Origin: Corynebacterium humireducens NBRC 106098 = DSM 45392 | Lineage (GTDB): Bacteria > Actinomycetota > Actinomycetes > Mycobacteriales > Mycobacteriaceae | Direction: 5' to 3' | Length of the DNA: 64,000 nucleotides | Assembly (NCBI RefSeq): GCF_000819445.1 | Contig: NZ_CP005286.1 | Location: forward strand, 744,001 to 808,000 | Shown: in pieces, positions 1-64,000 of the stretch | Layout: every line of letters starts with the position of its first letter | How positions within the stretch are numbered: position 1 is the first letter of the stretch | Position numbers and translations under genes: made by a program | Notes under the pieces: model-generated | What the model was told of the DNA's origin: nothing | The model's input: only the letters and a program-made list of their open reading frames with translations | The model's database searches: none

Positions 1-2
1 CG

Positions 3-737
3 CCCGCGACCACGGAGGCGTCGGCAAGCAGTGACGCACAGCTGCAGGAACTTGTCGACGCCGCCGTGGCCACCTTCGGCGGCGGCGCCGCGCTCGCCGT
101 GGCGGACGGCGCGGTGATCACCGCGGGTGAGGCCGGTGGGGCGCCGGTGGCGTGGTCCACCATCAAGGTCCCCATCGCGGTGGCGGCCCTGCGGCAGGAT
201 CCGGGGCTGGCGCCGGTGGCGGGGGAGGCGATCCGGTCCTCGGACAACGCGGCGGCGGAGCAGCTGTGGGCGGCGCTCGGGGAGCCGACCCGGGCGGCGG
301 CGACGGTGGAGTCGGTGCTGGCCGAGGCCGGTGCCCCGGTCCGCGTCTCCCACGAGCACACCCGCCCCGGGTTCAGCAGCTTCGGCCAGACCGCCTGGCC
401 CCTCGACGCCCAGGCCCGTTTCGCGGCGCAGCTGCCGTGTCTGCCGGGCACCGGCGAGGTGCTGGCGGACATGGGGATGATCGTGCAGCGCTACGGCCTG
501 GGGCAGTTGGAGGGCGCCCGCTTTAAGGGCGGTTGGGGGCCGGAGCCGGACGGACGCTACACCGTCCGCCAGTTCGGTCTGGTGCCCGGCGCGGCGGCCG
601 GGACGGGTGACGTGGCGGTCAGCCTGTGGGTGATGCCCGCCTCGGGGACCTACGAGGACGCCCAGGCGATGTCGGATCTCCTGGCCGCCGGGCTGCCGGC
701 TGTGCTGGGGAGCGTCCCGGCGCACTCCTGTGATTGA
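3..737 (+). CDS. Secreted-type serine hydrolase (beta-lactamase/PBP-like), 5' end outside window
   Basis: The reading frame is open from the first bases, so the N-terminus and any signal peptide lie upstream; an internal GTG at 66 is not needed as a start. Three motifs of the penicillin-binding/class A beta-lactamase fold appear in order: S-x-x-K as STIK (nt 156-167), SDN (nt 240-248) and a KTG-like KGG (nt 525-533). This supports a serine acyl-enzyme hydrolase acting at the cell surface. The Ala/Thr/Ser-rich stretch before nt 66 looks like a linker after an export signal. It may be a corynebacterial hydrolase of unknown substrate rather than a true beta-lactamase; resistance should not be inferred. 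It ends 130 nt before the TetR gene. Confidence 0.7.
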   Translation, partial: PATTEASASSDAQLQELVDAAVATFGGGAALAVADGAVITAGEAGGAPVAWSTIKVPIAVAALRQDPGLAPVAGEAIRSSDNAAAEQLWAALGEPTRAAATVESVLAEAGAPVRVSHEHTRPGFSSFGQTAWPLDAQARFAAQLPCLPGTGEVLADMGMIVQRYGLGQLEGARFKGGWGPEPDGRYTVRQFGLVPGAAAGTGDVAVSLWVMPASGTYEDAQAMSDLLAAGLPAVLGSVPAHSCD

Positions 738-866
738 CGCGTTGAGCAGCGGCGGGGCGTCCGCGGAACCGGGGTGGGCGTCGGGGCCGTCGGGGTCCAT
801 CAAGTACATTGGCATGAGGTAGGACCATTCGGGTCCGACGGAGAAACAGGAACGGGAGACCTGGTA

Positions 867-1460
867 GTGGCGACCGCACGAGAGATGGCCAAGGCGAAAC
901 GCAGGCAGGAGATCCTGTCCGCCGCCGCGACGATCATGGCTGCGAAGGGGTTCCACCAGACGCGCCTGGGGGACGTCGGCGCTGCGGTGGGAATCTCGGG
1001 TCCGGGCCTCTACAGGCACTTCGACAGCAAGGAGGCCCTGCTGGCGGACATCCTCACGGAGATCTCGATCCGTCTGGTGGACGGAGCGCGGGACGCGTTC
1101 CTGCGCAATGAGCTCACCGCGGAGTCCGATCCGGAGGCGGTGCTCAATGAACTCATCGCGATGCACGTCGAGGTCGCCGTGACCGAGGCGGACCTCATCC
1201 GTGTGCAGGGGCGTGAGATCGAGAACCTGGAGGAGAGCGTCCGGGAGAAGGTCAAGTCGCTGCAGCGTACCTATCTGGGTCTGTGGGCGGATGCCCTGCA
1301 GCGGGCGCGGCCGGATCTGGACCGTGCGACGGCCCGAATCCGGGTGCAGCTGGTGGCCGGTCTGGTGAACTCCGCACGCTATGTTCTGCACTGGGCGGAC
1401 CTTGAGGAGCTCCGTAAGGACGTCACGAAGATGGCCCGGTGCGCACTTTTCGTTGAGTGA
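867..1460 (+). CDS. TetR-family repressor of the adjacent acyl-CoA operon (BkaR/Rv2506-like)
   Basis: A protein of 197 aa with an N-terminal TetR helix-turn-helix (about residues 10-55, including GLYRHFDSKEALL) and an all-helical ligand-binding C-terminus. GTG 867 is preferred because GGAG lies about 8 nt upstream; ATG 885 has no Shine-Dalgarno. The gene is followed by a terminator and then the acyl-CoA operon, the arrangement seen for M. tuberculosis Rv2506, described as BkaR, a repressor of branched-chain keto-acid genes. By inference it binds the AGTTAA-N6-TTAACT palindromes at 1616 and 18798 and is released by an acyl-CoA intermediate. No copy of that palindrome is visible before its own start, so autoregulation is not supported. 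Confidence 0.8.
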   Translation: MATAREMAKAKRRQEILSAAATIMAAKGFHQTRLGDVGAAVGISGPGLYRHFDSKEALLADILTEISIRLVDGARDAFLRNELTAESDPEAVLNELIAMHVEVAVTEADLIRVQGREIENLEESVREKVKSLQRTYLGLWADALQRARPDLDRATARIRVQLVAGLVNSARYVLHWADLEELRKDVTKMARCALFVE

Positions 1461-1490
1461 TGCGGGGGGAGCCCCCCGCCCCACTGTGAG

Positions 1491-1518
1491 CCCCGTCACC
1501 GCAGGTGGCGGGGTTTTT
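1491..1518 (+). terminator. Rho-independent terminator after the TetR gene
   Basis: Ten-base arms CCCCGTCACC and GGTGGCGGGG pair with one G-T wobble around a 3-nt loop and are followed by five T. A second GC-only hairpin without a T run lies just upstream (1462-1479). The regulator is thus transcriptionally separated from the operon downstream. Confidence 0.85.
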
Positions 1519-1576
1519 GTGATTCAGGAAACACTTCCAGCGGGGGTGATGTGGGTGACGTTGGAGGCGTGACGTG

Positions 1577-1605
1577 TTGTGGGCCACATTTCTGCGATGT
1601 ACTGT
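1577..1605 (+). promoter_or_regulatory. Probable sigma-A promoter of the acyl-CoA operon
   Basis: TTGTGG (1577-1582), a 17-nt spacer and TACTGT (1600-1605) form a plausible vegetative promoter. The predicted start of transcription, near 1612, lies just before the palindromic operator, giving a leader of about 60 nt before accD1. Confidence 0.55.
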
Positions 1606-1615
1606 CCTGAAACAG

Positions 1616-1633
1616 AGTTAATCACCGTTAACT
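1616..1633 (+). promoter_or_regulatory. Palindromic operator AGTTAA-N6-TTAACT before accD1
   Basis: AGTTAATCACCGTTAACT is a perfect 6-6-6 inverted repeat immediately downstream of the predicted transcription start. Read on the opposite strand, the etfB promoter carries AGTTAATCAGCATTAACT, identical at 16 of 18 positions including most of the spacer. This is the expected size for a TetR-dimer site; assignment to the neighbouring regulator is inference. Confidence 0.7.
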
Positions 1634-1671
1634 GAAATCCTCACAGACCGCTTCGATCCCACGGAGAACCC

Positions 1672-3246
1672 ATGACCGCAACAGAGACCAACCGCGAAAG
1701 GCACGAGTCGCTCGTCGCCGATCTGCGCGGAGTGCTGGCCCGGACCGCCGAAGGAGGCAATGAGAAGGCACGCGAGCGCCACATCAGCCGCGGCAAGCTC
1801 CTCGCCCGTCAGCGCATCGTCGAACTGCTCGATCCGGGCAGCCCCTTCCTCGAGGTGGCCCCGCTGGCCGCCCACGACATGTACGGTGGCCAGGTCTCCG
1901 CCGCCGGCGTCGTCGCCGGCATCGGACTGGTCCACGGACGTCGCTGCATGGTCGTCGCCAACGACGCCACCGTCTCCGGCGGCACCTACTACCCGATGAC
2001 CGTCAAGAAGCACCTCCGCGCCCAGGAGATCGCCAACGACAACCGTCTCCCCTGCATCTACCTGGTCGACTCCGGTGGAGCCATGCTGCTCAACCAGGAC
2101 GAGGTCTTCCCGGACCGCGACCACTTCGGCCGTATCTTCTACAACCAGGCCAACATGTCCGCCAAGGGCATCCCGCAGATCGCCGCGGTCCTCGGCTCCT
2201 GCACCGCCGGTGGCGCCTACGTCCCGGCCATGAGTGACGAGGCCGTCATCGTCAAGGAGCAGGGCACCATCTTCCTGGCCGGCCCGCCGCTCGTGAAGGC
2301 CGCCACCGGTGAGGACGTCACCCCCGAGGACCTCGGCGGCGGTGACCTCCACTCCAAGGTCTCCGGCGTCACCGACCACCTGGCACTCGACGACGCGGAC
2401 GCCCTGCACCGGGTGCGTGCGATCGTCGACACCCTCCCGCTCGACCCGGCACCGGTCTGGGAGGTCCGCGACACCGTCGAGCCGCTGCGCCCGCAGACCG
2501 ACCTCTACGACATCGTCCCCGCCGACTCCAAGGTCCCCTACGACGTGCGCGAGGTCATCGAGGTGCTTGTCGACGGCAGCGAGTACACCGAGTTCAAGGA
2601 GGAGTTCGGCACCACGCTCATCACCGCCTTCGCCCGCATCCACGGCCACCCGGTCGGCATCATCGCCAACAACGGCGTCCTGTTCGCGGAGTCCGCCCAG
2701 AAGGGCGCGCACTTCATCGAGCTGTGCGACCAGCGCGGCATCCCGCTCCTCTTCCTCCAGAACACCACCGGCTTCATGGTCGGCCGTGAGTACGAGTCGG
2801 GCGGCATCGCCAAGCACGGCGCGAAGATGGTCAACGCCGTCGCCACCACCCGCGTCCCGAAGTTCACCGTCGTCATCGGCGGCGCCTTCGGAGCCGGCAA
2901 CTACTCCATGTGCGGCCGCGCCTACTCCCCGCGCTTCCTGTGGATGTGGCCCAACGCCCGCATCGCCGTCATGGGTGGCCCGCAGGCCGCGATGACCCTC
3001 TCCACCGTCCGCCGCAACCAGATCGAGCGCTCCGGCGGCGAGTGGTCCGCCGAGGAGCAGGAGCAGTTCGAGGCACCGATCCGCGAGAAGTTCGAGGAGG
3101 AGTCCCACCCGTACTACTCCTCGGCCCGCCTCTGGGACGACGGCGTCATCGACCCGGCCGACACCCGCCGCATGCTCGGCCTCGCCCTCGAGACCGCCTC
3201 CGGCGCACCCCTTGACGACACCGCCTTCGGCATCTTCCGCATGTAG
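1672..3246 (+). CDS. accD1: Acyl-CoA carboxylase carboxyltransferase subunit (AccD1-like)
   Basis: A protein of 524 aa, normal length for the carboxyltransferase beta subunit of biotin-dependent acyl-CoA carboxylases, with two crotonase-fold halves and the conserved acyl-CoA/biotin-site glycines (for example [17 protein letters not shown] and [15 protein letters not shown]). It transfers CO2 from carboxybiotin on the partner subunit, encoded 13 nt downstream, to an enoyl-CoA. The M. tuberculosis AccA1/AccD1 pair is a 3-methylcrotonyl-CoA carboxylase of leucine degradation. The shared gene order here (carboxylase, dehydrogenase, MaoC, CitE, ScoAB) supports the same substrate, but propionyl-CoA or another short acyl-CoA cannot be excluded from sequence alone. 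It is the first gene of the operon and lies just after the palindromic operator. Confidence 0.88.
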
Positions 3247-3259
3247 GAGAACGACAACA

Positions 3260-5299
3260 ATGACTACCCACAACATTCACACGGTGCTCGTCGCCAACCG
3301 CGGGGAGATCGCCTGCCGCATCATCCGCACCCTCAAGGACCAGGGCGTCCGCTCCGTCGCCGTCTACTCCGACGCCGACGCCGACGCCCCGCACGTCCGT
3401 GACGCCGACATCGCCGTCCACATCGGCGCCTCCCCGGCCCGTGAGTCCTACCTGGTGATCGACAAGATCATCGACGCGGCCCGCCGCACCGGCGCCAACG
3501 CCATCCACCCGGGCTACGGCTTCCTCGCCGAGAACTCCACCTTCGCCCAGGCCTGCGCCGACAACGACATCATCTTCATGGGCCCGCCGGCCTCCGCCAT
3601 CGAGACCATGGGTGACAAGATCTCCGCCCGCGCCGCCGTCGAGGCCCGCGACGTCCCGACCGTCCCCGGCATCTCCCGCCCGGGTCTGACCGACGAGGAG
3701 ATCATCGCCGCCGCCCCCGAGATCGGCTTCCCCGTCCTCATCAAGCCCTCCGCCGGAGGCGGAGGAAAGGGCATGCACCGCATCGAGGACCCGGCCGACC
3801 TCCCGGAGGCACTGGTCACCGCGCGTCGTGAAGCAGCCGGCGCCTTCGGCGACGACACCCTGTTCCTCGAGCACTTTGTGGACACCCCGCGTCACATCGA
3901 GGTCCAGATCCTCGCCGACGCCCACGGCAACGTCGTCCACCTCGGTGAGCGCGAGTGCTCCCTGCAGCGCCGCCACCAGAAGGTCATCGAGGAGGCCCCG
4001 AGCCCGCTTCTCGACGCCACCACCCGCGAGGCCATCGGCCAGGCGGCCTGCGACGCCGCCCGCTCCGTCGGCTACGTCGGCGCCGGCACCGTCGAGTTCA
4101 TCGTCCCCGCCGCCCGTCCCGACGACTTCTACTTCATGGAGATGAACACCCGTCTCCAGGTCGAGCACCCCGTCACCGAGATGGTCACCGGCCACGACCT
4201 CGTCGCCCTCCAGCTCGCGATCGCCCGCGGCGAGGAACTGCCGATCCGCCAGGAGGACATCACCCTCACCGGCCACTCCATCGAGGCCCGCATCTACGCC
4301 GAGGACCCGGCCAACGGCTTCCTGCCGACCGGTGGCCGCATCGCCAGCGTCGTCAAGCCGGAGGGCCCGGGCGTGCGCGTCGACTCCGGCATCACCGACG
4401 GCTCGGAGATCTCCTCCCTGTACGACCCGATGCTCATGAAGGTCATCGTCCACGGCGCCGACCGCGCCGAGGCCCTCAGCCGCCTCGACCGGGCACTGGC
4501 GAACACCGTCGTCGCCGGCGTCGGAGTCAACACCGACTTCTGCCGCTTCCTCATCAACGTCCCCCAGGTCGTCGCCGGTGACCTGCACACCGGACTGCTC
4601 GACGAGGTCGTCGACGACTACCGGGTCTCCGACGTCCCGGACGACGCCCTCGTCGCCTCCGCCATGGTGTGGCTCGCCCAGCGCTGGCCGGACCAGCCCG
4701 GCTCGGCCTGGGCGATCCCGGACGGCTGGCGCCCCGGCCTCCCCGCCGAGCAGCGCGTCCGCTTCGCCTGGGAGGGCGGCTCCAGCCTCATCTCTCTGCG
4801 CGGCACCCCGGCCGCCGCGGAGGTCACCGTCCACGACGCCGTCGCCGGACTCACCTCCGAGGACGAGGCGGCCCGGGCGGAGCCCCGCACCGTGTCGGCC
4901 ACCGTGCACCGCGACGGCGACTCCTGGCGCGTCACCGTCGACGGGCTCACCCGCCACTGGCAGATCGACGCCATCGGCAACGGCTCCACCCCCGAGACGG
5001 TCGTCTCCTCCGACGAGGGCACCTGGGTGCTGCGTCAGGAGCACGTCGCCCGCTCCCGGGCCGACGAGGACGCCGACGGCGACGGCACCCTGGCATCCCC
5101 GATGCCGGGCACCGTCATCGCCCTGTCCGCCGAGCCGGGCACCCGGGTCTCCGCCGGAGACGCGGTCCTCGTGGTCGAGGCCATGAAGATGGAGCACGTG
5201 CTCCGGGCCGCCCACGACGGAATCGTCGCCTACCACTGCTCGGCGGGCGACCAGGTCCCCGCCGGCAAGGCCCTGGCCAGCGTCGCCGCCGACGACTGA
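3260..5299 (+). CDS. accA1: Biotin carboxylase/biotin carrier subunit of acyl-CoA carboxylase (AccA1-like)
   Basis: A protein of 679 aa starting at ATG 3260, after GGAG at 3247-3250. The N-terminal biotin carboxylase begins VLVANRGEIACRI; the ATP-grasp glycine-rich loop SAGGGGKGMH and the EMNTRLQVEHPVTE segment follow. A linker leads to a C-terminal biotinyl domain with VVEAMKMEH; the biotinylated lysine is about residue 643. Together with AccD1 it forms an alpha/beta holoenzyme consuming ATP and bicarbonate. This is the long alpha-subunit form of 3-methylcrotonyl-CoA carboxylases, not the shorter housekeeping AccC. Biotin loading must come from a BirA encoded elsewhere. Confidence 0.9.
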   Translation: MTTHNIHTVLVANRGEIACRIIRTLKDQGVRSVAVYSDADADAPHVRDADIAVHIGASPARESYLVIDKIIDAARRTGANAIHPGYGFLAENSTFAQACADNDIIFMGPPASAIETMGDKISARAAVEARDVPTVPGISRPGLTDEEIIAAAPEIGFPVLIKPSAGGGGKGMHRIEDPADLPEALVTARREAAGAFGDDTLFLEHFVDTPRHIEVQILADAHGNVVHLGERECSLQRRHQKVIEEAPSPLLDATTREAIGQAACDAARSVGYVGAGTVEFIVPAARPDDFYFMEMNTRLQVEHPVTEMVTGHDLVALQLAIARGEELPIRQEDITLTGHSIEARIYAEDPANGFLPTGGRIASVVKPEGPGVRVDSGITDGSEISSLYDPMLMKVIVHGADRAEALSRLDRALANTVVAGVGVNTDFCRFLINVPQVVAGDLHTGLLDEVVDDYRVSDVPDDALVASAMVWLAQRWPDQPGSAWAIPDGWRPGLPAEQRVRFAWEGGSSLISLRGTPAAAEVTVHDAVAGLTSEDEAARAEPRTVSATVHRDGDSWRVTVDGLTRHWQIDAIGNGSTPETVVSSDEGTWVLRQEHVARSRADEDADGDGTLASPMPGTVIALSAEPGTRVSAGDAVLVVEAMKMEHVLRAAHDGIVAYHCSAGDQVPAGKALASVAADD

Positions 5300-5354
5300 C
5301 CCACCCACAACCTCTCACCCAGCACAGAAAAATCTCCCGAAAGGAACCAGCATC

Positions 5355-6512
5355 ATGACCGACATCAACATCACCGACCTGCCCGAGGAGTACCGCGAGC
5401 TGCAGAACGTGGTCCGCGAGTTCGCCAACGAGGTCGTCGACCCCGTCTCCGCACAGCACGACCGCGACCACACCTTCCCCTACGAGGTCGTCTCCGGCAT
5501 GGCCGAGATGGGCCTGTTCGGACTGCCCTTCCCGGAGGAGTACGGCGGCATGGGCGGTGACTACCTCTCCTTCGGCATCGCCCTCGAGGAGCTGGCCCGC
5601 GTCGACCAGTCCGTGGCCATCACCCTGGAGGCCGGCGTCGGTCTCGGTGCCATGCCGATCTTCCACTTCGGCAACGAGGAGCAGAAGCAGCAGTGGCTCC
5701 CGGACCTCACCGCCGGCACGAAGCTCGCCAGCTTCGGTCTGACCGAGCCGGGCGCCGGCTCCGACGCCGGTGCCACCCGCACCACCGCGCGTGAGGACGG
5801 CAGCGACTTCATCATCAACGGCTCCAAGCAGTTCATCACCAACTCCGGCACCGACATCACCTCCCTGTGCACCGTCACCGCCGTCACCGGCGAGAAGGAC
5901 GGCAAGAAGGAGATCTCCACGATCATCGTCCCGAACGACACCCCGGGCTTCACCGTGGAGCCGGCGTACGACAAGGTCGGCTGGAACGCCTCCGACACCC
6001 ACCCGCTGACCTTCACCGACGTCCGCGTCCCCCAGGAGAACCTGCTCGGTGAGCGCGGCCGCGGCTTCGCCAACTTCCTGTCCATCCTCGCCGAGGGCCG
6101 CGTCGCCATCGCCGCCCTGGCCACCGGTGCCGCCCAGGGCTGCGTCGACGAGTCCGTGAAGTACGCCAAGGAGCGCACCTCCATGGGCAAGCCGATCTCC
6201 GACTTCCAGGCCATCTCCTTCAAGATCGCCCGCATGGAGGCCCGCGTCCACGCCGCCCGCCTCGCCTGGATGGCCGCCGCCGCCAAGATGGTCAAGGGCC
6301 TGGACTTCCGCAAGGAGGCCTACATCGCCAAGCTCATCTCCTCCGAGGCCGCGATGGACAACGCCCGTGACGCCACCCAGATCCACGGTGGCTACGGCTT
6401 CATGAACGAGTACCGCGTCGCCCGCCACTACCGCGACTCCAAGATCCTCGAGATCGGTGAGGGCACCTCCGAGGTGCAGCTGATGCTGATCGCCCGCGAG
6501 CTGGGTCTGTAA
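5355..6512 (+). CDS. Acyl-CoA dehydrogenase (FadE19-like)
   Basis: A flavoprotein of 385 aa, the usual length for short/branched-chain acyl-CoA dehydrogenases. The FAD/substrate motif FGLTEPGAGSDAG and the C-terminal IHGGYGFMNEY...EIGEGTSEVQ segment are intact. It should form the 2,3-double bond of a short acyl-CoA and pass electrons to ETF; etfBA lie at 17-18.7 kb. In the M. tuberculosis cluster the counterpart is FadE19, proposed for isovaleryl-CoA. A caution: EIGEGTSEV keeps a glutamate where eukaryotic isovaleryl-CoA dehydrogenases have EIGAGTSEV, so the catalytic-base arrangement is of the butyryl/isobutyryl type. A strong Shine-Dalgarno (AAAGGAA) precedes ATG 5355. Confidence 0.9.
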   Translation: MTDINITDLPEEYRELQNVVREFANEVVDPVSAQHDRDHTFPYEVVSGMAEMGLFGLPFPEEYGGMGGDYLSFGIALEELARVDQSVAITLEAGVGLGAMPIFHFGNEEQKQQWLPDLTAGTKLASFGLTEPGAGSDAGATRTTAREDGSDFIINGSKQFITNSGTDITSLCTVTAVTGEKDGKKEISTIIVPNDTPGFTVEPAYDKVGWNASDTHPLTFTDVRVPQENLLGERGRGFANFLSILAEGRVAIAALATGAAQGCVDESVKYAKERTSMGKPISDFQAISFKIARMEARVHAARLAWMAAAAKMVKGLDFRKEAYIAKLISSEAAMDNARDATQIHGGYGFMNEYRVARHYRDSKILEIGEGTSEVQLMLIARELGL

Positions 6513-6526
6513 AGGAGAGAACTGAA

Positions 6527-7033
6527 ATGACCGACACCGCCGTGATCACCCGCTCCGTCGAGCAGCGGGGCCTGTGGTTCGAGGAGTACGAGGAGGGTGT
6601 GCGTTACCTCCACCGCCCGGGCCGCACCGTCACCGAGGCCGACGACGTCGTCTTCACCACCCTCACCATGAACACCCAGCCGCTGCACCTCGACGCCCAC
6701 TGGTCGTCCGGGCAGCCCGGGTTCGACGGCCAGCGACTGGTCAACTCCATGTGGACCCTGTCCACGGTGGTCGGCCTGTCCGTCTCCCAGCTCACCCTCG
6801 GCACCATCGTCGCCAACCTGGGCTTCACCGAGGTCGCCTTCCCGGCCCCGATGTTCCACGGCGACACCCTTTACGCCGAGACGATCTGCACCGGCAAGCG
6901 ACTCTCCAAGTCGCGTCCCGGTCAGGGGATCGTCGAGCTCGAGCACATCGGCCGTAACCAGCACGGCGACGTCGTCTGTCGCGCAGTCCGCTCCACCATG
7001 GTGCGCTGCCGCCCCGAAGAAGGAGAAGAGTAG
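6527..7033 (+). CDS. MaoC-family hot-dog enoyl-CoA hydratase
   Basis: A protein of 168 aa with the MaoC/(R)-hydratase signature (MNTQPLHLDAHW, carrying the catalytic Asp/His region) in a single hot-dog domain. The equivalent M. tuberculosis gene, Rv2499c, hydrates itaconyl-CoA-type substrates before cleavage by Rv2498c. Here it sits directly before the CitE-like lyase, with the stop codon adjacent to the next ATG, so stepwise hydration then C-C cleavage is the natural reading. It would hydrate 3-methylglutaconyl-CoA to HMG-CoA, or itaconyl-CoA to citramalyl-CoA; the sequence cannot choose. The start has AAAGGAG at good spacing. Confidence 0.85.
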   Translation: MTDTAVITRSVEQRGLWFEEYEEGVRYLHRPGRTVTEADDVVFTTLTMNTQPLHLDAHWSSGQPGFDGQRLVNSMWTLSTVVGLSVSQLTLGTIVANLGFTEVAFPAPMFHGDTLYAETICTGKRLSKSRPGQGIVELEHIGRNQHGDVVCRAVRSTMVRCRPEEGEE

Positions 7034-7858
7034 ATGAGCACCTGGATCCCCGCCGGCCCGGCACTGCTGTTCGCCCCGGCCGACCGCCCCGAGTTCTTCG
7101 CCAAGGCCGCCGACCGCGCCGACCTGGTCATCATCGACCTGGAGGACGGCTGCCGCCCCGCCAACCGCGAGAGCGCCCGTGAGGGCATCCGCCTGGCCAC
7201 GCTCGACCCCTCCCGCGTCATCATCCGCGTGAACCCGGCCGGCACCTCCGACCACGTCGCGGACCTCGCAGCCGTGGCCGGCAGCCCCTTCCGCCAGGTC
7301 ATGCTCTCCAAGACCGAGGGCGCGGCGGACGTCGAGTCCGTCACCCGGGTGCTTCCCGACGCCGCCGTCATCGCTCTCGTGGAGACCCCGCTCGGAGTCC
7401 TCCGGGCGGAGGAGATCGCCGCCGCCGAAGGTGTCGTCGCCCTCTTCTGGGGCGCGGAGGACCTCGTCGCCGGCCTCGGCGGCACCACCTCCCGCTTCGC
7501 CGACACCACCTACCGTGACGTGCCCCGCTTCGCCCGGGCGCAGGTGCAGCTCGCCGCCGCCGCCCACGGCAAGGCCTCCCTCGACTCCGTCCACGTGGAC
7601 ATCGGGGACATCGACGGCCTCCGTGCGGAGGCCGAGGACGCCGCCGCCCTCGGCTACGTCGGCACCTGCTGCATCCACCCCTCCCAGGTGTCCGTCATCC
7701 GTGAGTCCTACCGGCCCAGTGACGAGGACCTCGACTTCGCCCGGCAGCTCCTCGCCGCCGCCGAGCACAACGACGGAGCCTTCAGCTTCAACGGCCGCAT
7801 GGTCGACGCCCCCCTTTTCCGCCAGGCCCAGGCCATCGTCCAGCGCGCCCAGTCCTGA
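7034..7858 (+). CDS. HpcH/HpaI-family CitE-like beta-hydroxyacyl-CoA lyase (Rv2498c-like)
   Basis: A TIM-barrel enzyme of 274 aa; the M. tuberculosis counterpart Rv2498c has about the same length. Visible family motifs are IIDLEDGCRP (metal-binding acid near residue 35), IIRVNPAGT, ALVETPLGV and FWGAEDLVAGLGG. Rv2498c is a bifunctional lyase used in leucine catabolism (HMG-CoA to acetyl-CoA plus acetoacetate) and itaconate dissimilation (citramalyl-CoA cleavage). The neighbours (carboxylase, hydratase, CoA-transferase and thiolase) fit both. It is not a subunit of citrate lyase, since CitD/CitF partners are absent. It abuts the hydratase gene, so translational coupling is likely. Confidence 0.88.
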   Translation: MSTWIPAGPALLFAPADRPEFFAKAADRADLVIIDLEDGCRPANRESAREGIRLATLDPSRVIIRVNPAGTSDHVADLAAVAGSPFRQVMLSKTEGAADVESVTRVLPDAAVIALVETPLGVLRAEEIAAAEGVVALFWGAEDLVAGLGGTTSRFADTTYRDVPRFARAQVQLAAAAHGKASLDSVHVDIGDIDGLRAEAEDAAALGYVGTCCIHPSQVSVIRESYRPSDEDLDFARQLLAAAEHNDGAFSFNGRMVDAPLFRQAQAIVQRAQS

Positions 7859-7879
7859 AACCAGAAAGAAGAAGCAGAC

Positions 7880-9583
7880 ATGATCACCAACACCCTCACC
7901 ACCCGCTCCACCCCGTACGGCTCCATCGTCGTCGACGAGAACGGCAACAAGCTCTCCCACGTCATCGGCTGCACCATCGACCAGGGCGCCGCCCCGCTCC
8001 GCGAGGAGACCCTGGGTCAGATGCTCCGCTCGATCGTCGAGAAGTACCCCTCCCGTGAGGCGGTCGTCGACGTCTACGCCGACAAGACCTACACCTACGA
8101 GCAGTTCTACAACACGGTTCTCCGCCTGGCGTCCGCCTTCATCCGCCACGGCTACCGCAAGGGCGACCGCATCGGCATCTGGTCCACCAACCGCTGGGAG
8201 TGGCTCGTCGTCCAGTGGGCCTGCCACCACCTGGGCCTCATCCTGGTGAACATCAACCCGGCCTACCGTCAGAGCGAGCTCAACTACGTCCTGGCCAAGG
8301 TCGGCGTGAAGATGGTCTTCGCCGCCCCGCGCTTCAAGGACTCCGACTACCGCACCATGCTCAACGAGGCCCGCAAGCAGCGCGGCGTCCAGCTGAAGAA
8401 CATCATCTACTTCGGTTCCACCGACTGGTACGACGCCATCCACGGTGAGATCGACGACCTCTCCGAGTACACCCGCGACCTGGACAACAACGATCCCGTC
8501 AACATCCAGTTCACCTCCGGCACCACCGGTTTCCCCAAGGGCGCGACCCTGACGCACCGCAACATCCTCAACAACGGCTTCTTCGTCGGTGAGAACCTCG
8601 GCTACACCGAGCAGGACCGCGTGTGCACCCCGGTGCCCTTCTTCCACACCTTCGGCATGGTCATGGGCGTCATCGCCACCTTCACCCACGGTGCCTGCAT
8701 GATCATCCCGGGCCCGACCTTCAAGTCCCGTGAGACCCTCAAGGCGGTCCACTCCGCGAAGGCGACCTCGCTGTACGGCGTGCCCACCATGTTCATCACC
8801 GAGCTGGAGGAGGCCCACGACCACATCGAGTACGGCAGCCCCTACGACCTGTCGACCCTGCGCACCGGCATCATGGCCGGCACCTCCTGCCCGTCGAAGA
8901 CGATGCGCGACGTCATGACCCAGTTCAACATGGAGGGCATCTCCATCTGCTACGGCATGACCGAGACCTCCCCGGTCTCCTTCCAGACGCGTGCCGACGC
9001 CCCCCTGGACAAGCGCGTCAACACCGTCGGCCAGATCATGCCGCACCTCGAGTGCAAGATCGTCGACGAGGACACCGGCGAGACCCTCCCCATCGGCGAG
9101 AAGGGCGAGATCCTCGTCCGCGGCTACTCCGTGATGAAGGGCTACTGGGACCACGAGGAGAAGACCGGCGAGGCCCTCACCCCGGACGGCTGGATGCAGA
9201 CCGGCGACCTCGGCGAGATCGACGAGGAGGGCTACCTCTCCGTCACCGGCCGCCTCAAGGACATGCTCATCCGCGGCGGCGAGAACGTCTACCCGCGTGA
9301 GATCGAGGAGTTCCTCTTCACTCACCCGGACATTGTCGACGCCCAGGTCATCGGCGTCCCCGACGAGCGTTACGGTGAGGAGATCATGGCGTGGATCATC
9401 CTGCACGACGGCGTGGACGACCTCACCGCCGAGCAGATCGCCGAGTTCGCACACGGCAAGCTGGCCCGTCACAAGGTCCCGCGCTACGTCGCCGTCGTCG
9501 ACGAGTACCCGATGACCGTCTCCGGCAAGGTGCGCAAGGTCGCGCTGCGCGAGATGGCTCCGAAGGTTCTGGGGTGGCTCTGA
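7880..9583 (+). CDS. Acyl-CoA synthetase, AMP-binding (FadD35-like)
   Basis: A protein of 567 aa of the ANL superfamily. The P-loop FTSGTTGFPKGATLTHRN, the YGMTET adenine-site motif, the hinge GRLKDMLIRGGENVYPREIE and the C-terminal catalytic lysine context SGKVRK are all present, so the enzyme should be active. It makes an acyl-CoA from a carboxylic acid, ATP and CoA. Gene order parallels FadD35 in the M. tuberculosis cluster. Candidate substrates are short or branched acids entering the pathway. The stop codon overlaps the scoA ATG by one base (TGATG), indicating translational coupling with the CoA-transferase. Confidence 0.88.
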   Translation: MITNTLTTRSTPYGSIVVDENGNKLSHVIGCTIDQGAAPLREETLGQMLRSIVEKYPSREAVVDVYADKTYTYEQFYNTVLRLASAFIRHGYRKGDRIGIWSTNRWEWLVVQWACHHLGLILVNINPAYRQSELNYVLAKVGVKMVFAAPRFKDSDYRTMLNEARKQRGVQLKNIIYFGSTDWYDAIHGEIDDLSEYTRDLDNNDPVNIQFTSGTTGFPKGATLTHRNILNNGFFVGENLGYTEQDRVCTPVPFFHTFGMVMGVIATFTHGACMIIPGPTFKSRETLKAVHSAKATSLYGVPTMFITELEEAHDHIEYGSPYDLSTLRTGIMAGTSCPSKTMRDVMTQFNMEGISICYGMTETSPVSFQTRADAPLDKRVNTVGQIMPHLECKIVDEDTGETLPIGEKGEILVRGYSVMKGYWDHEEKTGEALTPDGWMQTGDLGEIDEEGYLSVTGRLKDMLIRGGENVYPREIEEFLFTHPDIVDAQVIGVPDERYGEEIMAWIILHDGVDDLTAEQIAEFAHGKLARHKVPRYVAVVDEYPMTVSGKVRKVALREMAPKVLGWL

Positions 9584-10308
9584 TGGGAATCGACAAGCGC
9601 AGGAACGACGTCCGCGAGCTCATCGCGGAGCACGTCAAGGACGGCATGACCCTTGCCGTCGGTGGGTTCGGACTCTGCGGTGTCCCGTACGTCCTCATCG
9701 AGGCACTGCGTGACGTGGGCCGCAAGAACCTCACCATCGTCAGCAACAACATGGGCGTCGACGGCCAGGGCCTCGGCATCCTGCTCGAGAACAACCAGGT
9801 CAGCAAGGTGTGCGCCAGCTACGTCGGTGAGAACCGCGAGTTCGCCCGCCAGTACCTCGCCGGCGAGCTCGAGGTCGAGTTCAACCCGCAGGGCACCCTC
9901 GCCGAGCGGCTCCGTGCCGGCGGCGCCGGAATCCCCGCCTTCTACACCGCCACCGGTGTGGGCACCCTCGTCGCCGAGGGCAAGCCGACGAAGAACTTCG
10001 ACGGCCGCACCTACGTCATGGAGCGCGGCATCGTCGCCGACGTCGGCCTGGTCCACGCCTGGCAGGGCGACATCAGCGGCAACCTCGTGTACCGCGCCAC
10101 CGCCCGCAACTTCAACCCGCTGTGCGCCGAGTCCGGCCTGGTCACCATCGCCCAGTGCGAGGAGATCCTGCCCCTGGGCGGCATCGACCCGGCACACGTG
10201 ACCACCCCCGGTGTCCACGTCGACCACATCGTCCCGGCGGACGACCGCGAGAAGCCGATCGAGCAGCGGACCACCCGCCCGCGCGCGACCGTCGGAAAGG
10301 AGATCTGA
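9583..10308 (+). CDS. scoA: 3-oxoacid CoA-transferase subunit A
   Basis: A protein of 241 aa starting at ATG 9583 inside the stop of the ligase gene. The N-terminal [16 protein letters not shown] glycine-rich motif and the [11 protein letters not shown] segment are typical of subunit A of succinyl-CoA:acetoacetate CoA-transferase. With ScoB it activates acetoacetate, the product of HMG-CoA cleavage, at the expense of succinyl-CoA. In itaconate metabolism the same enzyme type loads CoA onto itaconate. It is followed 1 nt later by scoB. Confidence 0.88.
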
Positions 10309-10309
10309 C

Positions 10310-10981
10310 ATGTCCACCACCACCGTGACCACCAAGGGCTGGACCCGCGACCAGATGGCCGCCGAGGCCGCCAAGGAACTCAACGACGGTGACTACGTCA
10401 ACCTCGGCATCGGCATCCCGACGCTGGTGGCCAACAACCTCCCGGAGGGCGTCAACGTCGTCCTCCAGTCGGAGAACGGCATCCTCGGCATGGGCCCCTT
10501 CCCCTACGAGGGGGAGGAGGACGCCGACCTCATCAACGCCGGCAAGCAGACCGTCACCCTCATCCCCGGCGCCGCGATCTTCGACTCCGCCACCAGCTTC
10601 GGCATGATCCGTGGCGGCAAGGTGAAGATGGCCGTCCTCGGCGCCATGGAGGTCTCCCAGTCCGGCGACCTGGCCAACTGGATGATCCCCGGCAAAATGG
10701 TCAAGGGCATGGGCGGCGCGATGGACCTCGTCGCCGGCACCCCGCGCGTCCTGGTGCTCACCGAGCACGTCACCCGCGACGGCCAGCCCAAGCTGAAGAA
10801 GAAGTGCGACCTGCCGCTCACCGGTATCGGCGTCGTCGACCGGATCATCACCGACATGGGGAGCTTCGACGTCGCCGAAGACCACCTCATCCTGCGGAAG
10901 ATCGCCCCCGGCGTGACCCTCCGTGACATTGAAGAGAACACCGACGCGAACTACGTCGTCGAGCTGGAAGAAATGGAGTAA
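10310..10981 (+). CDS. scoB: 3-oxoacid CoA-transferase subunit B
   Basis: A protein of 223 aa; ATG 10310 follows GGAAAGGAG. The family's catalytic glutamate context, [11 protein letters not shown], is present, as are the [11 protein letters not shown] start and the [17 protein letters not shown] core. It pairs with ScoA to form the CoA-transferase, and its product acetoacetyl-CoA is the substrate of the thiolase encoded 8 nt downstream. Separate A and B subunits are usual in bacteria; the eukaryotic enzyme is a fusion. Confidence 0.88.
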
Positions 10982-10989
10982 GCCCCACC

Positions 10990-12192
10990 ATGAGCAACCT
11001 CACCCCCCACGCCGATGACGTCGTCATCCTCGCCGGAGCCCGCACCCCCCAGGGCAAGCTCCTCGGTTCCCTCGCCTCCCTCAGCGCCGTGGACCTCGGC
11101 GCCCACGCCGTCCGCCACGCCGTCGAACGCGCCGGCATCCAGCCCTCCGACGTCGACCACGTGATCCTCGGCCAGGTTCTCCAGGCCGGTGCCGGACAGA
11201 ACCCGGCCCGCCAGACCGCACTCAAGGCAGGCCTCGACCCGCGGGTCGTCGCCGAGACCGTCAACAAGGTCTGCCTCTCCGGCCTCGACGCCGTCATCCA
11301 CGCCGCCCGCCTCATCCGCCTCGGTGACGCCGACGTCGTCGTCGCCGGTGGTCAGGAGTCCATGACCAACGCCGCCCACGTCGTCCGCGGCGCCCGCCAG
11401 GGCAAGGGCTACGGCGCCATGGAGCTCGCCGACACCGCCGAGGTAGACGGCCTCACCGACGCCGCCGAGGGCATCTCCATGGGCGTGCTCACCGAGGGCC
11501 CGCTGTCCTCCCTGAACATCTCCCGCGAGGAGCAGGACGAGATCGCCGCCGCCTCCCACCAGCGTGCGGCCGCCGCCCAGTCCGCCGGCGTCTTCGACTC
11601 CGAGATCGCCCCCATCTCCATCCCGCAGCGTAAGGGCGACCCGGTGGTCGTCTCCGCCGACGAGGGCATCCGCGCCAACACCACCACCGAGTCCCTCTCC
11701 GGCCTGCGCCCCGCCTTCACCCGTGACGGCTCCATCACCGCGGGCAACGCGTCCCCGATCTCCGACGGAGCCGCAGCCGTCGTCCTCACCCGCCGTTCCT
11801 GGGCGGAGGAGCGCGGCCTCGACTACCTGGCGGTCGTCGGCGTCGCCGGCCAGACCGGTGGCCCGGACAACTCCCTGCACTCCCAGCCCTCCGACTCCCT
11901 CAAGGCCGCGCTCGACCGCGCCGGCTGGGAGGCCGGTGACCTGGACTTCGTCGAGATCAACGAGGCTTTCGGTGCCGTCGCCGTCCAGTCCCTGCGCGAC
12001 CTCGACTACCCGGCCGAGCAGTGCAACATCTACGGCGGTGCCATCGCCCTCGGACACCCGATCGGTGCCTCCGGTGCCCGCCTGGTCCTCACCGCGGCGC
12101 GGGAGCTCGACCGTCGTGGTGCCGGCAAGGCAGGCGTGAGCCTGTGCGGTGGCGGTGGCCAGGGCGACGCCCTGCTGCTGTACCGGAACTAG
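10990..12192 (+). CDS. Acetyl-CoA C-acetyltransferase (thiolase)
   Basis: A protein of 400 aa, the usual thiolase length. The acyl-accepting cysteine is in NKVCLSGLDAV (about residue 93), the histidine in ALGHPIGASGA, and the second cysteine in LCGGGGQGDALLL, so the active site is complete. It cleaves acetoacetyl-CoA to two acetyl-CoA, completing a route from leucine or itaconate-type intermediates to central metabolism. The M. tuberculosis Rv2498c-Rv2506 set as I recall it lacks an adjacent thiolase, so this is an addition in this lineage. Confidence 0.9.
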   Translation: MSNLTPHADDVVILAGARTPQGKLLGSLASLSAVDLGAHAVRHAVERAGIQPSDVDHVILGQVLQAGAGQNPARQTALKAGLDPRVVAETVNKVCLSGLDAVIHAARLIRLGDADVVVAGGQESMTNAAHVVRGARQGKGYGAMELADTAEVDGLTDAAEGISMGVLTEGPLSSLNISREEQDEIAAASHQRAAAAQSAGVFDSEIAPISIPQRKGDPVVVSADEGIRANTTTESLSGLRPAFTRDGSITAGNASPISDGAAAVVLTRRSWAEERGLDYLAVVGVAGQTGGPDNSLHSQPSDSLKAALDRAGWEAGDLDFVEINEAFGAVAVQSLRDLDYPAEQCNIYGGAIALGHPIGASGARLVLTAARELDRRGAGKAGVSLCGGGGQGDALLLYRN

Positions 12193-12203
12193 TAGGGGAG
12201 AGC

Positions 12204-12974
12204 ATGAGCAGCCACCTCTTCACCCGCACCGGTGACATCACCTTCCAGCCCACCCGCCACGCGGAGGGAGCCTGGTCGACGGAGGACTACCACTTCAGTT
12301 CCCTCGCCGGCCTGATGATCCACGAGATCGAGCGCACCCGTCCCCACAAGGACCTCGTCCTCAGCCGCATCTCCTACGACATCCTCGGTCGCCTCCCGTT
12401 CGCGGAGGTCGAGGTGATCGTCGAGACGCTGCGCCCCGGACGCACCATCGAGCTCGTCCAGGCCACCGCCACCATCGGAGGCCGCAGCGTGATCAAGGCC
12501 CGCGCCTGGTACCTCGCCACCTCGGACACCACCGAGGTCGAGGCGGTCAGTGCCGAGCCGCTCACCTCCCCGGAGGACTCCGCCGAGCGTGATCTCACCG
12601 AACTGTGGGCCGGCGGCTTCATCCGCCAGCTGGAGGTCCGGCAGGCGATGGAGCGTCGACCGGGTCGCGGAGCCACCTGGATCCGCACCCCGAACGTGCT
12701 GGTCGAGGGCGAGGAGCCCATCGAGGTCGCCCAGTACTTCACCAGCATCGACGTCGCCAACGGCATCAACCCGCAGCAGGGACCCGAGGAGTGGGCGTAC
12801 CCGAACGTCGACCTCACCGTCCATCTCTTCCGCCAGCCGACCGGCCCGTGGACCGGTCTGGACACCACCGTCACGTGGGGTGCCGAGGGCATCGGCCTGA
12901 CCAGCTCCGTCCTCCACGACATCCACGGCCCCGTCGGCCGTGCCGAGCAGAGCCTCACGCTCCGCAAGCTCTGA
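12204..12974 (+). CDS. Double hot-dog acyl-CoA thioesterase (TesB-like)
   Basis: A protein of 256 aa from ATG 12204 (GGGGAG about 4 nt upstream). Its two halves resemble acyl-CoA thioesterase hot-dog domains: an N-terminal half with GLMIHEIERTRPHKDLVLSRISYDILGR (nt 12312-12395) and a C-terminal half with DLTVHLFRQPTGPWTGLDTT. It probably releases CoA from stalled or excess acyl-CoAs. It is the last gene of the operon and ends before a strong terminator. Substrate and physiological need are unknown. Confidence 0.75.
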   Translation: MSSHLFTRTGDITFQPTRHAEGAWSTEDYHFSSLAGLMIHEIERTRPHKDLVLSRISYDILGRLPFAEVEVIVETLRPGRTIELVQATATIGGRSVIKARAWYLATSDTTEVEAVSAEPLTSPEDSAERDLTELWAGGFIRQLEVRQAMERRPGRGATWIRTPNVLVEGEEPIEVAQYFTSIDVANGINPQQGPEEWAYPNVDLTVHLFRQPTGPWTGLDTTVTWGAEGIGLTSSVLHDIHGPVGRAEQSLTLRKL

Positions 12975-12987
12975 TCCACCTGTAGTC

Positions 12988-13017
12988 GGGCCCCTTCCTC
13001 CGGGAAGGGGCCCTTCT
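12988..13017 (+). terminator. Terminator of the acyl-CoA operon
   Basis: A perfect 11-bp stem, GGGCCCCTTCC pairing with GGAAGGGGCCC around a 4-nt loop, ends in a short T-rich tail (TTCT). It lies 13 nt after the thioesterase stop codon. Confidence 0.8.
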
Positions 13018-13290
13018 GCATGCTTATCGACGCCCGCTTTCCTCGAGGTGTCAGGGGAGTGCGCAGCTGCGCACTAAAAACATGCGTCTACCAGCTGTTT
13101 CGTTTTGTAACTCTGCGAGGAAGCTGTCGTTCAGGAGCGTGCGTTGCGCACCCGTTGTGGCGGACCACGGCCGTCGCGCAGCGTGGTCCGGGAGTGCGCA
13201 GCTGCGCACTCTGGGCGGTGTCGGAGCACGCTGTCGGCTCTTGTCAGAGGGCATGGCGGCAGTGTCCGGGGGAGCGCTGTCGACGCCTAG

Positions 13291-14295
13291 AGGGTGTTAC
13301 GAAAGTCGTTTCAGCCAGTAGCGGATATTCGCCAACTGCACCGTGGCCTCGAAATGCACCGCTAACTTGTCGAAACGCGTGGCACACCCACGATGCTGCT
13401 TGATCCGGTTGATACCCCGCTCCACGGCATTACGCCGCTGGTAAGCCACGGCATCGAAGGCAGGGGGTCGGCCACCGGCCGACCCCCTGCGCCGACGGTT
13501 GGCGACCTGGTCCTTCGGCTGGGAGATCGTCGCCTTGATCCCCCGCGCCCGCAACCACGCCCGGTTCGCCCGTGAGGAATACGCCTTGTCCGCCAACACC
13601 CGCTCGGGTCGTTTCCGCGGCCGACCACGCGTGGCGGACGGCACCCGGATTTTCTCCAGTACCCGCACCATCTGTGGACCATCACCGGCTTGACCTGGGG
13701 TGATCGCAAAGGACAGCACCCCGCAGTCAGCGTCAATGGCCACATGGATCTTGGTCGACCACCCGCCCCGCGAGCGGCCGAACCCATGATGATCCGGCTC
13801 CCCCGGGTGGCGGAGGGGGCTGTCTTTCCGTGCACCCGCGGCGTGGATATGTCCACGGGTGGTTGTGGAATCCACGCTGACCTCCCAGGAGAGTTTTCCT
13901 TTCTCCTGGGCGTGGGTGAGCAGCCGGGTGTGCACGTTCTCCCATACTCCGTTGGCCCGCAGCCGGGCGAACAGATCGTGGACCCGCCACCAGGGGCCGT
14001 AGCGCTCATGGACATCGCGCCACGGGCAGCCGGTGCGGATGCGAAAGAAGATGCCGTTGACCAGGGACCGTAGGTCCCAGGTGCGGGGGCGTCCCCGCCG
14101 TGACGGGGCCGGTAGCAGTGGGACAAGCAGGTCCCATTCAGCGTCGGTGAGGTCATGGCGTGCTGAGGGCGGTACAGTAGGCAACGAGGGTTTCCTTGCG
14201 AGCGTTGATGATTCGACACCAACAGCGTGCGCGGGGAGACCCTCGTTGCTGTTTATGACACGCCGGTCTCACTCACCGGATTTTCGTAACACGCT
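13291..14295. mobile_element. IS5-family insertion sequence, complete copy
   Basis: The element is about 1005 bp. Its ends AGGGTGTTACGAAA and (inverted) AGCGTGTTACGAAA match at 13 of 14 bases, and CTAG flanks both sides (13287-13290 and 14296-14299), consistent with target duplication at a CTAG site. The boundary could be shifted to give GAG-ends and a TA duplication. One transposase gene fills the element. It interrupted the palindromic repeat array: the left flank (GCTGTCGACGCCTAG) resembles the intact segment at 14850-14862. A near-identical copy, two base differences over 980 bp, begins at 59795. Confidence 0.9.
13297..14184 (-). CDS. IS5-family transposase
   Basis: A DDE transposase of 295 aa. 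The N-terminal part has DLTDAEWDLLVPLLP and RTGCPWRDVHERYG typical of IS5-family enzymes. Candidate acidic residues are in SVDSTTTRGH, VLADKAYSSR and the C-terminal NAVERGINRIKQHRG. A TTG at 14184 is the only start codon after the upstream in-frame stop. The stop codon lies inside the terminal inverted repeat. The protein is identical to that of the copy at 59801-60688, suggesting a recent duplication and an active enzyme. Confidence 0.9.
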   Translation of the reverse strand: MPTVPPSARHDLTDAEWDLLVPLLPAPSRRGRPRTWDLRSLVNGIFFRIRTGCPWRDVHERYGPWWRVHDLFARLRANGVWENVHTRLLTHAQEKGKLSWEVSVDSTTTRGHIHAAGARKDSPLRHPGEPDHHGFGRSRGGWSTKIHVAIDADCGVLSFAITPGQAGDGPQMVRVLEKIRVPSATRGRPRKRPERVLADKAYSSRANRAWLRARGIKATISQPKDQVANRRRRGSAGGRPPAFDAVAYQRRNAVERGINRIKQHRGCATRFDKLAVHFEATVQLANIRYWLKRLS

Positions 14296-15301
14296 CTAGT
14301 GGAGTGCGCAGTTGCGCACTAAATACCGGTGTTGACCAGCGGGTTCCCTGGGAAAGGTTCACGGGTTTCGGGGCCTGAGGGCGAGGCGGGGGAGTCCGCA
14401 GCTGCGGACTGCAGAGGAGTAGCCCGCCGTTCGTGGAGTGCGCAGCTGTGCACTGTGGGGAGTGCTGGGGTGTGTTGCGGTGCGCCCTCCGAGGGAGCGT
14501 TGTCGATGCCTGAAGGAGTGCGCAGCTGCGCACTGAATACCGGTGTTGACCAGCAGATACGTTATTGAACTCTGGAGGGCGTTGCTGCTGAGTGCCCGCA
14601 GCGACGGACTGTGACGGTTGCGCAGTGCGCTGACAGATAGTGCGCAGCTGCGCACTGAACACCTGTGTTAGCCAGTGCTTTCGTGGTTGAGCGCAACGGG
14701 GATCTGGGCCCGGAGGCCAGCGTGGGAGGCGTTGGTCAGTTGCACGGAAAGGTGCGCAACTGCGCACTCTGTTCAGTGCTGAAAACTCTGTCGCTTGCCG
14801 GCAGAGGGCGTGCCGGCAGTGTCCGCAGTGGCGGACCGGGGGGGGGAACGCTGTCGACGCCTGGCGGAGTGCGCTGTTGCGCACTAAATGCCGGTGTTGA
14901 CCAGCGGATTCGTATATGAACTCTGGAGGGCGCTGCCGCCTGCCGGTCGAGGACATGAATGACAGGAGGTGTAGCAGCGGCGGAGGGCGTCGAAAAGCAT
15001 GGTCGGGGAGTCCGCAGCGGCGGACGGCGCCACGTGTGCTCGGGGGAATGCAGAAGATCACGGTGCACTGACGATGGGAGTGTCGTCTGCAACGGTGCTC
15101 GCCGACGCCCCCCTCCGGAGAACTCGACAGGTACACGTCCACGTTCGAGGACAGCACGCCGAGACGCAGCGATCAGTTCCAATCCACCTTGCGGGGAAAG
15201 GGCGGGTCCTTGGGGACTGTCCCGGCCCCAGCCAGAGCGGGTGGAATGAGGATGACTCGTGTACGGGGTGCCGGTTCGCGCCGCTGCCGGCCCCGGACAT
15301 G

Positions 15302-15338
15302 AGAAAACGCACCCCGCGCGACGTGGGGTGCGTTTTCT
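15302..15338 (-). terminator. Terminator of the etf-cytochrome operon
   Basis: A 14-bp perfect stem (AGAAAACGCACCCC with its complement) and 9-nt loop lie 24 nt beyond the stop codon of the cytochrome gene. In the minus direction the stem ends in a T-rich arm (TTTTCT). The A-rich and T-rich arms make it usable from both sides. Confidence 0.85.
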
Positions 15339-15361
15339 GCAGCACAGAAAGTTGTGGTGGG

Positions 15362-16990
15362 TTATCTCGTGGTGACCTCCCCGAAAAGTCCGGCGACAGG
15401 GGAAATCAGGAGGGGGCGGGCGGCGAACCACGCGCCGGCGGTCACTGCGATGGCGACCAGGAGGACGATCAGTCCGGTCCAGTCCCCGGCGTACACGTCG
15501 GGATCAACGGAGCCGCGGGCGGCGAACATGTGGTTCAGGTTCCGCAGTGCGCCGGTGAGGAACACCAGGAGCACGTGCATGAAGATGAAGACCACGAAGT
15601 ACAGCATCACCGGGAAGTGGACGGCGCGGGCGATCTCAGCCGGGTAGAGGGCGTTGAGCTTCTGGTTGTTCTTGGGCCAGATGGAGCTCATGCGCAGACC
15701 GGTGATGATCGCGAGCGGCGCCGCGATGAACACGGTGACGAAGTACGCCAGTTCCTGCAGTCCGTTGTAGTGGACCCAGCCGTTCTCGGTCGGCCAGTCG
15801 AAGGAGAGGTACTGGATGCCGGCGGAGAGGGCGTTCGGGAAGACCTCCCAGCTGGTGGGGACGATGCGCATCCACTGGCCCGTCGCGAAGAGGAGCACGA
15901 AGAAGACGGCACCGTTGATGACCCAGAGCAGGTCGAGGGCCTGGTGGAACCAGATGGTGAGGCTGATCTTGCCGCCCCTGCCGCTGCGTGCGGTGAAGTA
16001 GGCGGGTGGGCGCCGCTCGCCGCGGATCTGCAGGCCGGAGCGGATGATCAGGACCATGAGGAACACGTTGAGGAAGTGCGACCAGGCCAGCCACGCCGGC
16101 ACGCCGACCGGAGCGGACTCCGGCATCGGTGCCGCACCCGGGTAGCGCTCGACGAACGCCGAACCGGTGTCGCTGCCGAGGAACCAGCGTGCGATGAACA
16201 TCACGATCACGCCGAGCGGCACGAGCGCGCCCGCGCCGAGCAGCCACTGGACCAGGGTGAAACGTCCGTAACGCTTCGCCTCCGGCTTGGGTGCCGCATG
16301 GGACTTCGGCTTCTCGACGCCCGCCGTCTTCTGCGGCGCCACCGGCGCCACCGGCGCTGCGGCACCCGGTGCGGCGGGTGCCGCCGCCGGGGCTGCAGCT
16401 GCGGCGACCGGCTCCACGACCGGCTCCGGCTGCTTCTCGACGGCGCGGGTCGTCGTCACCGCTGCCGTCGCGACCTCCGGCCACGGGGCGCCACCGGCCA
16501 CACGCGGCAGGCCGCGGCGCAGGGTGACCTCCTCGGTGACGGTCTCGACGGCCGGGGCGGCTGCGGCAGCGGGGGTCGCCGGTGCGGCAGGTGCCGCAGC
16601 AGCCGGGGCGGCGACGGCAGCCGGTGCCTCCTCCGCCACGGCGGCGACGGGCGTGACCGGGGCAGCCGGGGCCGAGACGGTGGCCGGGGGCCAGGGTTCC
16701 CCGCCCGGGACGCGGGGGAGGCCGCGGCGCAGTTCCTGGCTGACGGCGACCTGCGCGGGGGCGGGGGCTGCCACCTCCGGGGCGGCGGCGGCGACCGGTG
16801 CCTCGGGGGCGGCCGGGGCAGCCGGGGCGGCAGCGGGCTCAGGAGCAGCGGCGGCCGCGGCGACGACGGGTGCGGCGGGCGGGACGTGGGTGGTCTCCGT
16901 CTCTGTGACGGGCGGCCACGGGGCGCCGTTGGGGATGCGGGGCAGCCCCTGGCGGATGCGGGTGGTGACGGTCGTGGACACGGCGATCAC
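15362..16990 (-). CDS. Membrane b-type cytochrome with GLPR..G.PWP repeats, in the etf operon
   Basis: A protein of 542 aa. Residues 1-240 are an Ala/Pro-rich, probably disordered region holding three copies of a (R)xGLPRxxxGxPWP motif (near 14-26, 89-101 and 159-171). Residues 245-525 carry about six membrane helices (245-267, 301-319, 345-369, 411-431, 456-480, 505-523). Histidines suited to haem ligation are at 305, 349, 458 and 472, resembling the cytochrome b561/Ni-hydrogenase cytochrome b superfamily. Its GTG start overlaps the etfA stop (GTGA), so it is co-translated with ETF. I infer a role in passing electrons from ETF to menaquinone; no activity is established. The repeats could be docking sites. 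Confidence 0.75.
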
Positions 16991-17967
16991 GCCTTCCGGG
17001 CGTTGATCTCGTCGACGAGCTTGGGGACGATCTCGAAGACGTCACCGACGATGCCGAAGTCGGCGATGTCGAAGATGGGGGCGTCGGCGTCCTTGTTGAC
17101 GGCGACGATCGTCTTGGAGGTCTGCATGCCGGCGAGGTGCTGGATCGCGCCGGAGATGCCCAGTGCGATGTAGAGGTCCGGGGTGACGGAGACACCGGTC
17201 TGGCCGACCTGGGCGGTGTGCTCGACGTAGCCGGCGTCGACGGCGGCGCGGGAGGCACCGACGGCGGCACCGAGGCTGTCGGCGAGGTCGTTGACCAGCG
17301 CGAAGCCCTCCGGGGAGCCGAAGCCGCGGCCGCCGGAGACGACGGTCTTGGCGCCGAGGAGCGACGGGCGCTCGGTGTTGATGACGGCGGGCTCGCTGCT
17401 CACGACCGACGCGGAGCGACGCTCGGAGGGGGTGAACTCGAGGGGGCTGAGGGTGCCGGCGGCGGCGTCGGCACGCGTGTCGACGGCACCGAGCCGGACG
17501 GTGATCGCCGGGGCGCCGAAGGTGGCGGCGGAGACCAGCTGGTAGTTGCCGCCGTAGACGGAGTGGTGGCCGATGATGCCCTCGTCGTCGCGGGAGACGT
17601 TGACGACGTCGGTGATGAGCGCGCGGCGGGAGCGGACGGCGAAGCGGGCGGCGATGTCGCGGCCCTCGACGGAGTGAGCGAACAGGACGGCCTGCGGGTG
17701 GCAGGTCTCGTCGGCGCTGATGACGGCGTCGACGGAGGGGCCGCCGAGCTGGTCGGCGGGCACCTCGGCGGCGAGGACCTGGGCGGCGCCGAGCTCACCG
17801 AGGCGGGTGGCTGCGGCGGCGGTGTCGGCGCCGGAGGTGTGGAGGAACAGGGCGACCGGGGTGCCCAGGGTGGCGGCTGCGCCGAGGAGCTCCGCGGCGT
17901 AGGCGGGGATGCCGCCGTCCATCGTGGCGGACACGACGGCGAGGATGGAATCGTCTGCGAACTGCAT
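16987..17967 (-). CDS. etfA: Electron transfer flavoprotein alpha subunit
   Basis: A protein of 326 aa, the family's usual length. The C-terminal FAD-binding domain is clear: [53 protein letters not shown] and [22 protein letters not shown]. It accepts electrons from acyl-CoA dehydrogenases through the EtfAB heterodimer. It follows etfB by 8 nt and overlaps the cytochrome gene by 4 nt. Confidence 0.95.
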
Positions 17968-17975
17968 GGTGGCTC

Positions 17976-18749
17976 CTAGATCAGCTTGTTCTGTGCGAGG
18001 TAGTCGGCGAGCTGGGCGGCGGCCGAGCCGTCGTCGGTCACCTTGATGCCGGCCTCACGGGGCGGGCACTCGGCGACCTGGGTCATGATGGAACGGGGGA
18101 CGGAGAAGTCCTCCGCGTTGACGCCGAGATCGGCGAGGGTGAGCTGGGTCATCGGCTTCTTCTTGGCGGCCATGATGCCCTTGAAGTTGGGGAAGCGGGC
18201 GTCGGGGAAGGACTCCGTGATGGAGACGACCGCCGGGAGCTCCGCGGTGAGGTTGAGCACGCCGTCGTCGGAGGCGCGGGCGCCGGAGACGGTGCTGTCG
18301 GTGGCCTCGAGGGTGGTGAGCTGGGTGAGGTGGGGGCGGTCGAGCCACTCGGCGATCATGGCGGGCAGGACGCCGCCGTTGCCGTCGGTGGAGAGGTTGC
18401 CGGCGACGACGAGGTCGTAGTTCTCACGCTCGATGGCCTTCGCGAGGACCTCGGCGGTGAGGGAGAGGTCGGCGCCGAGGAGGGCCGGGTCGTTGATGTG
18501 GACGGCGGCCTCGGCACCCATGGCCAGGCCCTTGCGGATGCTGGCGACGGCGGACTCCGGGGCCATGGACATCACGTCCACGGTGTGGTCGCCGGTGCCG
18601 GCGAGTGCCAGGGCGGCCTCGACGGCGCGCTCGCAGATCTCGTCGAGCACCGGGTCGCTGGCGGCGCGGTCCGCGAGGCCGGTCTCCAGGGAGATCTTCC
18701 GCTCCCCGAAGGTGTCGGGGACCTCTTTCACTAGTACGACGATGCGCAT
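17976..18749 (-). CDS. etfB: Electron transfer flavoprotein beta subunit
   Basis: A protein of 257 aa beginning MRIVVLVKEVPDTFGERK; AGGAG lies 6-7 nt before the ATG, so the longer upstream frame is not used. Beta-subunit features include the ASDPVLDEICERAVEAAL helix and LVVAGNLSTDGNGGVLPAMIAEWL. It is the first gene of the etf-cytochrome operon. Its promoter carries the same palindrome as the acyl-CoA operon, which fits ETF being made when acyl-CoA dehydrogenase is made. Confidence 0.95.
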   Translation of the reverse strand: MRIVVLVKEVPDTFGERKISLETGLADRAASDPVLDEICERAVEAALALAGTGDHTVDVMSMAPESAVASIRKGLAMGAEAAVHINDPALLGADLSLTAEVLAKAIERENYDLVVAGNLSTDGNGGVLPAMIAEWLDRPHLTQLTTLEATDSTVSGARASDDGVLNLTAELPAVVSITESFPDARFPNFKGIMAAKKKPMTQLTLADLGVNAEDFSVPRSIMTQVAECPPREAGIKVTDDGSAAAQLADYLAQNKLI

Positions 18750-18797
18750 GGTGTGCTCCTGTTCATTCTGTGCTTGGGGGCCCTTCCGGACCATCTC

Positions 18798-18815
18798 AGT
18801 TAATGCTGATTAACT
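18798..18815 (-). promoter_or_regulatory. Palindromic operator before etfB, matching the accD1 operator
   Basis: On the minus strand the sequence AGTTAATCAGCATTAACT is a perfect 6-6-6 inverted repeat and differs from the accD1 operator at two spacer bases only. It begins directly after a probable -10 box (TATTTT, 18821-18816 reading leftwards), so a bound repressor would cover the transcription start. Confidence 0.7.
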
Positions 18816-18844
18816 AAAATAATGCACAAATGTGAGCCACGCAA
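18816..18844 (-). promoter_or_regulatory. Probable promoter of etfB
   Basis: Reading the minus strand, TTGCGT (18844-18839), a 17-nt spacer and TATTTT (18821-18816) form a plausible sigma-A promoter. The leader to the etfB ATG is about 60 nt. Confidence 0.45.
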
Positions 18845-18860
18845 CTAAAGGCCAGAAAAG

Positions 18861-18893
18861 TGACCCCGACCTCGGGATTCGAGATCGGGGTCA
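18861..18893 (-). terminator. Terminator after the RDD-family gene
   Basis: Fourteen-base arms TGACCCCGACCTCG and CGAGATCGGGGTCA pair with one mismatch around GGATT. In the minus direction the stem is followed by CTTTTC. It isolates amtR/RDD transcription from the etf promoter. Confidence 0.8.
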
Positions 18894-18900
18894 GGGTGCG

Positions 18901-19317
18901 TCACAGGGGCAGTGAACAACCCGTGCCACGTTGGATGACGGTGCTCCCGGCGGCCCTGTCCGCCCACGAGCGGTTGTCCGTCGCGAGGAGGGCGGAGACT
19001 CCCACGGCCACGGCGAACAGCGAGTACCAGGGCACCGCCGGCGACAGCATGCCCAGCGGAATCGGCAGCAGCAGCCACAGGTGGCGGATCAGCGGGGCCC
19101 AGCGGGGGCCGGTGACGTCGATACGCACGAGCATCTTGCCGGGGCTGCGCCGCCACAGCAGCTCAGGTACCGCACGCAGCGCCCACGTGATCGCCAGGAG
19201 TGCCGGCGCCGGGTCCACCCCGGCAGGCTCTGGCGCGCCGACGGCGACGTACACGACATAGGCCAGGGCGACGTCGACGAGGAACGCGACCAGGCGACGC
19301 GCCAGGCAGCTGCTCAC
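18901..19317 (-). CDS. RDD-family membrane protein
   Basis: A protein of 138 aa with about three hydrophobic helices. It has the family's arginine near the start (CLARRLVAFLVDVALAY), a second conserved region, WRRSPGKMLVRIDVTG, and a final aspartate context (NRSWADRAAGSTVI). The function of RDD proteins is poorly known; some are linked to sodium/proton transport. The GTG start overlaps the amtR stop by 4 nt, so it is translationally coupled to the nitrogen regulator. A role linked to nitrogen control is possible but unsupported. Confidence 0.75.
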   Translation of the reverse strand: MSSCLARRLVAFLVDVALAYVVYVAVGAPEPAGVDPAPALLAITWALRAVPELLWRRSPGKMLVRIDVTGPRWAPLIRHLWLLLPIPLGMLSPAVPWYSLFAVAVGVSALLATDNRSWADRAAGSTVIQRGTGCSLPL

Positions 19318-19985
19318 CCGGCGGTCTGCTCCGCGATCAGCGTGAGCGTGCGTGCCACGCGGTCCTCCGGGGCCTCGGCGTGGAGGACGTCGAGGGCGGC
19401 GTCGGCGAGCATGACCGCGATCGGCGGCAGCGAGTCCGTGGACAGCGGGGCGGCGGGGGTGCCGTCGTTCCCGCGCATCTCGATGACGGAGAGCGCGATG
19501 TGGAACGGCAGATCCGCCCGCGGGTCATCCGGGCCCACGATCGAGGACGCCAGGGAACGGAACAGGTCCCGCAGCTCCGTGCGCTGCGCGTGGTACTCCG
19601 CGAACTCCGGGGACGCCGCGACAGGCAGCTGGTAGAGGCGGCCGATGTTCCAGCGCGTCGACAGCAGCAGGCGGGCCTCTGCGGCGACGAGCGCCCACAG
19701 CCGCATGGAGGGGGAGATGTCGGAGTCGCCGAGCGCGGTGGCCAGCTCGGTCGAGGGCTCGATCGTCGACTTGAGCAGCGTCAGGAAGATCTCCGTCTTC
19801 GACGGGAAGTGGTAGTACAGCGACGCCTGCCGGATGCCCACGGCATCGGCGATCTGGTGCGTCGACGTGGAGGCGAAACCCTGCGTGGTGAACAGCTCGG
19901 CGGCGGCGTCGAGAATCTCCTCACGCGCGGTGGAGCCCTGGCGGCGCGGGCTGTTCTTGCGCGGCCGTCCGACTGCACGGGCCAT
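19314..19985 (-). CDS. amtR: Nitrogen-control repressor AmtR (TetR family)
   Basis: A protein of 223 aa beginning MARAVGRPRKNSPRRQG, with the HTH STSTHQIADAVGIRQASLYYHFPSK and downstream blocks (TEIFLTLLKST, NIGRLYQLPV, LPFHIALSVIEMR, DSLPPIAVMLADA) that I recognise as those of C. glutamicum AmtR. There AmtR represses ammonium uptake and glutamine synthesis genes until the adenylylated PII protein GlnK removes it. ATG 19985 follows GGAAGGAG. No AmtR target box was recognised nearby, so its regulon lies elsewhere. Confidence 0.92.
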   Translation of the reverse strand: MARAVGRPRKNSPRRQGSTAREEILDAAAELFTTQGFASTSTHQIADAVGIRQASLYYHFPSKTEIFLTLLKSTIEPSTELATALGDSDISPSMRLWALVAAEARLLLSTRWNIGRLYQLPVAASPEFAEYHAQRTELRDLFRSLASSIVGPDDPRADLPFHIALSVIEMRGNDGTPAAPLSTDSLPPIAVMLADAALDVLHAEAPEDRVARTLTLIAEQTAG

Positions 19986-20031
19986 GCGGGACTCCTTCCT
20001 CCGGGTTTCTGTTCGTCTAAAGATACCAGCG

Positions 20032-20814
20032 TCAGGCGAGGGCGACGCCGTGGCGCCCTGCCAGCGAACGCAGGACACCCGCCACCATGCGGGCCGCCGC
20101 GCCGTACGCGCTGCGGTGCAGCGCAGGCAGATCACCCAGCGTGACGTCCTGCTTGTCGACGCGGTCCGCCCACCGCCGGAACTGCAGCGCCAGGGCCGTC
20201 TCCCACGCCTGTGCCAGCGCCTCCGCCTCGTCCTCGGTGAGCGCACCGGCCTCCAGGCCCGCCGAGAGCCGGTCCAGCGTCGACCGGGCGCCGGGGGCCG
20301 CCCAGCGGGCGACGTCCGAGATCGGCTGCAGCAGCGTCGCCGGGATGTCCACCGGCATGTCCGAGTCCGGCAGGCCGTCGGCGATCTGCAGCGCCGGCGG
20401 ACGGTGCGCGACGGCCAGCTCCAGCAGGGGGCGCTGCGGGGTGGGGGAGGGGACCAGGCCGGCGTCGATACGCGCGGCGTCCGTCACGGCGGTGTCGCCG
20501 CCGACCTCCAGCCCGGCGGACCGCAGGAGCCCGGCGAGGGCGGCGTCCTCGCCGAACCACTCCACCGGGGAGCAGGGCAGGGCGTCGCCGCGCGCGTGGG
20601 CCCCCGTCAGCGTCACCGTGGAGGCGACCGCCGGGCACCGCAGGGTGTCCCGCACCACGCCGGAGAACCACCCGGTCAGGGCGGTCTCCGGGGTGCGGTG
20701 GTCGAGCGCGTTGCGCAGCAGCTGCTGGGCCTCGCACAGCACCCCCCGGGCGGTGGTGGTGGACGTGGACAGCGGGGCCTGCTCGGCGAGGTCACGCAGG
20801 GACTGGTGCAGCAT
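20032..20814 (-). CDS. Putative DUF294-type nucleotidyltransferase
   Basis: A protein of 260 aa. TLTGAHARGDALPCSPVEWFGED (nt 20572-20640) resembles the G-S-x-A-R-x-E-x-x-P-x-S-D-x-E motif of DUF294/GlnD-like nucleotidyltransferases, but several catalytic acids appear changed (GAHARGD, SPVEW). The rest is helical, with WETALALQFRRWAD near the C-terminus, like the substrate-binding domain of that family. It lies 46 nt upstream of amtR on the same strand and may share its transcript. A link to PII modification is attractive given AmtR, yet the motif deviations could mean a non-catalytic paralogue. Confidence 0.5.
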   Translation of the reverse strand: MLHQSLRDLAEQAPLSTSTTTARGVLCEAQQLLRNALDHRTPETALTGWFSGVVRDTLRCPAVASTVTLTGAHARGDALPCSPVEWFGEDAALAGLLRSAGLEVGGDTAVTDAARIDAGLVPSPTPQRPLLELAVAHRPPALQIADGLPDSDMPVDIPATLLQPISDVARWAAPGARSTLDRLSAGLEAGALTEDEAEALAQAWETALALQFRRWADRVDKQDVTLGDLPALHRSAYGAAARMVAGVLRSLAGRHGVALA

Positions 20815-20833
20815 GTCCTCGAAGATAACAAAA

Positions 20834-20866
20834 ACCGCCCCGCCCGAGATTATCGGGCGGGGCGGT
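20834..20866 (-). terminator. Terminator of the rpmB-rpsR ribosomal operon
   Basis: A perfect 14-bp stem, ACCGCCCCGCCCGA with its complement around GATTA, is followed in the minus direction by GTTTTTGTTA. It also has ACTTTTA on the other side, so it could act on both strands. Confidence 0.88.
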
Positions 20867-20925
20867 ACTTTTACCGTGTCACGCAGCCAGCGGCAAAAGT
20901 GCGCTGTTGCGTCCTGTCAACCGGT

Positions 20926-21174
20926 TTAGCGGCTGGTGAACGGCAGGAGAGCCATCTCGCGTGCGTTCTTCACGGCGGTGGCGACCTGACGCTGCTGCTG
21001 CGGGGTCAGGCCGGTGACGCGGCGGGAACGGATCTTGTGGCGGTCAGAGATGAAAAGACGGAGGGTCTTGACGTCCTTGTAGTCCACCTTCTCAATGCCT
21101 TCGGCCTTGAGCGGGTTCTTCTTGGGGCGGCGGGACTGCTCCATCCGCTGCTTACGGGGGTTGGTGCGCTTCAT
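20926..21174 (-). CDS. rpsR: 30S ribosomal protein S18
   Basis: A protein of 82 aa. ATG 21174 is chosen because AAGGAG lies 8 nt upstream; a GTG three codons earlier would touch the ribosome-binding site. The S18 core [41 protein letters not shown] is intact, while the N-terminus contains no cysteines. It is the last gene of a four-gene ribosomal operon and is followed by a strong terminator. Confidence 0.93.
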
Positions 21175-21186
21175 GGTGGCCACTCC

Positions 21187-21492
21187 TTACCAGCTGGACT
21201 TACGGACGCCGGGAAGCTCACCGCGGTGAGCCATCTCGCGCATGCGGACACGGGACAGACCGAACTTGCGGAGGAAACCGCGGGGGCGACCGTCGTGGGA
21301 GTCGCGGTTGCGGACGCGCACCGGGGAGGCGTCACGCGGCTGACGGTTCAGCTCGAACTGTGCGTCGAGACGATCCTCGTCAGAGGTGTTCGGGTGGTTG
21401 ATGATGGCCTTGAGCTCAGCGCGACGCTCGGCGTAGCGGGCGACGATTTCCTTGCGCTGCTCGTTCTTGGCGATCTTGGACTTCTTGGCCAT
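21187..21492 (-). CDS. rpsN: 30S ribosomal protein S14, zinc-independent type
   Basis: A protein of 101 aa, the length of the long S14 form without the CxxC...CxxC zinc ribbon; no cysteine is present. The conserved C-terminal part [33 protein letters not shown] is clear (given here only as the family marker at nt 21187-21285). It assembles in the 30S head. The gene order rpmB-rpmG-rpsN-rpsR equals the mycobacterial zinc-independent alternative operon. Confidence 0.93.
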
Positions 21493-21495
21493 AGA

Positions 21496-21660
21496 TTATC
21501 GCTCCTCGCGGAATTCGACGTGCTTGCGGGCGATCGGATCGAACTTCATCAGCGAGATGCGATCGGGGTTGTTGCGCTTGTTCTTACGGGTGACGTAGGT
21601 GTAACCGGTGCCAGCCGTGGACTTCAGCTTGATGATCGGACGAATGTCATTACGTGCCAT
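21496..21660 (-). CDS. rpmG: 50S ribosomal protein L33, zinc-independent type
   Basis: A protein of 54 aa ([17 protein letters not shown]...), the normal size of L33. The positions that form CxxC pairs in zinc-binding L33 are not cysteines. It sits between rpmB and rpsN with short gaps. Confidence 0.92.
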
Positions 21661-21663
21661 TAG

Positions 21664-21900
21664 TTAGATCTTCTCCCCACGTGCACGGATCTTGGCGACG
21701 ACGGACTCGATGCCGTCGCGGTCGATGACCTTGAGACCCTTGGTGGAAACGTTCAGGGTGATGGTACGGCCCTCGGAGGGCAGGAAGAACCGACGACGCT
21801 GCACGTTGGGGTTCCAACGGCGCGAGTGGCGTCGGTGCGAGTGCGAGACGGTCTTGCCGAACTGCGGCTTACGTCCCGTGACCTGGCAAATAGCCGACAT
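21664..21900 (-). CDS. rpmB: 50S ribosomal protein L28
   Basis: A protein of 78 aa from ATG 21900 ([15 protein letters not shown]). Signature elements are [19 protein letters not shown] and the terminal [12 protein letters not shown]. It has only one of the cysteines of the zinc-ribbon type (CQVTG), so it appears to be the zinc-independent form. First gene of the operon; AGGAGAAAG precedes the start. Confidence 0.93.
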
Positions 21901-22282
21901 GGGTTTTCTTTCTCCTAGCCGCCCACGTCGAAAAGCATGCAAGGACCGCGCCGCACCGATGTTCTTCCTCGTACCCTCGTGACTGAGTACAGGATCGGGG
22001 CGCAGTCTATGGCCAGCTGACGGGGCGTAGACGTTTACTTCGACAACAGCAAGGGACAACTCTACAGGCCGAACCCTCCAGAACCTAATCCCGTGTTCAG
22101 GGGGCGGCCGACGGTGACCCATAGCACGGAATTTCAGAATCCGGCATCCGGGGAGTACCATGGTCCGAGTTGTCAATCTCCAACCCAACTCAGGCACGAT
22201 CCGGGCCTCTGGAACACCTCATGTAGCAGGTGTGTACGCGCGGAACCGACCTGATGTTCAATCCTGAGGGAATCGAGACTTC
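21901..22282. other. Intergenic region between divergent rpmB and rpmE
   Basis: These 382 bases hold the leaders and promoters of two divergent ribosomal operons. A -10-like TAGACT on the minus strand lies about 100 nt before rpmB; TACCAT near 22156 may serve rpmE. I looked for an AT-rich Zur-type palindrome, as expected if these cysteine-poor proteins were zinc-regulated, and saw none. Confidence 0.5.
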
Positions 22283-22549
22283 ATGAAGAAGGATATCCAC
22301 CCCGACTACCACCCGGTGGTCTTCCAGGACGCCGGCACCGGCTTCAAGTTCCTGACCCGTTCCACCGTCACCTCCGACCGCACGGTCGAGTGGGAGGACG
22401 GCAACGAGTACCCGCTGATCGTCGTTGACGTCACCAGCGAGTCCCACCCGTTCTGGACCGGTGCGCAGCGTGTCATGGACACCGCAGGCCGCGTCGAGAA
22501 GTTCGAGAAGCGTTTCGGTGGCATGGCCCGCCGCAAGAAGAAGGCTTAG
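22283..22549 (+). CDS. rpmE: 50S ribosomal protein L31 type B
   Basis: A protein of 88 aa ([20 protein letters not shown]...). Type B is shown by the longer length, the insert around [24 protein letters not shown] (nt 22391-22462) and the absence of the CxxC zinc motif. It bridges the subunits of the ribosome. It is followed 13 nt later by rpmF. Confidence 0.93.
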
Positions 22550-22562
22550 GAGGTAAGAAACC

Positions 22563-22736
22563 ATGGCAGTCCCCAAGCGCAAGATGTCCCGCGCCAACAC
22601 CCGCATGCGTCGCTCCCAGTGGAAGGCCGACAACGTCGCCCTCCAGGAGGTCAAGATCGACGGTCAGACCGTCCGCATCCCGCGTCGCCTCGTCAAGGCC
22701 GCACAGCTGGGCCTCGTCGAGGTCGAGCAGTTCTAG
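22563..22736 (+). CDS. rpmF: 50S ribosomal protein L32
   Basis: A protein of 57 aa starting [20 protein letters not shown], with AGGAGG well placed upstream. The C-terminal half lacks the paired cysteines of zinc-binding L32, again the zinc-independent form. It ends before a strong terminator. Confidence 0.93.
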
Positions 22737-22782
22737 GTCCGTCCCCGTGTCAGCCCGGACGCTGACACGCTGACGTGACCGG

Positions 22783-22823
22783 CACCGGTCCCCTCCGCCT
22801 GAAGTGGAGGGGGCCGGTGTTTT
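22783..22823 (+). terminator. Terminator after rpmF
   Basis: A 14-bp stem (CACCGGTCCCCTCC with GGAGGGGGCCGGTG, one wobble) and 9-nt loop run into TTTT. A smaller perfect hairpin, GTGTCAGC with its complement, lies at 22747-22768. Confidence 0.88.
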
Positions 22824-22837
22824 CGTTTTCACACTGG

Positions 22838-22845
22838 TACATAAT
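22838..22845 (+). promoter_or_regulatory. -10 region of mprA (leaderless start)
   Basis: TACATAAT ends 7 nt before ATG 22853, so transcription would begin at or next to the start codon. No Shine-Dalgarno is visible. The upstream ATG at 22844 is inside the -10 and is therefore rejected. Confidence 0.6.
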
Positions 22846-22852
22846 GGGTGTC

Positions 22853-23548
22853 ATGAAAATTCTCGTGGTGGACGATGAGCAGGCCGTCCGTGAGTCCCTC
22901 CGTCGTTCCCTGATCTTCAACGCGTACGACGTGGTGCTCGCGGAGGACGGGGTGGAGGCGCTGGATCTCATTCCCCGGGAGCAGCCCGACCTCGTCATCC
23001 TCGATGTGATGATGCCCCGGAAGGACGGGCTGGAGGTGTGCCGCACGCTGCGCAGCACCGGGTTCGACAAGCCCATCCTCATCCTCACCGCCCGCGACGG
23101 CGTGGCGGACCGGGTGGCGGGCCTCGACGCCGGCGCCGACGACTACCTCCCGAAACCCTTCGCCCTCGAGGAGCTCCTGGCCCGCGTGCGCTCGCTGCTG
23201 CGCCGCGCCCACGTGGACAGCACCGCCGGGACCGAGGCCGAGAAGGACCTCGCCTTCGAGGATCTGCGCATGAACACCGAGACCCGGGAGGTCACCCGGG
23301 GCGACCGGGCCATCAGCCTCACCCGCACGGAGTTCTCCCTCCTCAACCTGCTCATGAGGAACCCGCGCCGCGTGCTCCCGCGCGCCACCATCCTCGAGGA
23401 GGTCTGGGGCTACGACTTCCCGACGTCCGGCAACGCCCTGGAGGTGTACATCGGCTACCTCCGCCGCAAGACGGAGGCCGAGGGTGAACCCCGTCTCATT
23501 CACACGGTCCGCGGCGTCGGTTACGTCCTGCGGGAGAACACTCCGTGA
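22853..23548 (+). CDS. mprA: Response regulator, OmpR/PhoB family (MprA-like, CgtR2 position)
   Basis: A protein of 231 aa. The receiver domain (1-120) has the DDE triad, phospho-accepting aspartate in [12 protein letters not shown] and the lysine in LPKPF; a winged-helix DNA-binding domain (130-228) ends [13 protein letters not shown]. The context of a sensor kinase overlapping by 4 nt, then an HtrA protease and moaB, matches M. tuberculosis mprA-mprB-pepD-moaB2 and C. glutamicum cgtSR2. MprAB responds to envelope stress and controls the neighbouring protease in mycobacteria; the same is inferred here. Confidence 0.9.
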
Positions 23549-25005
23549 CACTGCGCCGGACGGCGCTGCACGGCCCCGCCGATCACGCGGATGAGGCGAC
23601 CCCCTCCTCCGTCGCCGCGGGCCGTACCGGTTCCTGGGCGGAGGGCACCCCGCTCCGGTGGCGTCTGGCGCTGCTGACGTTCGCCGGCGTGGCCCTCGCC
23701 GTCGGCGCGATGACCCTCCTCACCTACTGGTCGGTGACGACGGCCCTGACCGTCGGCGTCGACCGTGACCTCGACTCCCAGGCGACGGTCCTGCTCAACA
23801 GGACCGTCGACCCCTTCTACCTCACCAACCTGGAGGGGGAGATCCAGCAGTTCAAGGCCTTCCACCCGGACACCCGGGTCTCCATCTCGCCGCCCGGCTG
23901 GTCCTTCTCCCGGGGCGACGTGATCCCCGTCGGCGGTGAGGTCCACGGTGCCAGTGGTTCGGAGCGGCGTTCGGTGCGCACGGTCGGCAATGAGCGGATC
24001 CTGTCCCGCTCGGACTCCGTCGGCGGCACGGTGGTCCTGGCGAAGGACATGAAGGCCACCCACGACCTCATCACGACCCTGGCCAGCGTCCTGCTCATCA
24101 TCGCGGCGTCAGGCACCATGCTGGCGATCGCCGCGGGCACGCTCGTGGCCACGGCGGGCCTCAAGCCTCTGAAACGTCTGCAGCGGGCCGTCGACTACGT
24201 GGCCGAGACGGACGATCTCCGCCCCATCGCGGTGCAGGGCAACGACGAGATCGCCCAGCTGACCAGGTCCTTCAACAAGATGCTCGGTGTGCTGCAGGAG
24301 TCCCGCACGCGGCAGTCCCAGCTGGTGGCCGACGCCGGTCATGAGCTGAAGACGCCGCTGACGTCGATGCGCACGAACATCGAGTTCCTCATGATGCTCA
24401 ACCGCCCGGGGATGGGCGACCGCATCTCCGAGCAGGACCGGCAGGACCTGGAGCGGGACGTCCTGGCGCAGATGACGGAGCTGTCCACGCTCATCGGCGA
24501 CCTCATCGACCTCTCCCGCGAGGACGCGGGGGAGACCGCCCGGGAGCCCGTCGAGCTCGATGCCGTCATGGAGTCCTCGCTGGAGCGGGTCCGTCGTCGT
24601 CGCAGTGACATCGACTTCGACGTCGACCTCATCCCGTGGAACCTCGTCGGCGACCAGTTCTCGCTGGGGCGCGCGACCCTCAACCTCCTCGACAACGCCG
24701 CGAAGTGGTCACCGCCCGGGGGCGTCGTGCGGGTCCGCATGACACAGCTTTCCGACGACCGCGTGCAGCTCTCCTTCGCCGACTCCGGCCCCGGCATCCC
24801 GCCCGACGACCGCACACGCGTATTCGAGCGCTTCTACCGTTCCCCGGAGGCGCGTTCCCAGCCGGGTTCGGGCCTGGGGCTGGCGATCGTCAAGCAGACG
24901 GTGGTGCGGCACGGCGGCACCGTCCGCGTCGAGGAGAGCGATGACGGCGGGACGATGGTCGTCATGGAGCTGCCCGGTAAACCGCAGGTGGAGGCATCCA
25001 GGTAA
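23545..25005 (+). CDS. mprB: Envelope-stress sensor histidine kinase (MprB-like)
   Basis: A protein of 486 aa. A membrane helix at about 40-62, an extracytoplasmic sensor of about 110 residues, a second helix near 175-200, then HAMP, the dimerisation/phospho-acceptor domain ([18 protein letters not shown], histidine about residue 269) and an ATPase domain with N (NLLDNAAKW), G1 ([12 protein letters not shown]) and G2 ([11 protein letters not shown]) boxes. GTG 23545 overlaps the mprA stop. It should phosphorylate MprA. The N-terminal 35 residues before the first helix are polar and poorly conserved in type. Confidence 0.9.
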
Positions 25006-25048
25006 CGTACAGAAAGGCCGCAGGGGCGGCCCAGAGGGGAAGAGGACA

Positions 25049-26263
25049 ATGACAGACATGAATAATGACCCGACCACCCCGACCACGGGGCGTTCCCCCG
25101 GGGACGACTATCAGCAGGTGACCTCGCCCTACCAGTGGCAGACGGCGGAGGGGCCGCAGGAGCCCGCGGGGGAGGGGAAGCCCTCCGGGAAGCGGACCGT
25201 CGGACTGGGTACCGCCCTGGCTCTCATGCTGGTCGGTTTCATCGCCTCCGGGTCCATCGTCGGCCTTGTCGCCGCGAACTCGGGCTCCGGCGCGGATGAC
25301 GCCGGCGTGGTCAACTCCCTCCGTGAGCCCAGCGCCCCCGCCCCCGACACCCCGGTCGGCGGCGTCGAGCAGGTGGCCGCGGACGTGCTGCCCGCCGTGG
25401 TCTCCCTCCAGGTGGCCACGCGCATGAGCGCAGGGGAGGGGTCCGGGTCGATCATCTCCTCGGACGGCTACGTGCTGACGAACCACCACGTGGTCTCCGG
25501 CGCCGACAACCAGTTCGGGCAGATCAACGTCACGCTCAACGACGGCCGTTCCCTCCCCGCCGACTACGTGGCCTCCGACCCCGCGACCGACATCGCGGTG
25601 GTGAAGATCCGGGACGCCTCCGGTCTGCCCGTCGTCCAGTTCGGTGACTCCGAGCAGCTCCGCGTGGGGCAGGAGGTGGTGGCCATCGGCTCGCCGCTCG
25701 GGCTGAGCGCCACCGTCACCTCCGGCATCGTCTCCGCGCTCAACCGCCCGGTCCGGGCGTCCGACGCCGGCGGGGAGTCCTCGCTCATCGACGCGATCCA
25801 GACCGACGCCGCCATCAACCCCGGCAACTCCGGTGGTCCGCTGGTGGACATGAACGGGCGCATCGTGGGCATGAACTCCGTCATCGCGTCGCTGAGCTCG
25901 GGCGGGGAGGCCGGGTCGATCGGGCTCGGCTTCGCGATCCCGGCGAACTTCGCCAAGCGGGTCGCCGACCAGCTCATCACAACCGGACGGGCGACCCACC
26001 CGATGATCGGCGTCCAGGTGGCGGCCCGCCGGGACGTCGACGGTGCGTTCATCGCGTCCGTGGAGCCGGGCGGTCCGGCGGACCGGGCCGGGCTGCAGGC
26101 CGGGGACGTCGTGCGGCGGGTGAACTCGCGCGTCATCGACCACTCGGACGCACTCGTCGCGGCCATCCGTTCCCAGGAATTCGGGCAGACGGTGACCCTG
26201 GAGGTTCTGCAGCCGGATACGGGGCAGAGCCGGCAGGTAGAGGTTACGCTGACCTCAGAGTAG
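25049..26263 (+). CDS. pepD: Membrane-anchored HtrA-type serine protease with PDZ domain (PepD-like)
   Basis: A protein of 404 aa from ATG 25049 (GGGGAAGAGG upstream). A cytoplasmic Pro/Thr-rich tail of about 50 residues precedes one signal-anchor helix (about 51-76). The trypsin-like domain has the catalytic His (LTNHHVVSG), Asp (DPATDIAVVKI) and Ser (NPGNSGGPLVDMNG). A C-terminal PDZ domain (about 305-395) includes PGGPADRAGLQAGDVVRRVN. It degrades or chaperones misfolded proteins outside the membrane. It sits directly after mprAB, whose mycobacterial counterpart regulates it. Confidence 0.92.
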   Translation: MTDMNNDPTTPTTGRSPGDDYQQVTSPYQWQTAEGPQEPAGEGKPSGKRTVGLGTALALMLVGFIASGSIVGLVAANSGSGADDAGVVNSLREPSAPAPDTPVGGVEQVAADVLPAVVSLQVATRMSAGEGSGSIISSDGYVLTNHHVVSGADNQFGQINVTLNDGRSLPADYVASDPATDIAVVKIRDASGLPVVQFGDSEQLRVGQEVVAIGSPLGLSATVTSGIVSALNRPVRASDAGGESSLIDAIQTDAAINPGNSGGPLVDMNGRIVGMNSVIASLSSGGEAGSIGLGFAIPANFAKRVADQLITTGRATHPMIGVQVAARRDVDGAFIASVEPGGPADRAGLQAGDVVRRVNSRVIDHSDALVAAIRSQEFGQTVTLEVLQPDTGQSRQVEVTLTSE

Positions 26264-26285
26264 ATTCAGACACATTAGACAGAAG

Positions 26286-26291
26286 TAATCT
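26286..26291 (+). promoter_or_regulatory. -10 box TAATCT of moaB (leaderless)
   Basis: TAATCT ends 6 nt before ATG 26298, so a leaderless message is expected; no Shine-Dalgarno is seen. Confidence 0.5.
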
Positions 26292-26297
26292 CAGACG

Positions 26298-26888
26298 ATG
26301 GAGAACACCGTGCACACCGCCGAAGAAATGCCACGAACGTCCGCGCTACTCGACGTGGCGGACCCGGACGAGGCCTTCCTGCTGGCCACCGAACAGGAGG
26401 AGACGGTCCCGGCCCGTCGGCGCGCCCTCGTGGTGCTCGTGTCCGATCATGTGCTCGGGTCCGGGGAGGACACCGACCGCCTGGTCACCGAGCTCCTCAT
26501 GGAGGCCGGTTTCGCCGTCGACGGTGTCCTGTCCGTCCGTTCGAAGAAGTCCCAGATCCGCCAGGCCATCGAGACCGCCGTCGTCGGCGGCGTCGACCTC
26601 GTGCTCACGGTCGGCGGCACGGGCGTCGGTCCGCGGGACCGCACCCCGGAGGCCACCCGCTCCGTGCTGGACCAGCTGGTGCCGGGCATCGCCCAGGCGC
26701 TGCGTGCCTCGGGCCTGGCCTGTGGCGCCATCGACGCCTGCACCTCGCGTGGCATCTCGGGCGTCTCCGGGTCCACGGTCGTGGTCAACCTCGCGGCCTC
26801 CCGGGCGGCGGTGCGCGATGGCATGGCGACGCTGACCCCGCTGGTCCACCACGTCATCGACCAGCTGCAGAAGCACACCGTTGAGTAG
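26298..26888 (+). CDS. moaB: Molybdopterin adenylyltransferase-like protein (MoaB/MogA family)
   Basis: A protein of 196 aa. The molybdopterin-binding motif LTVGGTGVGPRDRTPEAT and the later SRGISGVSGSTVVVNLAASRAAV are diagnostic of MoaB/MogA. It would activate molybdopterin with ATP before metal insertion. An N-terminal extension of about 35 residues precedes the domain. Its position after mprAB-pepD equals that of moaB2 in mycobacteria. Confidence 0.88.
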   Translation: MENTVHTAEEMPRTSALLDVADPDEAFLLATEQEETVPARRRALVVLVSDHVLGSGEDTDRLVTELLMEAGFAVDGVLSVRSKKSQIRQAIETAVVGGVDLVLTVGGTGVGPRDRTPEATRSVLDQLVPGIAQALRASGLACGAIDACTSRGISGVSGSTVVVNLAASRAAVRDGMATLTPLVHHVIDQLQKHTVE

Positions 26889-27087
26889 CCGCGAGCGGCG
26901 GCCGCGCCGCCGGGTGGTGCGTCCCTCGGATGCCCCCAGCATCGACAGGGACGCAGACCGCCCGGACTCCCTGTTCAGGGGTGCCCGGGCGGCCGATGAG
27001 GAGAGGGAGGTCATCCTCGACCCTGAGATCGAGGACTCCGTCTCCGCGGAGGAGTTCTGGCGCGAGCAGCGCCCTCCGCACTACTGA
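26881..27087 (+). CDS. Small charged hypothetical protein
   Basis: A 68-aa frame starting at TTG 26881 and overlapping the moaB stop. It is rich in Arg at the start (SSRERRPRRRVVRPSD) and acidic at the end (ILDPEIEDSVSAEEFWREQRPPHY), with no membrane segment. C. glutamicum has a small gene at the same place between moaB and mscL. No function can be assigned. It abuts mscL tail to tail. Confidence 0.55.
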   Translation: MSSRERRPRRRVVRPSDAPSIDRDADRPDSLFRGARAADEEREVILDPEIEDSVSAEEFWREQRPPHY

Positions 27088-27483
27088 CTAGCGCTTGAGC
27101 AGGTCACGGATCTCGGTGAGCAGCTCGACGTCGGTCGGCTGCGGCTCCTCCTCGTCCTGCTTGATGCCGCGCTTGGCGGCGGCGATCTCGTTGAGCTTGT
27201 TCATCGGCGCGACGATGACGAAGTAGACGACGGCGGCGATGAGCAGGAAGTTGACGGCGGCGGTGATGACGGCGCCGAAGTCCAGGAACGTGGCGTCGTT
27301 GCCGGAGACGATGTGGAAGCCGAGGCCGGACATGTCGTTGTTGCCGAGGGAGGCGATCAGCGGGTTGATGAGGTTGTCGGTGAAGGCGGTCACGATGGCG
27401 GTGAATGCGCCGCCGATGACCACGGCCACAGCCAGGTCAATGACGTTGCCGCGCATGATGAATTCCTTGAAACCCTGGAACAT
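27088..27483 (-). CDS. mscL: Large-conductance mechanosensitive channel MscL
   Basis: A protein of 131 aa starting MFQGFKEFIMRGNVIDLAVAVVIGGAF (nt 27403-27483), the N-terminal amphipathic helix and first pore helix of MscL. The second helix is near VNFLLIAAVVYFVIV, and a charged C-terminal helix follows. It releases solutes on hypo-osmotic shock, a natural counterpart to the betP uptake carrier in the same block. ATG 27483 has GGAAGGAT upstream. Confidence 0.95.
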   Translation of the reverse strand: MFQGFKEFIMRGNVIDLAVAVVIGGAFTAIVTAFTDNLINPLIASLGNNDMSGLGFHIVSGNDATFLDFGAVITAAVNFLLIAAVVYFVIVAPMNKLNEIAAAKRGIKQDEEEPQPTDVELLTEIRDLLKR

Positions 27484-27547
27484 CTGAGATCCTTCCGTGT
27501 GGAATCTGAAATTGCTTAAGAACGAGAGCACTCTAAACCAGTTTCCC

Positions 27548-28162
27548 TCATTTCGGGAGAGTCGGCGTGAGAACCACCGCGAGAGGGGTGCCCAGGGACG
27601 CCGCCGCCACCCGGTGGGCGTCCTCCTCCGGCAGTCCGATGAGCAGGGTGCCTGGTGACTCCCGGGTGTCGGCCAGAATCACCCTCCCACCTGTGGCGAT
27701 GACGTCCGTTCCGGCCCGGTCATGTCCGTCTGTGACCACATTGACGACATCCCCGTGGTGCAGCAACGGCAGGATCTCAGGTTCCGCGAGTCGCAACGGC
27801 ACCATCGTCGTGATGTTCCCCACAAAGCTCCCCGACAGGTCCTTCCCCACGAAGCGGGACAGCGTGGCGACCTCCCCCGCCTCCGCGGCAGCGGCGAGGA
27901 CGCGCCCCTCCACCTCCGCCGGATCACGCAGGGCGGAGGCGGGCAGCAGGTGCCCGGGGACGGTGACCGGGTGGACGTCGTCACGCGACACCACCTCCCC
28001 GGCGGGGACCGCCCGGGTGAACACCAGGGCCCGCGGACCGGAGGAACCGGCGTCGCGGAGAGCGAGCAGGAGGGCGGCGAGAAGGAGGACGGCGGCCAGC
28101 GCCCGGCGGAGCAGGACGGAACGGCGCCAGCCGGGCGTGCGGAGGACGGAGAACAGGCTCAT
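27548..28162 (-). CDS. SAF-domain protein (CpaB/RcpC-like), single membrane anchor
   Basis: A protein of 204 aa with one N-terminal hydrophobic helix (about 18-38) and a SAF domain (RALVFTRAVPAGEVVSRDDVHPVTVPG). The region after it, HHGDVVNVVTDGHD, resembles the CpaB beta-clip part involved in pilus or surface assembly in other bacteria. No pilus genes are nearby, so the role is unknown. The ATG is preceded by an ECF-type promoter motif that is repeated before tag (35329-35364). Confidence 0.7.
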   Translation of the reverse strand: MSLFSVLRTPGWRRSVLLRRALAAVLLLAALLLALRDAGSSGPRALVFTRAVPAGEVVSRDDVHPVTVPGHLLPASALRDPAEVEGRVLAAAAEAGEVATLSRFVGKDLSGSFVGNITTMVPLRLAEPEILPLLHHGDVVNVVTDGHDRAGTDVIATGGRVILADTRESPGTLLIGLPEEDAHRVAAASLGTPLAVVLTPTLPK

Positions 28163-28198
28163 GCAGTATTGGACTGCCCCCGCCCCCGGAAGGTTCCC
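28163..28198 (-). promoter_or_regulatory. ECF-sigma-type promoter before the SAF-domain gene
   Basis: On the minus strand: GGGAACCTT at -36 to -28, 12 nt, GCAGTCCAATA, 4 nt, ATG. GGGAAC and GTCC sit at -35 and -10 if transcription starts at the ATG. The same bases and spacings occur before tag. Confidence 0.55.
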
Positions 28199-28201
28199 CC
28201 G

Positions 28202-28795
28202 TCAGGAGAAGTGACGCACCCCGGCGGGGGTGATCGCCATGTCGACGGGCATGTCATGGTCCTCGACGGGGATGTCGTCGCGGATCTCCCCATTGTAGAG
28301 GAGCACCGCCGTACGGGGCGGATCATCCGACTCCGCGAACCGGGCCAGGGCACGGTCGTAGAAACCGCCCCCCTTGCCCAGGCGGATGCCCTCCGGGGAG
28401 ACACCCAGGGCCGGGATGAGGATGAGGCGGCACGAGTCGATGGCGTCCGGGCCGAGCCGCTCGCCGGTCGGCTCCGAGATGCCGAGCGCCCCCGGGCTCA
28501 GGGCGAGACGACCCTGGTAGAGGGCCCAGTCCAGGCGGCCGCCCGGGAGGGAGACCGGCAGGAGGAGGGAGGAGGCCTCGCCGTGGAGGGCGTCGAGAAG
28601 CAGGGAACCACCCGGCTCACCCGGCAGCGGCGAGTAGGCCGCGACGGTGGTCTCGTCGGGGGTCATGGAACGCAGGAGGGCGGCCGCGTGGGCGATGATC
28701 GCGGAGTCCTCGGCGCGGACGTCCTCCGCGGACATGCCCCGGCGCGCCTGGGTCAGCGACGCCCTCAGAATCGACTTCTTCTCCCGGATGTTCAT
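28202..28795 (-). CDS. 5-formyltetrahydrofolate cyclo-ligase
   Basis: A protein of 197 aa of normal family length. The phosphate-binding motif PALGVSPEGIRLGKGGGFYDRAL is present, and the start MNIREKKSILRASLTQARR matches the family's basic N-terminal helix. It converts 5-formyl-THF to methenyl-THF with ATP. The order mscL...cyclo-ligase/galU/moeA is the conserved actinobacterial one; it is divergent from galU. Confidence 0.9.
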   Translation of the reverse strand: MNIREKKSILRASLTQARRGMSAEDVRAEDSAIIAHAAALLRSMTPDETTVAAYSPLPGEPGGSLLLDALHGEASSLLLPVSLPGGRLDWALYQGRLALSPGALGISEPTGERLGPDAIDSCRLILIPALGVSPEGIRLGKGGGFYDRALARFAESDDPPRTAVLLYNGEIRDDIPVEDHDMPVDMAITPAGVRHFS

Positions 28796-28819
28796 GACAC
28801 CAAGCGTAACCGTGCGGGG

Positions 28820-28825
28820 TAGGGT
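28820..28825 (+). promoter_or_regulatory. -10 box TAGGGT of galU (leaderless)
   Basis: TAGGGT ends 8 nt before ATG 28834 and no ribosome-binding site is seen, consistent with a leaderless or nearly leaderless message. Confidence 0.45.
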
Positions 28826-28833
28826 GTTGCTTT

Positions 28834-29784
28834 ATGAGCTTGTCACCCTCCGCCCATCCACACGGCGTCAAGACCGTCATCGTGCCGGCTGCCGGCCTGG
28901 GGACCCGCTTCCTCCCCGCCACCAAGACGGTGCCGAAGGAGCTCCTGCCGGTGGTCGACACCCCGGGTATCGAGCTGATCGCAGAGGAGGCCAACGCCCT
29001 CGGCGCCTCCCGTCTGGCGCTCATCGTCGCGCCGAACAAGCAGGAGGTGCTGCGGCACTTCGAGCACTTCCCCGACCTCGTCGAGACCCTCTCCGAGCGG
29101 GGCAAGACGGATCAGGTGGAGAAGGTCCAGCGCGCCGGGAAGCTGATGACCCCGGTCGCGGTCGAGCAGGAGAAGCCGCTCGGACTCGGCCACGCCGTCG
29201 GCCTGGCGGAGAGCGTCCTCGACGACGACGAGGACGTCGTCGCCGTCATGCTTCCCGACGACCTCGTGCTCCCCATGGGCGTGCTGGAGAAGATGGCCGC
29301 CGTCCGCGCCCAGCTCGGCGGTTCCGTGCTGTGCGCCGTCGACGTGCCCCGCGAGGACGTCTTCAACTACGGCGTCTTCGACATCAAGGACATCCCCGCC
29401 GACTGCGGCCTCGACAGCGAGGACGTCAAGCGCGTCGTCGGCATGGTGGAGAAGCCGGACCCGGAGGACGCCCCCTCCACCTTCGTCGCCACCGGCCGCT
29501 ACCTCCTCGACCGCGGCATCTTCGACGCCCTGCGTCGCACGCAGCCGGGCAAGGGCGGCGAGATCCAGCTCACCGACGCCATCGAGACGATGATCCAGGA
29601 GGGGCACAAGGTCCACATCGTCGTGCACCGCGGCAAGCGCCACGACCTGGGCAACCCCGTCGGCTACATCCCGGCCTGCGTCGACTTCGGCCTGTCCCAC
29701 CCGCAGTACGGCCCGGCTCTCAGGCGCGCGATCACCGAGATCCTCGCCGAGCACGAGGCAGCTGAGACCTCCGCGGGAGAGTAG
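28834..29784 (+). CDS. galU: UTP-glucose-1-phosphate uridylyltransferase
   Basis: A protein of 316 aa. The nucleotidyltransferase signature VKTVIVPAAGLGTRFLPATKTVPKE (nt 28867-28941) and the metal-site segment AVMLPDDLVL are intact, as is GGEIQLTDAIETMI. It makes UDP-glucose for galactan, trehalose and other envelope sugars. It is followed 29 nt later by the moeA-like gene. Confidence 0.95.
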   Translation: MSLSPSAHPHGVKTVIVPAAGLGTRFLPATKTVPKELLPVVDTPGIELIAEEANALGASRLALIVAPNKQEVLRHFEHFPDLVETLSERGKTDQVEKVQRAGKLMTPVAVEQEKPLGLGHAVGLAESVLDDDEDVVAVMLPDDLVLPMGVLEKMAAVRAQLGGSVLCAVDVPREDVFNYGVFDIKDIPADCGLDSEDVKRVVGMVEKPDPEDAPSTFVATGRYLLDRGIFDALRRTQPGKGGEIQLTDAIETMIQEGHKVHIVVHRGKRHDLGNPVGYIPACVDFGLSHPQYGPALRRAITEILAEHEAAETSAGE

Positions 29785-29813
29785 GTCCTCCCTGACCAGA
29801 CAAGGAGTGTGCA

Positions 29814-31088
29814 GTGCGTTCCGTTGAGCAGCAGCTCGCGCTCGTCACCGATGCCGCGGTCACCCCGGAACCCGTCCGCATCGCCATCGCTGACGCCCTC
29901 GGCCTCATGTGCGCCGAGGAGGTGCAGGCCACCCGCCCCCTGCCCGGCTTCCCGCAGGCCGCGATCGACGGTTACGCCGTGCGTGCCGTCGACGTCGGCG
30001 GCGAGAAGGGGCTGAGCCCCCGGGTGACCGACCCGGACGCCCCGGCGGAGCCGCTCGAGCGTTCCCTGCCCGTGGTCGGCGAGGTCGCGGCCGGCTCCCA
30101 GCAGCCGATCCGCCTGCAGCCGAAGCAGGCGGTGCGCGTCCACACCGGTGCACCGCTGCCGACGCTCGCCGACGCCGTCCTCCCCCTCGAATGGACCGAC
30201 CGCGGTCGGAGGCGTGTCACCGCCCAGCGGGTCGTGCGTTCCGGTGACTTCGTGCGCCGCACCGGCGACGACATCCAGCCGGGTGACGTCGCCGTCACCG
30301 CGGGCGCGATCCTGGGGCCGGCGCAGATCGGTCTGCTGGCCGCCGTCGGCCGTTCCAAGGTGCTCGTCTACCCGCGTCCGCGTCTGTCGGTGATCTCCGT
30401 CGGCCGGGAGCTGGTGGACACCGACCGGGAGCCGGGGCTCGGCCAGATCTACGACGTCAACTCCTATGCGCTGGCCGCCGCCGGCAAGGAGGCGGGCGCC
30501 GACGTCCACCGCGTCGGCATCGCGGTGGGTGAGCCGCGTCGTCTGAGGGAGATCGTCGAGACGCAGATCCAGCGCAGCGAGGTCATCGTCCTCTCCGGCG
30601 CGGTCGGCGGCCAGGGGTCCAGCCTGTTCCGTTCGGTGCTGGAGGAACTCGGCGACATCGACACCTCACGCGTCGCCATGCACCCCGGCTCGGTCCAGGG
30701 CTTCGGACTGCTCGGCGCGGAACGCATCCCCGTGTTCCTGCTGCCCAGCAACCCGGTGTCCGCGCTGGTCACCTTCGAGGTGCTGGTGCGTCCGCTGATC
30801 CGTACGTCGCTGGGCAAGCGCAACACCGCCCGCCGCGTGGTGCGGGCCCGCGCCCTCAACCACATCGCCTCCCGCGAGGGACGACGCGGCTACATCCGCG
30901 CCCGTCTCATGCGTGACGCCGAGACGTCCGACTACCTCGTCGAGGGCATCGGCGCCGCCACCGGCGCGCCCGCCCACCTGCTCGCCGGCCTGGCGGAGGC
31001 CAACGCCCTCATCCGCGTGCCGGAGGAGGCGACGGAGATCCGCCCGGGGGACATCGTCGACGTGATGTTCCTGGCACAGGGCAGCTGA
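29814..31088 (+). CDS. moeA: MoeA/gephyrin-like protein (candidate Glp, cell-division partner of SepF)
   Basis: A protein of 424 aa with MoeA domains in order: RPLPGFPQAAIDGYAVRAVDV, the VHTGAPLPTLADAVLPLEW segment, the MPT-binding domain with VISVGRELVDTDREPGLGQIYDVNS and a C-terminal beta-barrel. In the MPT-binding core the usual GGxSxGxxD motif reads SGAVGGQGSS, so classical molybdate insertion is doubtful. In C. glutamicum the gene at this position, two genes before a GlpR-like membrane protein, was reported as Glp, a gephyrin-like protein binding SepF in division. I infer the same here. GTG 29814 follows AAGGAG. Confidence 0.82.
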   Translation: MRSVEQQLALVTDAAVTPEPVRIAIADALGLMCAEEVQATRPLPGFPQAAIDGYAVRAVDVGGEKGLSPRVTDPDAPAEPLERSLPVVGEVAAGSQQPIRLQPKQAVRVHTGAPLPTLADAVLPLEWTDRGRRRVTAQRVVRSGDFVRRTGDDIQPGDVAVTAGAILGPAQIGLLAAVGRSKVLVYPRPRLSVISVGRELVDTDREPGLGQIYDVNSYALAAAGKEAGADVHRVGIAVGEPRRLREIVETQIQRSEVIVLSGAVGGQGSSLFRSVLEELGDIDTSRVAMHPGSVQGFGLLGAERIPVFLLPSNPVSALVTFEVLVRPLIRTSLGKRNTARRVVRARALNHIASREGRRGYIRARLMRDAETSDYLVEGIGAATGAPAHLLAGLAEANALIRVPEEATEIRPGDIVDVMFLAQGS

Positions 31089-31095
31089 TCGACAG

Positions 31096-31788
31096 GTGTT
31101 CGACCCCTTCGGCCTGGCGACCCGGTCCTTCCGGGAACCCGGGAGCGGACCACGTGGCATGCTCCACCCCGGATGGCCCGAATCGACGCCCACGGTGCGG
31201 CTCCCGGACGGCGGCCGTCTGCGCCTGCGTCCCCTGACCAGCCGCGACGGCAACGACTGGCGGGAACAGCGGCTTCTCGACGAGTCCTACCTCCGCCCCG
31301 TCGAACCCACCGCCCCCGACGGCTGGGAGGCCGCCCACTCGCCCTCGGCGTGGTGGAACTTCTTCTCCGGCCTGCGCGACGCCAGCCGCAGGGGCCAGGT
31401 CGTGCCGCTGGTCATCGAGCTCGACGGCCGGTTCTCCGGGCAGGTCACCCTGGGCACGATCCAGCACGGCAGCATCTCGGACTGCTGGATCGGCTACTGG
31501 GTGTTCTCCGCGGCGCAGGGCAGGGGAGTGGCCACCGCGGCGTGTGCGCTGGGCACCGACCATGCTTTCCGACGCGTCGGCCTCCACCGCGTCACCGCCA
31601 CCTACCTGCCCGACAACCCGGCGTCCGGCCGGGTGCTGGCGCTCAACGGCTTCCGCGACGAGGGGTACCTGCGGGGGAACCTGCACATCGACGGCCGCTG
31701 GCGTGACCACCACTTCGTGGCGCAGAACGTCGAGGACCACCGGGAGTCGTGCGTCGAGAGATTGCGCCGCAGTGGCCGATTGCGGTGA
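31096..31788 (+). CDS. rimJ: GNAT-family N-acetyltransferase (RimJ-like)
   Basis: A protein of 230 aa. The acetyl-CoA-binding motif A appears as SAAQGRGVATAACALGTDHAF, and motif B as LHRVTATYLPDNPASGRVLALNGF. RimJ acetylates the N-terminus of ribosomal protein S5 in E. coli; family members with this annotation often act on other substrates. It lies between the moeA/Glp gene and the GlpR-like gene, 7 nt after the former. Confidence 0.8.
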   Translation: MFDPFGLATRSFREPGSGPRGMLHPGWPESTPTVRLPDGGRLRLRPLTSRDGNDWREQRLLDESYLRPVEPTAPDGWEAAHSPSAWWNFFSGLRDASRRGQVVPLVIELDGRFSGQVTLGTIQHGSISDCWIGYWVFSAAQGRGVATAACALGTDHAFRRVGLHRVTATYLPDNPASGRVLALNGFRDEGYLRGNLHIDGRWRDHHFVAQNVEDHRESCVERLRRSGRLR

Positions 31789-31878
31789 CACCCTTCGGCG
31801 TGGCGGGAGGCACACCCGCCGTCACGTCGATACCCTTGACTGGAATCCCTGTCCCCGTCCGAGGAAGGTGCACGACAC

Positions 31879-33018
31879 GTGTCCAATGGCCTGATCATCA
31901 TCCTGATCATCGTGGTGTGGCTGTTCGTGCTGGCCCCGCTGCTGATGCGTGGGCAGAAGTCGATCCGCCGGGCCGGTGAGGCCTTCGACGACACCCGCGT
32001 CATCCACGAGGGTGGCTCCGGCGACCTGCCGGCCCGTCGTCGTCCGCGGCTCACCGCCGCCGACGTCCGTCCCACCCCCCGCACCGAGCCCGAGGAGGAG
32101 GACCTGGAGCTCGTCGGCGTCGATGAGGTGCTCATCGACGACCCGGCCCGTCCCTCCCGCAGCTTCCGGGGCCTGTTCACCCGGCAGACGGGGGAGGAGA
32201 CCGACGTGGAGGCGGAGCAGGAGGTCGAGGTCGTCGACGGCGACATCGTCCACGAGCTCGAGCCGGGTTCCCGGGTGGAGGCCGACGAGGAGGACTCCGC
32301 CGTCGTGGTCGCCGCCGTCGGGGAGCCGGAGGACGAGTGGGACGAGGAGACCACCTACGCCTACGACGACTCCTACACCTCCCCGGGTGACCTCATGTAC
32401 CCCGACCCGGTGGACTCCGTCGTGGAGGACGCTGAGGAGGACGTGGAGGACGAGGACTCCACGCGTGCCGGGGACATCGGGGACGCCGAGCTGCTGGAGG
32501 ACGCCGACGACCTCTCCGAGGAGGACATCGAGTTCGCCGAGCACCGCGCCGGACGCGGCGGCTGGGACCCGGTCGCTGACGCCGAGTACTCCCTCACCCG
32601 TTACCAGCGCCGCCAGCGCACCCTCATCGGACTGGGCGTGGCCGTCGTGGCCACCGCCGTCCTGGCAGTCGTGCTCGGCGGCTGGGCCTGGGCTCTCGCC
32701 GGCGTCACGGTGGCGGTCTCCGGTGCCTACCTGATGGCCCTGCGTACCCAGGTCCGCGAGGAGCAGGCTCTGCGTGCCCGCCGCATCCGTCAGCTGCGTC
32801 GCGCACGCTTAGGGGTGCTCAACGCCGCCGACGAGGAGCTGGCCATCCCGCGTCGACTCCGCCACCCGGGCGCGGTCGTCCTCGAGCGTGACGACGAGTC
32901 CCCCGACTTCGACCACCTGCCCCTCGGCGAGCTGCACCTCAACGACGAGCCGGCCCCGACCCCGACGCGGGTCTTCCGTCGCCCGGAACGTTTCTCCGAC
33001 GACCGTCGCGCCGGTTGA
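31879..33018 (+). CDS. GlpR-like divisome membrane protein
   Basis: A protein of 379 aa. One N-terminal helix (about 4-24), an acidic disordered middle of about 200 residues (many E/D runs such as ETDVEAEQEVEVVDGD), then two hydrophobic segments (about 251-290) and a basic C-terminus. This is the layout and location of M. tuberculosis Rv0996 and of C. glutamicum GlpR, reported as the membrane receptor of the gephyrin-like Glp. Start GTG 31879 has GAGGAAGG upstream. Note that the name is unrelated to the glycerol repressor GlpR. Confidence 0.75.
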   Translation: MSNGLIIILIIVVWLFVLAPLLMRGQKSIRRAGEAFDDTRVIHEGGSGDLPARRRPRLTAADVRPTPRTEPEEEDLELVGVDEVLIDDPARPSRSFRGLFTRQTGEETDVEAEQEVEVVDGDIVHELEPGSRVEADEEDSAVVVAAVGEPEDEWDEETTYAYDDSYTSPGDLMYPDPVDSVVEDAEEDVEDEDSTRAGDIGDAELLEDADDLSEEDIEFAEHRAGRGGWDPVADAEYSLTRYQRRQRTLIGLGVAVVATAVLAVVLGGWAWALAGVTVAVSGAYLMALRTQVREEQALRARRIRQLRRARLGVLNAADEELAIPRRLRHPGAVVLERDDESPDFDHLPLGELHLNDEPAPTPTRVFRRPERFSDDRRAG

Positions 33019-33096
33019 TCCCCGCGCTCTCACCAGCTGTTCCGCACGTTGCCACCGGTGGTGGTGACGTGCGAAAATGATTCCACAGTCGGATAA

Positions 33097-33169
33097 GGGG
33101 CTATAGCTCAGTTGGTAGAGCGTCGCGTTCGCAACGCGAAGGTCAGGGGTTCGATTCCCCTTAGCTCCA
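33097..33169 (+). tRNA. tRNA-Ala (anticodon CGC)
   Basis: A complete cloverleaf: acceptor GGGGCTA/TAGCTCC (one G-T), D arm GCTCAGTTGGTAGAGC, anticodon stem TCGCG/CGCGA with loop TTCGCAA (anticodon CGC, Ala codon GCG), and T arm AGGGG-TTCGATT-CCCCT. The discriminator is A; CCA is not encoded. No integrase or attachment-site duplication is seen next to it. Confidence 0.96.
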
Positions 33170-33192
33170 CAAAGCGTTCAGGCAGTTCCTGT

Positions 33193-33798
33193 TCAGTCGC
33201 GGAGAAGCGGGTACAGCTCCTCGTCGGTGAGCTGCCGGCCGAGCCAGTCGCTCAGTGAAGGTGCGGTGGCCTCCATTTCCCGGAAGAAGCCCTCGTGATC
33301 GGTGGACCACACGGCCGGGTCCCCGGGGTGGGGGTCATCCGCGTTGATGAACAGGTAGTTCGGGTAGCCGTCGCTGTAGGTGAGCAGGACGGCGCGGGAG
33401 GCCCGCGGGTCACCGACCAGCTGCCGGAACTTCTCCAGCTCCTCCACCGCAGCGTCGTCAGCGGTGAGGTCGACGAGGGGGAGGTCCCGACCCCGTCCCT
33501 CGTCCCACGGGTAGGTGATGTCTCCCGCCTGCCATTCGTGGCCGCACCAGCGCACGCCGCAGGGCAGGGCGACGGGGACGTCGGGAAGCGGGGCGTCGAG
33601 GGCGATGAACGCCTCGACATCGGGCAGGCCGACTTCCGCGGGGTGGAGGTAGGGGACCTCCTCGGCGCTGACCAGGCGTTTCGGGAAGCTCAGCGCCTCC
33701 ACCCGAGCCAGCGGGCTCGCGTCGGTGGGGACCTCCCGCCAGGTGCCGCCGAGGCGTGCTACCTGGCGGAGGACATCCGGGGAGAAGGGCAGCGCCAT
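33193..33798 (-). CDS. Hypothetical protein, possibly SMI1/KNR4 (SUKH)-like
   Basis: A protein of 201 aa from ATG 33798; an upstream TTG at 33834 would add 12 residues. The C-terminal part (GYPNYLFINADDPHPGDPAVWSTDHEG, nt 33277-33357, then SLSDWLGRQL) resembles the ending of SUKH/SMI1-KNR4 proteins, many of which are immunity proteins against toxins. No toxin gene is adjacent. Assignment rests on motif resemblance only. Confidence 0.55.
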   Translation of the reverse strand: MALPFSPDVLRQVARLGGTWREVPTDASPLARVEALSFPKRLVSAEEVPYLHPAEVGLPDVEAFIALDAPLPDVPVALPCGVRWCGHEWQAGDITYPWDEGRGRDLPLVDLTADDAAVEELEKFRQLVGDPRASRAVLLTYSDGYPNYLFINADDPHPGDPAVWSTDHEGFFREMEATAPSLSDWLGRQLTDEELYPLLRD

Positions 33799-33865
33799 GC
33801 GCCTGACGATAGGGGCGGGACGGAGACGCGGCAACAGGTGGACCGAAATCTCGTGAAGGGTAGCC

Positions 33866-34732
33866 GTGGCGAACGCTCATGATGAGGCCATGAATCTCAA
33901 GAACATCCTCAACGTAATCGGCACGGTACTCATCGTCGCTGGTGCCGGCCTCGCCCCCTACTTCTACTTCCAGACCGGGTCGCTCGGCTGGGATGCGCCC
34001 TGGGTCATCCCGGCCGCCATCGGCGCGGTCCTCCTCGTCGTCGCCAGCACCCTGGGCAGCCGCGAGGACAAGGAGGCCTTCAGGGAGCTGGATGAACTCG
34101 AGGAGATAATCGACAGGGAGCTCGAGCAGAATACGGGCATCAGGACCGGGGAGGATCCGTCCGGTGTCCTCCTGGGGACAGGAACGGTCCAGAGCGTCGA
34201 GCGCACCTCCTGGACGATCAACGACATCCCCCAGTTCCGCGTCAACCTCCGGGTCCGGGGTGCTGACATGCAGGAGTTCACCGGGCACATGAAGGTGCTG
34301 CTCATGCCCCACGAGATGTCGGCCTTCAGCCCCGGCACCGTCGTGCCGGTGGCCTACCGGGCGAAGAAGCCGGGCCGCCTGTTCACCGTCCCGGAGGACC
34401 GCCGGGAGGAGGCGCAGGAGCTGATCTACCGCCAGCACGTGCAGCTGGGTCTCGTCGACCCGCGGGCGGCCGACGTGTACAGGCGTGGGGTGCCGGTCAC
34501 CGGGGTCGTCATGTCGACGACGCCGACCGGGGAGATCCGCCACGGGTACACCAGGATGGAGACGACCGTGCGGTTCACCAACCCCCACGGCGTCATGGTC
34601 GAGCGGTCCAAGGGGATGTTCGTCCCGCCGTCCGCGCTCGAGCAGGTGGGCGTCGGCCGGCAGGTGAACCTGCGGGTGCTCCCGGAGGATGACACCCAGC
34701 TGGTCCTGGAGCTGGCCACCGGCGGAGCCTAG
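33866..34732 (+). CDS. Membrane protein with two DUF3592-like extracytoplasmic repeats
   Basis: A protein of 288 aa with two N-terminal helices (about 15-33 and 45-60) and a hydrophilic remainder containing two similar beta-rich units: GTGTVQSVERTSWTINDIPQ and VTGVVMSTTPTGEIRHGYTR. The start is uncertain: GTG 33866 has GAAGGG upstream, ATG 33890 is the alternative. The stop overlaps the end of tag by 4 nt, tail to tail. Function unknown. Confidence 0.65.
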   Translation: MANAHDEAMNLKNILNVIGTVLIVAGAGLAPYFYFQTGSLGWDAPWVIPAAIGAVLLVVASTLGSREDKEAFRELDELEEIIDRELEQNTGIRTGEDPSGVLLGTGTVQSVERTSWTINDIPQFRVNLRVRGADMQEFTGHMKVLLMPHEMSAFSPGTVVPVAYRAKKPGRLFTVPEDRREEAQELIYRQHVQLGLVDPRAADVYRRGVPVTGVVMSTTPTGEIRHGYTRMETTVRFTNPHGVMVERSKGMFVPPSALEQVGVGRQVNLRVLPEDDTQLVLELATGGA

Positions 34733-35328
34733 TCCCACACCCCCGAGGTGCCGCGCCGGTGCGATCCGAGAAGGTGCGTGTCCACCACGCCGACGGCCTC
34801 CATCAGCGCGAAACACATCACCGGCCCGACGAAGGTGAACCCCGCCTTCTTCAGGGCCTTCGCCAGGGCCTCCGACTCCGGTGAACGGCTGGGGATGTCC
34901 GCGAGGGTCCGCGGCCGCAGGTTCTCCGCGGGCCGGTGGGACCAGACGAGGTCCACGAGCCCGCCCTTCGCCCGCAATGCGACCGTGGCCTGCGCGTTGC
35001 GGAGCACCGCCTCGATCTTGCGGCGGTTCCGGATGATCTCCGGGTTCTCCAGGAGCTTGTCGACGTCCTCCTCGTCGAAGCCCGCCACCACGTCCGGATC
35101 GAAACCGGCGAAGGCCCGGCGGAAGCCCTCCCGCTTGCGCAGGACGAGCTCCCAGGACAGGCCGGCCTGGAAGGCCTCGAGGGAGAGCCGCTCGAACAGG
35201 CCCTGCTCGGTGCGGACGGGCATGCCCCATTCGGTGTCGTAGTAGTCACGGAGGAGGTCGGTGCCGGCGGCCCAGGCGGGGCGGGCGAGGCCGTCGGAGC
35301 CGATGATGAGGTCGTCTGTGTCAGTCAT
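34729..35328 (-). CDS. tag: DNA-3-methyladenine glycosylase I, zinc ligands altered
   Basis: A protein of 199 aa with the Tag helix-hairpin-helix core (LFERLSLEAFQAGLSWELVLRKREGFRRAF, nt 35120-35206) and the C-terminal VGPVMCFALMEAVGVVDTH. It removes 3-methyladenine from DNA. E. coli Tag binds zinc through Cys4, His17, His175 and Cys179; here the N-terminus reads LARPAW and the C-terminus DTHLLGSHRRG, without those cysteines, so the zinc snap may be absent. It lies 24 nt downstream of ogt but has its own promoter motif. Confidence 0.88.
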   Translation of the reverse strand: MTDTDDLIIGSDGLARPAWAAGTDLLRDYYDTEWGMPVRTEQGLFERLSLEAFQAGLSWELVLRKREGFRRAFAGFDPDVVAGFDEEDVDKLLENPEIIRNRRKIEAVLRNAQATVALRAKGGLVDLVWSHRPAENLRPRTLADIPSRSPESEALAKALKKAGFTFVGPVMCFALMEAVGVVDTHLLGSHRRGTSGVWD

Positions 35329-35364
35329 GTCCTATTGGACTGCTCCCGGGGCTCAAAGGTTCCC
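35329..35364 (-). promoter_or_regulatory. ECF-sigma-type promoter before tag
   Basis: On the minus strand GGGAACCTT, 12 nt, GCAGTCCAATA, 4 nt, ATG, the same layout as at 28163-28198. The -35 part overlaps the last codons of ogt (Gly-Asn-Leu), so tag can be transcribed separately from ogt. Confidence 0.55.
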
Positions 35365-35799
35365 GCGGACCCGCTTCTCGTGGTCGAGAAGCCAGGTCTT
35401 GGCGTCGAGCCCGCCGCGGTAGCCACCGAGGGAGCCGTCGGAACGCAGGACCCGGTGGCAGGGGCGGATGACGGGGACGGGGTTGCCGGCGCAGGCGGAG
35501 CCCACGGCGCGCACCGCCCGCGGGTTGCCGCACAGCGCGGCGAGTTCGGAGTAGGAGACGGTCTCCCCGTAGGGGATGTCCGCCAGCGCGGCCTGGACCC
35601 GGGCATGGAAGCCCTCGCCGGGGAGGTCGAGGGGGACGTCGAAAAGCAGGCGACGGCCCTCGAAGTACTCGGTGAGCTGGGCGGCGGCGTGGAGAAGCAG
35701 CGGTGACTCGGGGCCGGGCTCCCCGCCGAAGTCGATGGACGTCAGACCACGGTCGGTGCCGCGCAGGGACAGGGGGCCGATGGGTGTGTCGATGAGCAT
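35353..35799 (-). CDS. ogt: Methylated-DNA--protein-cysteine S-methyltransferase
   Basis: A protein of 148 aa from ATG 35799. The active-site motif VIRPCHRVLRSDG carries the methyl-accepting cysteine; IPYGETVSYSELAALCGNPRAVRAVG is the helix-turn-helix/arginine-finger region. It repairs O6-methylguanine by suicide transfer. Adjacent to tag, it forms a compact alkylation-repair pair. Confidence 0.92.
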   Translation of the reverse strand: MLIDTPIGPLSLRGTDRGLTSIDFGGEPGPESPLLLHAAAQLTEYFEGRRLLFDVPLDLPGEGFHARVQAALADIPYGETVSYSELAALCGNPRAVRAVGSACAGNPVPVIRPCHRVLRSDGSLGGYRGGLDAKTWLLDHEKRVRGNL

Positions 35800-35836
35800 G
35801 CGGGCTCCAGTCAACGGGGGGCGGGGTGTTTCGGGG

Positions 35837-35842
35837 TAGTCT
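35837..35842 (+). promoter_or_regulatory. -10 box TAGTCT of the DoxX gene (leaderless)
   Basis: TAGTCT ends 6 nt before ATG 35849 with no Shine-Dalgarno in between. Confidence 0.5.
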
Positions 35843-35848
35843 AATCGC

Positions 35849-36256
35849 ATGGACAAACCGGCTGTGAGGGATGCTGCGCTGCTGCTACTGCGTATCGTCC
35901 TCGGCACCGTGTTCGTCGCCCACGGGTGGGACAAGCTCATGATCACCGGCCTCACCGAGACCACCGGGCAGTTCAGTGCCTGGGGGGTGCCGCAGCCGCA
36001 GCTGTCGGCCTGGCTCGTCATGATCGTCGAGATGCTCGGCGGCGCGCTGCTCGTGGTGGGACTGCTCACCACGTTCATCGCGGGTCTGCTGGCGCTCCTC
36101 ATGGTCGCGGCGGTGTGGCTCGTCCACCTGGACGCCGGATTCTTCACCGCCCACGGGGGCGTGGAGTACCCGGTGGTCATGCTGGCGGCGCTGCTCATCA
36201 TCGTGGTGTTCGGATCCGGCCGGGTGAGCCTTGATGGAGTGTTGACACGTGATTGA
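35849..36256 (+). CDS. DoxX-family membrane protein
   Basis: A protein of 135 aa with four hydrophobic helices and the family start LLLLRIVLGTVFVAHGWDKL. DoxX proteins are quinone-interacting or redox-associated membrane proteins; in mycobacteria a DoxX protein works with SodA and SseA against radical damage. Those partners are not here. The last codons overlap the next gene by 8 nt. Confidence 0.85.
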   Translation: MDKPAVRDAALLLLRIVLGTVFVAHGWDKLMITGLTETTGQFSAWGVPQPQLSAWLVMIVEMLGGALLVVGLLTTFIAGLLALLMVAAVWLVHLDAGFFTAHGGVEYPVVMLAALLIIVVFGSGRVSLDGVLTRD

Positions 36257-36950
36257 CCACGACCAGGTGCAGGCGGCACTCTCCGCCCGGATCGACGGCG
36301 AACCGTCGCCCCTCGATGACGACGTCATCGACGCGCACCTCGCCGGCTGCGCCCGCTGCCGGCAGTTCCACGACGAGGCCCTGGCACTCAGCCGCCGGCT
36401 GCGGTTCATCGACCCCGCCGACGGTGGCATGGCCCCGCCCGCGGACCTCTCCGAGGTGATCCTCGCGGGCATCGAACCCGAGTGGCGGCGCACCGCCAAC
36501 GCCCGCATGGTCGGCCTCGCCGTGGCCCGCTTCCTGCTCGTCATCGCGGGCATCCTCTGGGTCGTGTGGGGCGTGCAGCTGCTCGGTCAGGCCGGCGGCC
36601 TCAACCCCGTCGGCGCGGAGGGCGTGGTCTCCCCGGACGCGGACCCGCAGACCGCCACGCTGCTGGTCAACGCCGCCGCCATGCGCTTCTCGCTGGCGCT
36701 CGGCCTGTTCACGGTGGCCTGGAAACCGCGTCTGGTGTCCTCGCTGCTCGTCTTCGTCGGCGCGCTGTGGACCTTCATGTTCGGCTTCCTGGTGCGCGAC
36801 GTGGTGCTCGACACCGTCGCCGACGGCCAGGTGATGGGCCTGCTGCTGCTCTTCCTCACCCTCATCGCCATGGCGTGGACCTGGCTGAGCCACCACGGCT
36901 ACGTGGTGCTGCGCGCCGGGTGGCGGGAGCTGGGCGCGAACCCGGTGTAG
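36249..36950 (+). CDS. zf-HC2 (anti-sigma-like) membrane protein
   Basis: A protein of 233 aa from GTG 36249. Residues 1-45 contain a putative zinc finger, DAHLAGCARCRQFHDEAL (H-x3-C-x2-C), as in ZAS anti-sigma factors. About four to five membrane helices follow (near 85-105, 130-155, 165-185, 195-215). No ECF sigma gene is adjacent, so it is either an anti-sigma factor for a distant sigma or a sensor of another kind. Overlap with DoxX by 8 nt suggests coupled expression. Confidence 0.7.
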   Translation: MIDHDQVQAALSARIDGEPSPLDDDVIDAHLAGCARCRQFHDEALALSRRLRFIDPADGGMAPPADLSEVILAGIEPEWRRTANARMVGLAVARFLLVIAGILWVVWGVQLLGQAGGLNPVGAEGVVSPDADPQTATLLVNAAAMRFSLALGLFTVAWKPRLVSSLLVFVGALWTFMFGFLVRDVVLDTVADGQVMGLLLLFLTLIAMAWTWLSHHGYVVLRAGWRELGANPV

Positions 36951-36965
36951 CGCGCCGGGCGCCGG

Positions 36966-38537
36966 TCAGGTCCAGCTGGGCAGCCACATGAGCGACTGGT
37001 ACCAGGACTCCGGGACCATGTACCCGTAGAGGATCGGCGACCAGTACAGGAACGACGCCAGCACCAGCGACAGGTAGCCGATGACCGCCACGGTGCCCCA
37101 GCGGATCTCCCCGTCGGCCAGGCGCCGCACCCACGACCACCGCACCGGGGCCCCGGTGCCGTGCAGCTGCCCGAGCGTCAGCGCCAGCATCGCGATGATG
37201 AAGGGCGACAGCGCGGTGGCGTAGAAGAAGTACATCTGGCGGTCGTAGCCGATGAGCCAGGGGAGGAAACCCGCCACGAAGGCGACCACCGGGATGAGGA
37301 AACGCCGGTCGCGGCGGATCACCAGGCACCACACGGCCCACAGCAGGACCGGCACGGTGAGCCACCAGATCGCGGGCGTGCCGAAGAGGTAGATCATGCG
37401 GCGGCACTCGCCCCCGGCGGAGCAGTCGATGCCGGTGGAGGAGAAGTAGAGGATGGGGCGGGAGGCGACGAGCCAGGACCACGGCTTCGAGTCCCACGGG
37501 TGCGAGTGGCCCCCCGAGGTGGTCAGCGAGGCGTGGAAGTTGAGCACGGACTGGTGGTAGTGCCAGAAACCCGCCGCCCAGTCGGGGAGCACCTTCCGCA
37601 GGATCCCGGCGTCCATCTGCCCGTCGACCTTGGCGTGCCGGTAGACGGAGGTCTCGCCGGCGAACCAGGCGCGCCAGGTCCACAGGTAGAGCAGCACGGG
37701 GAGGACGACCAGGGAGGCGAAGGCGGGGACGGCGTCACGCAGCAGTGCCCCGAGGAAGGGGCGGGGGACGGCGTAGCGGCGGCGCAGGGCGGCGTCCATG
37801 AACACCGCCATGAGCCCGAAGAAGGCCATGTAGTACAGGCCGGACCACTTCACGCCGAGTGCCAGGCCGAGGGCCACGCCGGCGGTGAAACGCCACCAGC
37901 GGAAGCCCAGCCGCGGACCCAGGGGGGAGTCGCCCATACGGCCCTCGAGCCAGGCGGCGTGGAGCCGGGCGCGCACCTGCTCATGGTCGTTGACCAGGGC
38001 GAACGCCGCCGCCACGATGAAGAACACCTGGAAGATGTCGAGCATGCCGAAGCGGGAGGCGACGAGGAGGACGCCGTCGAGAACCGCGATGAACCCGGCG
38101 AACGTCGCGACCTGCCAGCTGCCCGCCAACCTCCGCACCAGCAGCATCGTCATCACCACCGTCGCCGCGCCGAAGAACGCGACCATGACGCGCCACCCCA
38201 GCGGCGTGTAGCCGAAGATGACCTCACCCACCGCCAGGAGCTGTTTGCCCAGCGGCGGGTGCACGACCAGGCCGTAACCCGGGTTGGACTCGATGCCGCC
38301 GATGAGGGGGTTGACCGCGGAGCGCACCATGTCCCACGCCTGCGGGACGTAGTGCTTCTCGTCGAAGACCGGCGTGCCGGAGGACACGGCGGTGGTCAGC
38401 CCGATGAAACGGGTGAACAGGGCGAGTGCGGCGATGATGAGCGTGCTCACGGTGTCCGCGCGGGTCCACCCCCAGGTCCGGGGGGTCACCGGACGGACGC
38501 GGCGGGCGTGGCGGGGTGCTTCGACGGCGGTACTCAC
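36966..38537 (-). CDS. pmt: Dolichyl-phosphate-mannose--protein mannosyltransferase
   Basis: A GT39-family protein of 523 aa with about ten membrane helices. The catalytic acidic motif near the start of the first loop, FDEKHYVPQAWDM, and HPPLGKQLLAVGEVIFG are characteristic. It transfers mannose from polyprenyl-phosphate-mannose to Ser/Thr of secreted proteins during Sec export. GTG 38537 is chosen over a much longer upstream frame because TAGACT lies 7 nt before it and rsmI diverges there. Confidence 0.93.
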   Translation of the reverse strand: MSTAVEAPRHARRVRPVTPRTWGWTRADTVSTLIIAALALFTRFIGLTTAVSSGTPVFDEKHYVPQAWDMVRSAVNPLIGGIESNPGYGLVVHPPLGKQLLAVGEVIFGYTPLGWRVMVAFFGAATVVMTMLLVRRLAGSWQVATFAGFIAVLDGVLLVASRFGMLDIFQVFFIVAAAFALVNDHEQVRARLHAAWLEGRMGDSPLGPRLGFRWWRFTAGVALGLALGVKWSGLYYMAFFGLMAVFMDAALRRRYAVPRPFLGALLRDAVPAFASLVVLPVLLYLWTWRAWFAGETSVYRHAKVDGQMDAGILRKVLPDWAAGFWHYHQSVLNFHASLTTSGGHSHPWDSKPWSWLVASRPILYFSSTGIDCSAGGECRRMIYLFGTPAIWWLTVPVLLWAVWCLVIRRDRRFLIPVVAFVAGFLPWLIGYDRQMYFFYATALSPFIIAMLALTLGQLHGTGAPVRWSWVRRLADGEIRWGTVAVIGYLSLVLASFLYWSPILYGYMVPESWYQSLMWLPSWT

Positions 38538-38544
38538 CCGACTG

Positions 38545-38550
38545 AGTCTA
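38545..38550 (-). promoter_or_regulatory. -10 box TAGACT of pmt (leaderless)
   Basis: On the minus strand TAGACT ends 7 nt before the GTG start at 38537. Only about 50 nt separate this start from that of divergent rsmI. Confidence 0.55.
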
Positions 38551-38575
38551 GGATACGGCCCCCTGCCACGGGGTC

Positions 38576-38581
38576 TAGCAT
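38576..38581 (+). promoter_or_regulatory. -10 box TAGCAT of rsmI (leaderless)
   Basis: TAGCAT ends 7 nt before ATG 38589. This favours 38589 over ATG 38580, which overlaps the box. Confidence 0.5.
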
Positions 38582-38588
38582 GGCAGTC

Positions 38589-39437
38589 ATGGTCACTCCC
38601 GCCCCACTTCTGCCCACCCGTGGTGTGGTGCTCGCCGCGACTCCGCTCGGCAACATCGGCGACGCCTCCCCGCGTCTGCGTGCCGCGCTCGCCGAGGCCG
38701 CCGTCATCGCCGCCGAGGACACCCGCCGCGTGCGCAACCTCGCCACCGCCCTCGGGGTGGAGATCACGGGCCGGGTCGTCTCCAACTTCGACCACAACGA
38801 GGAGGGGCGGGCACAGCAGCTCATCGACGCCGCCCGTTCCGGCGTCGTCCTCGTCGTCACCGACGCCGGCATGCCGCTGGTCTCCGACCCGGGCTTCTCG
38901 CTTGTCGACGCCGCCCACACCGCCGGCATCCCCGTCACCTGCCTGCCCGGCCCCTCCGCGGTGCCCACCGCCCTGGCCCTGTCCGGTCTGCCCGTGGGGC
39001 GTTTCCTCTTCGACGGCTTCGCGCCACGCAAGTCAGGTGCGCGCCGGGAGTGGCTCGAGTCGCTGCGCACCGAGGAACGCGCCGTCTGCTTCTTCGAGTC
39101 CCCGCACCGCCTCGCCGAGACCCTGGAGGTCGCCGCGGAGGTGCTCGGCCCGACGCGCCGGGCGGCAGTGTGCCGGGAACTGACCAAGACCTACGAGGAG
39201 GTCCGCCGCGGCACCCTGCCGGAACTGGCCGACTGGGCCGCCGAGGGAGTGAAGGGGGAGATCACGGTCGTCATCGAGGGCGGTGCCCCCGACGAGGCCG
39301 ACGTGGCGGCCCTGGTGCCCGTCGTCGAGTCGCTGGTGGCGGAGGGGATGCGACTCAAGGACGCCTGCCGCGACGTGGCCGCCGGGCGGGGCGTGTCCAA
39401 CCGCGAGCTCTACGAGGCGGTGCTGGCGGCCCGGTAG
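38589..39437 (+). CDS. rsmI: 16S rRNA 2'-O-ribose C1402 methyltransferase
   Basis: A protein of 282 aa. The tetrapyrrole-methylase-fold motifs LAATPLGNIGDASPRLRAAL, AAEDTRRVRNL, VVTDAGMPLVSDPGF and PGPSAVPTALALSGLP are complete. It methylates C1402 in the decoding centre. It is divergent from pmt as in mycobacteria (Rv1002c/Rv1003). Confidence 0.93.
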   Translation: MVTPAPLLPTRGVVLAATPLGNIGDASPRLRAALAEAAVIAAEDTRRVRNLATALGVEITGRVVSNFDHNEEGRAQQLIDAARSGVVLVVTDAGMPLVSDPGFSLVDAAHTAGIPVTCLPGPSAVPTALALSGLPVGRFLFDGFAPRKSGARREWLESLRTEERAVCFFESPHRLAETLEVAAEVLGPTRRAAVCRELTKTYEEVRRGTLPELADWAAEGVKGEITVVIEGGAPDEADVAALVPVVESLVAEGMRLKDACRDVAAGRGVSNRELYEAVLAAR

Positions 39438-39501
39438 ACCGTTTGTTACAGCTTTGTGAGGCCCTGTGCAGACATTCCCCCGGTGAGCTGGGGATACCGG
39501 A

Positions 39502-39563
39502 GGTCACGAAAAGGACACACGCCTGTTTTCGGGGCCGGAACAGGCCCGTGACCGGGGCTTTTT
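39502..39563 (+). terminator. Two-tier terminator after rsmI
   Basis: An outer stem GGTCACG/CGTGACC (39502-39508 with 39547-39553) encloses an inner stem GCCTGTT/AACAGGC, and GGGGCTTTTTG follows. It lies between rsmI and betP, whose own promoter must therefore be very near its start. Confidence 0.65.
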
Positions 39564-39600
39564 GTTTGATACCCGCGGGGTATCCCGAGAAGCTGAGGGT

Positions 39601-41370
39601 ATGACTGCATCTGACTCCTCACCGGGACACCCAGATACCGCCACCCACGAACTCGCGGCCATGATGGACGACGCGGACGCCATCGGTGACCGCCTCGAAC
39701 AGGCCGCCGGGGAGACGGTCGTCCACGAATCCGCCGCGGGACAGCCGAGGTTCGACTGGTGGATCATCGGCATGGCCGCCCTGGTCGTCACCGGCACCGT
39801 CTCCTGGGGACTGCTGGGCGCGGACAGCTTCGCGGACTTCGGGTCCGCCGCGCTCTCCTTCGTCATGGACAACCTCGGCTGGGCCTTCATCATCTTCGGC
39901 ACCGTCTTCGTCGGCTTCATGATCGTCGTCGCGGTGTCGCGCTTCGGCTCGATCAGGCTCGGCGGTGACGAGGAGGAGCCGGAGTTCCGCACCGTCTCCT
40001 GGATCGCCATGATGTTCGCCGCCGGCATGGGCATCGGTCTGCTCTTCTACGGCGCCACCGAGCCGCTCACCTTCTACCGTGACGGCGTGCCGGCCCACCA
40101 GCCGCACGAGGTCGGGACCGCCATGGCCTCGACCCTCTTCCACTGGACACTGCACCCGTGGTCGATCTACGCCATCGTCGGACTGGCCATCGCCTACTCG
40201 ACGTTCCGCCTGGGCCGCCGGCAGCTGATCTCCTCGGCGTTCGTCCCGCTCCTCGGTGAGCGGGGTGCCCGCGGGCCGGTGGGCCGGGTCATCGACATCC
40301 TGGCCATCGTGGCGACCATCTTCGGCACCGCGACCTCCCTGGGCGTCGGTGCGCTGCAGATCCGCGCGGGGCTCTCGGCCTCGGGGCTCATGGAGGATCC
40401 CGGCGCGGGGGCCATCGTCGGCATCATCGGCGTGCTCACCCTGGCGTTCATGATCTCCGCGATCTCGGGAGTGGGCAAGGGCATCCAGTACCTGTCCAAC
40501 ACCAACATGATCATCGCCGCGCTCCTGGCGATCTTCGTGTTCGTCCTGGGGCCGACGGTCTCGGTGCTCAACCTCATCCCGACGTCCCTGTCCTCCTACT
40601 TCTCCCAGTTCTTCCAGATGACCGGCCGTACGGCCATGTCCGCCGACGGCACCGCCGGCGAGTGGCTCTCCGGCTGGACCATCTTCTACTGGGCGTGGTG
40701 GATCTCCTGGTCCCCGTTCGTCGGCATGTTCCTGGCCCGCATCTCCCGCGGCCGCACCATCCGCGAGTTCACCATCGGCGTCCTGGTCGTCCCGTCGCTC
40801 GTGTCCCTGGTGTGGTTCTCCATCTTCGGTGGCACCGCCATCATCCTCGAGCAGAACGGCACATCCATCTGGGGTGACGGCACCGCCGAGTCGCAGCTGT
40901 TCAACCTCCTGCACCAGCTGCCGGGCGGTACCGTGGCCGGCTTCGTCGCCATGATTCTGCTGGGCACGTTCTTCATCACCTCCGCCGACTCCGCCTCGAC
41001 GGTCATGGGCACTCTCTCGCAGGGTGGCCGCAGCAACGCCACCCCGTGGGTCTCCGCGATGTGGGGCCTGATGACGGCGGCGGTCGGCATGGTCATGCTC
41101 ACCTCCTCCGAGGACTCCCTGGGCAACCTGCAGGCGATCACCATCGCCGCGGCCAGCCCCTTCCTCGTCGTGATCATCCTGCTGATGGTCGCCCTGTGGA
41201 GGGACCTGAGCAACGATCCGCTCTACCTTGACCAGCGCTCCCACCGTGAGTTCGCGGTCCGTCTGGCACGTGAGCGACGGATCCACGCCGAGCACCGGCA
41301 GGCGGAGGAACGGAGGGTGCAGCGCGCCGAGCGTTTGGCCAAGCGCAACAAGCCGGAGGCCATGAAATAA
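39601..41370 (+). CDS. betP: Glycine betaine transporter BetP (BCCT family)
   Basis: A protein of 589 aa (C. glutamicum BetP has 595). Twelve membrane helices are expected; the sodium/betaine region [20 protein letters not shown] and the aromatic box [26 protein letters not shown] (nt 40675-40752) are almost as in BetP. The negatively charged N-terminus and a strongly basic C-terminal helix ([20 protein letters not shown] onward) are the parts that sense osmotic stress in BetP. It imports betaine with Na+ under hyperosmotic conditions. Confidence 0.93.
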
Positions 41371-41380
41371 GGTGTATCCC

Positions 41381-43210
41381 ATGACCCAGTCTGTGCTTGT
41401 CTCCGTCGCCTGGCCGTACGCGAACGGCCCCCGCCACATCGGACACGTCGCCGGTTTCGGCGTCCCCTCCGACGTCTTCGCCCGCTACCAGCGGATGATC
41501 GGTAACGAGGTCCTCATGATCTCGGGCACCGACGAGCACGGCACACCCCTCCTGGTCCAGGCCGACAAGGAGAACGTCACGGTCAAGGAACTGGCCGACC
41601 GCTACAACCGCCAGATCGTCGAGGATCTCGCCGGTCTCGGCCTGTCCTACGACCTGTTCACCCGCACCACCACCCGCAACCACTACGCGGTGGTGCAGGA
41701 GCTGTTCCGTGGTCTGTACGACAACGGCTACATGATCAAGGAGACCACCATGGGTGCCGTCTCCCCGTCGACCGGCCGCACCCTGCCGGACCGCTACATC
41801 GAGGGCACCTGCCCGTTGTGCGGCGCCGACGGCGCCCGTGGTGACCAGTGCGACAACTGCGGCAACCAGCTCGACCCGGCCGACCTGATCAACCCGGTGT
41901 CCAAGGTCAACGGTGAGACCCCGGAGTTCGTCGAGACGGAGCACTTCCTCCTCGACCTGCCCTCCCTGGCCGAGGCGCTGGGGGAGTGGCTGCGCGGCCG
42001 CGAGGACTGGCGTCCCAACGTGCTCAAGTTCTCCCTCAACCTGCTCGAGGACCTGCGTCCCCGCGCCATGACCCGCGACATCGACTGGGGCGTGCCGATC
42101 CCGGTCGAGGGCTGGGCGGACAACAACGCCAAGAAGCTCTACGTCTGGTTCGACGCCGTCATCGGCTACCTCTCCTCCTCCATCGAGTGGGCCTGGCGTT
42201 CCGGCAACCCGGACGCCTGGAAGCAGTGGTGGCAGGACCCGGCCGCCGAGGGCTACTACTTCATGGGCAAGGACAACATCACCTTCCACTCCCAGATCTG
42301 GCCGGCCGAGCTGCTCGGCTACGCCGGCAAGGGCGCGAAGGGCGGGGAGGTCCACAAGTACGGTGAGATCAACCTGCCGACCGAGGTCGTCTCCTCCGAG
42401 TTCCTCACCATGTCCGGCTCGAAGTTCTCCTCCTCCAAGGGCGTGGTCATCTACGTCAAGGACTTCCTCGCGGAGTTCGGCCCGGACCCGCTGCGCTACT
42501 TCATCGCGGTCGCCGGCCCAGAGAACACCGACACCGACTTCACCTGGGACGAGTTCGTCCGCCGCGTGAACAACGAGCTGGCCAACGGCTGGGGCAACCT
42601 GGTCAACCGCACCGTCTCCATGGCGCACAAGAACTTCGGTGAGGTCCCCACCCCGGGCGAGCTCACCGACGCCGACACCGCCATCCTCGACCTGGCGGCC
42701 CGGACCTTCGACATCGTCGGCGAGAACCTGGCGCTGTCGAAGTTCAAGAACGGCATCACCGCCGCCATGCACGTCGTCGGTGAGGCCAACGCCTACATCG
42801 CCGACCAGGAGCCGTGGAAGCTGGCCAAGGACGAGTCCCAGCGTGAGCGTCTGGCCACCGTCCTGTGGACCGCCCTGCAGGTGGTCTCCGACTGCAACAC
42901 CCTGCTCACCCCGTACCTGCCGCACATCGCGCAGCAGGTGCACGAGACCCTCGGCCGGGAGGGCGTGTGGGCCGCGAAGCCGGAGATCCGGGAGGTCACC
43001 GACGACATGCCGGTCGAGCTCGTCGGCGTCGGCCTGCCCGAGGAGGGCGCGTCCTACCCGGTGATCACGGGTGACTACACGCAGCAGCAGGCTGTGTGGG
43101 AGCGGGTCGAGGTCGTCCCGGGTACGCCGCTGAGCAAGCCGCAGCCGCTCATCCAGAAGCTGGACCCGGAGCTGGCGGAGACCGGCCCGGAGTGGGCCCC
43201 GGTCCAGTAA
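41381..43210 (+). CDS. metG: Methionyl-tRNA synthetase
   Basis: A protein of 609 aa. HIGH motif in [15 protein letters not shown], the zinc knuckle [18 protein letters not shown], and a KMSKS-equivalent KFSSSKG. ATG 41381 is preferred to GTG 41372, since AAGG is suitably spaced. No C-terminal tRNA-binding extension is present, as expected for the actinobacterial form. Confidence 0.95.
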
Positions 43211-43260
43211 AAGGTGTGACGTACTAGGCTGGGCCTCCACACAACGCTAGGAGGTCCAGT

Positions 43261-44487
43261 GTGAGTACCCCACGTCCGCGGTCGACGCAGGCCCTGTCTG
43301 CGCTCCTGCTCTTCGCCGCCGTGTTCTTCGCGGCGGTCAACCTGCGCTCCGGCATCTCCTCCCTCGGCGCCGTGCTCGGCGACGCCCTCGAGGCCTTCGG
43401 TGCCGGCGGTTCCCTCGCCGGCGTCATCACGGCGATCCCCGGCCTGTTCTTCTCCCTGCTGGGTCTGCTGGCGGTACCGCTGGCCACCCGGCTGGGGCTG
43501 TCGCGCACGCTCTTCATCGGCATGGCGTTGTCGCTGCTCGGCCTGGCGGCGCGCCCCTGGGTGGGCGACGTATGGGCGTTCATCGTGCTCACCGTCTCCG
43601 TCACGGTGGGTATTGCGCTGGCGAACGTGCTGCTGCCGGCGTGGATCAAGAACCACGGCGGCCGCCACATCGTCGCCCTCATGACGGTCTACGGGTCGGT
43701 GCTGGGCATCTCGGGTGCCGCCGGGCCGCTGACCGCCCTGCTCTCCGACGACTTCCGCTGGGCCCTGTTCCTCTGGGCCATCCCCGCTGCCCTGCAGGTC
43801 GTCGTCTGGTTCTTCGTCGTCCTGCGCGTCGGACGCGACGTGCCGACGTCCACCTCGCCGCGGGCGGCGGGGGAGCAGGGGGGCGTCGTGAAGCAGGTGT
43901 CCCTGTGGAGGTCCCCGACGGCGGTGTTCCTCATGCTGTTCTTCGGTCTGCAGTCGATGCACGCGTACATCCAGATGGGCTGGCTGCCGAAGATCTACGT
44001 CGACCACGGGGTCCCCGCCTCCACCGCGAGCCTGGCGCTGGCGCTGGTCGGCAGCTTCAACATCGTCGGCGGGCTCATCATGCCGGTCATCATCGACCGG
44101 CTGCGTTCCATCGTGTGGCTGCCGGTGCTCTTCTCCGCGCTCATGGGGGCGGGGTACGTGGGCCTGTGGCTGGCGCCTGCCGCCTCGCCGATGCTGTGGG
44201 CGTCACTGCTGGGCGTCGGCGGCTTCTGCTTTCCGACGGCCATCGCCCTCATCCCCGCCCGCTCCCGCGTCCCGCTGGTCACCGCCCGGCTCTCCGGTTT
44301 CGTCCAGCCGGTCGGCTACGTCATCGCGGCAGTCGGTCCGCTCGTGGTGGGCGTGGTGCGCGAGTCGACGGGGGACTGGTCGCTCATCCTCCCGGTGCTC
44401 GCCGCGATCTGCGTGCTCATGGGAGCGGTGGGTTTCCGGGCCGCCCGCAACGTGTACATCGACGATGAACTCGCAGCTCAGGCCTAA
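43261..44487 (+). CDS. MFS transporter, CynX/NimT type
   Basis: A protein of 408 aa with twelve predicted membrane helices. The start AVNLRSGISSLGAVLGDAL and later motifs such as FSLLGLLAVPLATRLGLSRTL are those of the cyanate/nitroimidazole permease group of the major facilitator family. The substrate is unknown. GTG 43261 follows a strong AGGAGG. Confidence 0.85.
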   Translation: MSTPRPRSTQALSALLLFAAVFFAAVNLRSGISSLGAVLGDALEAFGAGGSLAGVITAIPGLFFSLLGLLAVPLATRLGLSRTLFIGMALSLLGLAARPWVGDVWAFIVLTVSVTVGIALANVLLPAWIKNHGGRHIVALMTVYGSVLGISGAAGPLTALLSDDFRWALFLWAIPAALQVVVWFFVVLRVGRDVPTSTSPRAAGEQGGVVKQVSLWRSPTAVFLMLFFGLQSMHAYIQMGWLPKIYVDHGVPASTASLALALVGSFNIVGGLIMPVIIDRLRSIVWLPVLFSALMGAGYVGLWLAPAASPMLWASLLGVGGFCFPTAIALIPARSRVPLVTARLSGFVQPVGYVIAAVGPLVVGVVRESTGDWSLILPVLAAICVLMGAVGFRAARNVYIDDELAAQA

Positions 44488-44503
44488 TGTCGGGGACGTG
44501 GTC

Positions 44504-44509
44504 TAGCGT
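44504..44509 (+). promoter_or_regulatory. -10 box TAGCGT of the recQ-like gene (leaderless)
   Basis: TAGCGT ends 7 nt before ATG 44517; no ribosome-binding site is seen. This supports 44517 as start over the upstream in-frame GTG-type codons. Confidence 0.45.
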
Positions 44510-44516
44510 GGGGGCC

Positions 44517-46583
44517 ATGCAGGCAACCAGAGATCGGGCCAATGAACTCCTCACCGGCATCGCGGGGCCGGGCGCGCAGCTGCGCGACGACCAGTGGACC
44601 GCGATCGACGCACTCGTGAACGCGCGGCGCCGCATGCTCGTCGTGCAGCGCACCGGCTGGGGCAAGTCGGCGGTGTACTTCATCGCCGCCAAACTGCTGC
44701 GCGACTCCGGGGCCGGGGCCTCCCTCATCATCTCCCCGCTGCTGGCGCTCATGCGCAACCAGGTGGCCGCCGCGCAGCGCGCCGGCATCCGCGCCGCCAC
44801 GCTCAACAGCGCGAACATGACCGAGTGGGAGGAGATCCAGGGCCGCGTCGCCGCCGGGGAGGTCGACGTGCTGCTGGTGTCCCCGGAGCGGCTGAACAAC
44901 CCGGGTTTCCGGGACGAGGTGCTGCCCGCCCTGGCGGCGACCGTCGGCATGGTCGTCGTCGACGAGGCGCACTGCATCTCCGACTGGGGGCACGACTTCC
45001 GCCCCGACTACCGTCGCATCCGGGACCTGCTCGCGGGGCTGCGGCCCGGGGTGCCCGTCCTGGCCACCACTGCGACGGCCAACGACCGCGTTGTCGCGGA
45101 TGTGCAGGCCCAGCTGGGGGAGGACACCGGCCTGCTGCGCGGCGGGCTCGACCGGGAGTCGCTGCACCTGTCCGTCGTCCGCCTGCCGGACACGACGGAG
45201 CGCCCCGCCTGGCTGGCCACGCACCTCGCGGAGCTCGAGGGCTCCGGCATCATCTACTGCCTCACCGTCGCCGCCGCGGAGGATCTCGCGGAGGCGCTGG
45301 AGGCCGCCGGGTGGAACGTCGCCGCCTACACCGGCCGCACCGAGGCCACGGAACGCGAGAGGCTCGAGCAGGCGCTGATCGACAACGAACTCAAGGCGCT
45401 GGTGGCCACGTCGGCGCTGGGCATGGGCTTCGACAAACCCGACCTCGGTTTCGTCGTCCACGTCGGCGCGCCAGGCTCGCCCGTGAGCTACTACCAGCAG
45501 ATCGGCCGCGCGGGCCGTGGCACCGACCGCGCCGACGTCATCCTCCTGCCGGGTGCCGAGGACCGTGACATCTGGGAGTACTTCGCCTCCGTCTCCTTCC
45601 CCGACGAGGCCACCGTGCGCCACCTGCTCGGCGTGCTGGGGGAGGAGGCCCAGTCGACCATGCGGCTGGAGGCCCAGGTGGATCTCTCCCGCTCCCGCCT
45701 GGACCAGGTGCTCAAGGTCCTCGACGTCGACGGCGCGGTCCGGCGCGTCCGCGGCGGGTGGGTGTCCACCGGTCAGCCCTGGGAGTACGACGCCGCCCGC
45801 TACGCCGGCCTCGCGCAGGCCCGGCGGGCGGAGCAGGAGGCGATGGTCGCCTACGAGACCACCGACTCCTGCCGCATGCTCTTCCTGCGCGGCCAGCTCG
45901 ACGACGTGGAGGCCACGCAGCCCTGCGGGCGGTGCGACAACTGCACCGGCCGGCGCCGGGAGGCGACGGTGGACCCGGCCGTCGCCGAACGTGTCGACGC
46001 CCGCCTCACCGCCCCCGGCGTCCGTGTCACCCAGCGCCGCCAGTGGCCCACGGGGATCTCCGTCCGCGGCCGCATCCACGGCGTGGAACCCGGCCGCGCG
46101 CTGGGCCGCCTCAACGACATCGCCCGTGGCCCGGCGTTGACGCAGCTTCTCGACGACCCCTCCTGGCGCCCCACCTCCCCGTGGCAGCAGGACACCTGGT
46201 TGCCGCGCATCGTCGCGGTGCTCTCCGACTGGGGCTGGCCACAGCGGCCCACCACCGTGGTGGCGCTGGGCTCGCACGATCCGGAGCGCACCGCGTTCGT
46301 CGCGGCGCTGGCCGAGGCGATCGCCGCGGTGGGCCGGATGAGCTTCGCCGGGGTGCTGCCCGTGCGCCCCGGGGCGGGGGAGGTCACCGCCCAGAACTCC
46401 GCCTACCGCGTCACCGCGCTGCTCGACCACTGGGACTTCACCGGCGTGGGGGCCACCGACGGTCCGGTGCTGCTGGTCACCGACCTCATCGACACCGGCT
46501 GGTCCGTCACCGTGGCCGGCTCGGCCCTGGCGGAGCGTACCGGTCAGGTGGTGCTGCCGTTCGCGCTGGCCAGCAGGGGGTGA
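44517..46583 (+). CDS. recQ: RecQ-family DNA helicase with C-terminal phosphoribosyltransferase-like domain
   Basis: A protein of 688 aa. Helicase motif I is RTGWGKS (residues 46-51), DEAH box VVVDEAHCISDWGHDF (149-152), motif VI QQIGRAGRGTDRAD. Zinc-binding cysteines are C-x18-C-x2-C-x2-C (CRML...CGRCDNC), as in RecQ. Beyond it, about 470-688, the usual HRDC domain is replaced by a region ending in VLLVTDLIDTGWS, which has the form of a phosphoribosyltransferase (PRPP-binding) signature. The fusion suggests nucleotide-responsive control of unwinding, which is inference. The last 40 nt overlap the convergent MerR gene. Confidence 0.88.
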   Translation: MQATRDRANELLTGIAGPGAQLRDDQWTAIDALVNARRRMLVVQRTGWGKSAVYFIAAKLLRDSGAGASLIISPLLALMRNQVAAAQRAGIRAATLNSANMTEWEEIQGRVAAGEVDVLLVSPERLNNPGFRDEVLPALAATVGMVVVDEAHCISDWGHDFRPDYRRIRDLLAGLRPGVPVLATTATANDRVVADVQAQLGEDTGLLRGGLDRESLHLSVVRLPDTTERPAWLATHLAELEGSGIIYCLTVAAAEDLAEALEAAGWNVAAYTGRTEATERERLEQALIDNELKALVATSALGMGFDKPDLGFVVHVGAPGSPVSYYQQIGRAGRGTDRADVILLPGAEDRDIWEYFASVSFPDEATVRHLLGVLGEEAQSTMRLEAQVDLSRSRLDQVLKVLDVDGAVRRVRGGWVSTGQPWEYDAARYAGLAQARRAEQEAMVAYETTDSCRMLFLRGQLDDVEATQPCGRCDNCTGRRREATVDPAVAERVDARLTAPGVRVTQRRQWPTGISVRGRIHGVEPGRALGRLNDIARGPALTQLLDDPSWRPTSPWQQDTWLPRIVAVLSDWGWPQRPTTVVALGSHDPERTAFVAALAEAIAAVGRMSFAGVLPVRPGAGEVTAQNSAYRVTALLDHWDFTGVGATDGPVLLVTDLIDTGWSVTVAGSALAERTGQVVLPFALASRG

Positions 46584-47245
46584 TCCAGGAGCTGGTCCAG
46601 GGAGGCCAGCGCCCGGACCGCCGTCCGCTGGCGCCGACGCAGTTGCGCCCGACGCTCGGCAAGTAGTCCGGTACGGTGGCCTGCCGCCATCTCGTCGAGT
46701 CCGTCGCGGATCTGCGGAACAGACATCCCGGACCTGCGGAGCGTCTTGATCAACCGGGCGCGGTTGACGTCGCGACGGGTGAAGACGCGGTAGTGGGTGG
46801 CCGGGTCTCTCGCAGGAGTGAGCAGCCCCTCCCGTTCCCACACGCGGAGGGTGCTGGTGCGGACCTGCAGATGACGTGCGAGTTCCCCGATGCTGTACTG
46901 GGCGGACGGCAGGCGGACCCGTTGCCGGGGAGCCTTCCGGAGAATCGCGTCGAGGTCGTTCACCTCCTCGAGATCGGTGTGGAGTCCACTGATGAGCGAG
47001 GTGACTGCATCCAGGGCGGAGTCGGTGTCGCCGCCCCACAGGAGGGTGAGGACCCGGCCGGCTGCCGCGTGGTCGAAAGCACGGGAGAGGTGGAGGTAGG
47101 CGTGGAGCGCTGACACGTGGACCTGCCCGTAGCGGCGGTAACCGTTGGGCTCCCTGTCAGCGGCCGGGATGAGTCCCCGTGCCTCCAGGTTCCGGACGGT
47201 CTGCGTGGACACACCGCATGAGGCGGCCAGCTCCCCGGTTCTCAT
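46544..47245 (-). CDS. Regulator with two MerR-type DNA-binding domains
   Basis: A protein of 233 aa from ATG 47245 (AGGAG 9 nt upstream). Two MerR winged-helix units are evident: residues 1-65 (MRTGELAASCGVSTQTVRNLEARGL) and 117-185 (YSIGELARHLQVRTSTLRVWEREGL). No effector-binding domain follows. Tandem DNA-binding units in one chain may let it act without the usual dimer. It diverges from a 61-aa gene and probably controls it and itself; the intergenic region holds GTTCA-N7-TGAAC (47287-47303). Confidence 0.8.
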   Translation of the reverse strand: MRTGELAASCGVSTQTVRNLEARGLIPAADREPNGYRRYGQVHVSALHAYLHLSRAFDHAAAGRVLTLLWGGDTDSALDAVTSLISGLHTDLEEVNDLDAILRKAPRQRVRLPSAQYSIGELARHLQVRTSTLRVWEREGLLTPARDPATHYRVFTRRDVNRARLIKTLRRSGMSVPQIRDGLDEMAAGHRTGLLAERRAQLRRRQRTAVRALASLDQLLDHPLLASANGSTT

Positions 47246-47382
47246 TTCCTTCAACTCCTCTTTGAGGGTCAGGGCAGGAAAAGGCTGTTCATTCCGTGTG
47301 AACTACCAACCAGCAGTTCAAGGATACGGTTCATAGGGGTCGGAAGGTCTCCGACGGTGTGAATCGCTGAAAGAAGGATGAG

Positions 47383-47568
47383 ATGAGACTGACCTTGAGC
47401 ATTGATCTGGACGCTGTGTCTGACGACCCCACCGCCGAGGTGGGCCGGATTCTCCGGTACTGGGCCGGGGCCGTCGGGCAGATGGATCTGACAGAGGAGG
47501 CTGAGCACCCCCTCATGAACTCCACCTACACCGCAGAGGTCGGACGGATCAGGCTTCACCGGGGGTGA
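47383..47568 (+). CDS. Small hypothetical protein divergent from the MerR-type regulator
   Basis: A 61-aa protein beginning MRLTLSIDLDAVSDDPTAEVG, with GAAGGATGAG as ribosome-binding site. It looks soluble and globular: VGRILRYWAGAVGQMDL and a closing STYTAEVGRIRLHRG. Similar short proteins exist in actinobacteria, but no function is known to me. It is the probable target of the divergent regulator. It overlaps the end of the cyclase gene by 13 nt. Confidence 0.65.
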   Translation: MRLTLSIDLDAVSDDPTAEVGRILRYWAGAVGQMDLTEEAEHPLMNSTYTAEVGRIRLHRG

Positions 47569-48206
47569 GGGACCACCGCCATCGCCCGGCACGGGAACGA
47601 TGACCCACCCGCGGGCACCGGCCAGGACACCCACACCTGCGCGCCCGTGGCGGGGACCGCGTCCAGGCCGGCGAGCAGCTCCACCTGCCAGCGGTCGTGT
47701 TCCAGCCACCAGCGCTGCGCCGGGTATTCCCCGCGGTCGGTCAGCTCGGCCGGGTCGGTGTTGAGGGTGTCGTGGCCGATGGCCCGCACCCCGCGGGCGT
47801 GGAGCAGCTGCACCGCCTCCAGCGACCACCCGGGCTGAGGGGCACCCGGAACCCACCCGGTGTGCAGGGCGGCGAAGCACCCGGCGGGCACGGGGCCGTG
47901 GACGTCCTCCCAGGCGAGGACGTGGGCGGCGGTGAGGGAGGGGGACGCGGGGGCGTCGGCAAGCGAAAACACGACGAGCGGCAGCACCATCTCGGGGAGG
48001 GGGATGTCGGCGAGGGTGCGGCCGCCGGGCAACACGTGGGAGGGGGCGTCGACGTGCGTGCCCGCCGGACCGACCAGTGAGTAGGCGCAGACCTGGAAGG
48101 AGTCCGCAGCTGCGGACTCCAGCTCGCTGACCTGCAGCGGTGGGTCGGTGGGGAAGCGGGGCATGTCGGGGTGCAGCGGGCGGGTGAGGTCGACGAAGCG
48201 GGGCAT
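47556..48206 (-). CDS. Cyclase-family metal-dependent hydrolase (kynurenine formamidase-like)
   Basis: A protein of 216 aa. The metal-binding signature GPAGTHVDAPSHVLPGG (H-x-D-x3-H) of the cyclase family is intact, along with FAALHTGWV and AIGHDTLNTDP. The substrate may be N-formylkynurenine or another amide/lactone. Residues ESAAADS are encoded by a copy of the 18-bp palindrome (48101-48118), apparently inserted or tolerated in frame. The frame is translated away from tatD, whose start lies 18 nt off. Confidence 0.82.
   Translation of the reverse strand: MPRFVDLTRPLHPDMPRFPTDPPLQVSELESAAADSFQVCAYSLVGPAGTHVDAPSHVLPGGRTLADIPLPEMVLPLVVFSLADAPASPSLTAAHVLAWEDVHGPVPAGCFAALHTGWVPGAPQPGWSLEAVQLLHARGVRAIGHDTLNTDPAELTDRGEYPAQRWWLEHDRWQVELLAGLDAVPATGAQVWVSWPVPAGGSSFPCRAMAVVPHPR
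48101..48118. repeat. Copy of AGTCCGCAGCTGCGGACT palindrome inside the cyclase gene
   Basis: A perfect copy, extended by two more paired bases on each side to 22 bp (48099-48120), same family as the array at 13-15 kb. Confidence 0.85.
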
Positions 48207-48211
48207 GTCCC

Positions 48212-48217
48212 TAGAAT
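48212..48217 (+). promoter_or_regulatory. -10 box TAGAAT of tatD (leaderless)
   Basis: TAGAAT ends 7 nt before ATG 48225, with no Shine-Dalgarno. Confidence 0.6.
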
Positions 48218-48224
48218 GTCAGCC

Positions 48225-49064
48225 ATGTCGAAGAAGAAGCCCCGTCCCACGCCCGTGCCCGCTGATCCGATCCCCGGCATCGTCGACGCCCACACGCATC
48301 TGGCGTCGGCGGGGGCGCGGACCCCGGAGGAAGTCGACGCGATTGTCGCGAGGGCGGTGGCGGCGGGCGTCGAGAAGCTGTGCACCGTCGGTGACGGGCT
48401 GGCGGAGGCGGAGCTGGCGCTGGCTGCCGCGCAGCACAACGAGCGCGTGTTCGCGGCGTGCGCGATCCACCCCACGCGGGCGCGCGAGCTGGATGACGCC
48501 GCCCGCGCGCGGCTGACCGAGATGGTCGCCGATCCGCGGTGCGTCGCCGTCGGGGAGACCGGCCTGGACACGTACTGGATCCGGCATGAGCCGGAGCGCA
48601 CTGCGCCGTTGGAGGTGCAGGAGGAGGCGCTGCGCTGGCACATCGACCTGGCGGTCAGCTCCGGGAAGGCGCTCATGCTGCACAACCGGGAGGCTGATGA
48701 GGAACTCATGGCGGTGCTGGCTGACGCGCCGCGGCCGGTGGAGACGATCCTGCACTGCTTCTCCTCGCCGCTGGCGGTGGCGGAGGAGGCCCTGGAGCGG
48801 GGCTATGTGCTCAGCTTCGCCGGGAACGTGACGTTCAAGCGGAATGAGGAGCTGCGGGAGGTCGCCCGGATCACGCCGCGGGGGCAGCTGCTCATCGAGA
48901 CGGATGCGCCGTACATGACGCCGGAGCCTTTCCGTGGGGGTCGTAACGAGCCGGCCATCATCGGGCACACGGCGCTGTGCGTGGCGGAGGCGAGGGGGCA
49001 GGACGTGGCAGATCTAGCGCTCGAGCTCTCGGAAACGTTTCAGCGGGTGTACCAGCGGGGGTAG
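48225..49064 (+). CDS. tatD: TatD-family metal-dependent DNase
   Basis: A protein of 279 aa. The TIM-barrel metal ligands are visible: IVDAHTHLAS, VGETGLDTYW, MLHNREADEE, ILHCFSSPL and LIETDAPYMTPEPFRG. TatD proteins are 3'-5' exonucleases involved in DNA or tRNA quality control. The order metG-...-tatD-rpf-ksgA-ispE is conserved with M. tuberculosis Rv1007c-Rv1011. Confidence 0.92.
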   Translation: MSKKKPRPTPVPADPIPGIVDAHTHLASAGARTPEEVDAIVARAVAAGVEKLCTVGDGLAEAELALAAAQHNERVFAACAIHPTRARELDDAARARLTEMVADPRCVAVGETGLDTYWIRHEPERTAPLEVQEEALRWHIDLAVSSGKALMLHNREADEELMAVLADAPRPVETILHCFSSPLAVAEEALERGYVLSFAGNVTFKRNEELREVARITPRGQLLIETDAPYMTPEPFRGGRNEPAIIGHTALCVAEARGQDVADLALELSETFQRVYQRG

Positions 49065-49078
49065 TGACAACATTCACA
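49063..49078 (+). promoter_or_regulatory. Putative GlxR (cAMP-dependent) site upstream of rpf2
   Basis: AGTGACAACATTCACA fits the C. glutamicum GlxR consensus TGTGA-N6-TCACA in nine of ten half-site positions. rpf2 of C. glutamicum is controlled by GlxR, RamA and RamB, so the site is in the expected place, about 185 nt before the start codon. Confidence 0.5.
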
Positions 49079-49114
49079 GAGCCCTCTGAGCTGCGTTTTT
49101 GTGAAGGAAGGGGC

Positions 49115-49128
49115 CTCAGTTAACTGAG
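49115..49128. promoter_or_regulatory. Perfect 14-bp palindrome CTCAGTTAACTGAG upstream of rpf2
   Basis: A perfect inverted repeat without spacer, in the rpf2 upstream region. It shares AGTTAACT with the acyl-CoA operator arms but lacks the 6-nt spacer, so it is probably a different site. There is no T run, so it is not a convincing terminator. Confidence 0.35.
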
Positions 49129-49255
49129 TTTCCTGAGAAGCTGACGTGTCTCAGGTTCCCTGGCGGTCACATTACTGTTACCGTACTGTGATCAACGAGC
49201 CAGCGGCGCCTGCTGCAGGATGGCACGACTTCCCCGAATGAGATCGAGAACTTAA

Positions 49256-50404
<1,149 letters not shown>

Positions 50405-50471
50405 GCGTCTGCGCCGGAGCCCGGAAATCATTACCCTCGGGGCATACCACCCCCCGAGAAAGGTAATGAGC

Positions 50472-51014
50472 ATGTCTGACTCCACCGCACTGCAGAACGT
50501 CCGGGTCGCCGTCATCGCGACCCACGGATTCGAGGACTCCGAGCTGACCAAGCCTGTCGAGGCGGTCCGTGCCGCCGGGGCCGAGGTCACCGTCCTCGCG
50601 CCCGAGGCGGGGACCATCGAGGGCAAGAACGGCACCGAGGTCACCGTCGACGGACTCACCGCCGACGCCGACCCGGCCGACTTCGACGCCCTCATCCTGC
50701 CCGGCGGCACGGGCAACTCCGACAAGATCCGCATGGACAAGCCGGCGGTCGCCTTCGTCCGCGCCCACGTGGAGGCGGGCAAGCCGCTGGGCGTGATCTG
50801 CCACGGCGCGTGGATCCTCACCGACGCCGACGTCCTCGCCGGCCGCACCCTCACCTCCTACCCGTCGATCCAGACCGACCTGCGTAACGCGGGTGCGACC
50901 TGGGTGGACGAGGAGGTCCGCGTCGACAGGGGCATCGTCTCCTCCCGCACCCCGGACGACCTCCCGGCCTTCAACGAGAAGATCGTCGAGGAGTTCGCGG
51001 CGGGCGGTCGCTGA
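50472..51014 (+). CDS. DJ-1/PfpI-family protein
   Basis: A protein of 180 aa from ATG 50472 (AGAAAGG 8 nt upstream). The nucleophile elbow GVICHGAWIL contains the cysteine and histidine of the family; GFEDSELTKPVEAVRAAG contains the conserved glutamate. Members act as deglycases, chaperones or proteases in stress; which applies here is unknown. A stem CTCGGGG/CCCCGAG lies just upstream (50436-50458) and may affect translation. Confidence 0.88.
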   Translation: MSDSTALQNVRVAVIATHGFEDSELTKPVEAVRAAGAEVTVLAPEAGTIEGKNGTEVTVDGLTADADPADFDALILPGGTGNSDKIRMDKPAVAFVRAHVEAGKPLGVICHGAWILTDADVLAGRTLTSYPSIQTDLRNAGATWVDEEVRVDRGIVSSRTPDDLPAFNEKIVEEFAAGGR

Positions 51015-51025
51015 CACCCGACACA

Positions 51026-51042
51026 TATACTGAACGGTCAGT
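51026..51042 (+). promoter_or_regulatory. Promoter with overlapping inverted repeat before the aldehyde dehydrogenase
   Basis: TATACT (51026-51031) is a good -10, and ACTGA-N4-TCAGT (51029-51042) overlaps it. The latter looks like a TetR-family operator, so the gene is likely repressed; the regulator is not in this window. Confidence 0.55.
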
Positions 51043-51074
51043 TGGTAAATCCCGTAGTCCCGGAAAGGACCACC

Positions 51075-52553
51075 ATGACCGTCACCCCGTTCGAGCCCGG
51101 CATCTTCGCAGGCCAGTCCGTCAACACCCAGTTCATCGGCGGCGAGTGGCGTGACGGGCGCTCGGAACGGGTCGCGGAGATCACCAACCCCTACGACGAC
51201 TCCGCCGTCACCAGCATCCGCCTCGCCGACGCCACCGACCTTGACGAGGCCTACCGCGCCGCCGCGGAGGCCCAGCGGGAGTGGGCGGCGGTGGGGCCGG
51301 CGGGGCGTCGCAAAGTGATGCTCGCCGCCGCCGAGATCCTGCGCTCCCGCCGCATGGAGATCGTCGAGTGGCTGGTCCGCGAGGGCGGCTCCACCACCAC
51401 CAAGGCCCACATCGAGGTCACCCTCGCCGTCACCATGGCGCAGGAGGCGGCGTCCTTCCCGACGCGCCTGTCCGGCCAGCTCTTCGACACCAACACGCCG
51501 AACCGTGAGGTCCGCGTCGAACGCGGCCCCGTCGGCGTCGTCGGCGTCATCAGCCCGTGGAACTTCCCGCTGCACCTCACCCAGCGTTCCGTCGCCCCGG
51601 CCCTCGCCGTGGGCAACGCCGTGGTGATCAAGCCGGCGAGCGACACCCCCGTCACCGGCGGCCTGCTGCTCGCCCGCGTCTACGAGGAGGCCGGCCTGCC
51701 CGCGGGAGTGCTCTCCGTCGTGGTCGGTGCCGGATCCGAGATCGGCGACGAGTTCGTCGCACACCCCGTCCCCGGCCTCATCAGCTTCACCGGCTCCACC
51801 CCGGTCGGCCAGAACGTCGGCCGCGTCGCCGTCGGCGGCACCCACCTCAAGCCCGTCGCCCTGGAGCTCGGCGGCAACGCCCCGCTCGTCGTGCTTGACG
51901 ACGCCGACCTCCCCGCCGCCGTCCACGCCGCCGTCGTCGGCTCCTTCCTCCACTCCGGCCAGATCTGCATGGCGGTCAACCGGATCATCGTGACGGAGGG
52001 GGTGCGGGAGGCGTTCGTCGGGAAGCTGGTGGCCGCGGCCGGCAGGATCCGCACCGGCGACCCCGCGCTCAAGGACACCCTCGTCGGCCCCATCATCAAC
52101 GACTCCCAGGTGGAGGCCCTGCACGCCAAGATCGCCCGCGCCCGGGAGGAGGGGGCGACGGTCGCGCTGGCGGGGGAGACCGAGGGCCGCGTCATCCCGC
52201 CGCACATCTTCACCGACGTCACCCCCGACATGGAGATCGCCCGCGAGGAGATCTTCGGCCCCCTCATCGGCATCCTCACCGCCCGCGACGAGGAGCACGC
52301 CCTGGAACTGGCCAACGACAGCACCTACGGACTGTCCGCCAGCGTGTTCACCCAGGACCTCGACCGCGGCCTGCGATTCGCCCGCCGTATGGAGTCCGGG
52401 ATGGCCTTCGTCAACGAGGGCCCGATCCAGGACGAGGCGCACGTCGCGTTCGGCGGCACCCGCAACTCGGGGCTGGGCCGTTTCAACGGTCCCTGGGCGA
52501 TGGAGGCGTTCACGCGGACGCAGACCCTCGGCGTCGTCCGAATCGGTGACTAA
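51075..52553 (+). CDS. Aromatic-aldehyde dehydrogenase (vanillin dehydrogenase-like)
   Basis: A protein of 492 aa from ATG 51075 (GGAAAGGACC upstream). NAD-binding and catalytic motifs are complete: SPWNFPLHLTQRSVAPALAVGN, GSTPVGQNVGR, the glutamate in LELGGNAP and the cysteine in HSGQICMAVNR. Its sequence pattern is close to my memory of C. glutamicum vanillin dehydrogenase (Vdh). It would oxidise benzaldehyde-type aldehydes to acids. It interrupts the otherwise conserved rpf-ksgA neighbourhood, together with the DJ-1 gene. Confidence 0.88.
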   Translation: MTVTPFEPGIFAGQSVNTQFIGGEWRDGRSERVAEITNPYDDSAVTSIRLADATDLDEAYRAAAEAQREWAAVGPAGRRKVMLAAAEILRSRRMEIVEWLVREGGSTTTKAHIEVTLAVTMAQEAASFPTRLSGQLFDTNTPNREVRVERGPVGVVGVISPWNFPLHLTQRSVAPALAVGNAVVIKPASDTPVTGGLLLARVYEEAGLPAGVLSVVVGAGSEIGDEFVAHPVPGLISFTGSTPVGQNVGRVAVGGTHLKPVALELGGNAPLVVLDDADLPAAVHAAVVGSFLHSGQICMAVNRIIVTEGVREAFVGKLVAAAGRIRTGDPALKDTLVGPIINDSQVEALHAKIARAREEGATVALAGETEGRVIPPHIFTDVTPDMEIAREEIFGPLIGILTARDEEHALELANDSTYGLSASVFTQDLDRGLRFARRMESGMAFVNEGPIQDEAHVAFGGTRNSGLGRFNGPWAMEAFTRTQTLGVVRIGD

Positions 52554-52565
52554 CCGCTGGTGGTC

Positions 52566-52571
52566 TAGATT
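52566..52571 (+). promoter_or_regulatory. -10 box TAGATT of ksgA (leaderless)
   Basis: TAGATT ends 6 nt before ATG 52578, with no ribosome-binding site. Confidence 0.55.
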
Positions 52572-52577
52572 GGTTGC

Positions 52578-53453
52578 ATGACCTCCAGTGAACAACCCGC
52601 CGACCTGCTCGGCCCCGTGGAGATCCGCGCCCTGGCGGAGAAACTCGACGTCACCCCGACGAAGAAGCTCGGCCAGAACTTCCTGCACGACCCGAACACC
52701 GTCCGCATGATCATCGCGGCCGCGGACCTCTCACCGGAGGACCACGTCGTCGAGGTCGGGCCCGGCCTCGGTTCGCTCACCCTGGGACTGCTGGACACCG
52801 TCGACCGCGTCACCGCCGTGGAGATCGACCCACGCCTCGCCGCGGAGCTGCCCAGCACCGTCGGGTGGCGCGCACCCGCGCAGGCCGGGAAGCTGACCAT
52901 CGTGCAGAAGGACGCCCTCCGCGTCGAACCCGCCGACCTGGGCGAGCCGACGGCACTGGTCGCGAACCTGCCCTACAACGTCTCCGTGCCGGTGCTGCTG
53001 CACCTGCTGGCGACCTTCCCGTCGATCCGCCGCGTCCTCGTCATGGTGCAGGCGGAGGTGGCGGACCGGCTCGCCGCGGAGCCGGGCTCCAAGATCTACG
53101 GTGTACCCAGCGTCAAGGCAGCGTTCTACGGGGCGGTGCGGCGCGCGGGGTCCGTGGGCAGGCACGTCTTCTGGCCGGCGCCGAACATCGAGTCCGGTCT
53201 GGTCCGCATCGACCTCTTCGCCCCCGGCACCGAGCCGTGGCCGATCACCGACGAGTCCCGCGCCCGGGTATGGCCGCTCATCGACGCCGCCTTCGCCCAG
53301 CGCCGCAAGACCCTGCGCGCCGCGCTCTCCGGCCACTACGGTTCCGGCGCCGCCGCCGAGGAGGCTCTCCGCGCCGCCGGGATCGATCCGCAGCTGCGTG
53401 GCGAGAAGCTCGACGTCACCGACTTCGTCCGTCTCGCGGGGCTCACCTCATGA
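52578..53453 (+). CDS. ksgA: 16S rRNA dimethyladenosine transferase
   Basis: A protein of 291 aa. [12 protein letters not shown], the SAM-binding [16 protein letters not shown], catalytic [15 protein letters not shown] and the C-terminal [10 protein letters not shown] are all present. It dimethylates A1518/A1519 of 16S rRNA. Its stop overlaps the ispE ATG (ATGA). Confidence 0.95.
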
Positions 53454-54418
53454 GCGGGCGCATGCGGACCATCAGTGCCCGGGCGCACGCCAAGGTCAAC
53501 CTGCATCTCGGGGTCGGTGACCTGCGTGAGGACGGCTACCACGACCTCACCACCGTCTTCCAGTCCCTGAGCCTGTCCGACACCGTCACCCTGGAGATCG
53601 GCCCCGACCGTGACCTCGTCGTCGAGGGGTCCATCGTCTCGGGGCTCTCCGCCACGGGGCTCGACGCCGCCTCCGTGCCGACGGATGACTCGAACCTGGC
53701 GTGGCGGGCCGTCGACAAGCTCGTGGAGTACTACCGGACGCACCACGGCCTCGCGGAGTCGCGCAGCGTGCACATCCAGATCCACAAGGGCATCCCGACC
53801 GCCGGGGGCATGGCCGGCGGTTCCGCCGATGCCGCGGCCGCCCTCGTCGCCGCCCACGCCTTCCTCTCCGAGACGCACCCCGCCGTGCCGATGTCCGTGC
53901 TGGTCGACATCGCCGCGGAGCTCGGCTCGGACGTGCCCTTCACCCTGCGCGGCGGGACGATGCTCGGCCGCGGGCGCGGTGAACTGCTCACCCCGCTGCT
54001 CTCCCGCGGGACGTACCACTGGGTGCTGGTCTTCTTCCGGGAGGGACTGTCGACGCCGCGGGTGTTCGCGGAGCTCGACACCCTCCGCGAGCAGGGCACG
54101 TCACTCGGCTGGAGCATGGAGACCGACGACCTGGCCAAGGCCCTCCTGTCCGGCGAGGCCCGGCAGGTGGCGGCCCACCTCCACAATGACCTGGAGGCCC
54201 CTGTCCGCCAGCTCCGTCGCGACGTCGACCGGATGCGTGAGGCCGGCCTCGAGGCGGGCGCACTGCGGGCCGTGGTCTCGGGTTCCGGCCCCACGGTGGC
54301 CTTCCTCTGCGAGTCGGAGCTCCACGCCCGCGACGTCCTCGACGATCTGCTCGCCGACGGCGCCTACTCCGGCACCGTCGCACACGGTCCGGCGAAGGGT
54401 GCCCACCTGCTCACGTAG
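53450..54418 (+). CDS. ispE: 4-diphosphocytidyl-2-C-methyl-D-erythritol kinase
   Basis: A GHMP kinase of 322 aa. The substrate-binding [20 protein letters not shown], the ATP-binding [17 protein letters not shown] and a C-terminal [12 protein letters not shown] motif are intact. It carries out the fourth step of the MEP isoprenoid pathway. Translationally coupled with ksgA; ATG 53462 is an alternative start. Confidence 0.95.
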
Positions 54419-55769
54419 TGGGGTCGGAGTCCGCAGCTGCGGACTCCGGGTCGTCGAAGCTGTCCTCGTGCTCCCAGATCTGCAGCAGATGCTCATCGCC
54501 GGGAGGCACCGCGCCGGAGGTGTAACGGTCACCCCACCGGCCCATCGCCTCATCCGACACGGCGAGGCCCCGGTTCTCCGAGGTGAAGGACTCCCCACCC
54601 GGCAGACGGAAGCGGAGGAACCGGGGATCGGTGTCGATGATGATCGTCATGACCCCCGCCGACACCAGCATGTGGCACCCCGAGCACAGGGGCAGGAGGT
54701 TGGACAATTCAGTGGCTCCGCCGTCCCTCCACGGGACGATGTGGTGGAACTCGAGGAAGCGGGTGTGGCTGCAGCCCGGCCCGGCGCACTGGTAGCCCCA
54801 CGCCACGAGGAGCGCCTTGACCTGCGCGGACGTGGCCAGACGCTGGGAGCGTGTCGTCTTCAGCGTCAGCCCCGACCGGTCAAGCAGGTGGTAGCGGACC
54901 GCCCCGTTGAGCACCAGGCGCATGAGGTCACCCGTCATCCCGCCGGGGTGGCCGGGGATGTAGGCCCGCTGGTCCTGGGTGAACAGGACGTTGACCTCCG
55001 CGCCGGGGGCACGCACGCGGCTGATCGGATGGCTGCGCACCATGTGGACGAGCCCCATGAAGGCGGTGAACACGGTGACGGTCAGTCCCGTGCCGAAGCG
55101 CGAGCGGTTGTGCCGTGGTTCCGTGTCGCCGGCTGAGTCGGGGTCGGGGGTCTCCCGTGCGTCGTCAATGAGCTTCTCGACGGCCACCGGATCATCCAGC
55201 ACCTCCTGGTCGATGGTGTCCAGGTCGATGAGGTTGGCCAGCTCCGAGATCTTCAGTGCGGCCTTGAACTCCGCCCCGCGTTCGGGGTCGAGCTCACCCC
55301 AGAAGCGGACACGGCCGGTCTCGGGGTCGGTGACCACGGAGATCTTGTTCGCGCGCGGGGTGGCGCCGGGTTGATCGCGTCCGGCGAGCAGCGCGGTGAG
55401 TTCTGCCAGCGGGTGGGCCCTGGCGAGGGTGAGGAGCTCCTCCTGGTTGTCCTCGGTGAGGTAGCGCAGCAGGAGGCGGACGACGGAGTAGGAGAACTCG
55501 GCGTCGAGAAAGGCCTGCGCGAGCAGCGGGAAGACCCGGAGCTTCCGGCCGACGCCCAGGTACTCGAAGGCGGTGGAGCGGGAGAGGTGGAACGTGCGTT
55601 GGAGCCACGCGGCGGTGCCCGGCGCGGCGTGGGTACGGGCGAGGTCGCGGGCGTCGAACTCCGCGACCGAGAGGATGAAGCGGGCCTTGAAGTGGGTGAG
55701 CTGGCGGTGGGCGGAGGTGAGTTCGGCAGTGAGTTCGGTGTCGGTCCGGTCGATGATGGTCGCGAGCAA
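54411..55769 (-). CDS. DUF222/HNH endonuclease-domain protein
   Basis: A protein of 452 aa from TTG 55769 (TGGGGGAT upstream); a longer frame exists but its extra 60 residues run through a repeat palindrome and look non-coding. The N-terminal DUF222 region is helical (LTHFKARFILSVAEFDARDL). The C-terminal HNH motif is complete: C-x4-C ... FLEFHHIVPWRDGGATELSNLLPLCSGCH (nt 54666-54752). These multi-copy actinobacterial genes may be homing-type or mobile nucleases. Its last codons are encoded by a copy of the palindrome (54425-54448) and overlap the ispE end. Confidence 0.82.
   Translation of the reverse strand: MLATIIDRTDTELTAELTSAHRQLTHFKARFILSVAEFDARDLARTHAAPGTAAWLQRTFHLSRSTAFEYLGVGRKLRVFPLLAQAFLDAEFSYSVVRLLLRYLTEDNQEELLTLARAHPLAELTALLAGRDQPGATPRANKISVVTDPETGRVRFWGELDPERGAEFKAALKISELANLIDLDTIDQEVLDDPVAVEKLIDDARETPDPDSAGDTEPRHNRSRFGTGLTVTVFTAFMGLVHMVRSHPISRVRAPGAEVNVLFTQDQRAYIPGHPGGMTGDLMRLVLNGAVRYHLLDRSGLTLKTTRSQRLATSAQVKALLVAWGYQCAGPGCSHTRFLEFHHIVPWRDGGATELSNLLPLCSGCHMLVSAGVMTIIIDTDPRFLRFRLPGGESFTSENRGLAVSDEAMGRWGDRYTSGAVPPGDEHLLQIWEHEDSFDDPESAAADSDPTT
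54425..54448. repeat. 24-bp perfect palindrome of the AGTCCGCAGCTGCGGACT family
   Basis: The 18-bp core with three further paired bases each side lies between the ispE stop and within the last codons (Glu-Ser-Ala-Ala-Ala-Asp-Ser) of the convergent HNH gene. It would form a strong hairpin at the convergence point but lacks a T run. Confidence 0.85.
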
Positions 55770-55905
55770 GTTATCCCCCAGAAGTCGAATTGCTGTGCGA
55801 TCGACTGCACCGTAACATGCGCCCCCGACATGAGATCCTGCATGGGAAAACCGCAGGTCAGAAGGGGTCCGCAGTCCGCAGCTGCGGACCCCTGCCGCCA
55901 CGTGA
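55770..55905. other. Intergenic region with palindrome copy
   Basis: Between the HNH gene start and the lipoprotein gene end. GTCCGCAGCTGCGGAC is at 55874-55889, next to GGGGTCCGCAG, which could pair alternatively with CTGCGGACCCC. No gene is supported here. Confidence 0.7.
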
Positions 55906-57276
55906 CTAGTGGTCGTGTCCCTCGTGGTCCCCGTGGTCCCCGTGATCATGGTCGGCGGCCGCGGCGTCGACAGCCGCGATACCGTCGACGACGGCGATCT
56001 CGAAGGGGGTGACGTCGAGGCTGAAGCGCTCCTTCACCTCGCCGCTGAGCAGGTCGATGAGGACGAGCTCCTTCTTGGCGGGGTCGGTGACGTAGGCGGT
56101 GTGGCCGACGACCTGGAGGATCGGGCCCGGCTCCTGCCAGTTGTCGTTCTCGCGCCACTCGGAGATGGCCGGGATGTCTGCGGTGATCTCACCGGACTCC
56201 GGGTCGATGACCTTGAGGGCTCCGTCGCCGGTGAGCACCAGGGCCTCGCCGTGCGGGCCGCGGGCCAGCGTGCGGAAGGAGTAGGCGCTGTCGAGCTCCA
56301 CGGCCTGCATGGTGTTGGTGCGCGAGTCGATGAGGCTGATCCGGGTCGGGCGCTCCCGCTTGCCGTCCTTGTCGGCCTGCTCGTCGGTCTTGTGGTCGCT
56401 GAGGAAGACAGGGGAGTCCGGGTGCCCGACGAGGGTGCCGGACTTTTGGAACTCCACGCCCGCCGGCAGCGGGACCTTGTGGAACTCCTTTCCGTCGAAC
56501 ACGACCGGCCCGCCGACGCAGCCGAATGCGGCGGTGCCGTCGGCGCCGGTGGCCTCGCCGTGGATCTTCGGGCAGTCCGTGGTCTCCGCGAGGACGGTGC
56601 CGTCGGCGGCGCGGTGCTGGATGGTGTCGCGCTTCTTGTCGTCGCCCACCGTGATGAGCACCGAGCCGTCCGCGAACGGCACTGCGACGCCGTGGTGCGG
56701 GGCACCGCTCTCGACGACCACGCCGTCGGCGGCCCGGTAGCCTCCGGCCACCTGGTCGGTCGGGATGATGCGCACGGAGCCCTCGCCGTCGGAGAACAGT
56801 GCGGTGAGGCCGTCGTTGACCACGACGTGGCCGGCGGCCGGGGAGTCGTAGGTGAGGTCGCGCAGCTCCGGCTGTCCGGAGTAGTGGTGGGCGTGGTCGC
56901 CGTGCGGGCGGGACTTGAGGGCGGCGTCGAAGGCGAGGAAGCGGTCGCCGTCGGCGACGAGGACGTGGCGGCCGTCGCCGGAAGGGCTCAGGCGCAGCAG
57001 TCCGCTGCGGTCGGTCCGGGAGATCGTCTCGCCGGTGGCGGTGTCGAGGACCGTCAGTCCGCCCTCGTGGGAGATGACCACGCGCGGGGTGATCGCGGAG
57101 ACCTCCTGCAGCTCGGCTGCTGCCGCTCCCGGGGCCGCTTCCGCGGTGCTGCTCGTGGCCGGGGTGGCGGTGGCCTGGTCGGCGGCGGGGGTGGTCGGGC
57201 TGCCGCAGGCGGCGAGCAGGAGAGCGGTGAGGAGGGTGGGGACGGCCAGCGCGGCCGGGCGGAGTCGTTTCTGCAT
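55906..57276 (-). CDS. Histidine-tailed beta-propeller lipoprotein, candidate zinc metallochaperone (AztD-like)
   Basis: A protein of 456 aa from ATG 57276 with a signal peptide and lipobox LLLAACGS (cysteine about residue 23). The body has repeated beta-propeller-like blades (GGLTVLDTATGE, SLIDSRTNTM, KVIDPESGEI, VLIDLLSGEV). Metal-binding features are HGDHAHHYSG and the C-terminal tail DHDHGDHGDHEGHDH. AztD is a zinc chaperone with this fold and histidine-rich sites; the partner AztABC transporter genes are not in the window. A 21-bp palindrome overlaps its promoter and resembles a Zur box, so zinc-starvation induction is inferred. Confidence 0.72.
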   Translation of the reverse strand: MQKRLRPAALAVPTLLTALLLAACGSPTTPAADQATATPATSSTAEAAPGAAAAELQEVSAITPRVVISHEGGLTVLDTATGETISRTDRSGLLRLSPSGDGRHVLVADGDRFLAFDAALKSRPHGDHAHHYSGQPELRDLTYDSPAAGHVVVNDGLTALFSDGEGSVRIIPTDQVAGGYRAADGVVVESGAPHHGVAVPFADGSVLITVGDDKKRDTIQHRAADGTVLAETTDCPKIHGEATGADGTAAFGCVGGPVVFDGKEFHKVPLPAGVEFQKSGTLVGHPDSPVFLSDHKTDEQADKDGKRERPTRISLIDSRTNTMQAVELDSAYSFRTLARGPHGEALVLTGDGALKVIDPESGEITADIPAISEWRENDNWQEPGPILQVVGHTAYVTDPAKKELVLIDLLSGEVKERFSLDVTPFEIAVVDGIAAVDAAAADHDHGDHGDHEGHDH

Positions 57277-57283
57277 GGGCGGT

Positions 57284-57289
57284 ACACTA
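57284..57289 (-). promoter_or_regulatory. -10 box TAGTGT of the AztD-like gene (leaderless)
   Basis: On the minus strand TAGTGT ends 7 nt before the ATG at 57276. The Zur-like palindrome lies immediately upstream. Confidence 0.5.
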
Positions 57290-57290
57290 A

Positions 57291-57311
57291 TGCACATGAA
57301 AATCATGTGCA
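57291..57311. promoter_or_regulatory. Zur-box-like 21-bp palindrome
   Basis: Arms TGCACATGA and TCATGTGCA are perfectly complementary around AAA. The core ATGA-AAA-TCAT is like that of Fur/Zur-family sites. It covers about -15 to -35 of the AztD-like promoter and lies 43 nt before the -10 of the divergent ABC-F gene. Confidence 0.6.
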
Positions 57312-57371
57312 ACAAGGGGGTCGGAGAGGTTCGCTCCCACCCCTGCCCACGGCCTAGACTGTGCAGTTGAC

Positions 57372-59180
<1,809 letters not shown>

Positions 59181-59245
59181 CCCCGATCTGGGGATAGGTG
59201 ATATCTCAATTTCGGGTGCGAAAGGAACTCTGTCATCCTTCTCCC

Positions 59246-59794
59246 ATGACCAACTTCCTCCGTCTCGCGGTCGCCGCAGCCACTGCCGCCACTGCCGCCA
59301 CCGTCGCCCTCGCCCCCTTCTCCGTCGCCCACGCCAGCTCCTTCGGCGGCTCCTCCAACGGCTCCGCCGCCGTCGTGGACAAGCCCCAGCCGACCGAGCC
59401 CCAGCCGAGCCAGCCGGGCCAGACCGTCGAGCAGATCGACCGGGAGGTCAGCGAGACCCTGCGGAAGAAGTTCCGGGACGCCCTCAACAAGGCCGGCCAC
59501 ACCGAGAACGCCGACGCCACCGGCAAGGCGGAGGAGCTGGTGCAGCGTGCCCTGGCCGGCGAATTCACCCTCACCCACCGGGGCAACGGCGTCTACGCGT
59601 GGGAGGGTCCGCTGATCGAGGACGGCTACTACTACGGAGTGGTCATGCGGATGCCCAAGGCGGAGACCACCTTCGGCGTCCAGGTCATGGACCAGTTCGA
59701 GATGGAGTCGCAGGAGCACGCCTACCCCTACGGTGTCGCCACCGACTTCAACGACGACTACCACTTCCTCGCGGTCGTGCTGAAGCCCTTCTAG
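59246..59794 (+). CDS. Small secreted protein with IS insertion at its stop codon
   Basis: A protein of 182 aa with a clear signal peptide (MTNFLRLAVAAATAATAATVALAPFSVAHASS, ending near residue 32; nt 59246-59341). A Pro/Gln linker follows, then a domain with QTVEQIDREVSETLRKKFRD and a beta-rich end (YYYGVVMRMPKAETTFGVQV). It faintly resembles degenerate CAP/SCP proteins; I would not assign it. Its TAG stop is part of the CTAG target of the IS5-family copy, so the original C-terminus may have been longer. ATG 59246 lacks a close Shine-Dalgarno. Confidence 0.65.
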   Translation: MTNFLRLAVAAATAATAATVALAPFSVAHASSFGGSSNGSAAVVDKPQPTEPQPSQPGQTVEQIDREVSETLRKKFRDALNKAGHTENADATGKAEELVQRALAGEFTLTHRGNGVYAWEGPLIEDGYYYGVVMRMPKAETTFGVQVMDQFEMESQEHAYPYGVATDFNDDYHFLAVVLKPF

Positions 59795-60774
59795 AGGGTG
59801 TTACGAAAGTCGTTTCAGCCAGTAGCGGATATTCGCCAACTGCACCGTGGCCTCGAAATGCACCGCTAACTTGTCGAAACGCGTGGCACACCCACGATGC
59901 TGCTTGATCCGGTTGATACCCCGCTCCACGGCATTACGCCGCTGGTAAGCCACGGCATCGAAGGCAGGGGGTCGGCCACCGGCCGACCCCCTGCGCCGAC
60001 GGTTGGCGACCTGGTCCTTCGGCTGGGAGATCGTCGCCTTGATCCCCCGCGCCCGCAACCACGCCCGGTTCGCCCGTGAGGAATACGCCTTGTCCGCCAA
60101 CACCCGCTCGGGTCGTTTCCGCGGCCGACCACGCGTGGCGGACGGCACCCGGATTTTCTCCAGTACCCGCACCATCTGTGGACCATCACCGGCTTGACCT
60201 GGGGTGATCGCAAAGGACAGCACCCCGCAGTCAGCGTCAATGGCCACATGGATCTTGGTCGACCACCCGCCCCGCGAGCGGCCGAACCCATGATGATCCG
60301 GCTCCCCCGGGTGGCGGAGGGGGCTGTCTTTCCGTGCACCCGCGGCGTGGATATGTCCACGGGTGGTTGTGGAATCCACGCTGACCTCCCAGGAGAGTTT
60401 TCCTTTCTCCTGGGCGTGGGTGAGCAGCCGGGTGTGCACGTTCTCCCATACTCCGTTGGCCCGCAGCCGGGCGAACAGATCGTGGACCCGCCACCAGGGG
60501 CCGTAGCGCTCATGGACGTCGCGCCACGGGCAGCCGGTGCGGATGCGAAAGAAGATGCCGTTGACCAGGGACCGTAGGTCCCAGGTGCGGGGGCGTCCCC
60601 GCCGTGACGGGGCCGGTAGCAGTGGGACAAGCAGGTCCCATTCAGCGTCGGTGAGGTCATGGCGTGCTGAGGGCGGTACAGTAGGCAACGAGGGTTTCCT
60701 TGCAAGCGTTGATGATTCGACACCAACAGCGTGCGCGGGGAGACCCTCGTTGCTGTTTATGACACGCCGGTCTC
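59795..60774. mobile_element. IS5-family insertion sequence, second copy, right end lost
   Basis: Starts AGGGTGTTACGAAA right after CTAG (59791-59794) and matches the copy at 13291 with two base differences. Identity stops at 60774; the last 25 bp with the right inverted repeat are replaced by unrelated sequence. It is therefore probably immobile, though its transposase gene is whole. Confidence 0.9.
59801..60688 (-). CDS. IS5-family transposase, second copy
   Basis: A protein of 295 aa identical in sequence to the one at 13297-14184 (the one coding difference is synonymous). Because the upstream stop of copy 1 was removed with the IS end, the open frame continues upstream to 60850, but TTG 60688 remains the homologous start. 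Confidence 0.88.
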   Translation of the reverse strand: MPTVPPSARHDLTDAEWDLLVPLLPAPSRRGRPRTWDLRSLVNGIFFRIRTGCPWRDVHERYGPWWRVHDLFARLRANGVWENVHTRLLTHAQEKGKLSWEVSVDSTTTRGHIHAAGARKDSPLRHPGEPDHHGFGRSRGGWSTKIHVAIDADCGVLSFAITPGQAGDGPQMVRVLEKIRVPSATRGRPRKRPERVLADKAYSSRANRAWLRARGIKATISQPKDQVANRRRRGSAGGRPPAFDAVAYQRRNAVERGINRIKQHRGCATRFDKLAVHFEATVQLANIRYWLKRLS

Positions 60775-60795
60775 GGGTTAAGCACCAAAAAGTGT

Positions 60796-60826
60796 GTCTG
60801 GCCCGGGCGTGTCGTCTGGGCCAGAC
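60796..60826 (-). terminator. Terminator of the gene remnant
   Basis: GTCTGGCCC and GGGCCAGAC form a perfect 9-bp stem with a 13-nt loop; reading the minus strand, CACTTTTTGG follows. Confidence 0.65.
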
Positions 60827-60834
60827 GAGGCGGG

Positions 60835-61116
60835 TCAGCGGCCTATCCATCCTTGCTGGATGCCCATGGAGTGCTGGTAGCTGGAATCAATCGCAGTGTC
60901 GTAGCCTGCAGGGGCACCGATTCCGTTTATGTCGGGGCGGGTGTTTTCGTGGTTGACCAAGTCCTGCGCCGTGGAAAGTGCGACTTGGCCCCAGGACTGA
61001 CTCCTGGCGATCGCTACTGGATCGTCAGGAGTTTGTGTCTTCAGGTACAGCCACCAGTCAATGACGGGGTCAAGTCCTGGGAAGTGGTGTTTCTGCCTTT
61101 CTGGGCTTGCCCGCAA
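60835..61116 (-). pseudogene. 3' remnant of a host gene cut by an IS3-family element
   Basis: About 93 residues (from LRASPERQKHHFPGLDPVID to the C-terminal HSMGIQQGWIGR) remain open across the IS end at 61121, so the 5' part of the gene is missing. A terminator follows the stop in the minus direction, which shows this was a genuine gene end. Blocks such as WWLYLKTQTPDDPVAIARSQSWGQ suggest a soluble protein. I do not recognise the family. Confidence 0.5.
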
Positions 61117-61131
61117 ATCGTGGACAAATAG

Positions 61132-62010
61132 TTAAGCGGCTACCAGCGCCGCAGCTGGCTGATCAAGCGATAATTCATAGGCCACCGGACTCAGAAAGCC
61201 GATGGCGGAATGCCGGCGGTAGCGGTTGTAGAAGACCTCGATCCACTCACTGACACCGTCGTAAACCTCCACCCTGGTGGCGAAGGCATGCCGGTAGAAA
61301 TACTCGACCTTCAACGTCGCCCAGAACGACTCGGCCATCGCATTATCCCAGCACACCCCGGTCTGACCCATCGACATCCGCACACCGACTTCACGGGCGG
61401 CCTCATCCAGCTGCCAGCTGGTGAACTGGGCACCGCGGTCAGCGTGCAAGATCACCTGCTCCGGGAGGCTGCCACGGGTGGCTCGCGCGTTGTTCAACGC
61501 TGTGAGCACCAGATCGGTGTCCTGCCTCGGTCCCATCGAATGCCCAATGACCCGACGAGAGTGCCCATCGCGGATAGCACACAGATACACCCAGCCTTCG
61601 CCGCAGCGCAGGTAAGTGAAATCCGTGATCCAGGCGGCGTCGAGACGTCCGTGATCCCAGGTACGCTCACACAGATCCTCGTGCCGGCACTGCGCCTGTA
61701 TTTTACGCCCGGGCACCCGAAACGACCTGGTCGACAGTCCCTCCAGGCCTTGACGTCGCATGGATCGTGCGACCGTCTTACGGTCCACGTCCACACCGGC
61801 ATCATGCAGGTCAGCGGTGATTCTCGGGGCACCGTAGGTGCCCCGGGAACGGTCATGGAACCAGCGGACCTGCTCATCCAGATCCTGCTGACGCGCACGG
61901 CGTTTACCAAGAATGTTCCGGCGCTGTGACCAGGCGTAAAACCCGGACCGGGAGACGTCCAGCACGCGTGCCATCATGGTGACCGGGTAGTTCGCCTTCT
62001 CTTGCGCCAT
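61132..62010 (-). CDS. IS3-family transposase OrfB
   Basis: A protein of 292 aa with the integrase-core DDE residues in WITDFTYLRCG, ILHADRGAQFTSWQL and NAMAESFWATLKVEYF. The N-terminal SRSGFYAWSQRR region is the usual HTH/linker. Its ATG overlaps the orfA stop (TAATG), suggesting coupled translation rather than an obvious slippery frameshift site. Confidence 0.92.
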   Translation of the reverse strand: MAQEKANYPVTMMARVLDVSRSGFYAWSQRRNILGKRRARQQDLDEQVRWFHDRSRGTYGAPRITADLHDAGVDVDRKTVARSMRRQGLEGLSTRSFRVPGRKIQAQCRHEDLCERTWDHGRLDAAWITDFTYLRCGEGWVYLCAIRDGHSRRVIGHSMGPRQDTDLVLTALNNARATRGSLPEQVILHADRGAQFTSWQLDEAAREVGVRMSMGQTGVCWDNAMAESFWATLKVEYFYRHAFATRVEVYDGVSEWIEVFYNRYRRHSAIGFLSPVAYELSLDQPAAALVAA

Positions 62011-62321
62011 TAGCTCGAACCGTTCCGGTGCTGTTGCTTGGCGGCGAAGAAGGCGCTGGCTTTTCCCAGGAACTCGTTTTCTGCCTTCAGGTCAGCGACT
62101 TCCTTACGTAGCCGGGCGATTTCGGCTGCCGTTTCCTCCGGTGACGGCTGTCCGGTGTCGGTGGAGGTGCGCCGGATGCGTTCTTTTTTGACCCAGCTAC
62201 CGAGCAGTTGTTCGCCGAGGTCGAGCTGCTGGGCGACCGCCCGGATCGTTTGTCCGGTATCGAGGACCAGGCTCGCGGCGTCGCGGCGGTACTCCTCGGT
62301 GTATCGGCGTCGTTGTCCCAT
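62010..62321 (-). CDS. IS3-family transposase OrfA
   Basis: A protein of 103 aa with an HTH_Tnp_1 start (RRRYTEEYRRDAASLVLDTG, QTIRAVAQQLDLGEQLLGSWV) and a leucine-zipper-like C-terminal helix (EIARLRKEVADLKAENEFL), as usual for OrfA. Confidence 0.9.
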   Translation of the reverse strand: MGQRRRYTEEYRRDAASLVLDTGQTIRAVAQQLDLGEQLLGSWVKKERIRRTSTDTGQPSPEETAAEIARLRKEVADLKAENEFLGKASAFFAAKQQHRNGSS

Positions 62322-62451
62322 GTGAACATCCTTCCGCAGGGCACGGTGGCCCCGCTAGTTTAGGTGTCCACGACAAGAGGGTAACCCCATTCGATAAAAC
62401 AAGCAGCGTGACGGTGTCAAGGACCGGCACGAGCCTGGGGCCGTGACTTGC

Positions 62452-62759
62452 TCATGCGACCTCCTGAGTAGCTTCGCCGGCATCGATCACAGCCGCGGCC
62501 ATCATCGCCTTCGTCTGCTCCAGGCTGGTTAGCGACATGTAGCGTTTCTGCTGGATCCAGTCATCATGCTGCTCCGCCAACACGGCACCCACGAGGCGGA
62601 CCACGGCCTCGCGGTTGGGGAAGATCCCGACGACGTCGGTACGCCGGCGGATCTCCCGGTTGAGCCTTTCGGTCGGGTTGTTCGACCACACCTTCGTCCA
62701 CACCGCCTTCGGGGCGTGGGTGAAAGCCAGCAGCTCGTCGAGGGCTTCTTCCAGGGACC
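62452..62759 (-). pseudogene. IS256-family transposase, C-terminal fragment
   Basis: About 102 residues with the mutator-family segment [45 protein letters not shown] (nt 62579-62713). The 5' part is cut off at 62760 by the next IS3-family element. The short stretch 62371-62451 holds its tail end and no gene. Confidence 0.85.
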
Positions 62760-62825
62760 TGACCCCTGTTTGGTAGACACCCGACAACCCGGCTTTCTGC
62801 CGGGGAAGAAAGGTAACCTGCCACC

Positions 62826-63140
62826 ATGCCGATCAAGACCTACACCGAGGAGTTCCGCCGCGACGCGGTCGCCCTCTACGAGAACTCACCCGAGGTATCG
62901 ATCAACGCCCTCGCCACAGAACTCGGCGTCAACCGCAACACGCTCCAGATCTGGGTCCGCAAATACGGCACCGGCGCCCGCACCAGCAGCTCGGATTCTT
63001 CCTCCAGCTCTGACACACCGACCGTGGTGACCGAAGCGGAACGCATCCGCCAGCTGGAACGAGAAGTTCGCAGACTCCGGGAGGAACGCGACATTCTGCG
63101 CAAGGCCGCGAAATATTTTGCGGAAGAGACGAACTGGTGA
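62826..63140 (+). CDS. IS3-family transposase OrfA (second element)
   Basis: A protein of 104 aa with an HTH domain ([40 protein letters not shown]), a serine-rich hinge and a coiled-coil end ([20 protein letters not shown]). The stop overlaps GTG 63137 of orfB. Confidence 0.9.
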
Positions 63141-64000
63141 TCCGCTTCCAGTTCGTTGACGACGCCCGGAACGACCATTCGGTTAAGCGGTTATGCGAGG
63201 TCCTCAAGCTCAATCGGTCCTCGTACTACAAATGGAAAAACACCTCCGCCACCAGGAAGAAACGTCTGCTCAGCGACGCGATCCTCGGCGCAAGGGTCAA
63301 GGCCGTGTTCACCAAGGAACGCGGATGCTACGGGGCGAAACGCATCACTGCGGAACTCAACGACGATTCGACCGCAACCCCGGTCAACCACAAGAAAGTC
63401 GCCCGCATCATGCGCTCGTTGAAGCTGTTCGGGTATTCGAAGAAACGCAAGATCACCACCCCGGTGTCCGAGGGAAAGAAGTCGGTTTTTCCGGATCTCG
63501 TGGGAAGGAAATTCACCGCTGAGCATCCCAATCGGGTCTACGTCGGCGACATCACCTACCTGCCGATCGCGGACGGGTCGAATATGTACCTGGCCACCGT
63601 CATCGACTGCTATTCCCGTCGGCTGGTCGGCTTCGCGATCGCCGATCACATGCGCACCTCCCTGGTCCAGGACGCGCTGGTGATGGCGAAGGGACAGCGT
63701 GGAAGTCTAAAGGATGCTGTTTTTCACTCGGATCACGGAAGTGTCTATACCTCGCATGCGTTCCAGGACACGTGCGGGGAGTTAGGGATCCGGCAGTCGA
63801 TGGGCGCGATTGGTGCCAGTGCTGACAATGCCTTGGCGGAGTCATTTAACGCCGCGTTGAAGCGCGAGGTCCTCCAGGACGCGAAGACGTTTACCAATCA
63901 GTTGCAGTGCCGGCGAGATGTTTTCCGCTGGTGTACCCGCTACAACACCACGCGTCGACATTCCTGGTGTAAATATCTCGCGCCAGCAGTGTTTGAGGAG
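63137..64000 (+). CDS. IS3-family transposase OrfB (second element), 3' end outside window
   Basis: Open from GTG 63137, which overlaps the orfA stop (GTGA), to the last base: 288 codons. DDE residues lie in VYVGDITYLPI, FHSDHGSVYTS and ADNALAESFNAALKRE. The N-terminal HTH_21 region is RGCYGAKRITAELN. No stop or frameshift is seen, so the enzyme looks intact so far as visible. Confidence 0.9.
   Translation, partial: MIRFQFVDDARNDHSVKRLCEVLKLNRSSYYKWKNTSATRKKRLLSDAILGARVKAVFTKERGCYGAKRITAELNDDSTATPVNHKKVARIMRSLKLFGYSKKRKITTPVSEGKKSVFPDLVGRKFTAEHPNRVYVGDITYLPIADGSNMYLATVIDCYSRRLVGFAIADHMRTSLVQDALVMAKGQRGSLKDAVFHSDHGSVYTSHAFQDTCGELGIRQSMGAIGASADNALAESFNAALKREVLQDAKTFTNQLQCRRDVFRWCTRYNTTRRHSWCKYLAPAVFEE

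Follow-up and report, generated by a model that had tools for sequence, protein, structure and literature searches.

Closest described systems

In mycobacteria, leucine catabolism is repressed by the TetR-family protein BkaR (Rv2506/MSMEG_4718; Balhana et al. 2013, PMC3920632). As described there, its system resembles the window analysed here, a stretch of 64,000 nucleotides from Corynebacterium humireducens, in that a TetR gene lies beside accD1-accA1-fadE19-hydratase-citE, the operator reads GTTA-N-T-N4-A-N-TAAC, and there is an additional, distant target (MSMEG_4920, fadA4); in M. tuberculosis a BkaR site also precedes scoA (PMC3920632). Mycobacterial bkaR is divergent, autoregulated and has two sites, whereas the TetR gene of the window (tetR1) is codirectional and lacks a site of its own (PMC3920632). 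The mycobacterial regulon includes bkdABC, whereas the one proposed for the window adds the ETF genes etfB2 and etfA2 and a cytochrome b gene (etfBA2-cytb). A term count over the main text of the BkaR paper brought up no ETF gene, giving 0 for 'etf' and 0 for 'electron transfer' (PMC3920632).

EtfD, the known ETF oxidase (ETF:menaquinone oxidoreductase) of mycobacteria, is comparable to this cytochrome as a membrane b-heme protein proposed to accept electrons from ETF (PMC13083937). EtfD contains CCG and 4Fe-4S domains, both absent from the window cytochrome, in which PF01292 is the only domain, and it holds a single heme with two His ligands, whereas the window cytochrome has four conserved His residues (PMC13083937). 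The tail of EtfD is long and disordered, with interspersed repeats, and according to its authors was placed on ETF by AlphaFold3; the repeats of the window cytochrome are N-terminal and of a different motif (PMC13083937).

The two operators of the window are very probably sites of the adjacent BkaR-type TetR, through which the accD1 operon and etfBA2-cytb would be co-repressed. This reading is based on comparison, namely on the identity of the operator, the kinship of the repressor, a linkage that is conserved, and a site confined to linked etf genes. The proteobacterial repressors LiuR and PsrA act on branched-chain or fatty acid degradation and also control ETF genes, but these regulators and their operators differ from those of BkaR. 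EtfD is studied as a mycobacterial drug target.

The operator pair

Operator 1 (AGTTAATCACCGTTAACT, positions 1616-1633, forward strand) is located 5' of accD1, 38 bp from its ATG (1672). Operator 2 (AGTTAATCAGCATTAACT, positions 18815-18798, reverse strand) is located 5' of etfB2, 48 bp from a start taken to be the ATG at 18749 (MRIVVLVKEVPDT) and not the first ATG of the reading frame (18794). Both 18-bp sites are perfect 6-6-6 inverted repeats and are identical at 16/18 positions, as the original prediction had stated. It had also placed them just after the transcription start of accD1 and directly after the -10 element of etfB; this part was not confirmed, a simple sigma-70 scan yielding no promoter at either operator.

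Within the window, AGTTAA-N6-TTAACT occurs without mismatch at the two operators only. At up to three mismatches there are 3 matches against 0.76 expected, and at least 3 were reached in 2 of 100 shuffled sequences. The whole genome (2.68 Mb) contains two exact copies, one with one mismatch and five with two. The reversed control pattern gave 3 matches against 8 for the true pattern at up to two mismatches, and 0 against 3 at up to one. Under a first-order Markov model based on the window sequence, 0.000005 exact copies are expected per 64 kb and 0.0002 per genome, values that are somewhat low because intergenic DNA is richer in AT. The expectation of few genomic hits, all before acyl-CoA or ETF genes, was borne out by two of the three sites that deviate at no more than one position; the remaining one, at position 2564609, precedes sodA, outside the expected functions. 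On the grounds of genome-wide rarity and conservation across genomes a chance origin was rejected, and the two operators are taken as real.

Against the published BkaR core, operator 2 agrees at 10/10 fixed positions and operator 1 at 9/10, the deviation being shared with the EMSA-positive site of MSMEG_4920. In ten genomes, 25 sites came within one mismatch of the motif, and 19 of these were the accD1 and etfB2 sites.

The probable repressor gene and the probable leucine/isovalerate operon

The gene tetR1 (867-1460, forward strand) encodes a TetR-family protein with PF00440 (E 6.7e-14) and TetR_C_24 domains; a GTG start at 867 is assumed, the reading frame opening at 774. A terminator-like hairpin lies 3' of it (1488-1516, forward strand). 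For BkaR proteins adjoining exact M. smegmatis sites (two genomes), the best match here was tetR1, with 42% identity over 168 residues. Eight loci with tetR1 matches were opened in the genus Mycobacterium; they adjoin accD1 (6), scoAB (1) or a fadD gene (1), and all eight have a site of at least 11/14. Among tetR1 loci opened within the order, a site of 11/14 was present in only 15 of 29. No operator was detected 5' of tetR1 in the window, where the best score was 9/14; sites of 12-14/14 precede a citE-like/tetR1 unit in genomes G044, G127 and G120. The nearest NCBIfam equivalog, SACE_7040 (NF050111), scored 180.7 bits on tetR1, below its cut-off of 250. The missing own site, the count of 15 of 29 and the equivalog score speak against the BkaR reading. 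By its kinship tetR1 is assigned to the BkaR type, the repressor of the leucine operon in mycobacteria. The original prediction had named this TetR as the candidate repressor, a choice strengthened by its kinship with BkaR, the match to the published operator and the conserved pairing in nine genomes.

The genes that follow are all on the forward strand. They comprise accD1 (1672-3246), for the beta subunit of an acyl-CoA (methylcrotonyl-CoA) carboxylase, a role taken from the mycobacterial homologue (PMC4347857); accA1 (3260-5299), for the biotin carboxylase/carrier subunit; and a fadE19-like acyl-CoA (isovaleryl-CoA) dehydrogenase gene (5355-6512), its presumed substrate being assigned from operon position. 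A MaoC-type hydratase (6527-7033), a CitE-like lyase (7034-7858) and an acyl-CoA ligase (fadD, 7880-9583) are encoded next, followed by the 3-oxoacid CoA-transferase subunits A (scoA, 9583-10308) and B (scoB, 10310-10981), both exceeding their curated cut-offs, an acetyl-CoA acetyltransferase (thiolase, 10990-12192) and an acyl-CoA thioesterase with 4HBT_3 domains (12204-12974). The operon most likely serves leucine/isovalerate catabolism. The arrangement of tetR1 adjoining accD1-accA1-fadE19-hydratase-citE is found in comparable order in most tetR1 stretches.

The second ETF and the cytochrome encoded with it

The etf operon is on the reverse strand. Its genes etfB2 (17976-18749; PF01012), for the beta subunit, and etfA2 (16987-17967; PF00766, PF01012), for the alpha subunit, carry the domain set of an ETF. 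A further etfB, at 1114540 in the same genome, shares 45% identity with etfB2, and EtfBA2 is most likely a second, dedicated ETF. A terminator-like hairpin (18861-18893, reverse strand) separates the operon from the upstream amtR and RDD genes, and on this ground the RDD gene was rejected as an operon member.

The third gene (15362-16990, reverse strand) encodes a cytochrome b561-type membrane protein, proposed here to be an ETF:menaquinone oxidoreductase. It scored 38.4 bits against PF01292, the prokaryotic cytochrome b561/Ni-hydrogenase b subunit family (gathering score 30.1). This family includes subunits of the FdnI/HyaC type, and its usual partners are hydrogenase or formate dehydrogenase, whereas the window protein is encoded with ETF and bears a GLPR repeat region: its N-terminus is Ala/Pro-rich and contains three GLPRxxxGxPWP repeats. 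Profile search yielded no relative in the PDB, and an AlphaFold model of the cytochrome made with two sequences had a mean pLDDT of 38 and was not used.

The lack of a usable model and of a PDB relative, and the fact that PF01292 proteins work with many dehydrogenases, leave some room for the view that this is no ETF oxidase but an unrelated cytochrome of b type whose gene just happens to share the operon. That reading is nevertheless considered unlikely in the face of several features of the protein and its distribution. Four His residues (H305, H349, H458 and H472) are invariant in 42/42 sequences and predicted to bind heme; two of them are 14 residues apart, as in diheme quinone-reducing b subunits. 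With a cytochrome threshold of E 1e-80, set after seeing a gap from 2.2e-85 to 7.1e-31, and with 12 genomes having weak cytochrome matches only (including the EtfD-bearing G010) counted as lacking the cytochrome, 136 of 242 genomes had EtfD only, 92 the cytochrome only, 9 both and 5 neither. This near mutual exclusion is a new observation, and on an AccD1 tree the exchange of EtfD and cytochrome is repeated. Among 52 loci, of which four were unscored (L296, L345, L364 and L370) but have the same pattern, the GLPR repeat motif was present in 35/35 scored cytochromes beside etfA and in 0/13 of those standing apart. The genome of C. humireducens itself also has a separate EtfD (2471022-2473298), and 8 of the 9 genomes with both proteins are bkaR-linked.

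Such near-exclusive occurrence across 242 genomes indicates that the cytochrome probably replaces EtfD. The comparative data also suggest a kind of link between ETF and quinone that stands in for EtfD and of which no description was found in the literature searched. We lean, on balance, towards a joint reading for Corynebacterium, in which a diheme cytochrome b with a disordered N-terminal arm is an alternative ETF:menaquinone oxidoreductase and has taken the place of the iron-sulfur enzyme EtfD in about two fifths of the species. Short docking repeats on this arm would match the type of ETF (GLPRxxGGxPWP in the etf-linked type; Pro/Ala-rich and broadly similar to the EtfD tail in the stand-alone type), and this species and similar ones would keep both systems as two insulated ETF circuits, the second under BkaR. 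A concrete code of docking motifs between an ETF and its membrane partner is thereby proposed.

Several individual genomes show irregularities. The cytochrome match of G010 is a short frame, 50% identical; four counted matches (G231, G068, G194 and G034) have internal stops. G023 is truncated where its contig ends; in G157 the frame of the motif is not that of the cytochrome core. The five genomes with neither protein include G002, whose contig breaks off after etfA, as well as G182, which is 87% complete.

Conservation of the operator and competing explanations

Where etfB2 adjoins bkaR and the leucine operon, a site of at least 13/14 was found 23-56 bp 5' of it in 9/9 genomes, which are interrelated and represent fewer than nine independent observations. 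Such a site was present in 0/27 etfB2-type genes from elsewhere (23 of them in genomes that lack a tetR1 relative, four in genomes that have one, namely G030, G198, G019 and the second etf of G132; control L343 had about 120 bp of upstream sequence only) and in 0/21 housekeeping etfB genes. Shuffled upstream regions reached 11/14 in just 0.2-0.5% of cases. In a tenth genome, G132, etfBA2-cytb is located within the leucine operon. Co-repression of the accD1 and etfBA2 operons, as originally predicted, is well supported by comparative sequence evidence, the site occurring at accD1 and at the linked etfB in nine genomes.

Control of both operons by another, unlinked regulator with a BkaR-like operator is improbable. 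The genome does hold further TetR genes, and one site precedes sodA; yet a site of at least 12/14 is located 5' of accD1 in 43/43 accD1 genes examined in tetR1-bearing stretches (43 of 48 tetR1 genomes had accD1 in the fetched stretch; G030, G198, G104, G135 and G182 were omitted). The operator matches the one that EMSA and reporter experiments have tied to BkaR (PMC3920632). With BkaR from the M. smegmatis sites as query, tetR1 was matched at E 1.5e-39, and the next TetR of this genome far more weakly, at 2.1e-12.

The TetR gene nearest operator 2 is amtR (19314-19985, reverse strand), a nitrogen regulator by sequence (AmtR-type structures, E 5e-97), which is found 5' of etfB2 not only in the window but also in G183, G157, G030 and G198. 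AmtR might bind operator 2, and perhaps operator 1 too, so that nitrogen control would be the link. The known AmtR operator differs from the 18-bp site, however, and the site does not track amtR across genomes. It is kept 5' of etfB2 in G140, G077, G127, G120 and G044, where amtR was not found in the fetched stretch (960 bp upstream only in G120), and in G235, where amtR is at the opposite end of the cluster; in G030 and G198 amtR adjoins etfB2 but the site is missing, and the fetched 16 kb contains no accD1, accA1 or fadE. AmtR is rejected as regulator of the operators on both grounds, its involvement being highly improbable. A chance palindrome 5' of etfB2, with the accD1 site alone functional, is scarcely credible: a single genome would be insufficient to exclude it, and across the genus 30 of 61 genomes contain one or more matches that deviate at no more than one position, mostly not 5' of accD1 or etfB2, but the conservation of 9/9 against 0/27 and 0/21 in controls speaks against it.

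How co-repression by the BkaR-type TetR1 would work is inferred, as regards the act of repression, its ligand, the path that electrons take and the part played by the cytochrome. A TetR1 dimer on each operator would block the leucine/isovalerate operon and the separate etfBA2-cytochrome operon. The repressor would be released from the operators by a metabolite of the pathway, probably a branched acyl-CoA, and the acyl-CoA dehydrogenase would then be made together with a private electron path of its own into the quinone pool. Electrons would pass from FadE19 to EtfBA2, to the diheme cytochrome b and to menaquinone. In this way the BkaR regulon, known for its carbon chemistry, would also cover a dedicated branch of electron transfer, which suggests that acyl-CoA dehydrogenases need not draw on one common ETF pool. 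The bkaR-etf pairing kept in related species hints at an unstudied entry of electrons into respiration.

A reading in which the housekeeping ETF might come under the same control would draw on a weak site (11-12/14) located 211-214 bp upstream of housekeeping etfB in 4/21 cases (L306, L307, L308 and L311); three of these share a common flank, so they count as about one event. The weak site of L311 falls within an upstream open reading frame.

Operators and regulator

The two 18-bp sequences predicted to form one operator common to the acyl-CoA and etf-cytochrome operons are present at 1616-1633 (forward strand, before accD1; operator 1) and 18815-18798 (minus strand, before etfB2; operator 2), and are the only exact copies of AGTTAA-N6-TTAACT in the 2.68-Mb genome, a single contig on which the window spans C1:744001-808000. 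A Corynebacterium MAG record with 100% EtfB identity and the presence of a close relative of AmtR, a regulator known from C. glutamicum, fit placement in that genus. Their placement relative to promoters, just after the accD1 start and directly after the etfB -10, falls, since a simple scan gave a sigma-70 promoter at neither place. The TetR gene tetR1 (867-1460) lies ahead of accD1-accA1-fadE-maoC-citE-fadD-scoA-scoB-thiolase-thioesterase. The mycobacterial core of accD1, accA1, fadE19, hydratase and citE is reported to be repressed by the TetR protein BkaR, whose palindrome has the core GTTA-N-T-N4-A-N-TAAC (PMC3920632). Operator 2 matches 10/10 fixed positions of this published core and operator 1 matches 9/10, its deviation being that of the EMSA-positive M. 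smegmatis MSMEG_4920 site (PMC3920632). Both published M. smegmatis sites were found letter for letter in two Mycobacterium-genus genomes, and the TetR adjoining them is 42% identical to TetR1. When this TetR of the two genomes was searched, in that direction, against the window's genome, TetR1 ranked first (E 1.5e-39; second hit 2.1e-12). The match of TetR1 in the Mycobacterium genus adjoins accD1 (6), scoAB (1) or a fadD gene (1) in eight opened loci, all carrying a site that matches at least 11 of the 14 informative bases of the AGTTAAT-N4-ATTAACT type. AccD1-AccA1 of M. smegmatis is reported as a methylcrotonyl-CoA carboxylase required for growth on isovalerate (PMC4347857), and the pathway of the window's acc operon is therefore most likely leucine/isovalerate breakdown.

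Conservation of the operators

A search of 242 Corynebacterium genomes gave TetR1 relatives (E up to 1e-30) in 48. The 43 with accD1 inside the fetched stretch all have a site of at least 12/14 within 330 bp upstream of this gene (at least 13 in 31, 14 in 10). Across the wider order, at least one site of 11/14 was found in 15 of 29 opened tetR1 loci and none in the other 14; the motif is thus not universal in the order.

The window EtfB differs from the common EtfB, and a second etfB of the same genome, at 1114540, encodes a protein 45% identical to it. Among 80 genomes surveyed for etfB2 (48 with TetR1, 32 without), nine have the window-type gene next to bkaR and the leucine operon (G000, G183, G235, G140, G077, G127, G120, G044 and G157), the cluster of G183 spanning two contigs. 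All nine of these bkaR-linked genomes carry a site of 13 or 14/14 at 23-56 bp upstream of etfB2. Upstream of window-type etfB genes fetched elsewhere, sites of at least 11/14 number 0/27; upstream of housekeeping etfB, sites of at least 13/14 number 0/21. Four of the 21 housekeeping genes have an 11-12/14 site 211-214 bp upstream, and dinucleotide-shuffled upstream regions reach 11/14 in 0.2-0.5% of cases. The loci with these weak sites (L306 at 1905, L307 at 1830, L308 at 1917 and L311 at 1989) all come from TetR1-bearing genomes without a linked second ETF. In genome G132, etfB2-etfA2-cytb directly follows scoB and has no site of its own because the module sits within the leucine operon. Either layout would let one switch govern both the leucine operon and the second ETF.

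The other TetR gene upstream of etfB2, identified as amtR (19985-19314, minus), owes its candidacy for operator 2 to position, and its product is a most improbable regulator of this site: it was not seen beside etfB2 in 6/9 site-keeping genomes (G235, G140, G077, G127, G120 and G044), it adjoins etfB2 in two genomes (G030, G198) whose fetched 16 kb lack the site, accD1, accA1 and fadE, and a terminator-like hairpin lies between amtR and the etf operon. In the latter two genomes (loci L079, L080), a tetR1 relative still adjoins etfBA2-cytb in the fetched 16 kb without accD1, accA1, fadE or the etfB2 operator. Strong comparative evidence supports TetR1 as the probable regulator of both operons. 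The original prediction of co-repression is upheld by this evidence and sharpened to a BkaR-type leucine regulon that would include a dedicated ETF together with the cytochrome as its probable quinone reductase; the releasing ligand and electron route proposed for it are hypothetical. An IS5-family transposase gene (13297-14184, minus) separates the leucine and etf operons in the window.

The cytochrome and EtfD

The third gene of the etf operon (15362-16990, minus) encodes a b561-type cytochrome (PF01292). Four histidines, two of them 14 residues apart, are invariant in 42/42 relatives, a pattern typical of diheme, quinone-reducing b subunits. Residues 1-240 are Ala/Pro-rich and contain three GLPRxxxGxPWP copies. 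EtfD, the known actinobacterial ETF:menaquinone oxidoreductase (PMC13083937), also has a copy in the window's genome (locus L292, 1523-4702; genome 2471022 onward); this copy has a long terminal tail made up of nearly identical VPPAPGTAVPPAPAVPAAPS-type repeats.

The 242 Corynebacterium genomes comprise 136 with EtfD only, 92 with the cytochrome only, 9 with both and 5 with neither (Fisher p about 3e-49, uncorrected for kinship). In an AccD1 phylogeny covering 43 TetR1-bearing genomes, five changes are needed to account for the cytochrome-only state (7 rows), and at least three of them fall on branches with good support; the exchange was therefore repeated. Among the nine genomes with both, only G217 carries the cytochrome as a stand-alone gene, and the other eight are bkaR-linked. 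Near-exclusion, repeated exchange and this linkage together argue that the cytochrome behaves as an alternative to EtfD. In genomes that retain EtfD, the cytochrome appears to persist chiefly as an accessory under leucine control. G157 speaks against its being a simple accessory, as the controlled module is present and EtfD was not found there. A short frame in an EtfD-bearing genome (G010:C1:2253066-2253374), 50% identical to the cytochrome C-terminus, is possibly the remnant of a lost cytochrome gene. Among the open-licence PMC papers listed, titles and abstract starts yielded no description of an EtfD substitute or of a b561 cytochrome linked to ETF in Corynebacterium or its relatives, nor of BkaR or this leucine pathway in Corynebacterium. 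In proteobacteria there is a precedent for regulating branched-chain catabolism and ETF together.

Repeat type and gene context

The type of the N-terminal cytochrome repeats varies with gene context, as seen in the window gene and in L069-L084, L293-L298 and L342-L373. Repeats were examined at 52 loci, of which 4 were left unscored. The GLPR motif (GLPRxxGGxPWP) is present in 35/35 scored loci beside etfA and in 0/13 standing apart. Most stand-alone cytochromes have Pro/Ala-rich repeats in its place, broadly resembling the repeat tail of the window-genome EtfD. Absence of GLPR was expected in 11 genomes with housekeeping-type etfB only, and 10 fit; in the eleventh, G023, none was seen and the cytochrome is cut at a contig end. 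A 2026 study describes the tail of mycobacterial EtfD as disordered, with conserved repeats interspersed along it; an AlphaFold3 model places it on ETF (PMC13083937). By analogy, the cytochrome repeats may have a docking role. Locus L133, a short contig assigned to a Leucobacter MAG, has an etfB at 65% identity together with a GLPR cytochrome, through either transfer or misbinning.

Other operator-like sites

Ten genomes hold 25 sites with at most one mismatch to AGTTAAT-N4-ATTAACT, and 19 of these are the ones before accD1 and etfB2. Such a site precedes the citE-like/tetR1 unit in G044 and G127, with a weaker one in G120; none precedes tetR1 in the window. A sodA site with at most one mismatch occurs in G183, and a weaker copy in the window's genome (locus L003 position 1501, genome 2564609). 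The sodA sites of two sister genomes (L003 and L282, position 1501) are identical in half-sites and flanks and differ in the centre. The sodA site also faces a divergent MFS transporter and is followed by TGTAAAGTTTGCAA, which resembles a RamB site. A site letter-identical to operator 1 precedes an aldehyde dehydrogenase gene in G044 (L013 position 1501, L076 position 2036), and a similar TGTAAACTTTGCAA follows it. The BkaR-like site before a CoA-transferase gene at G235:240067 (L283 position 1501) lies next to genes for another TetR protein and an acyl-CoA dehydrogenase. The remaining site with at most one mismatch lies in G044 at 1036843.
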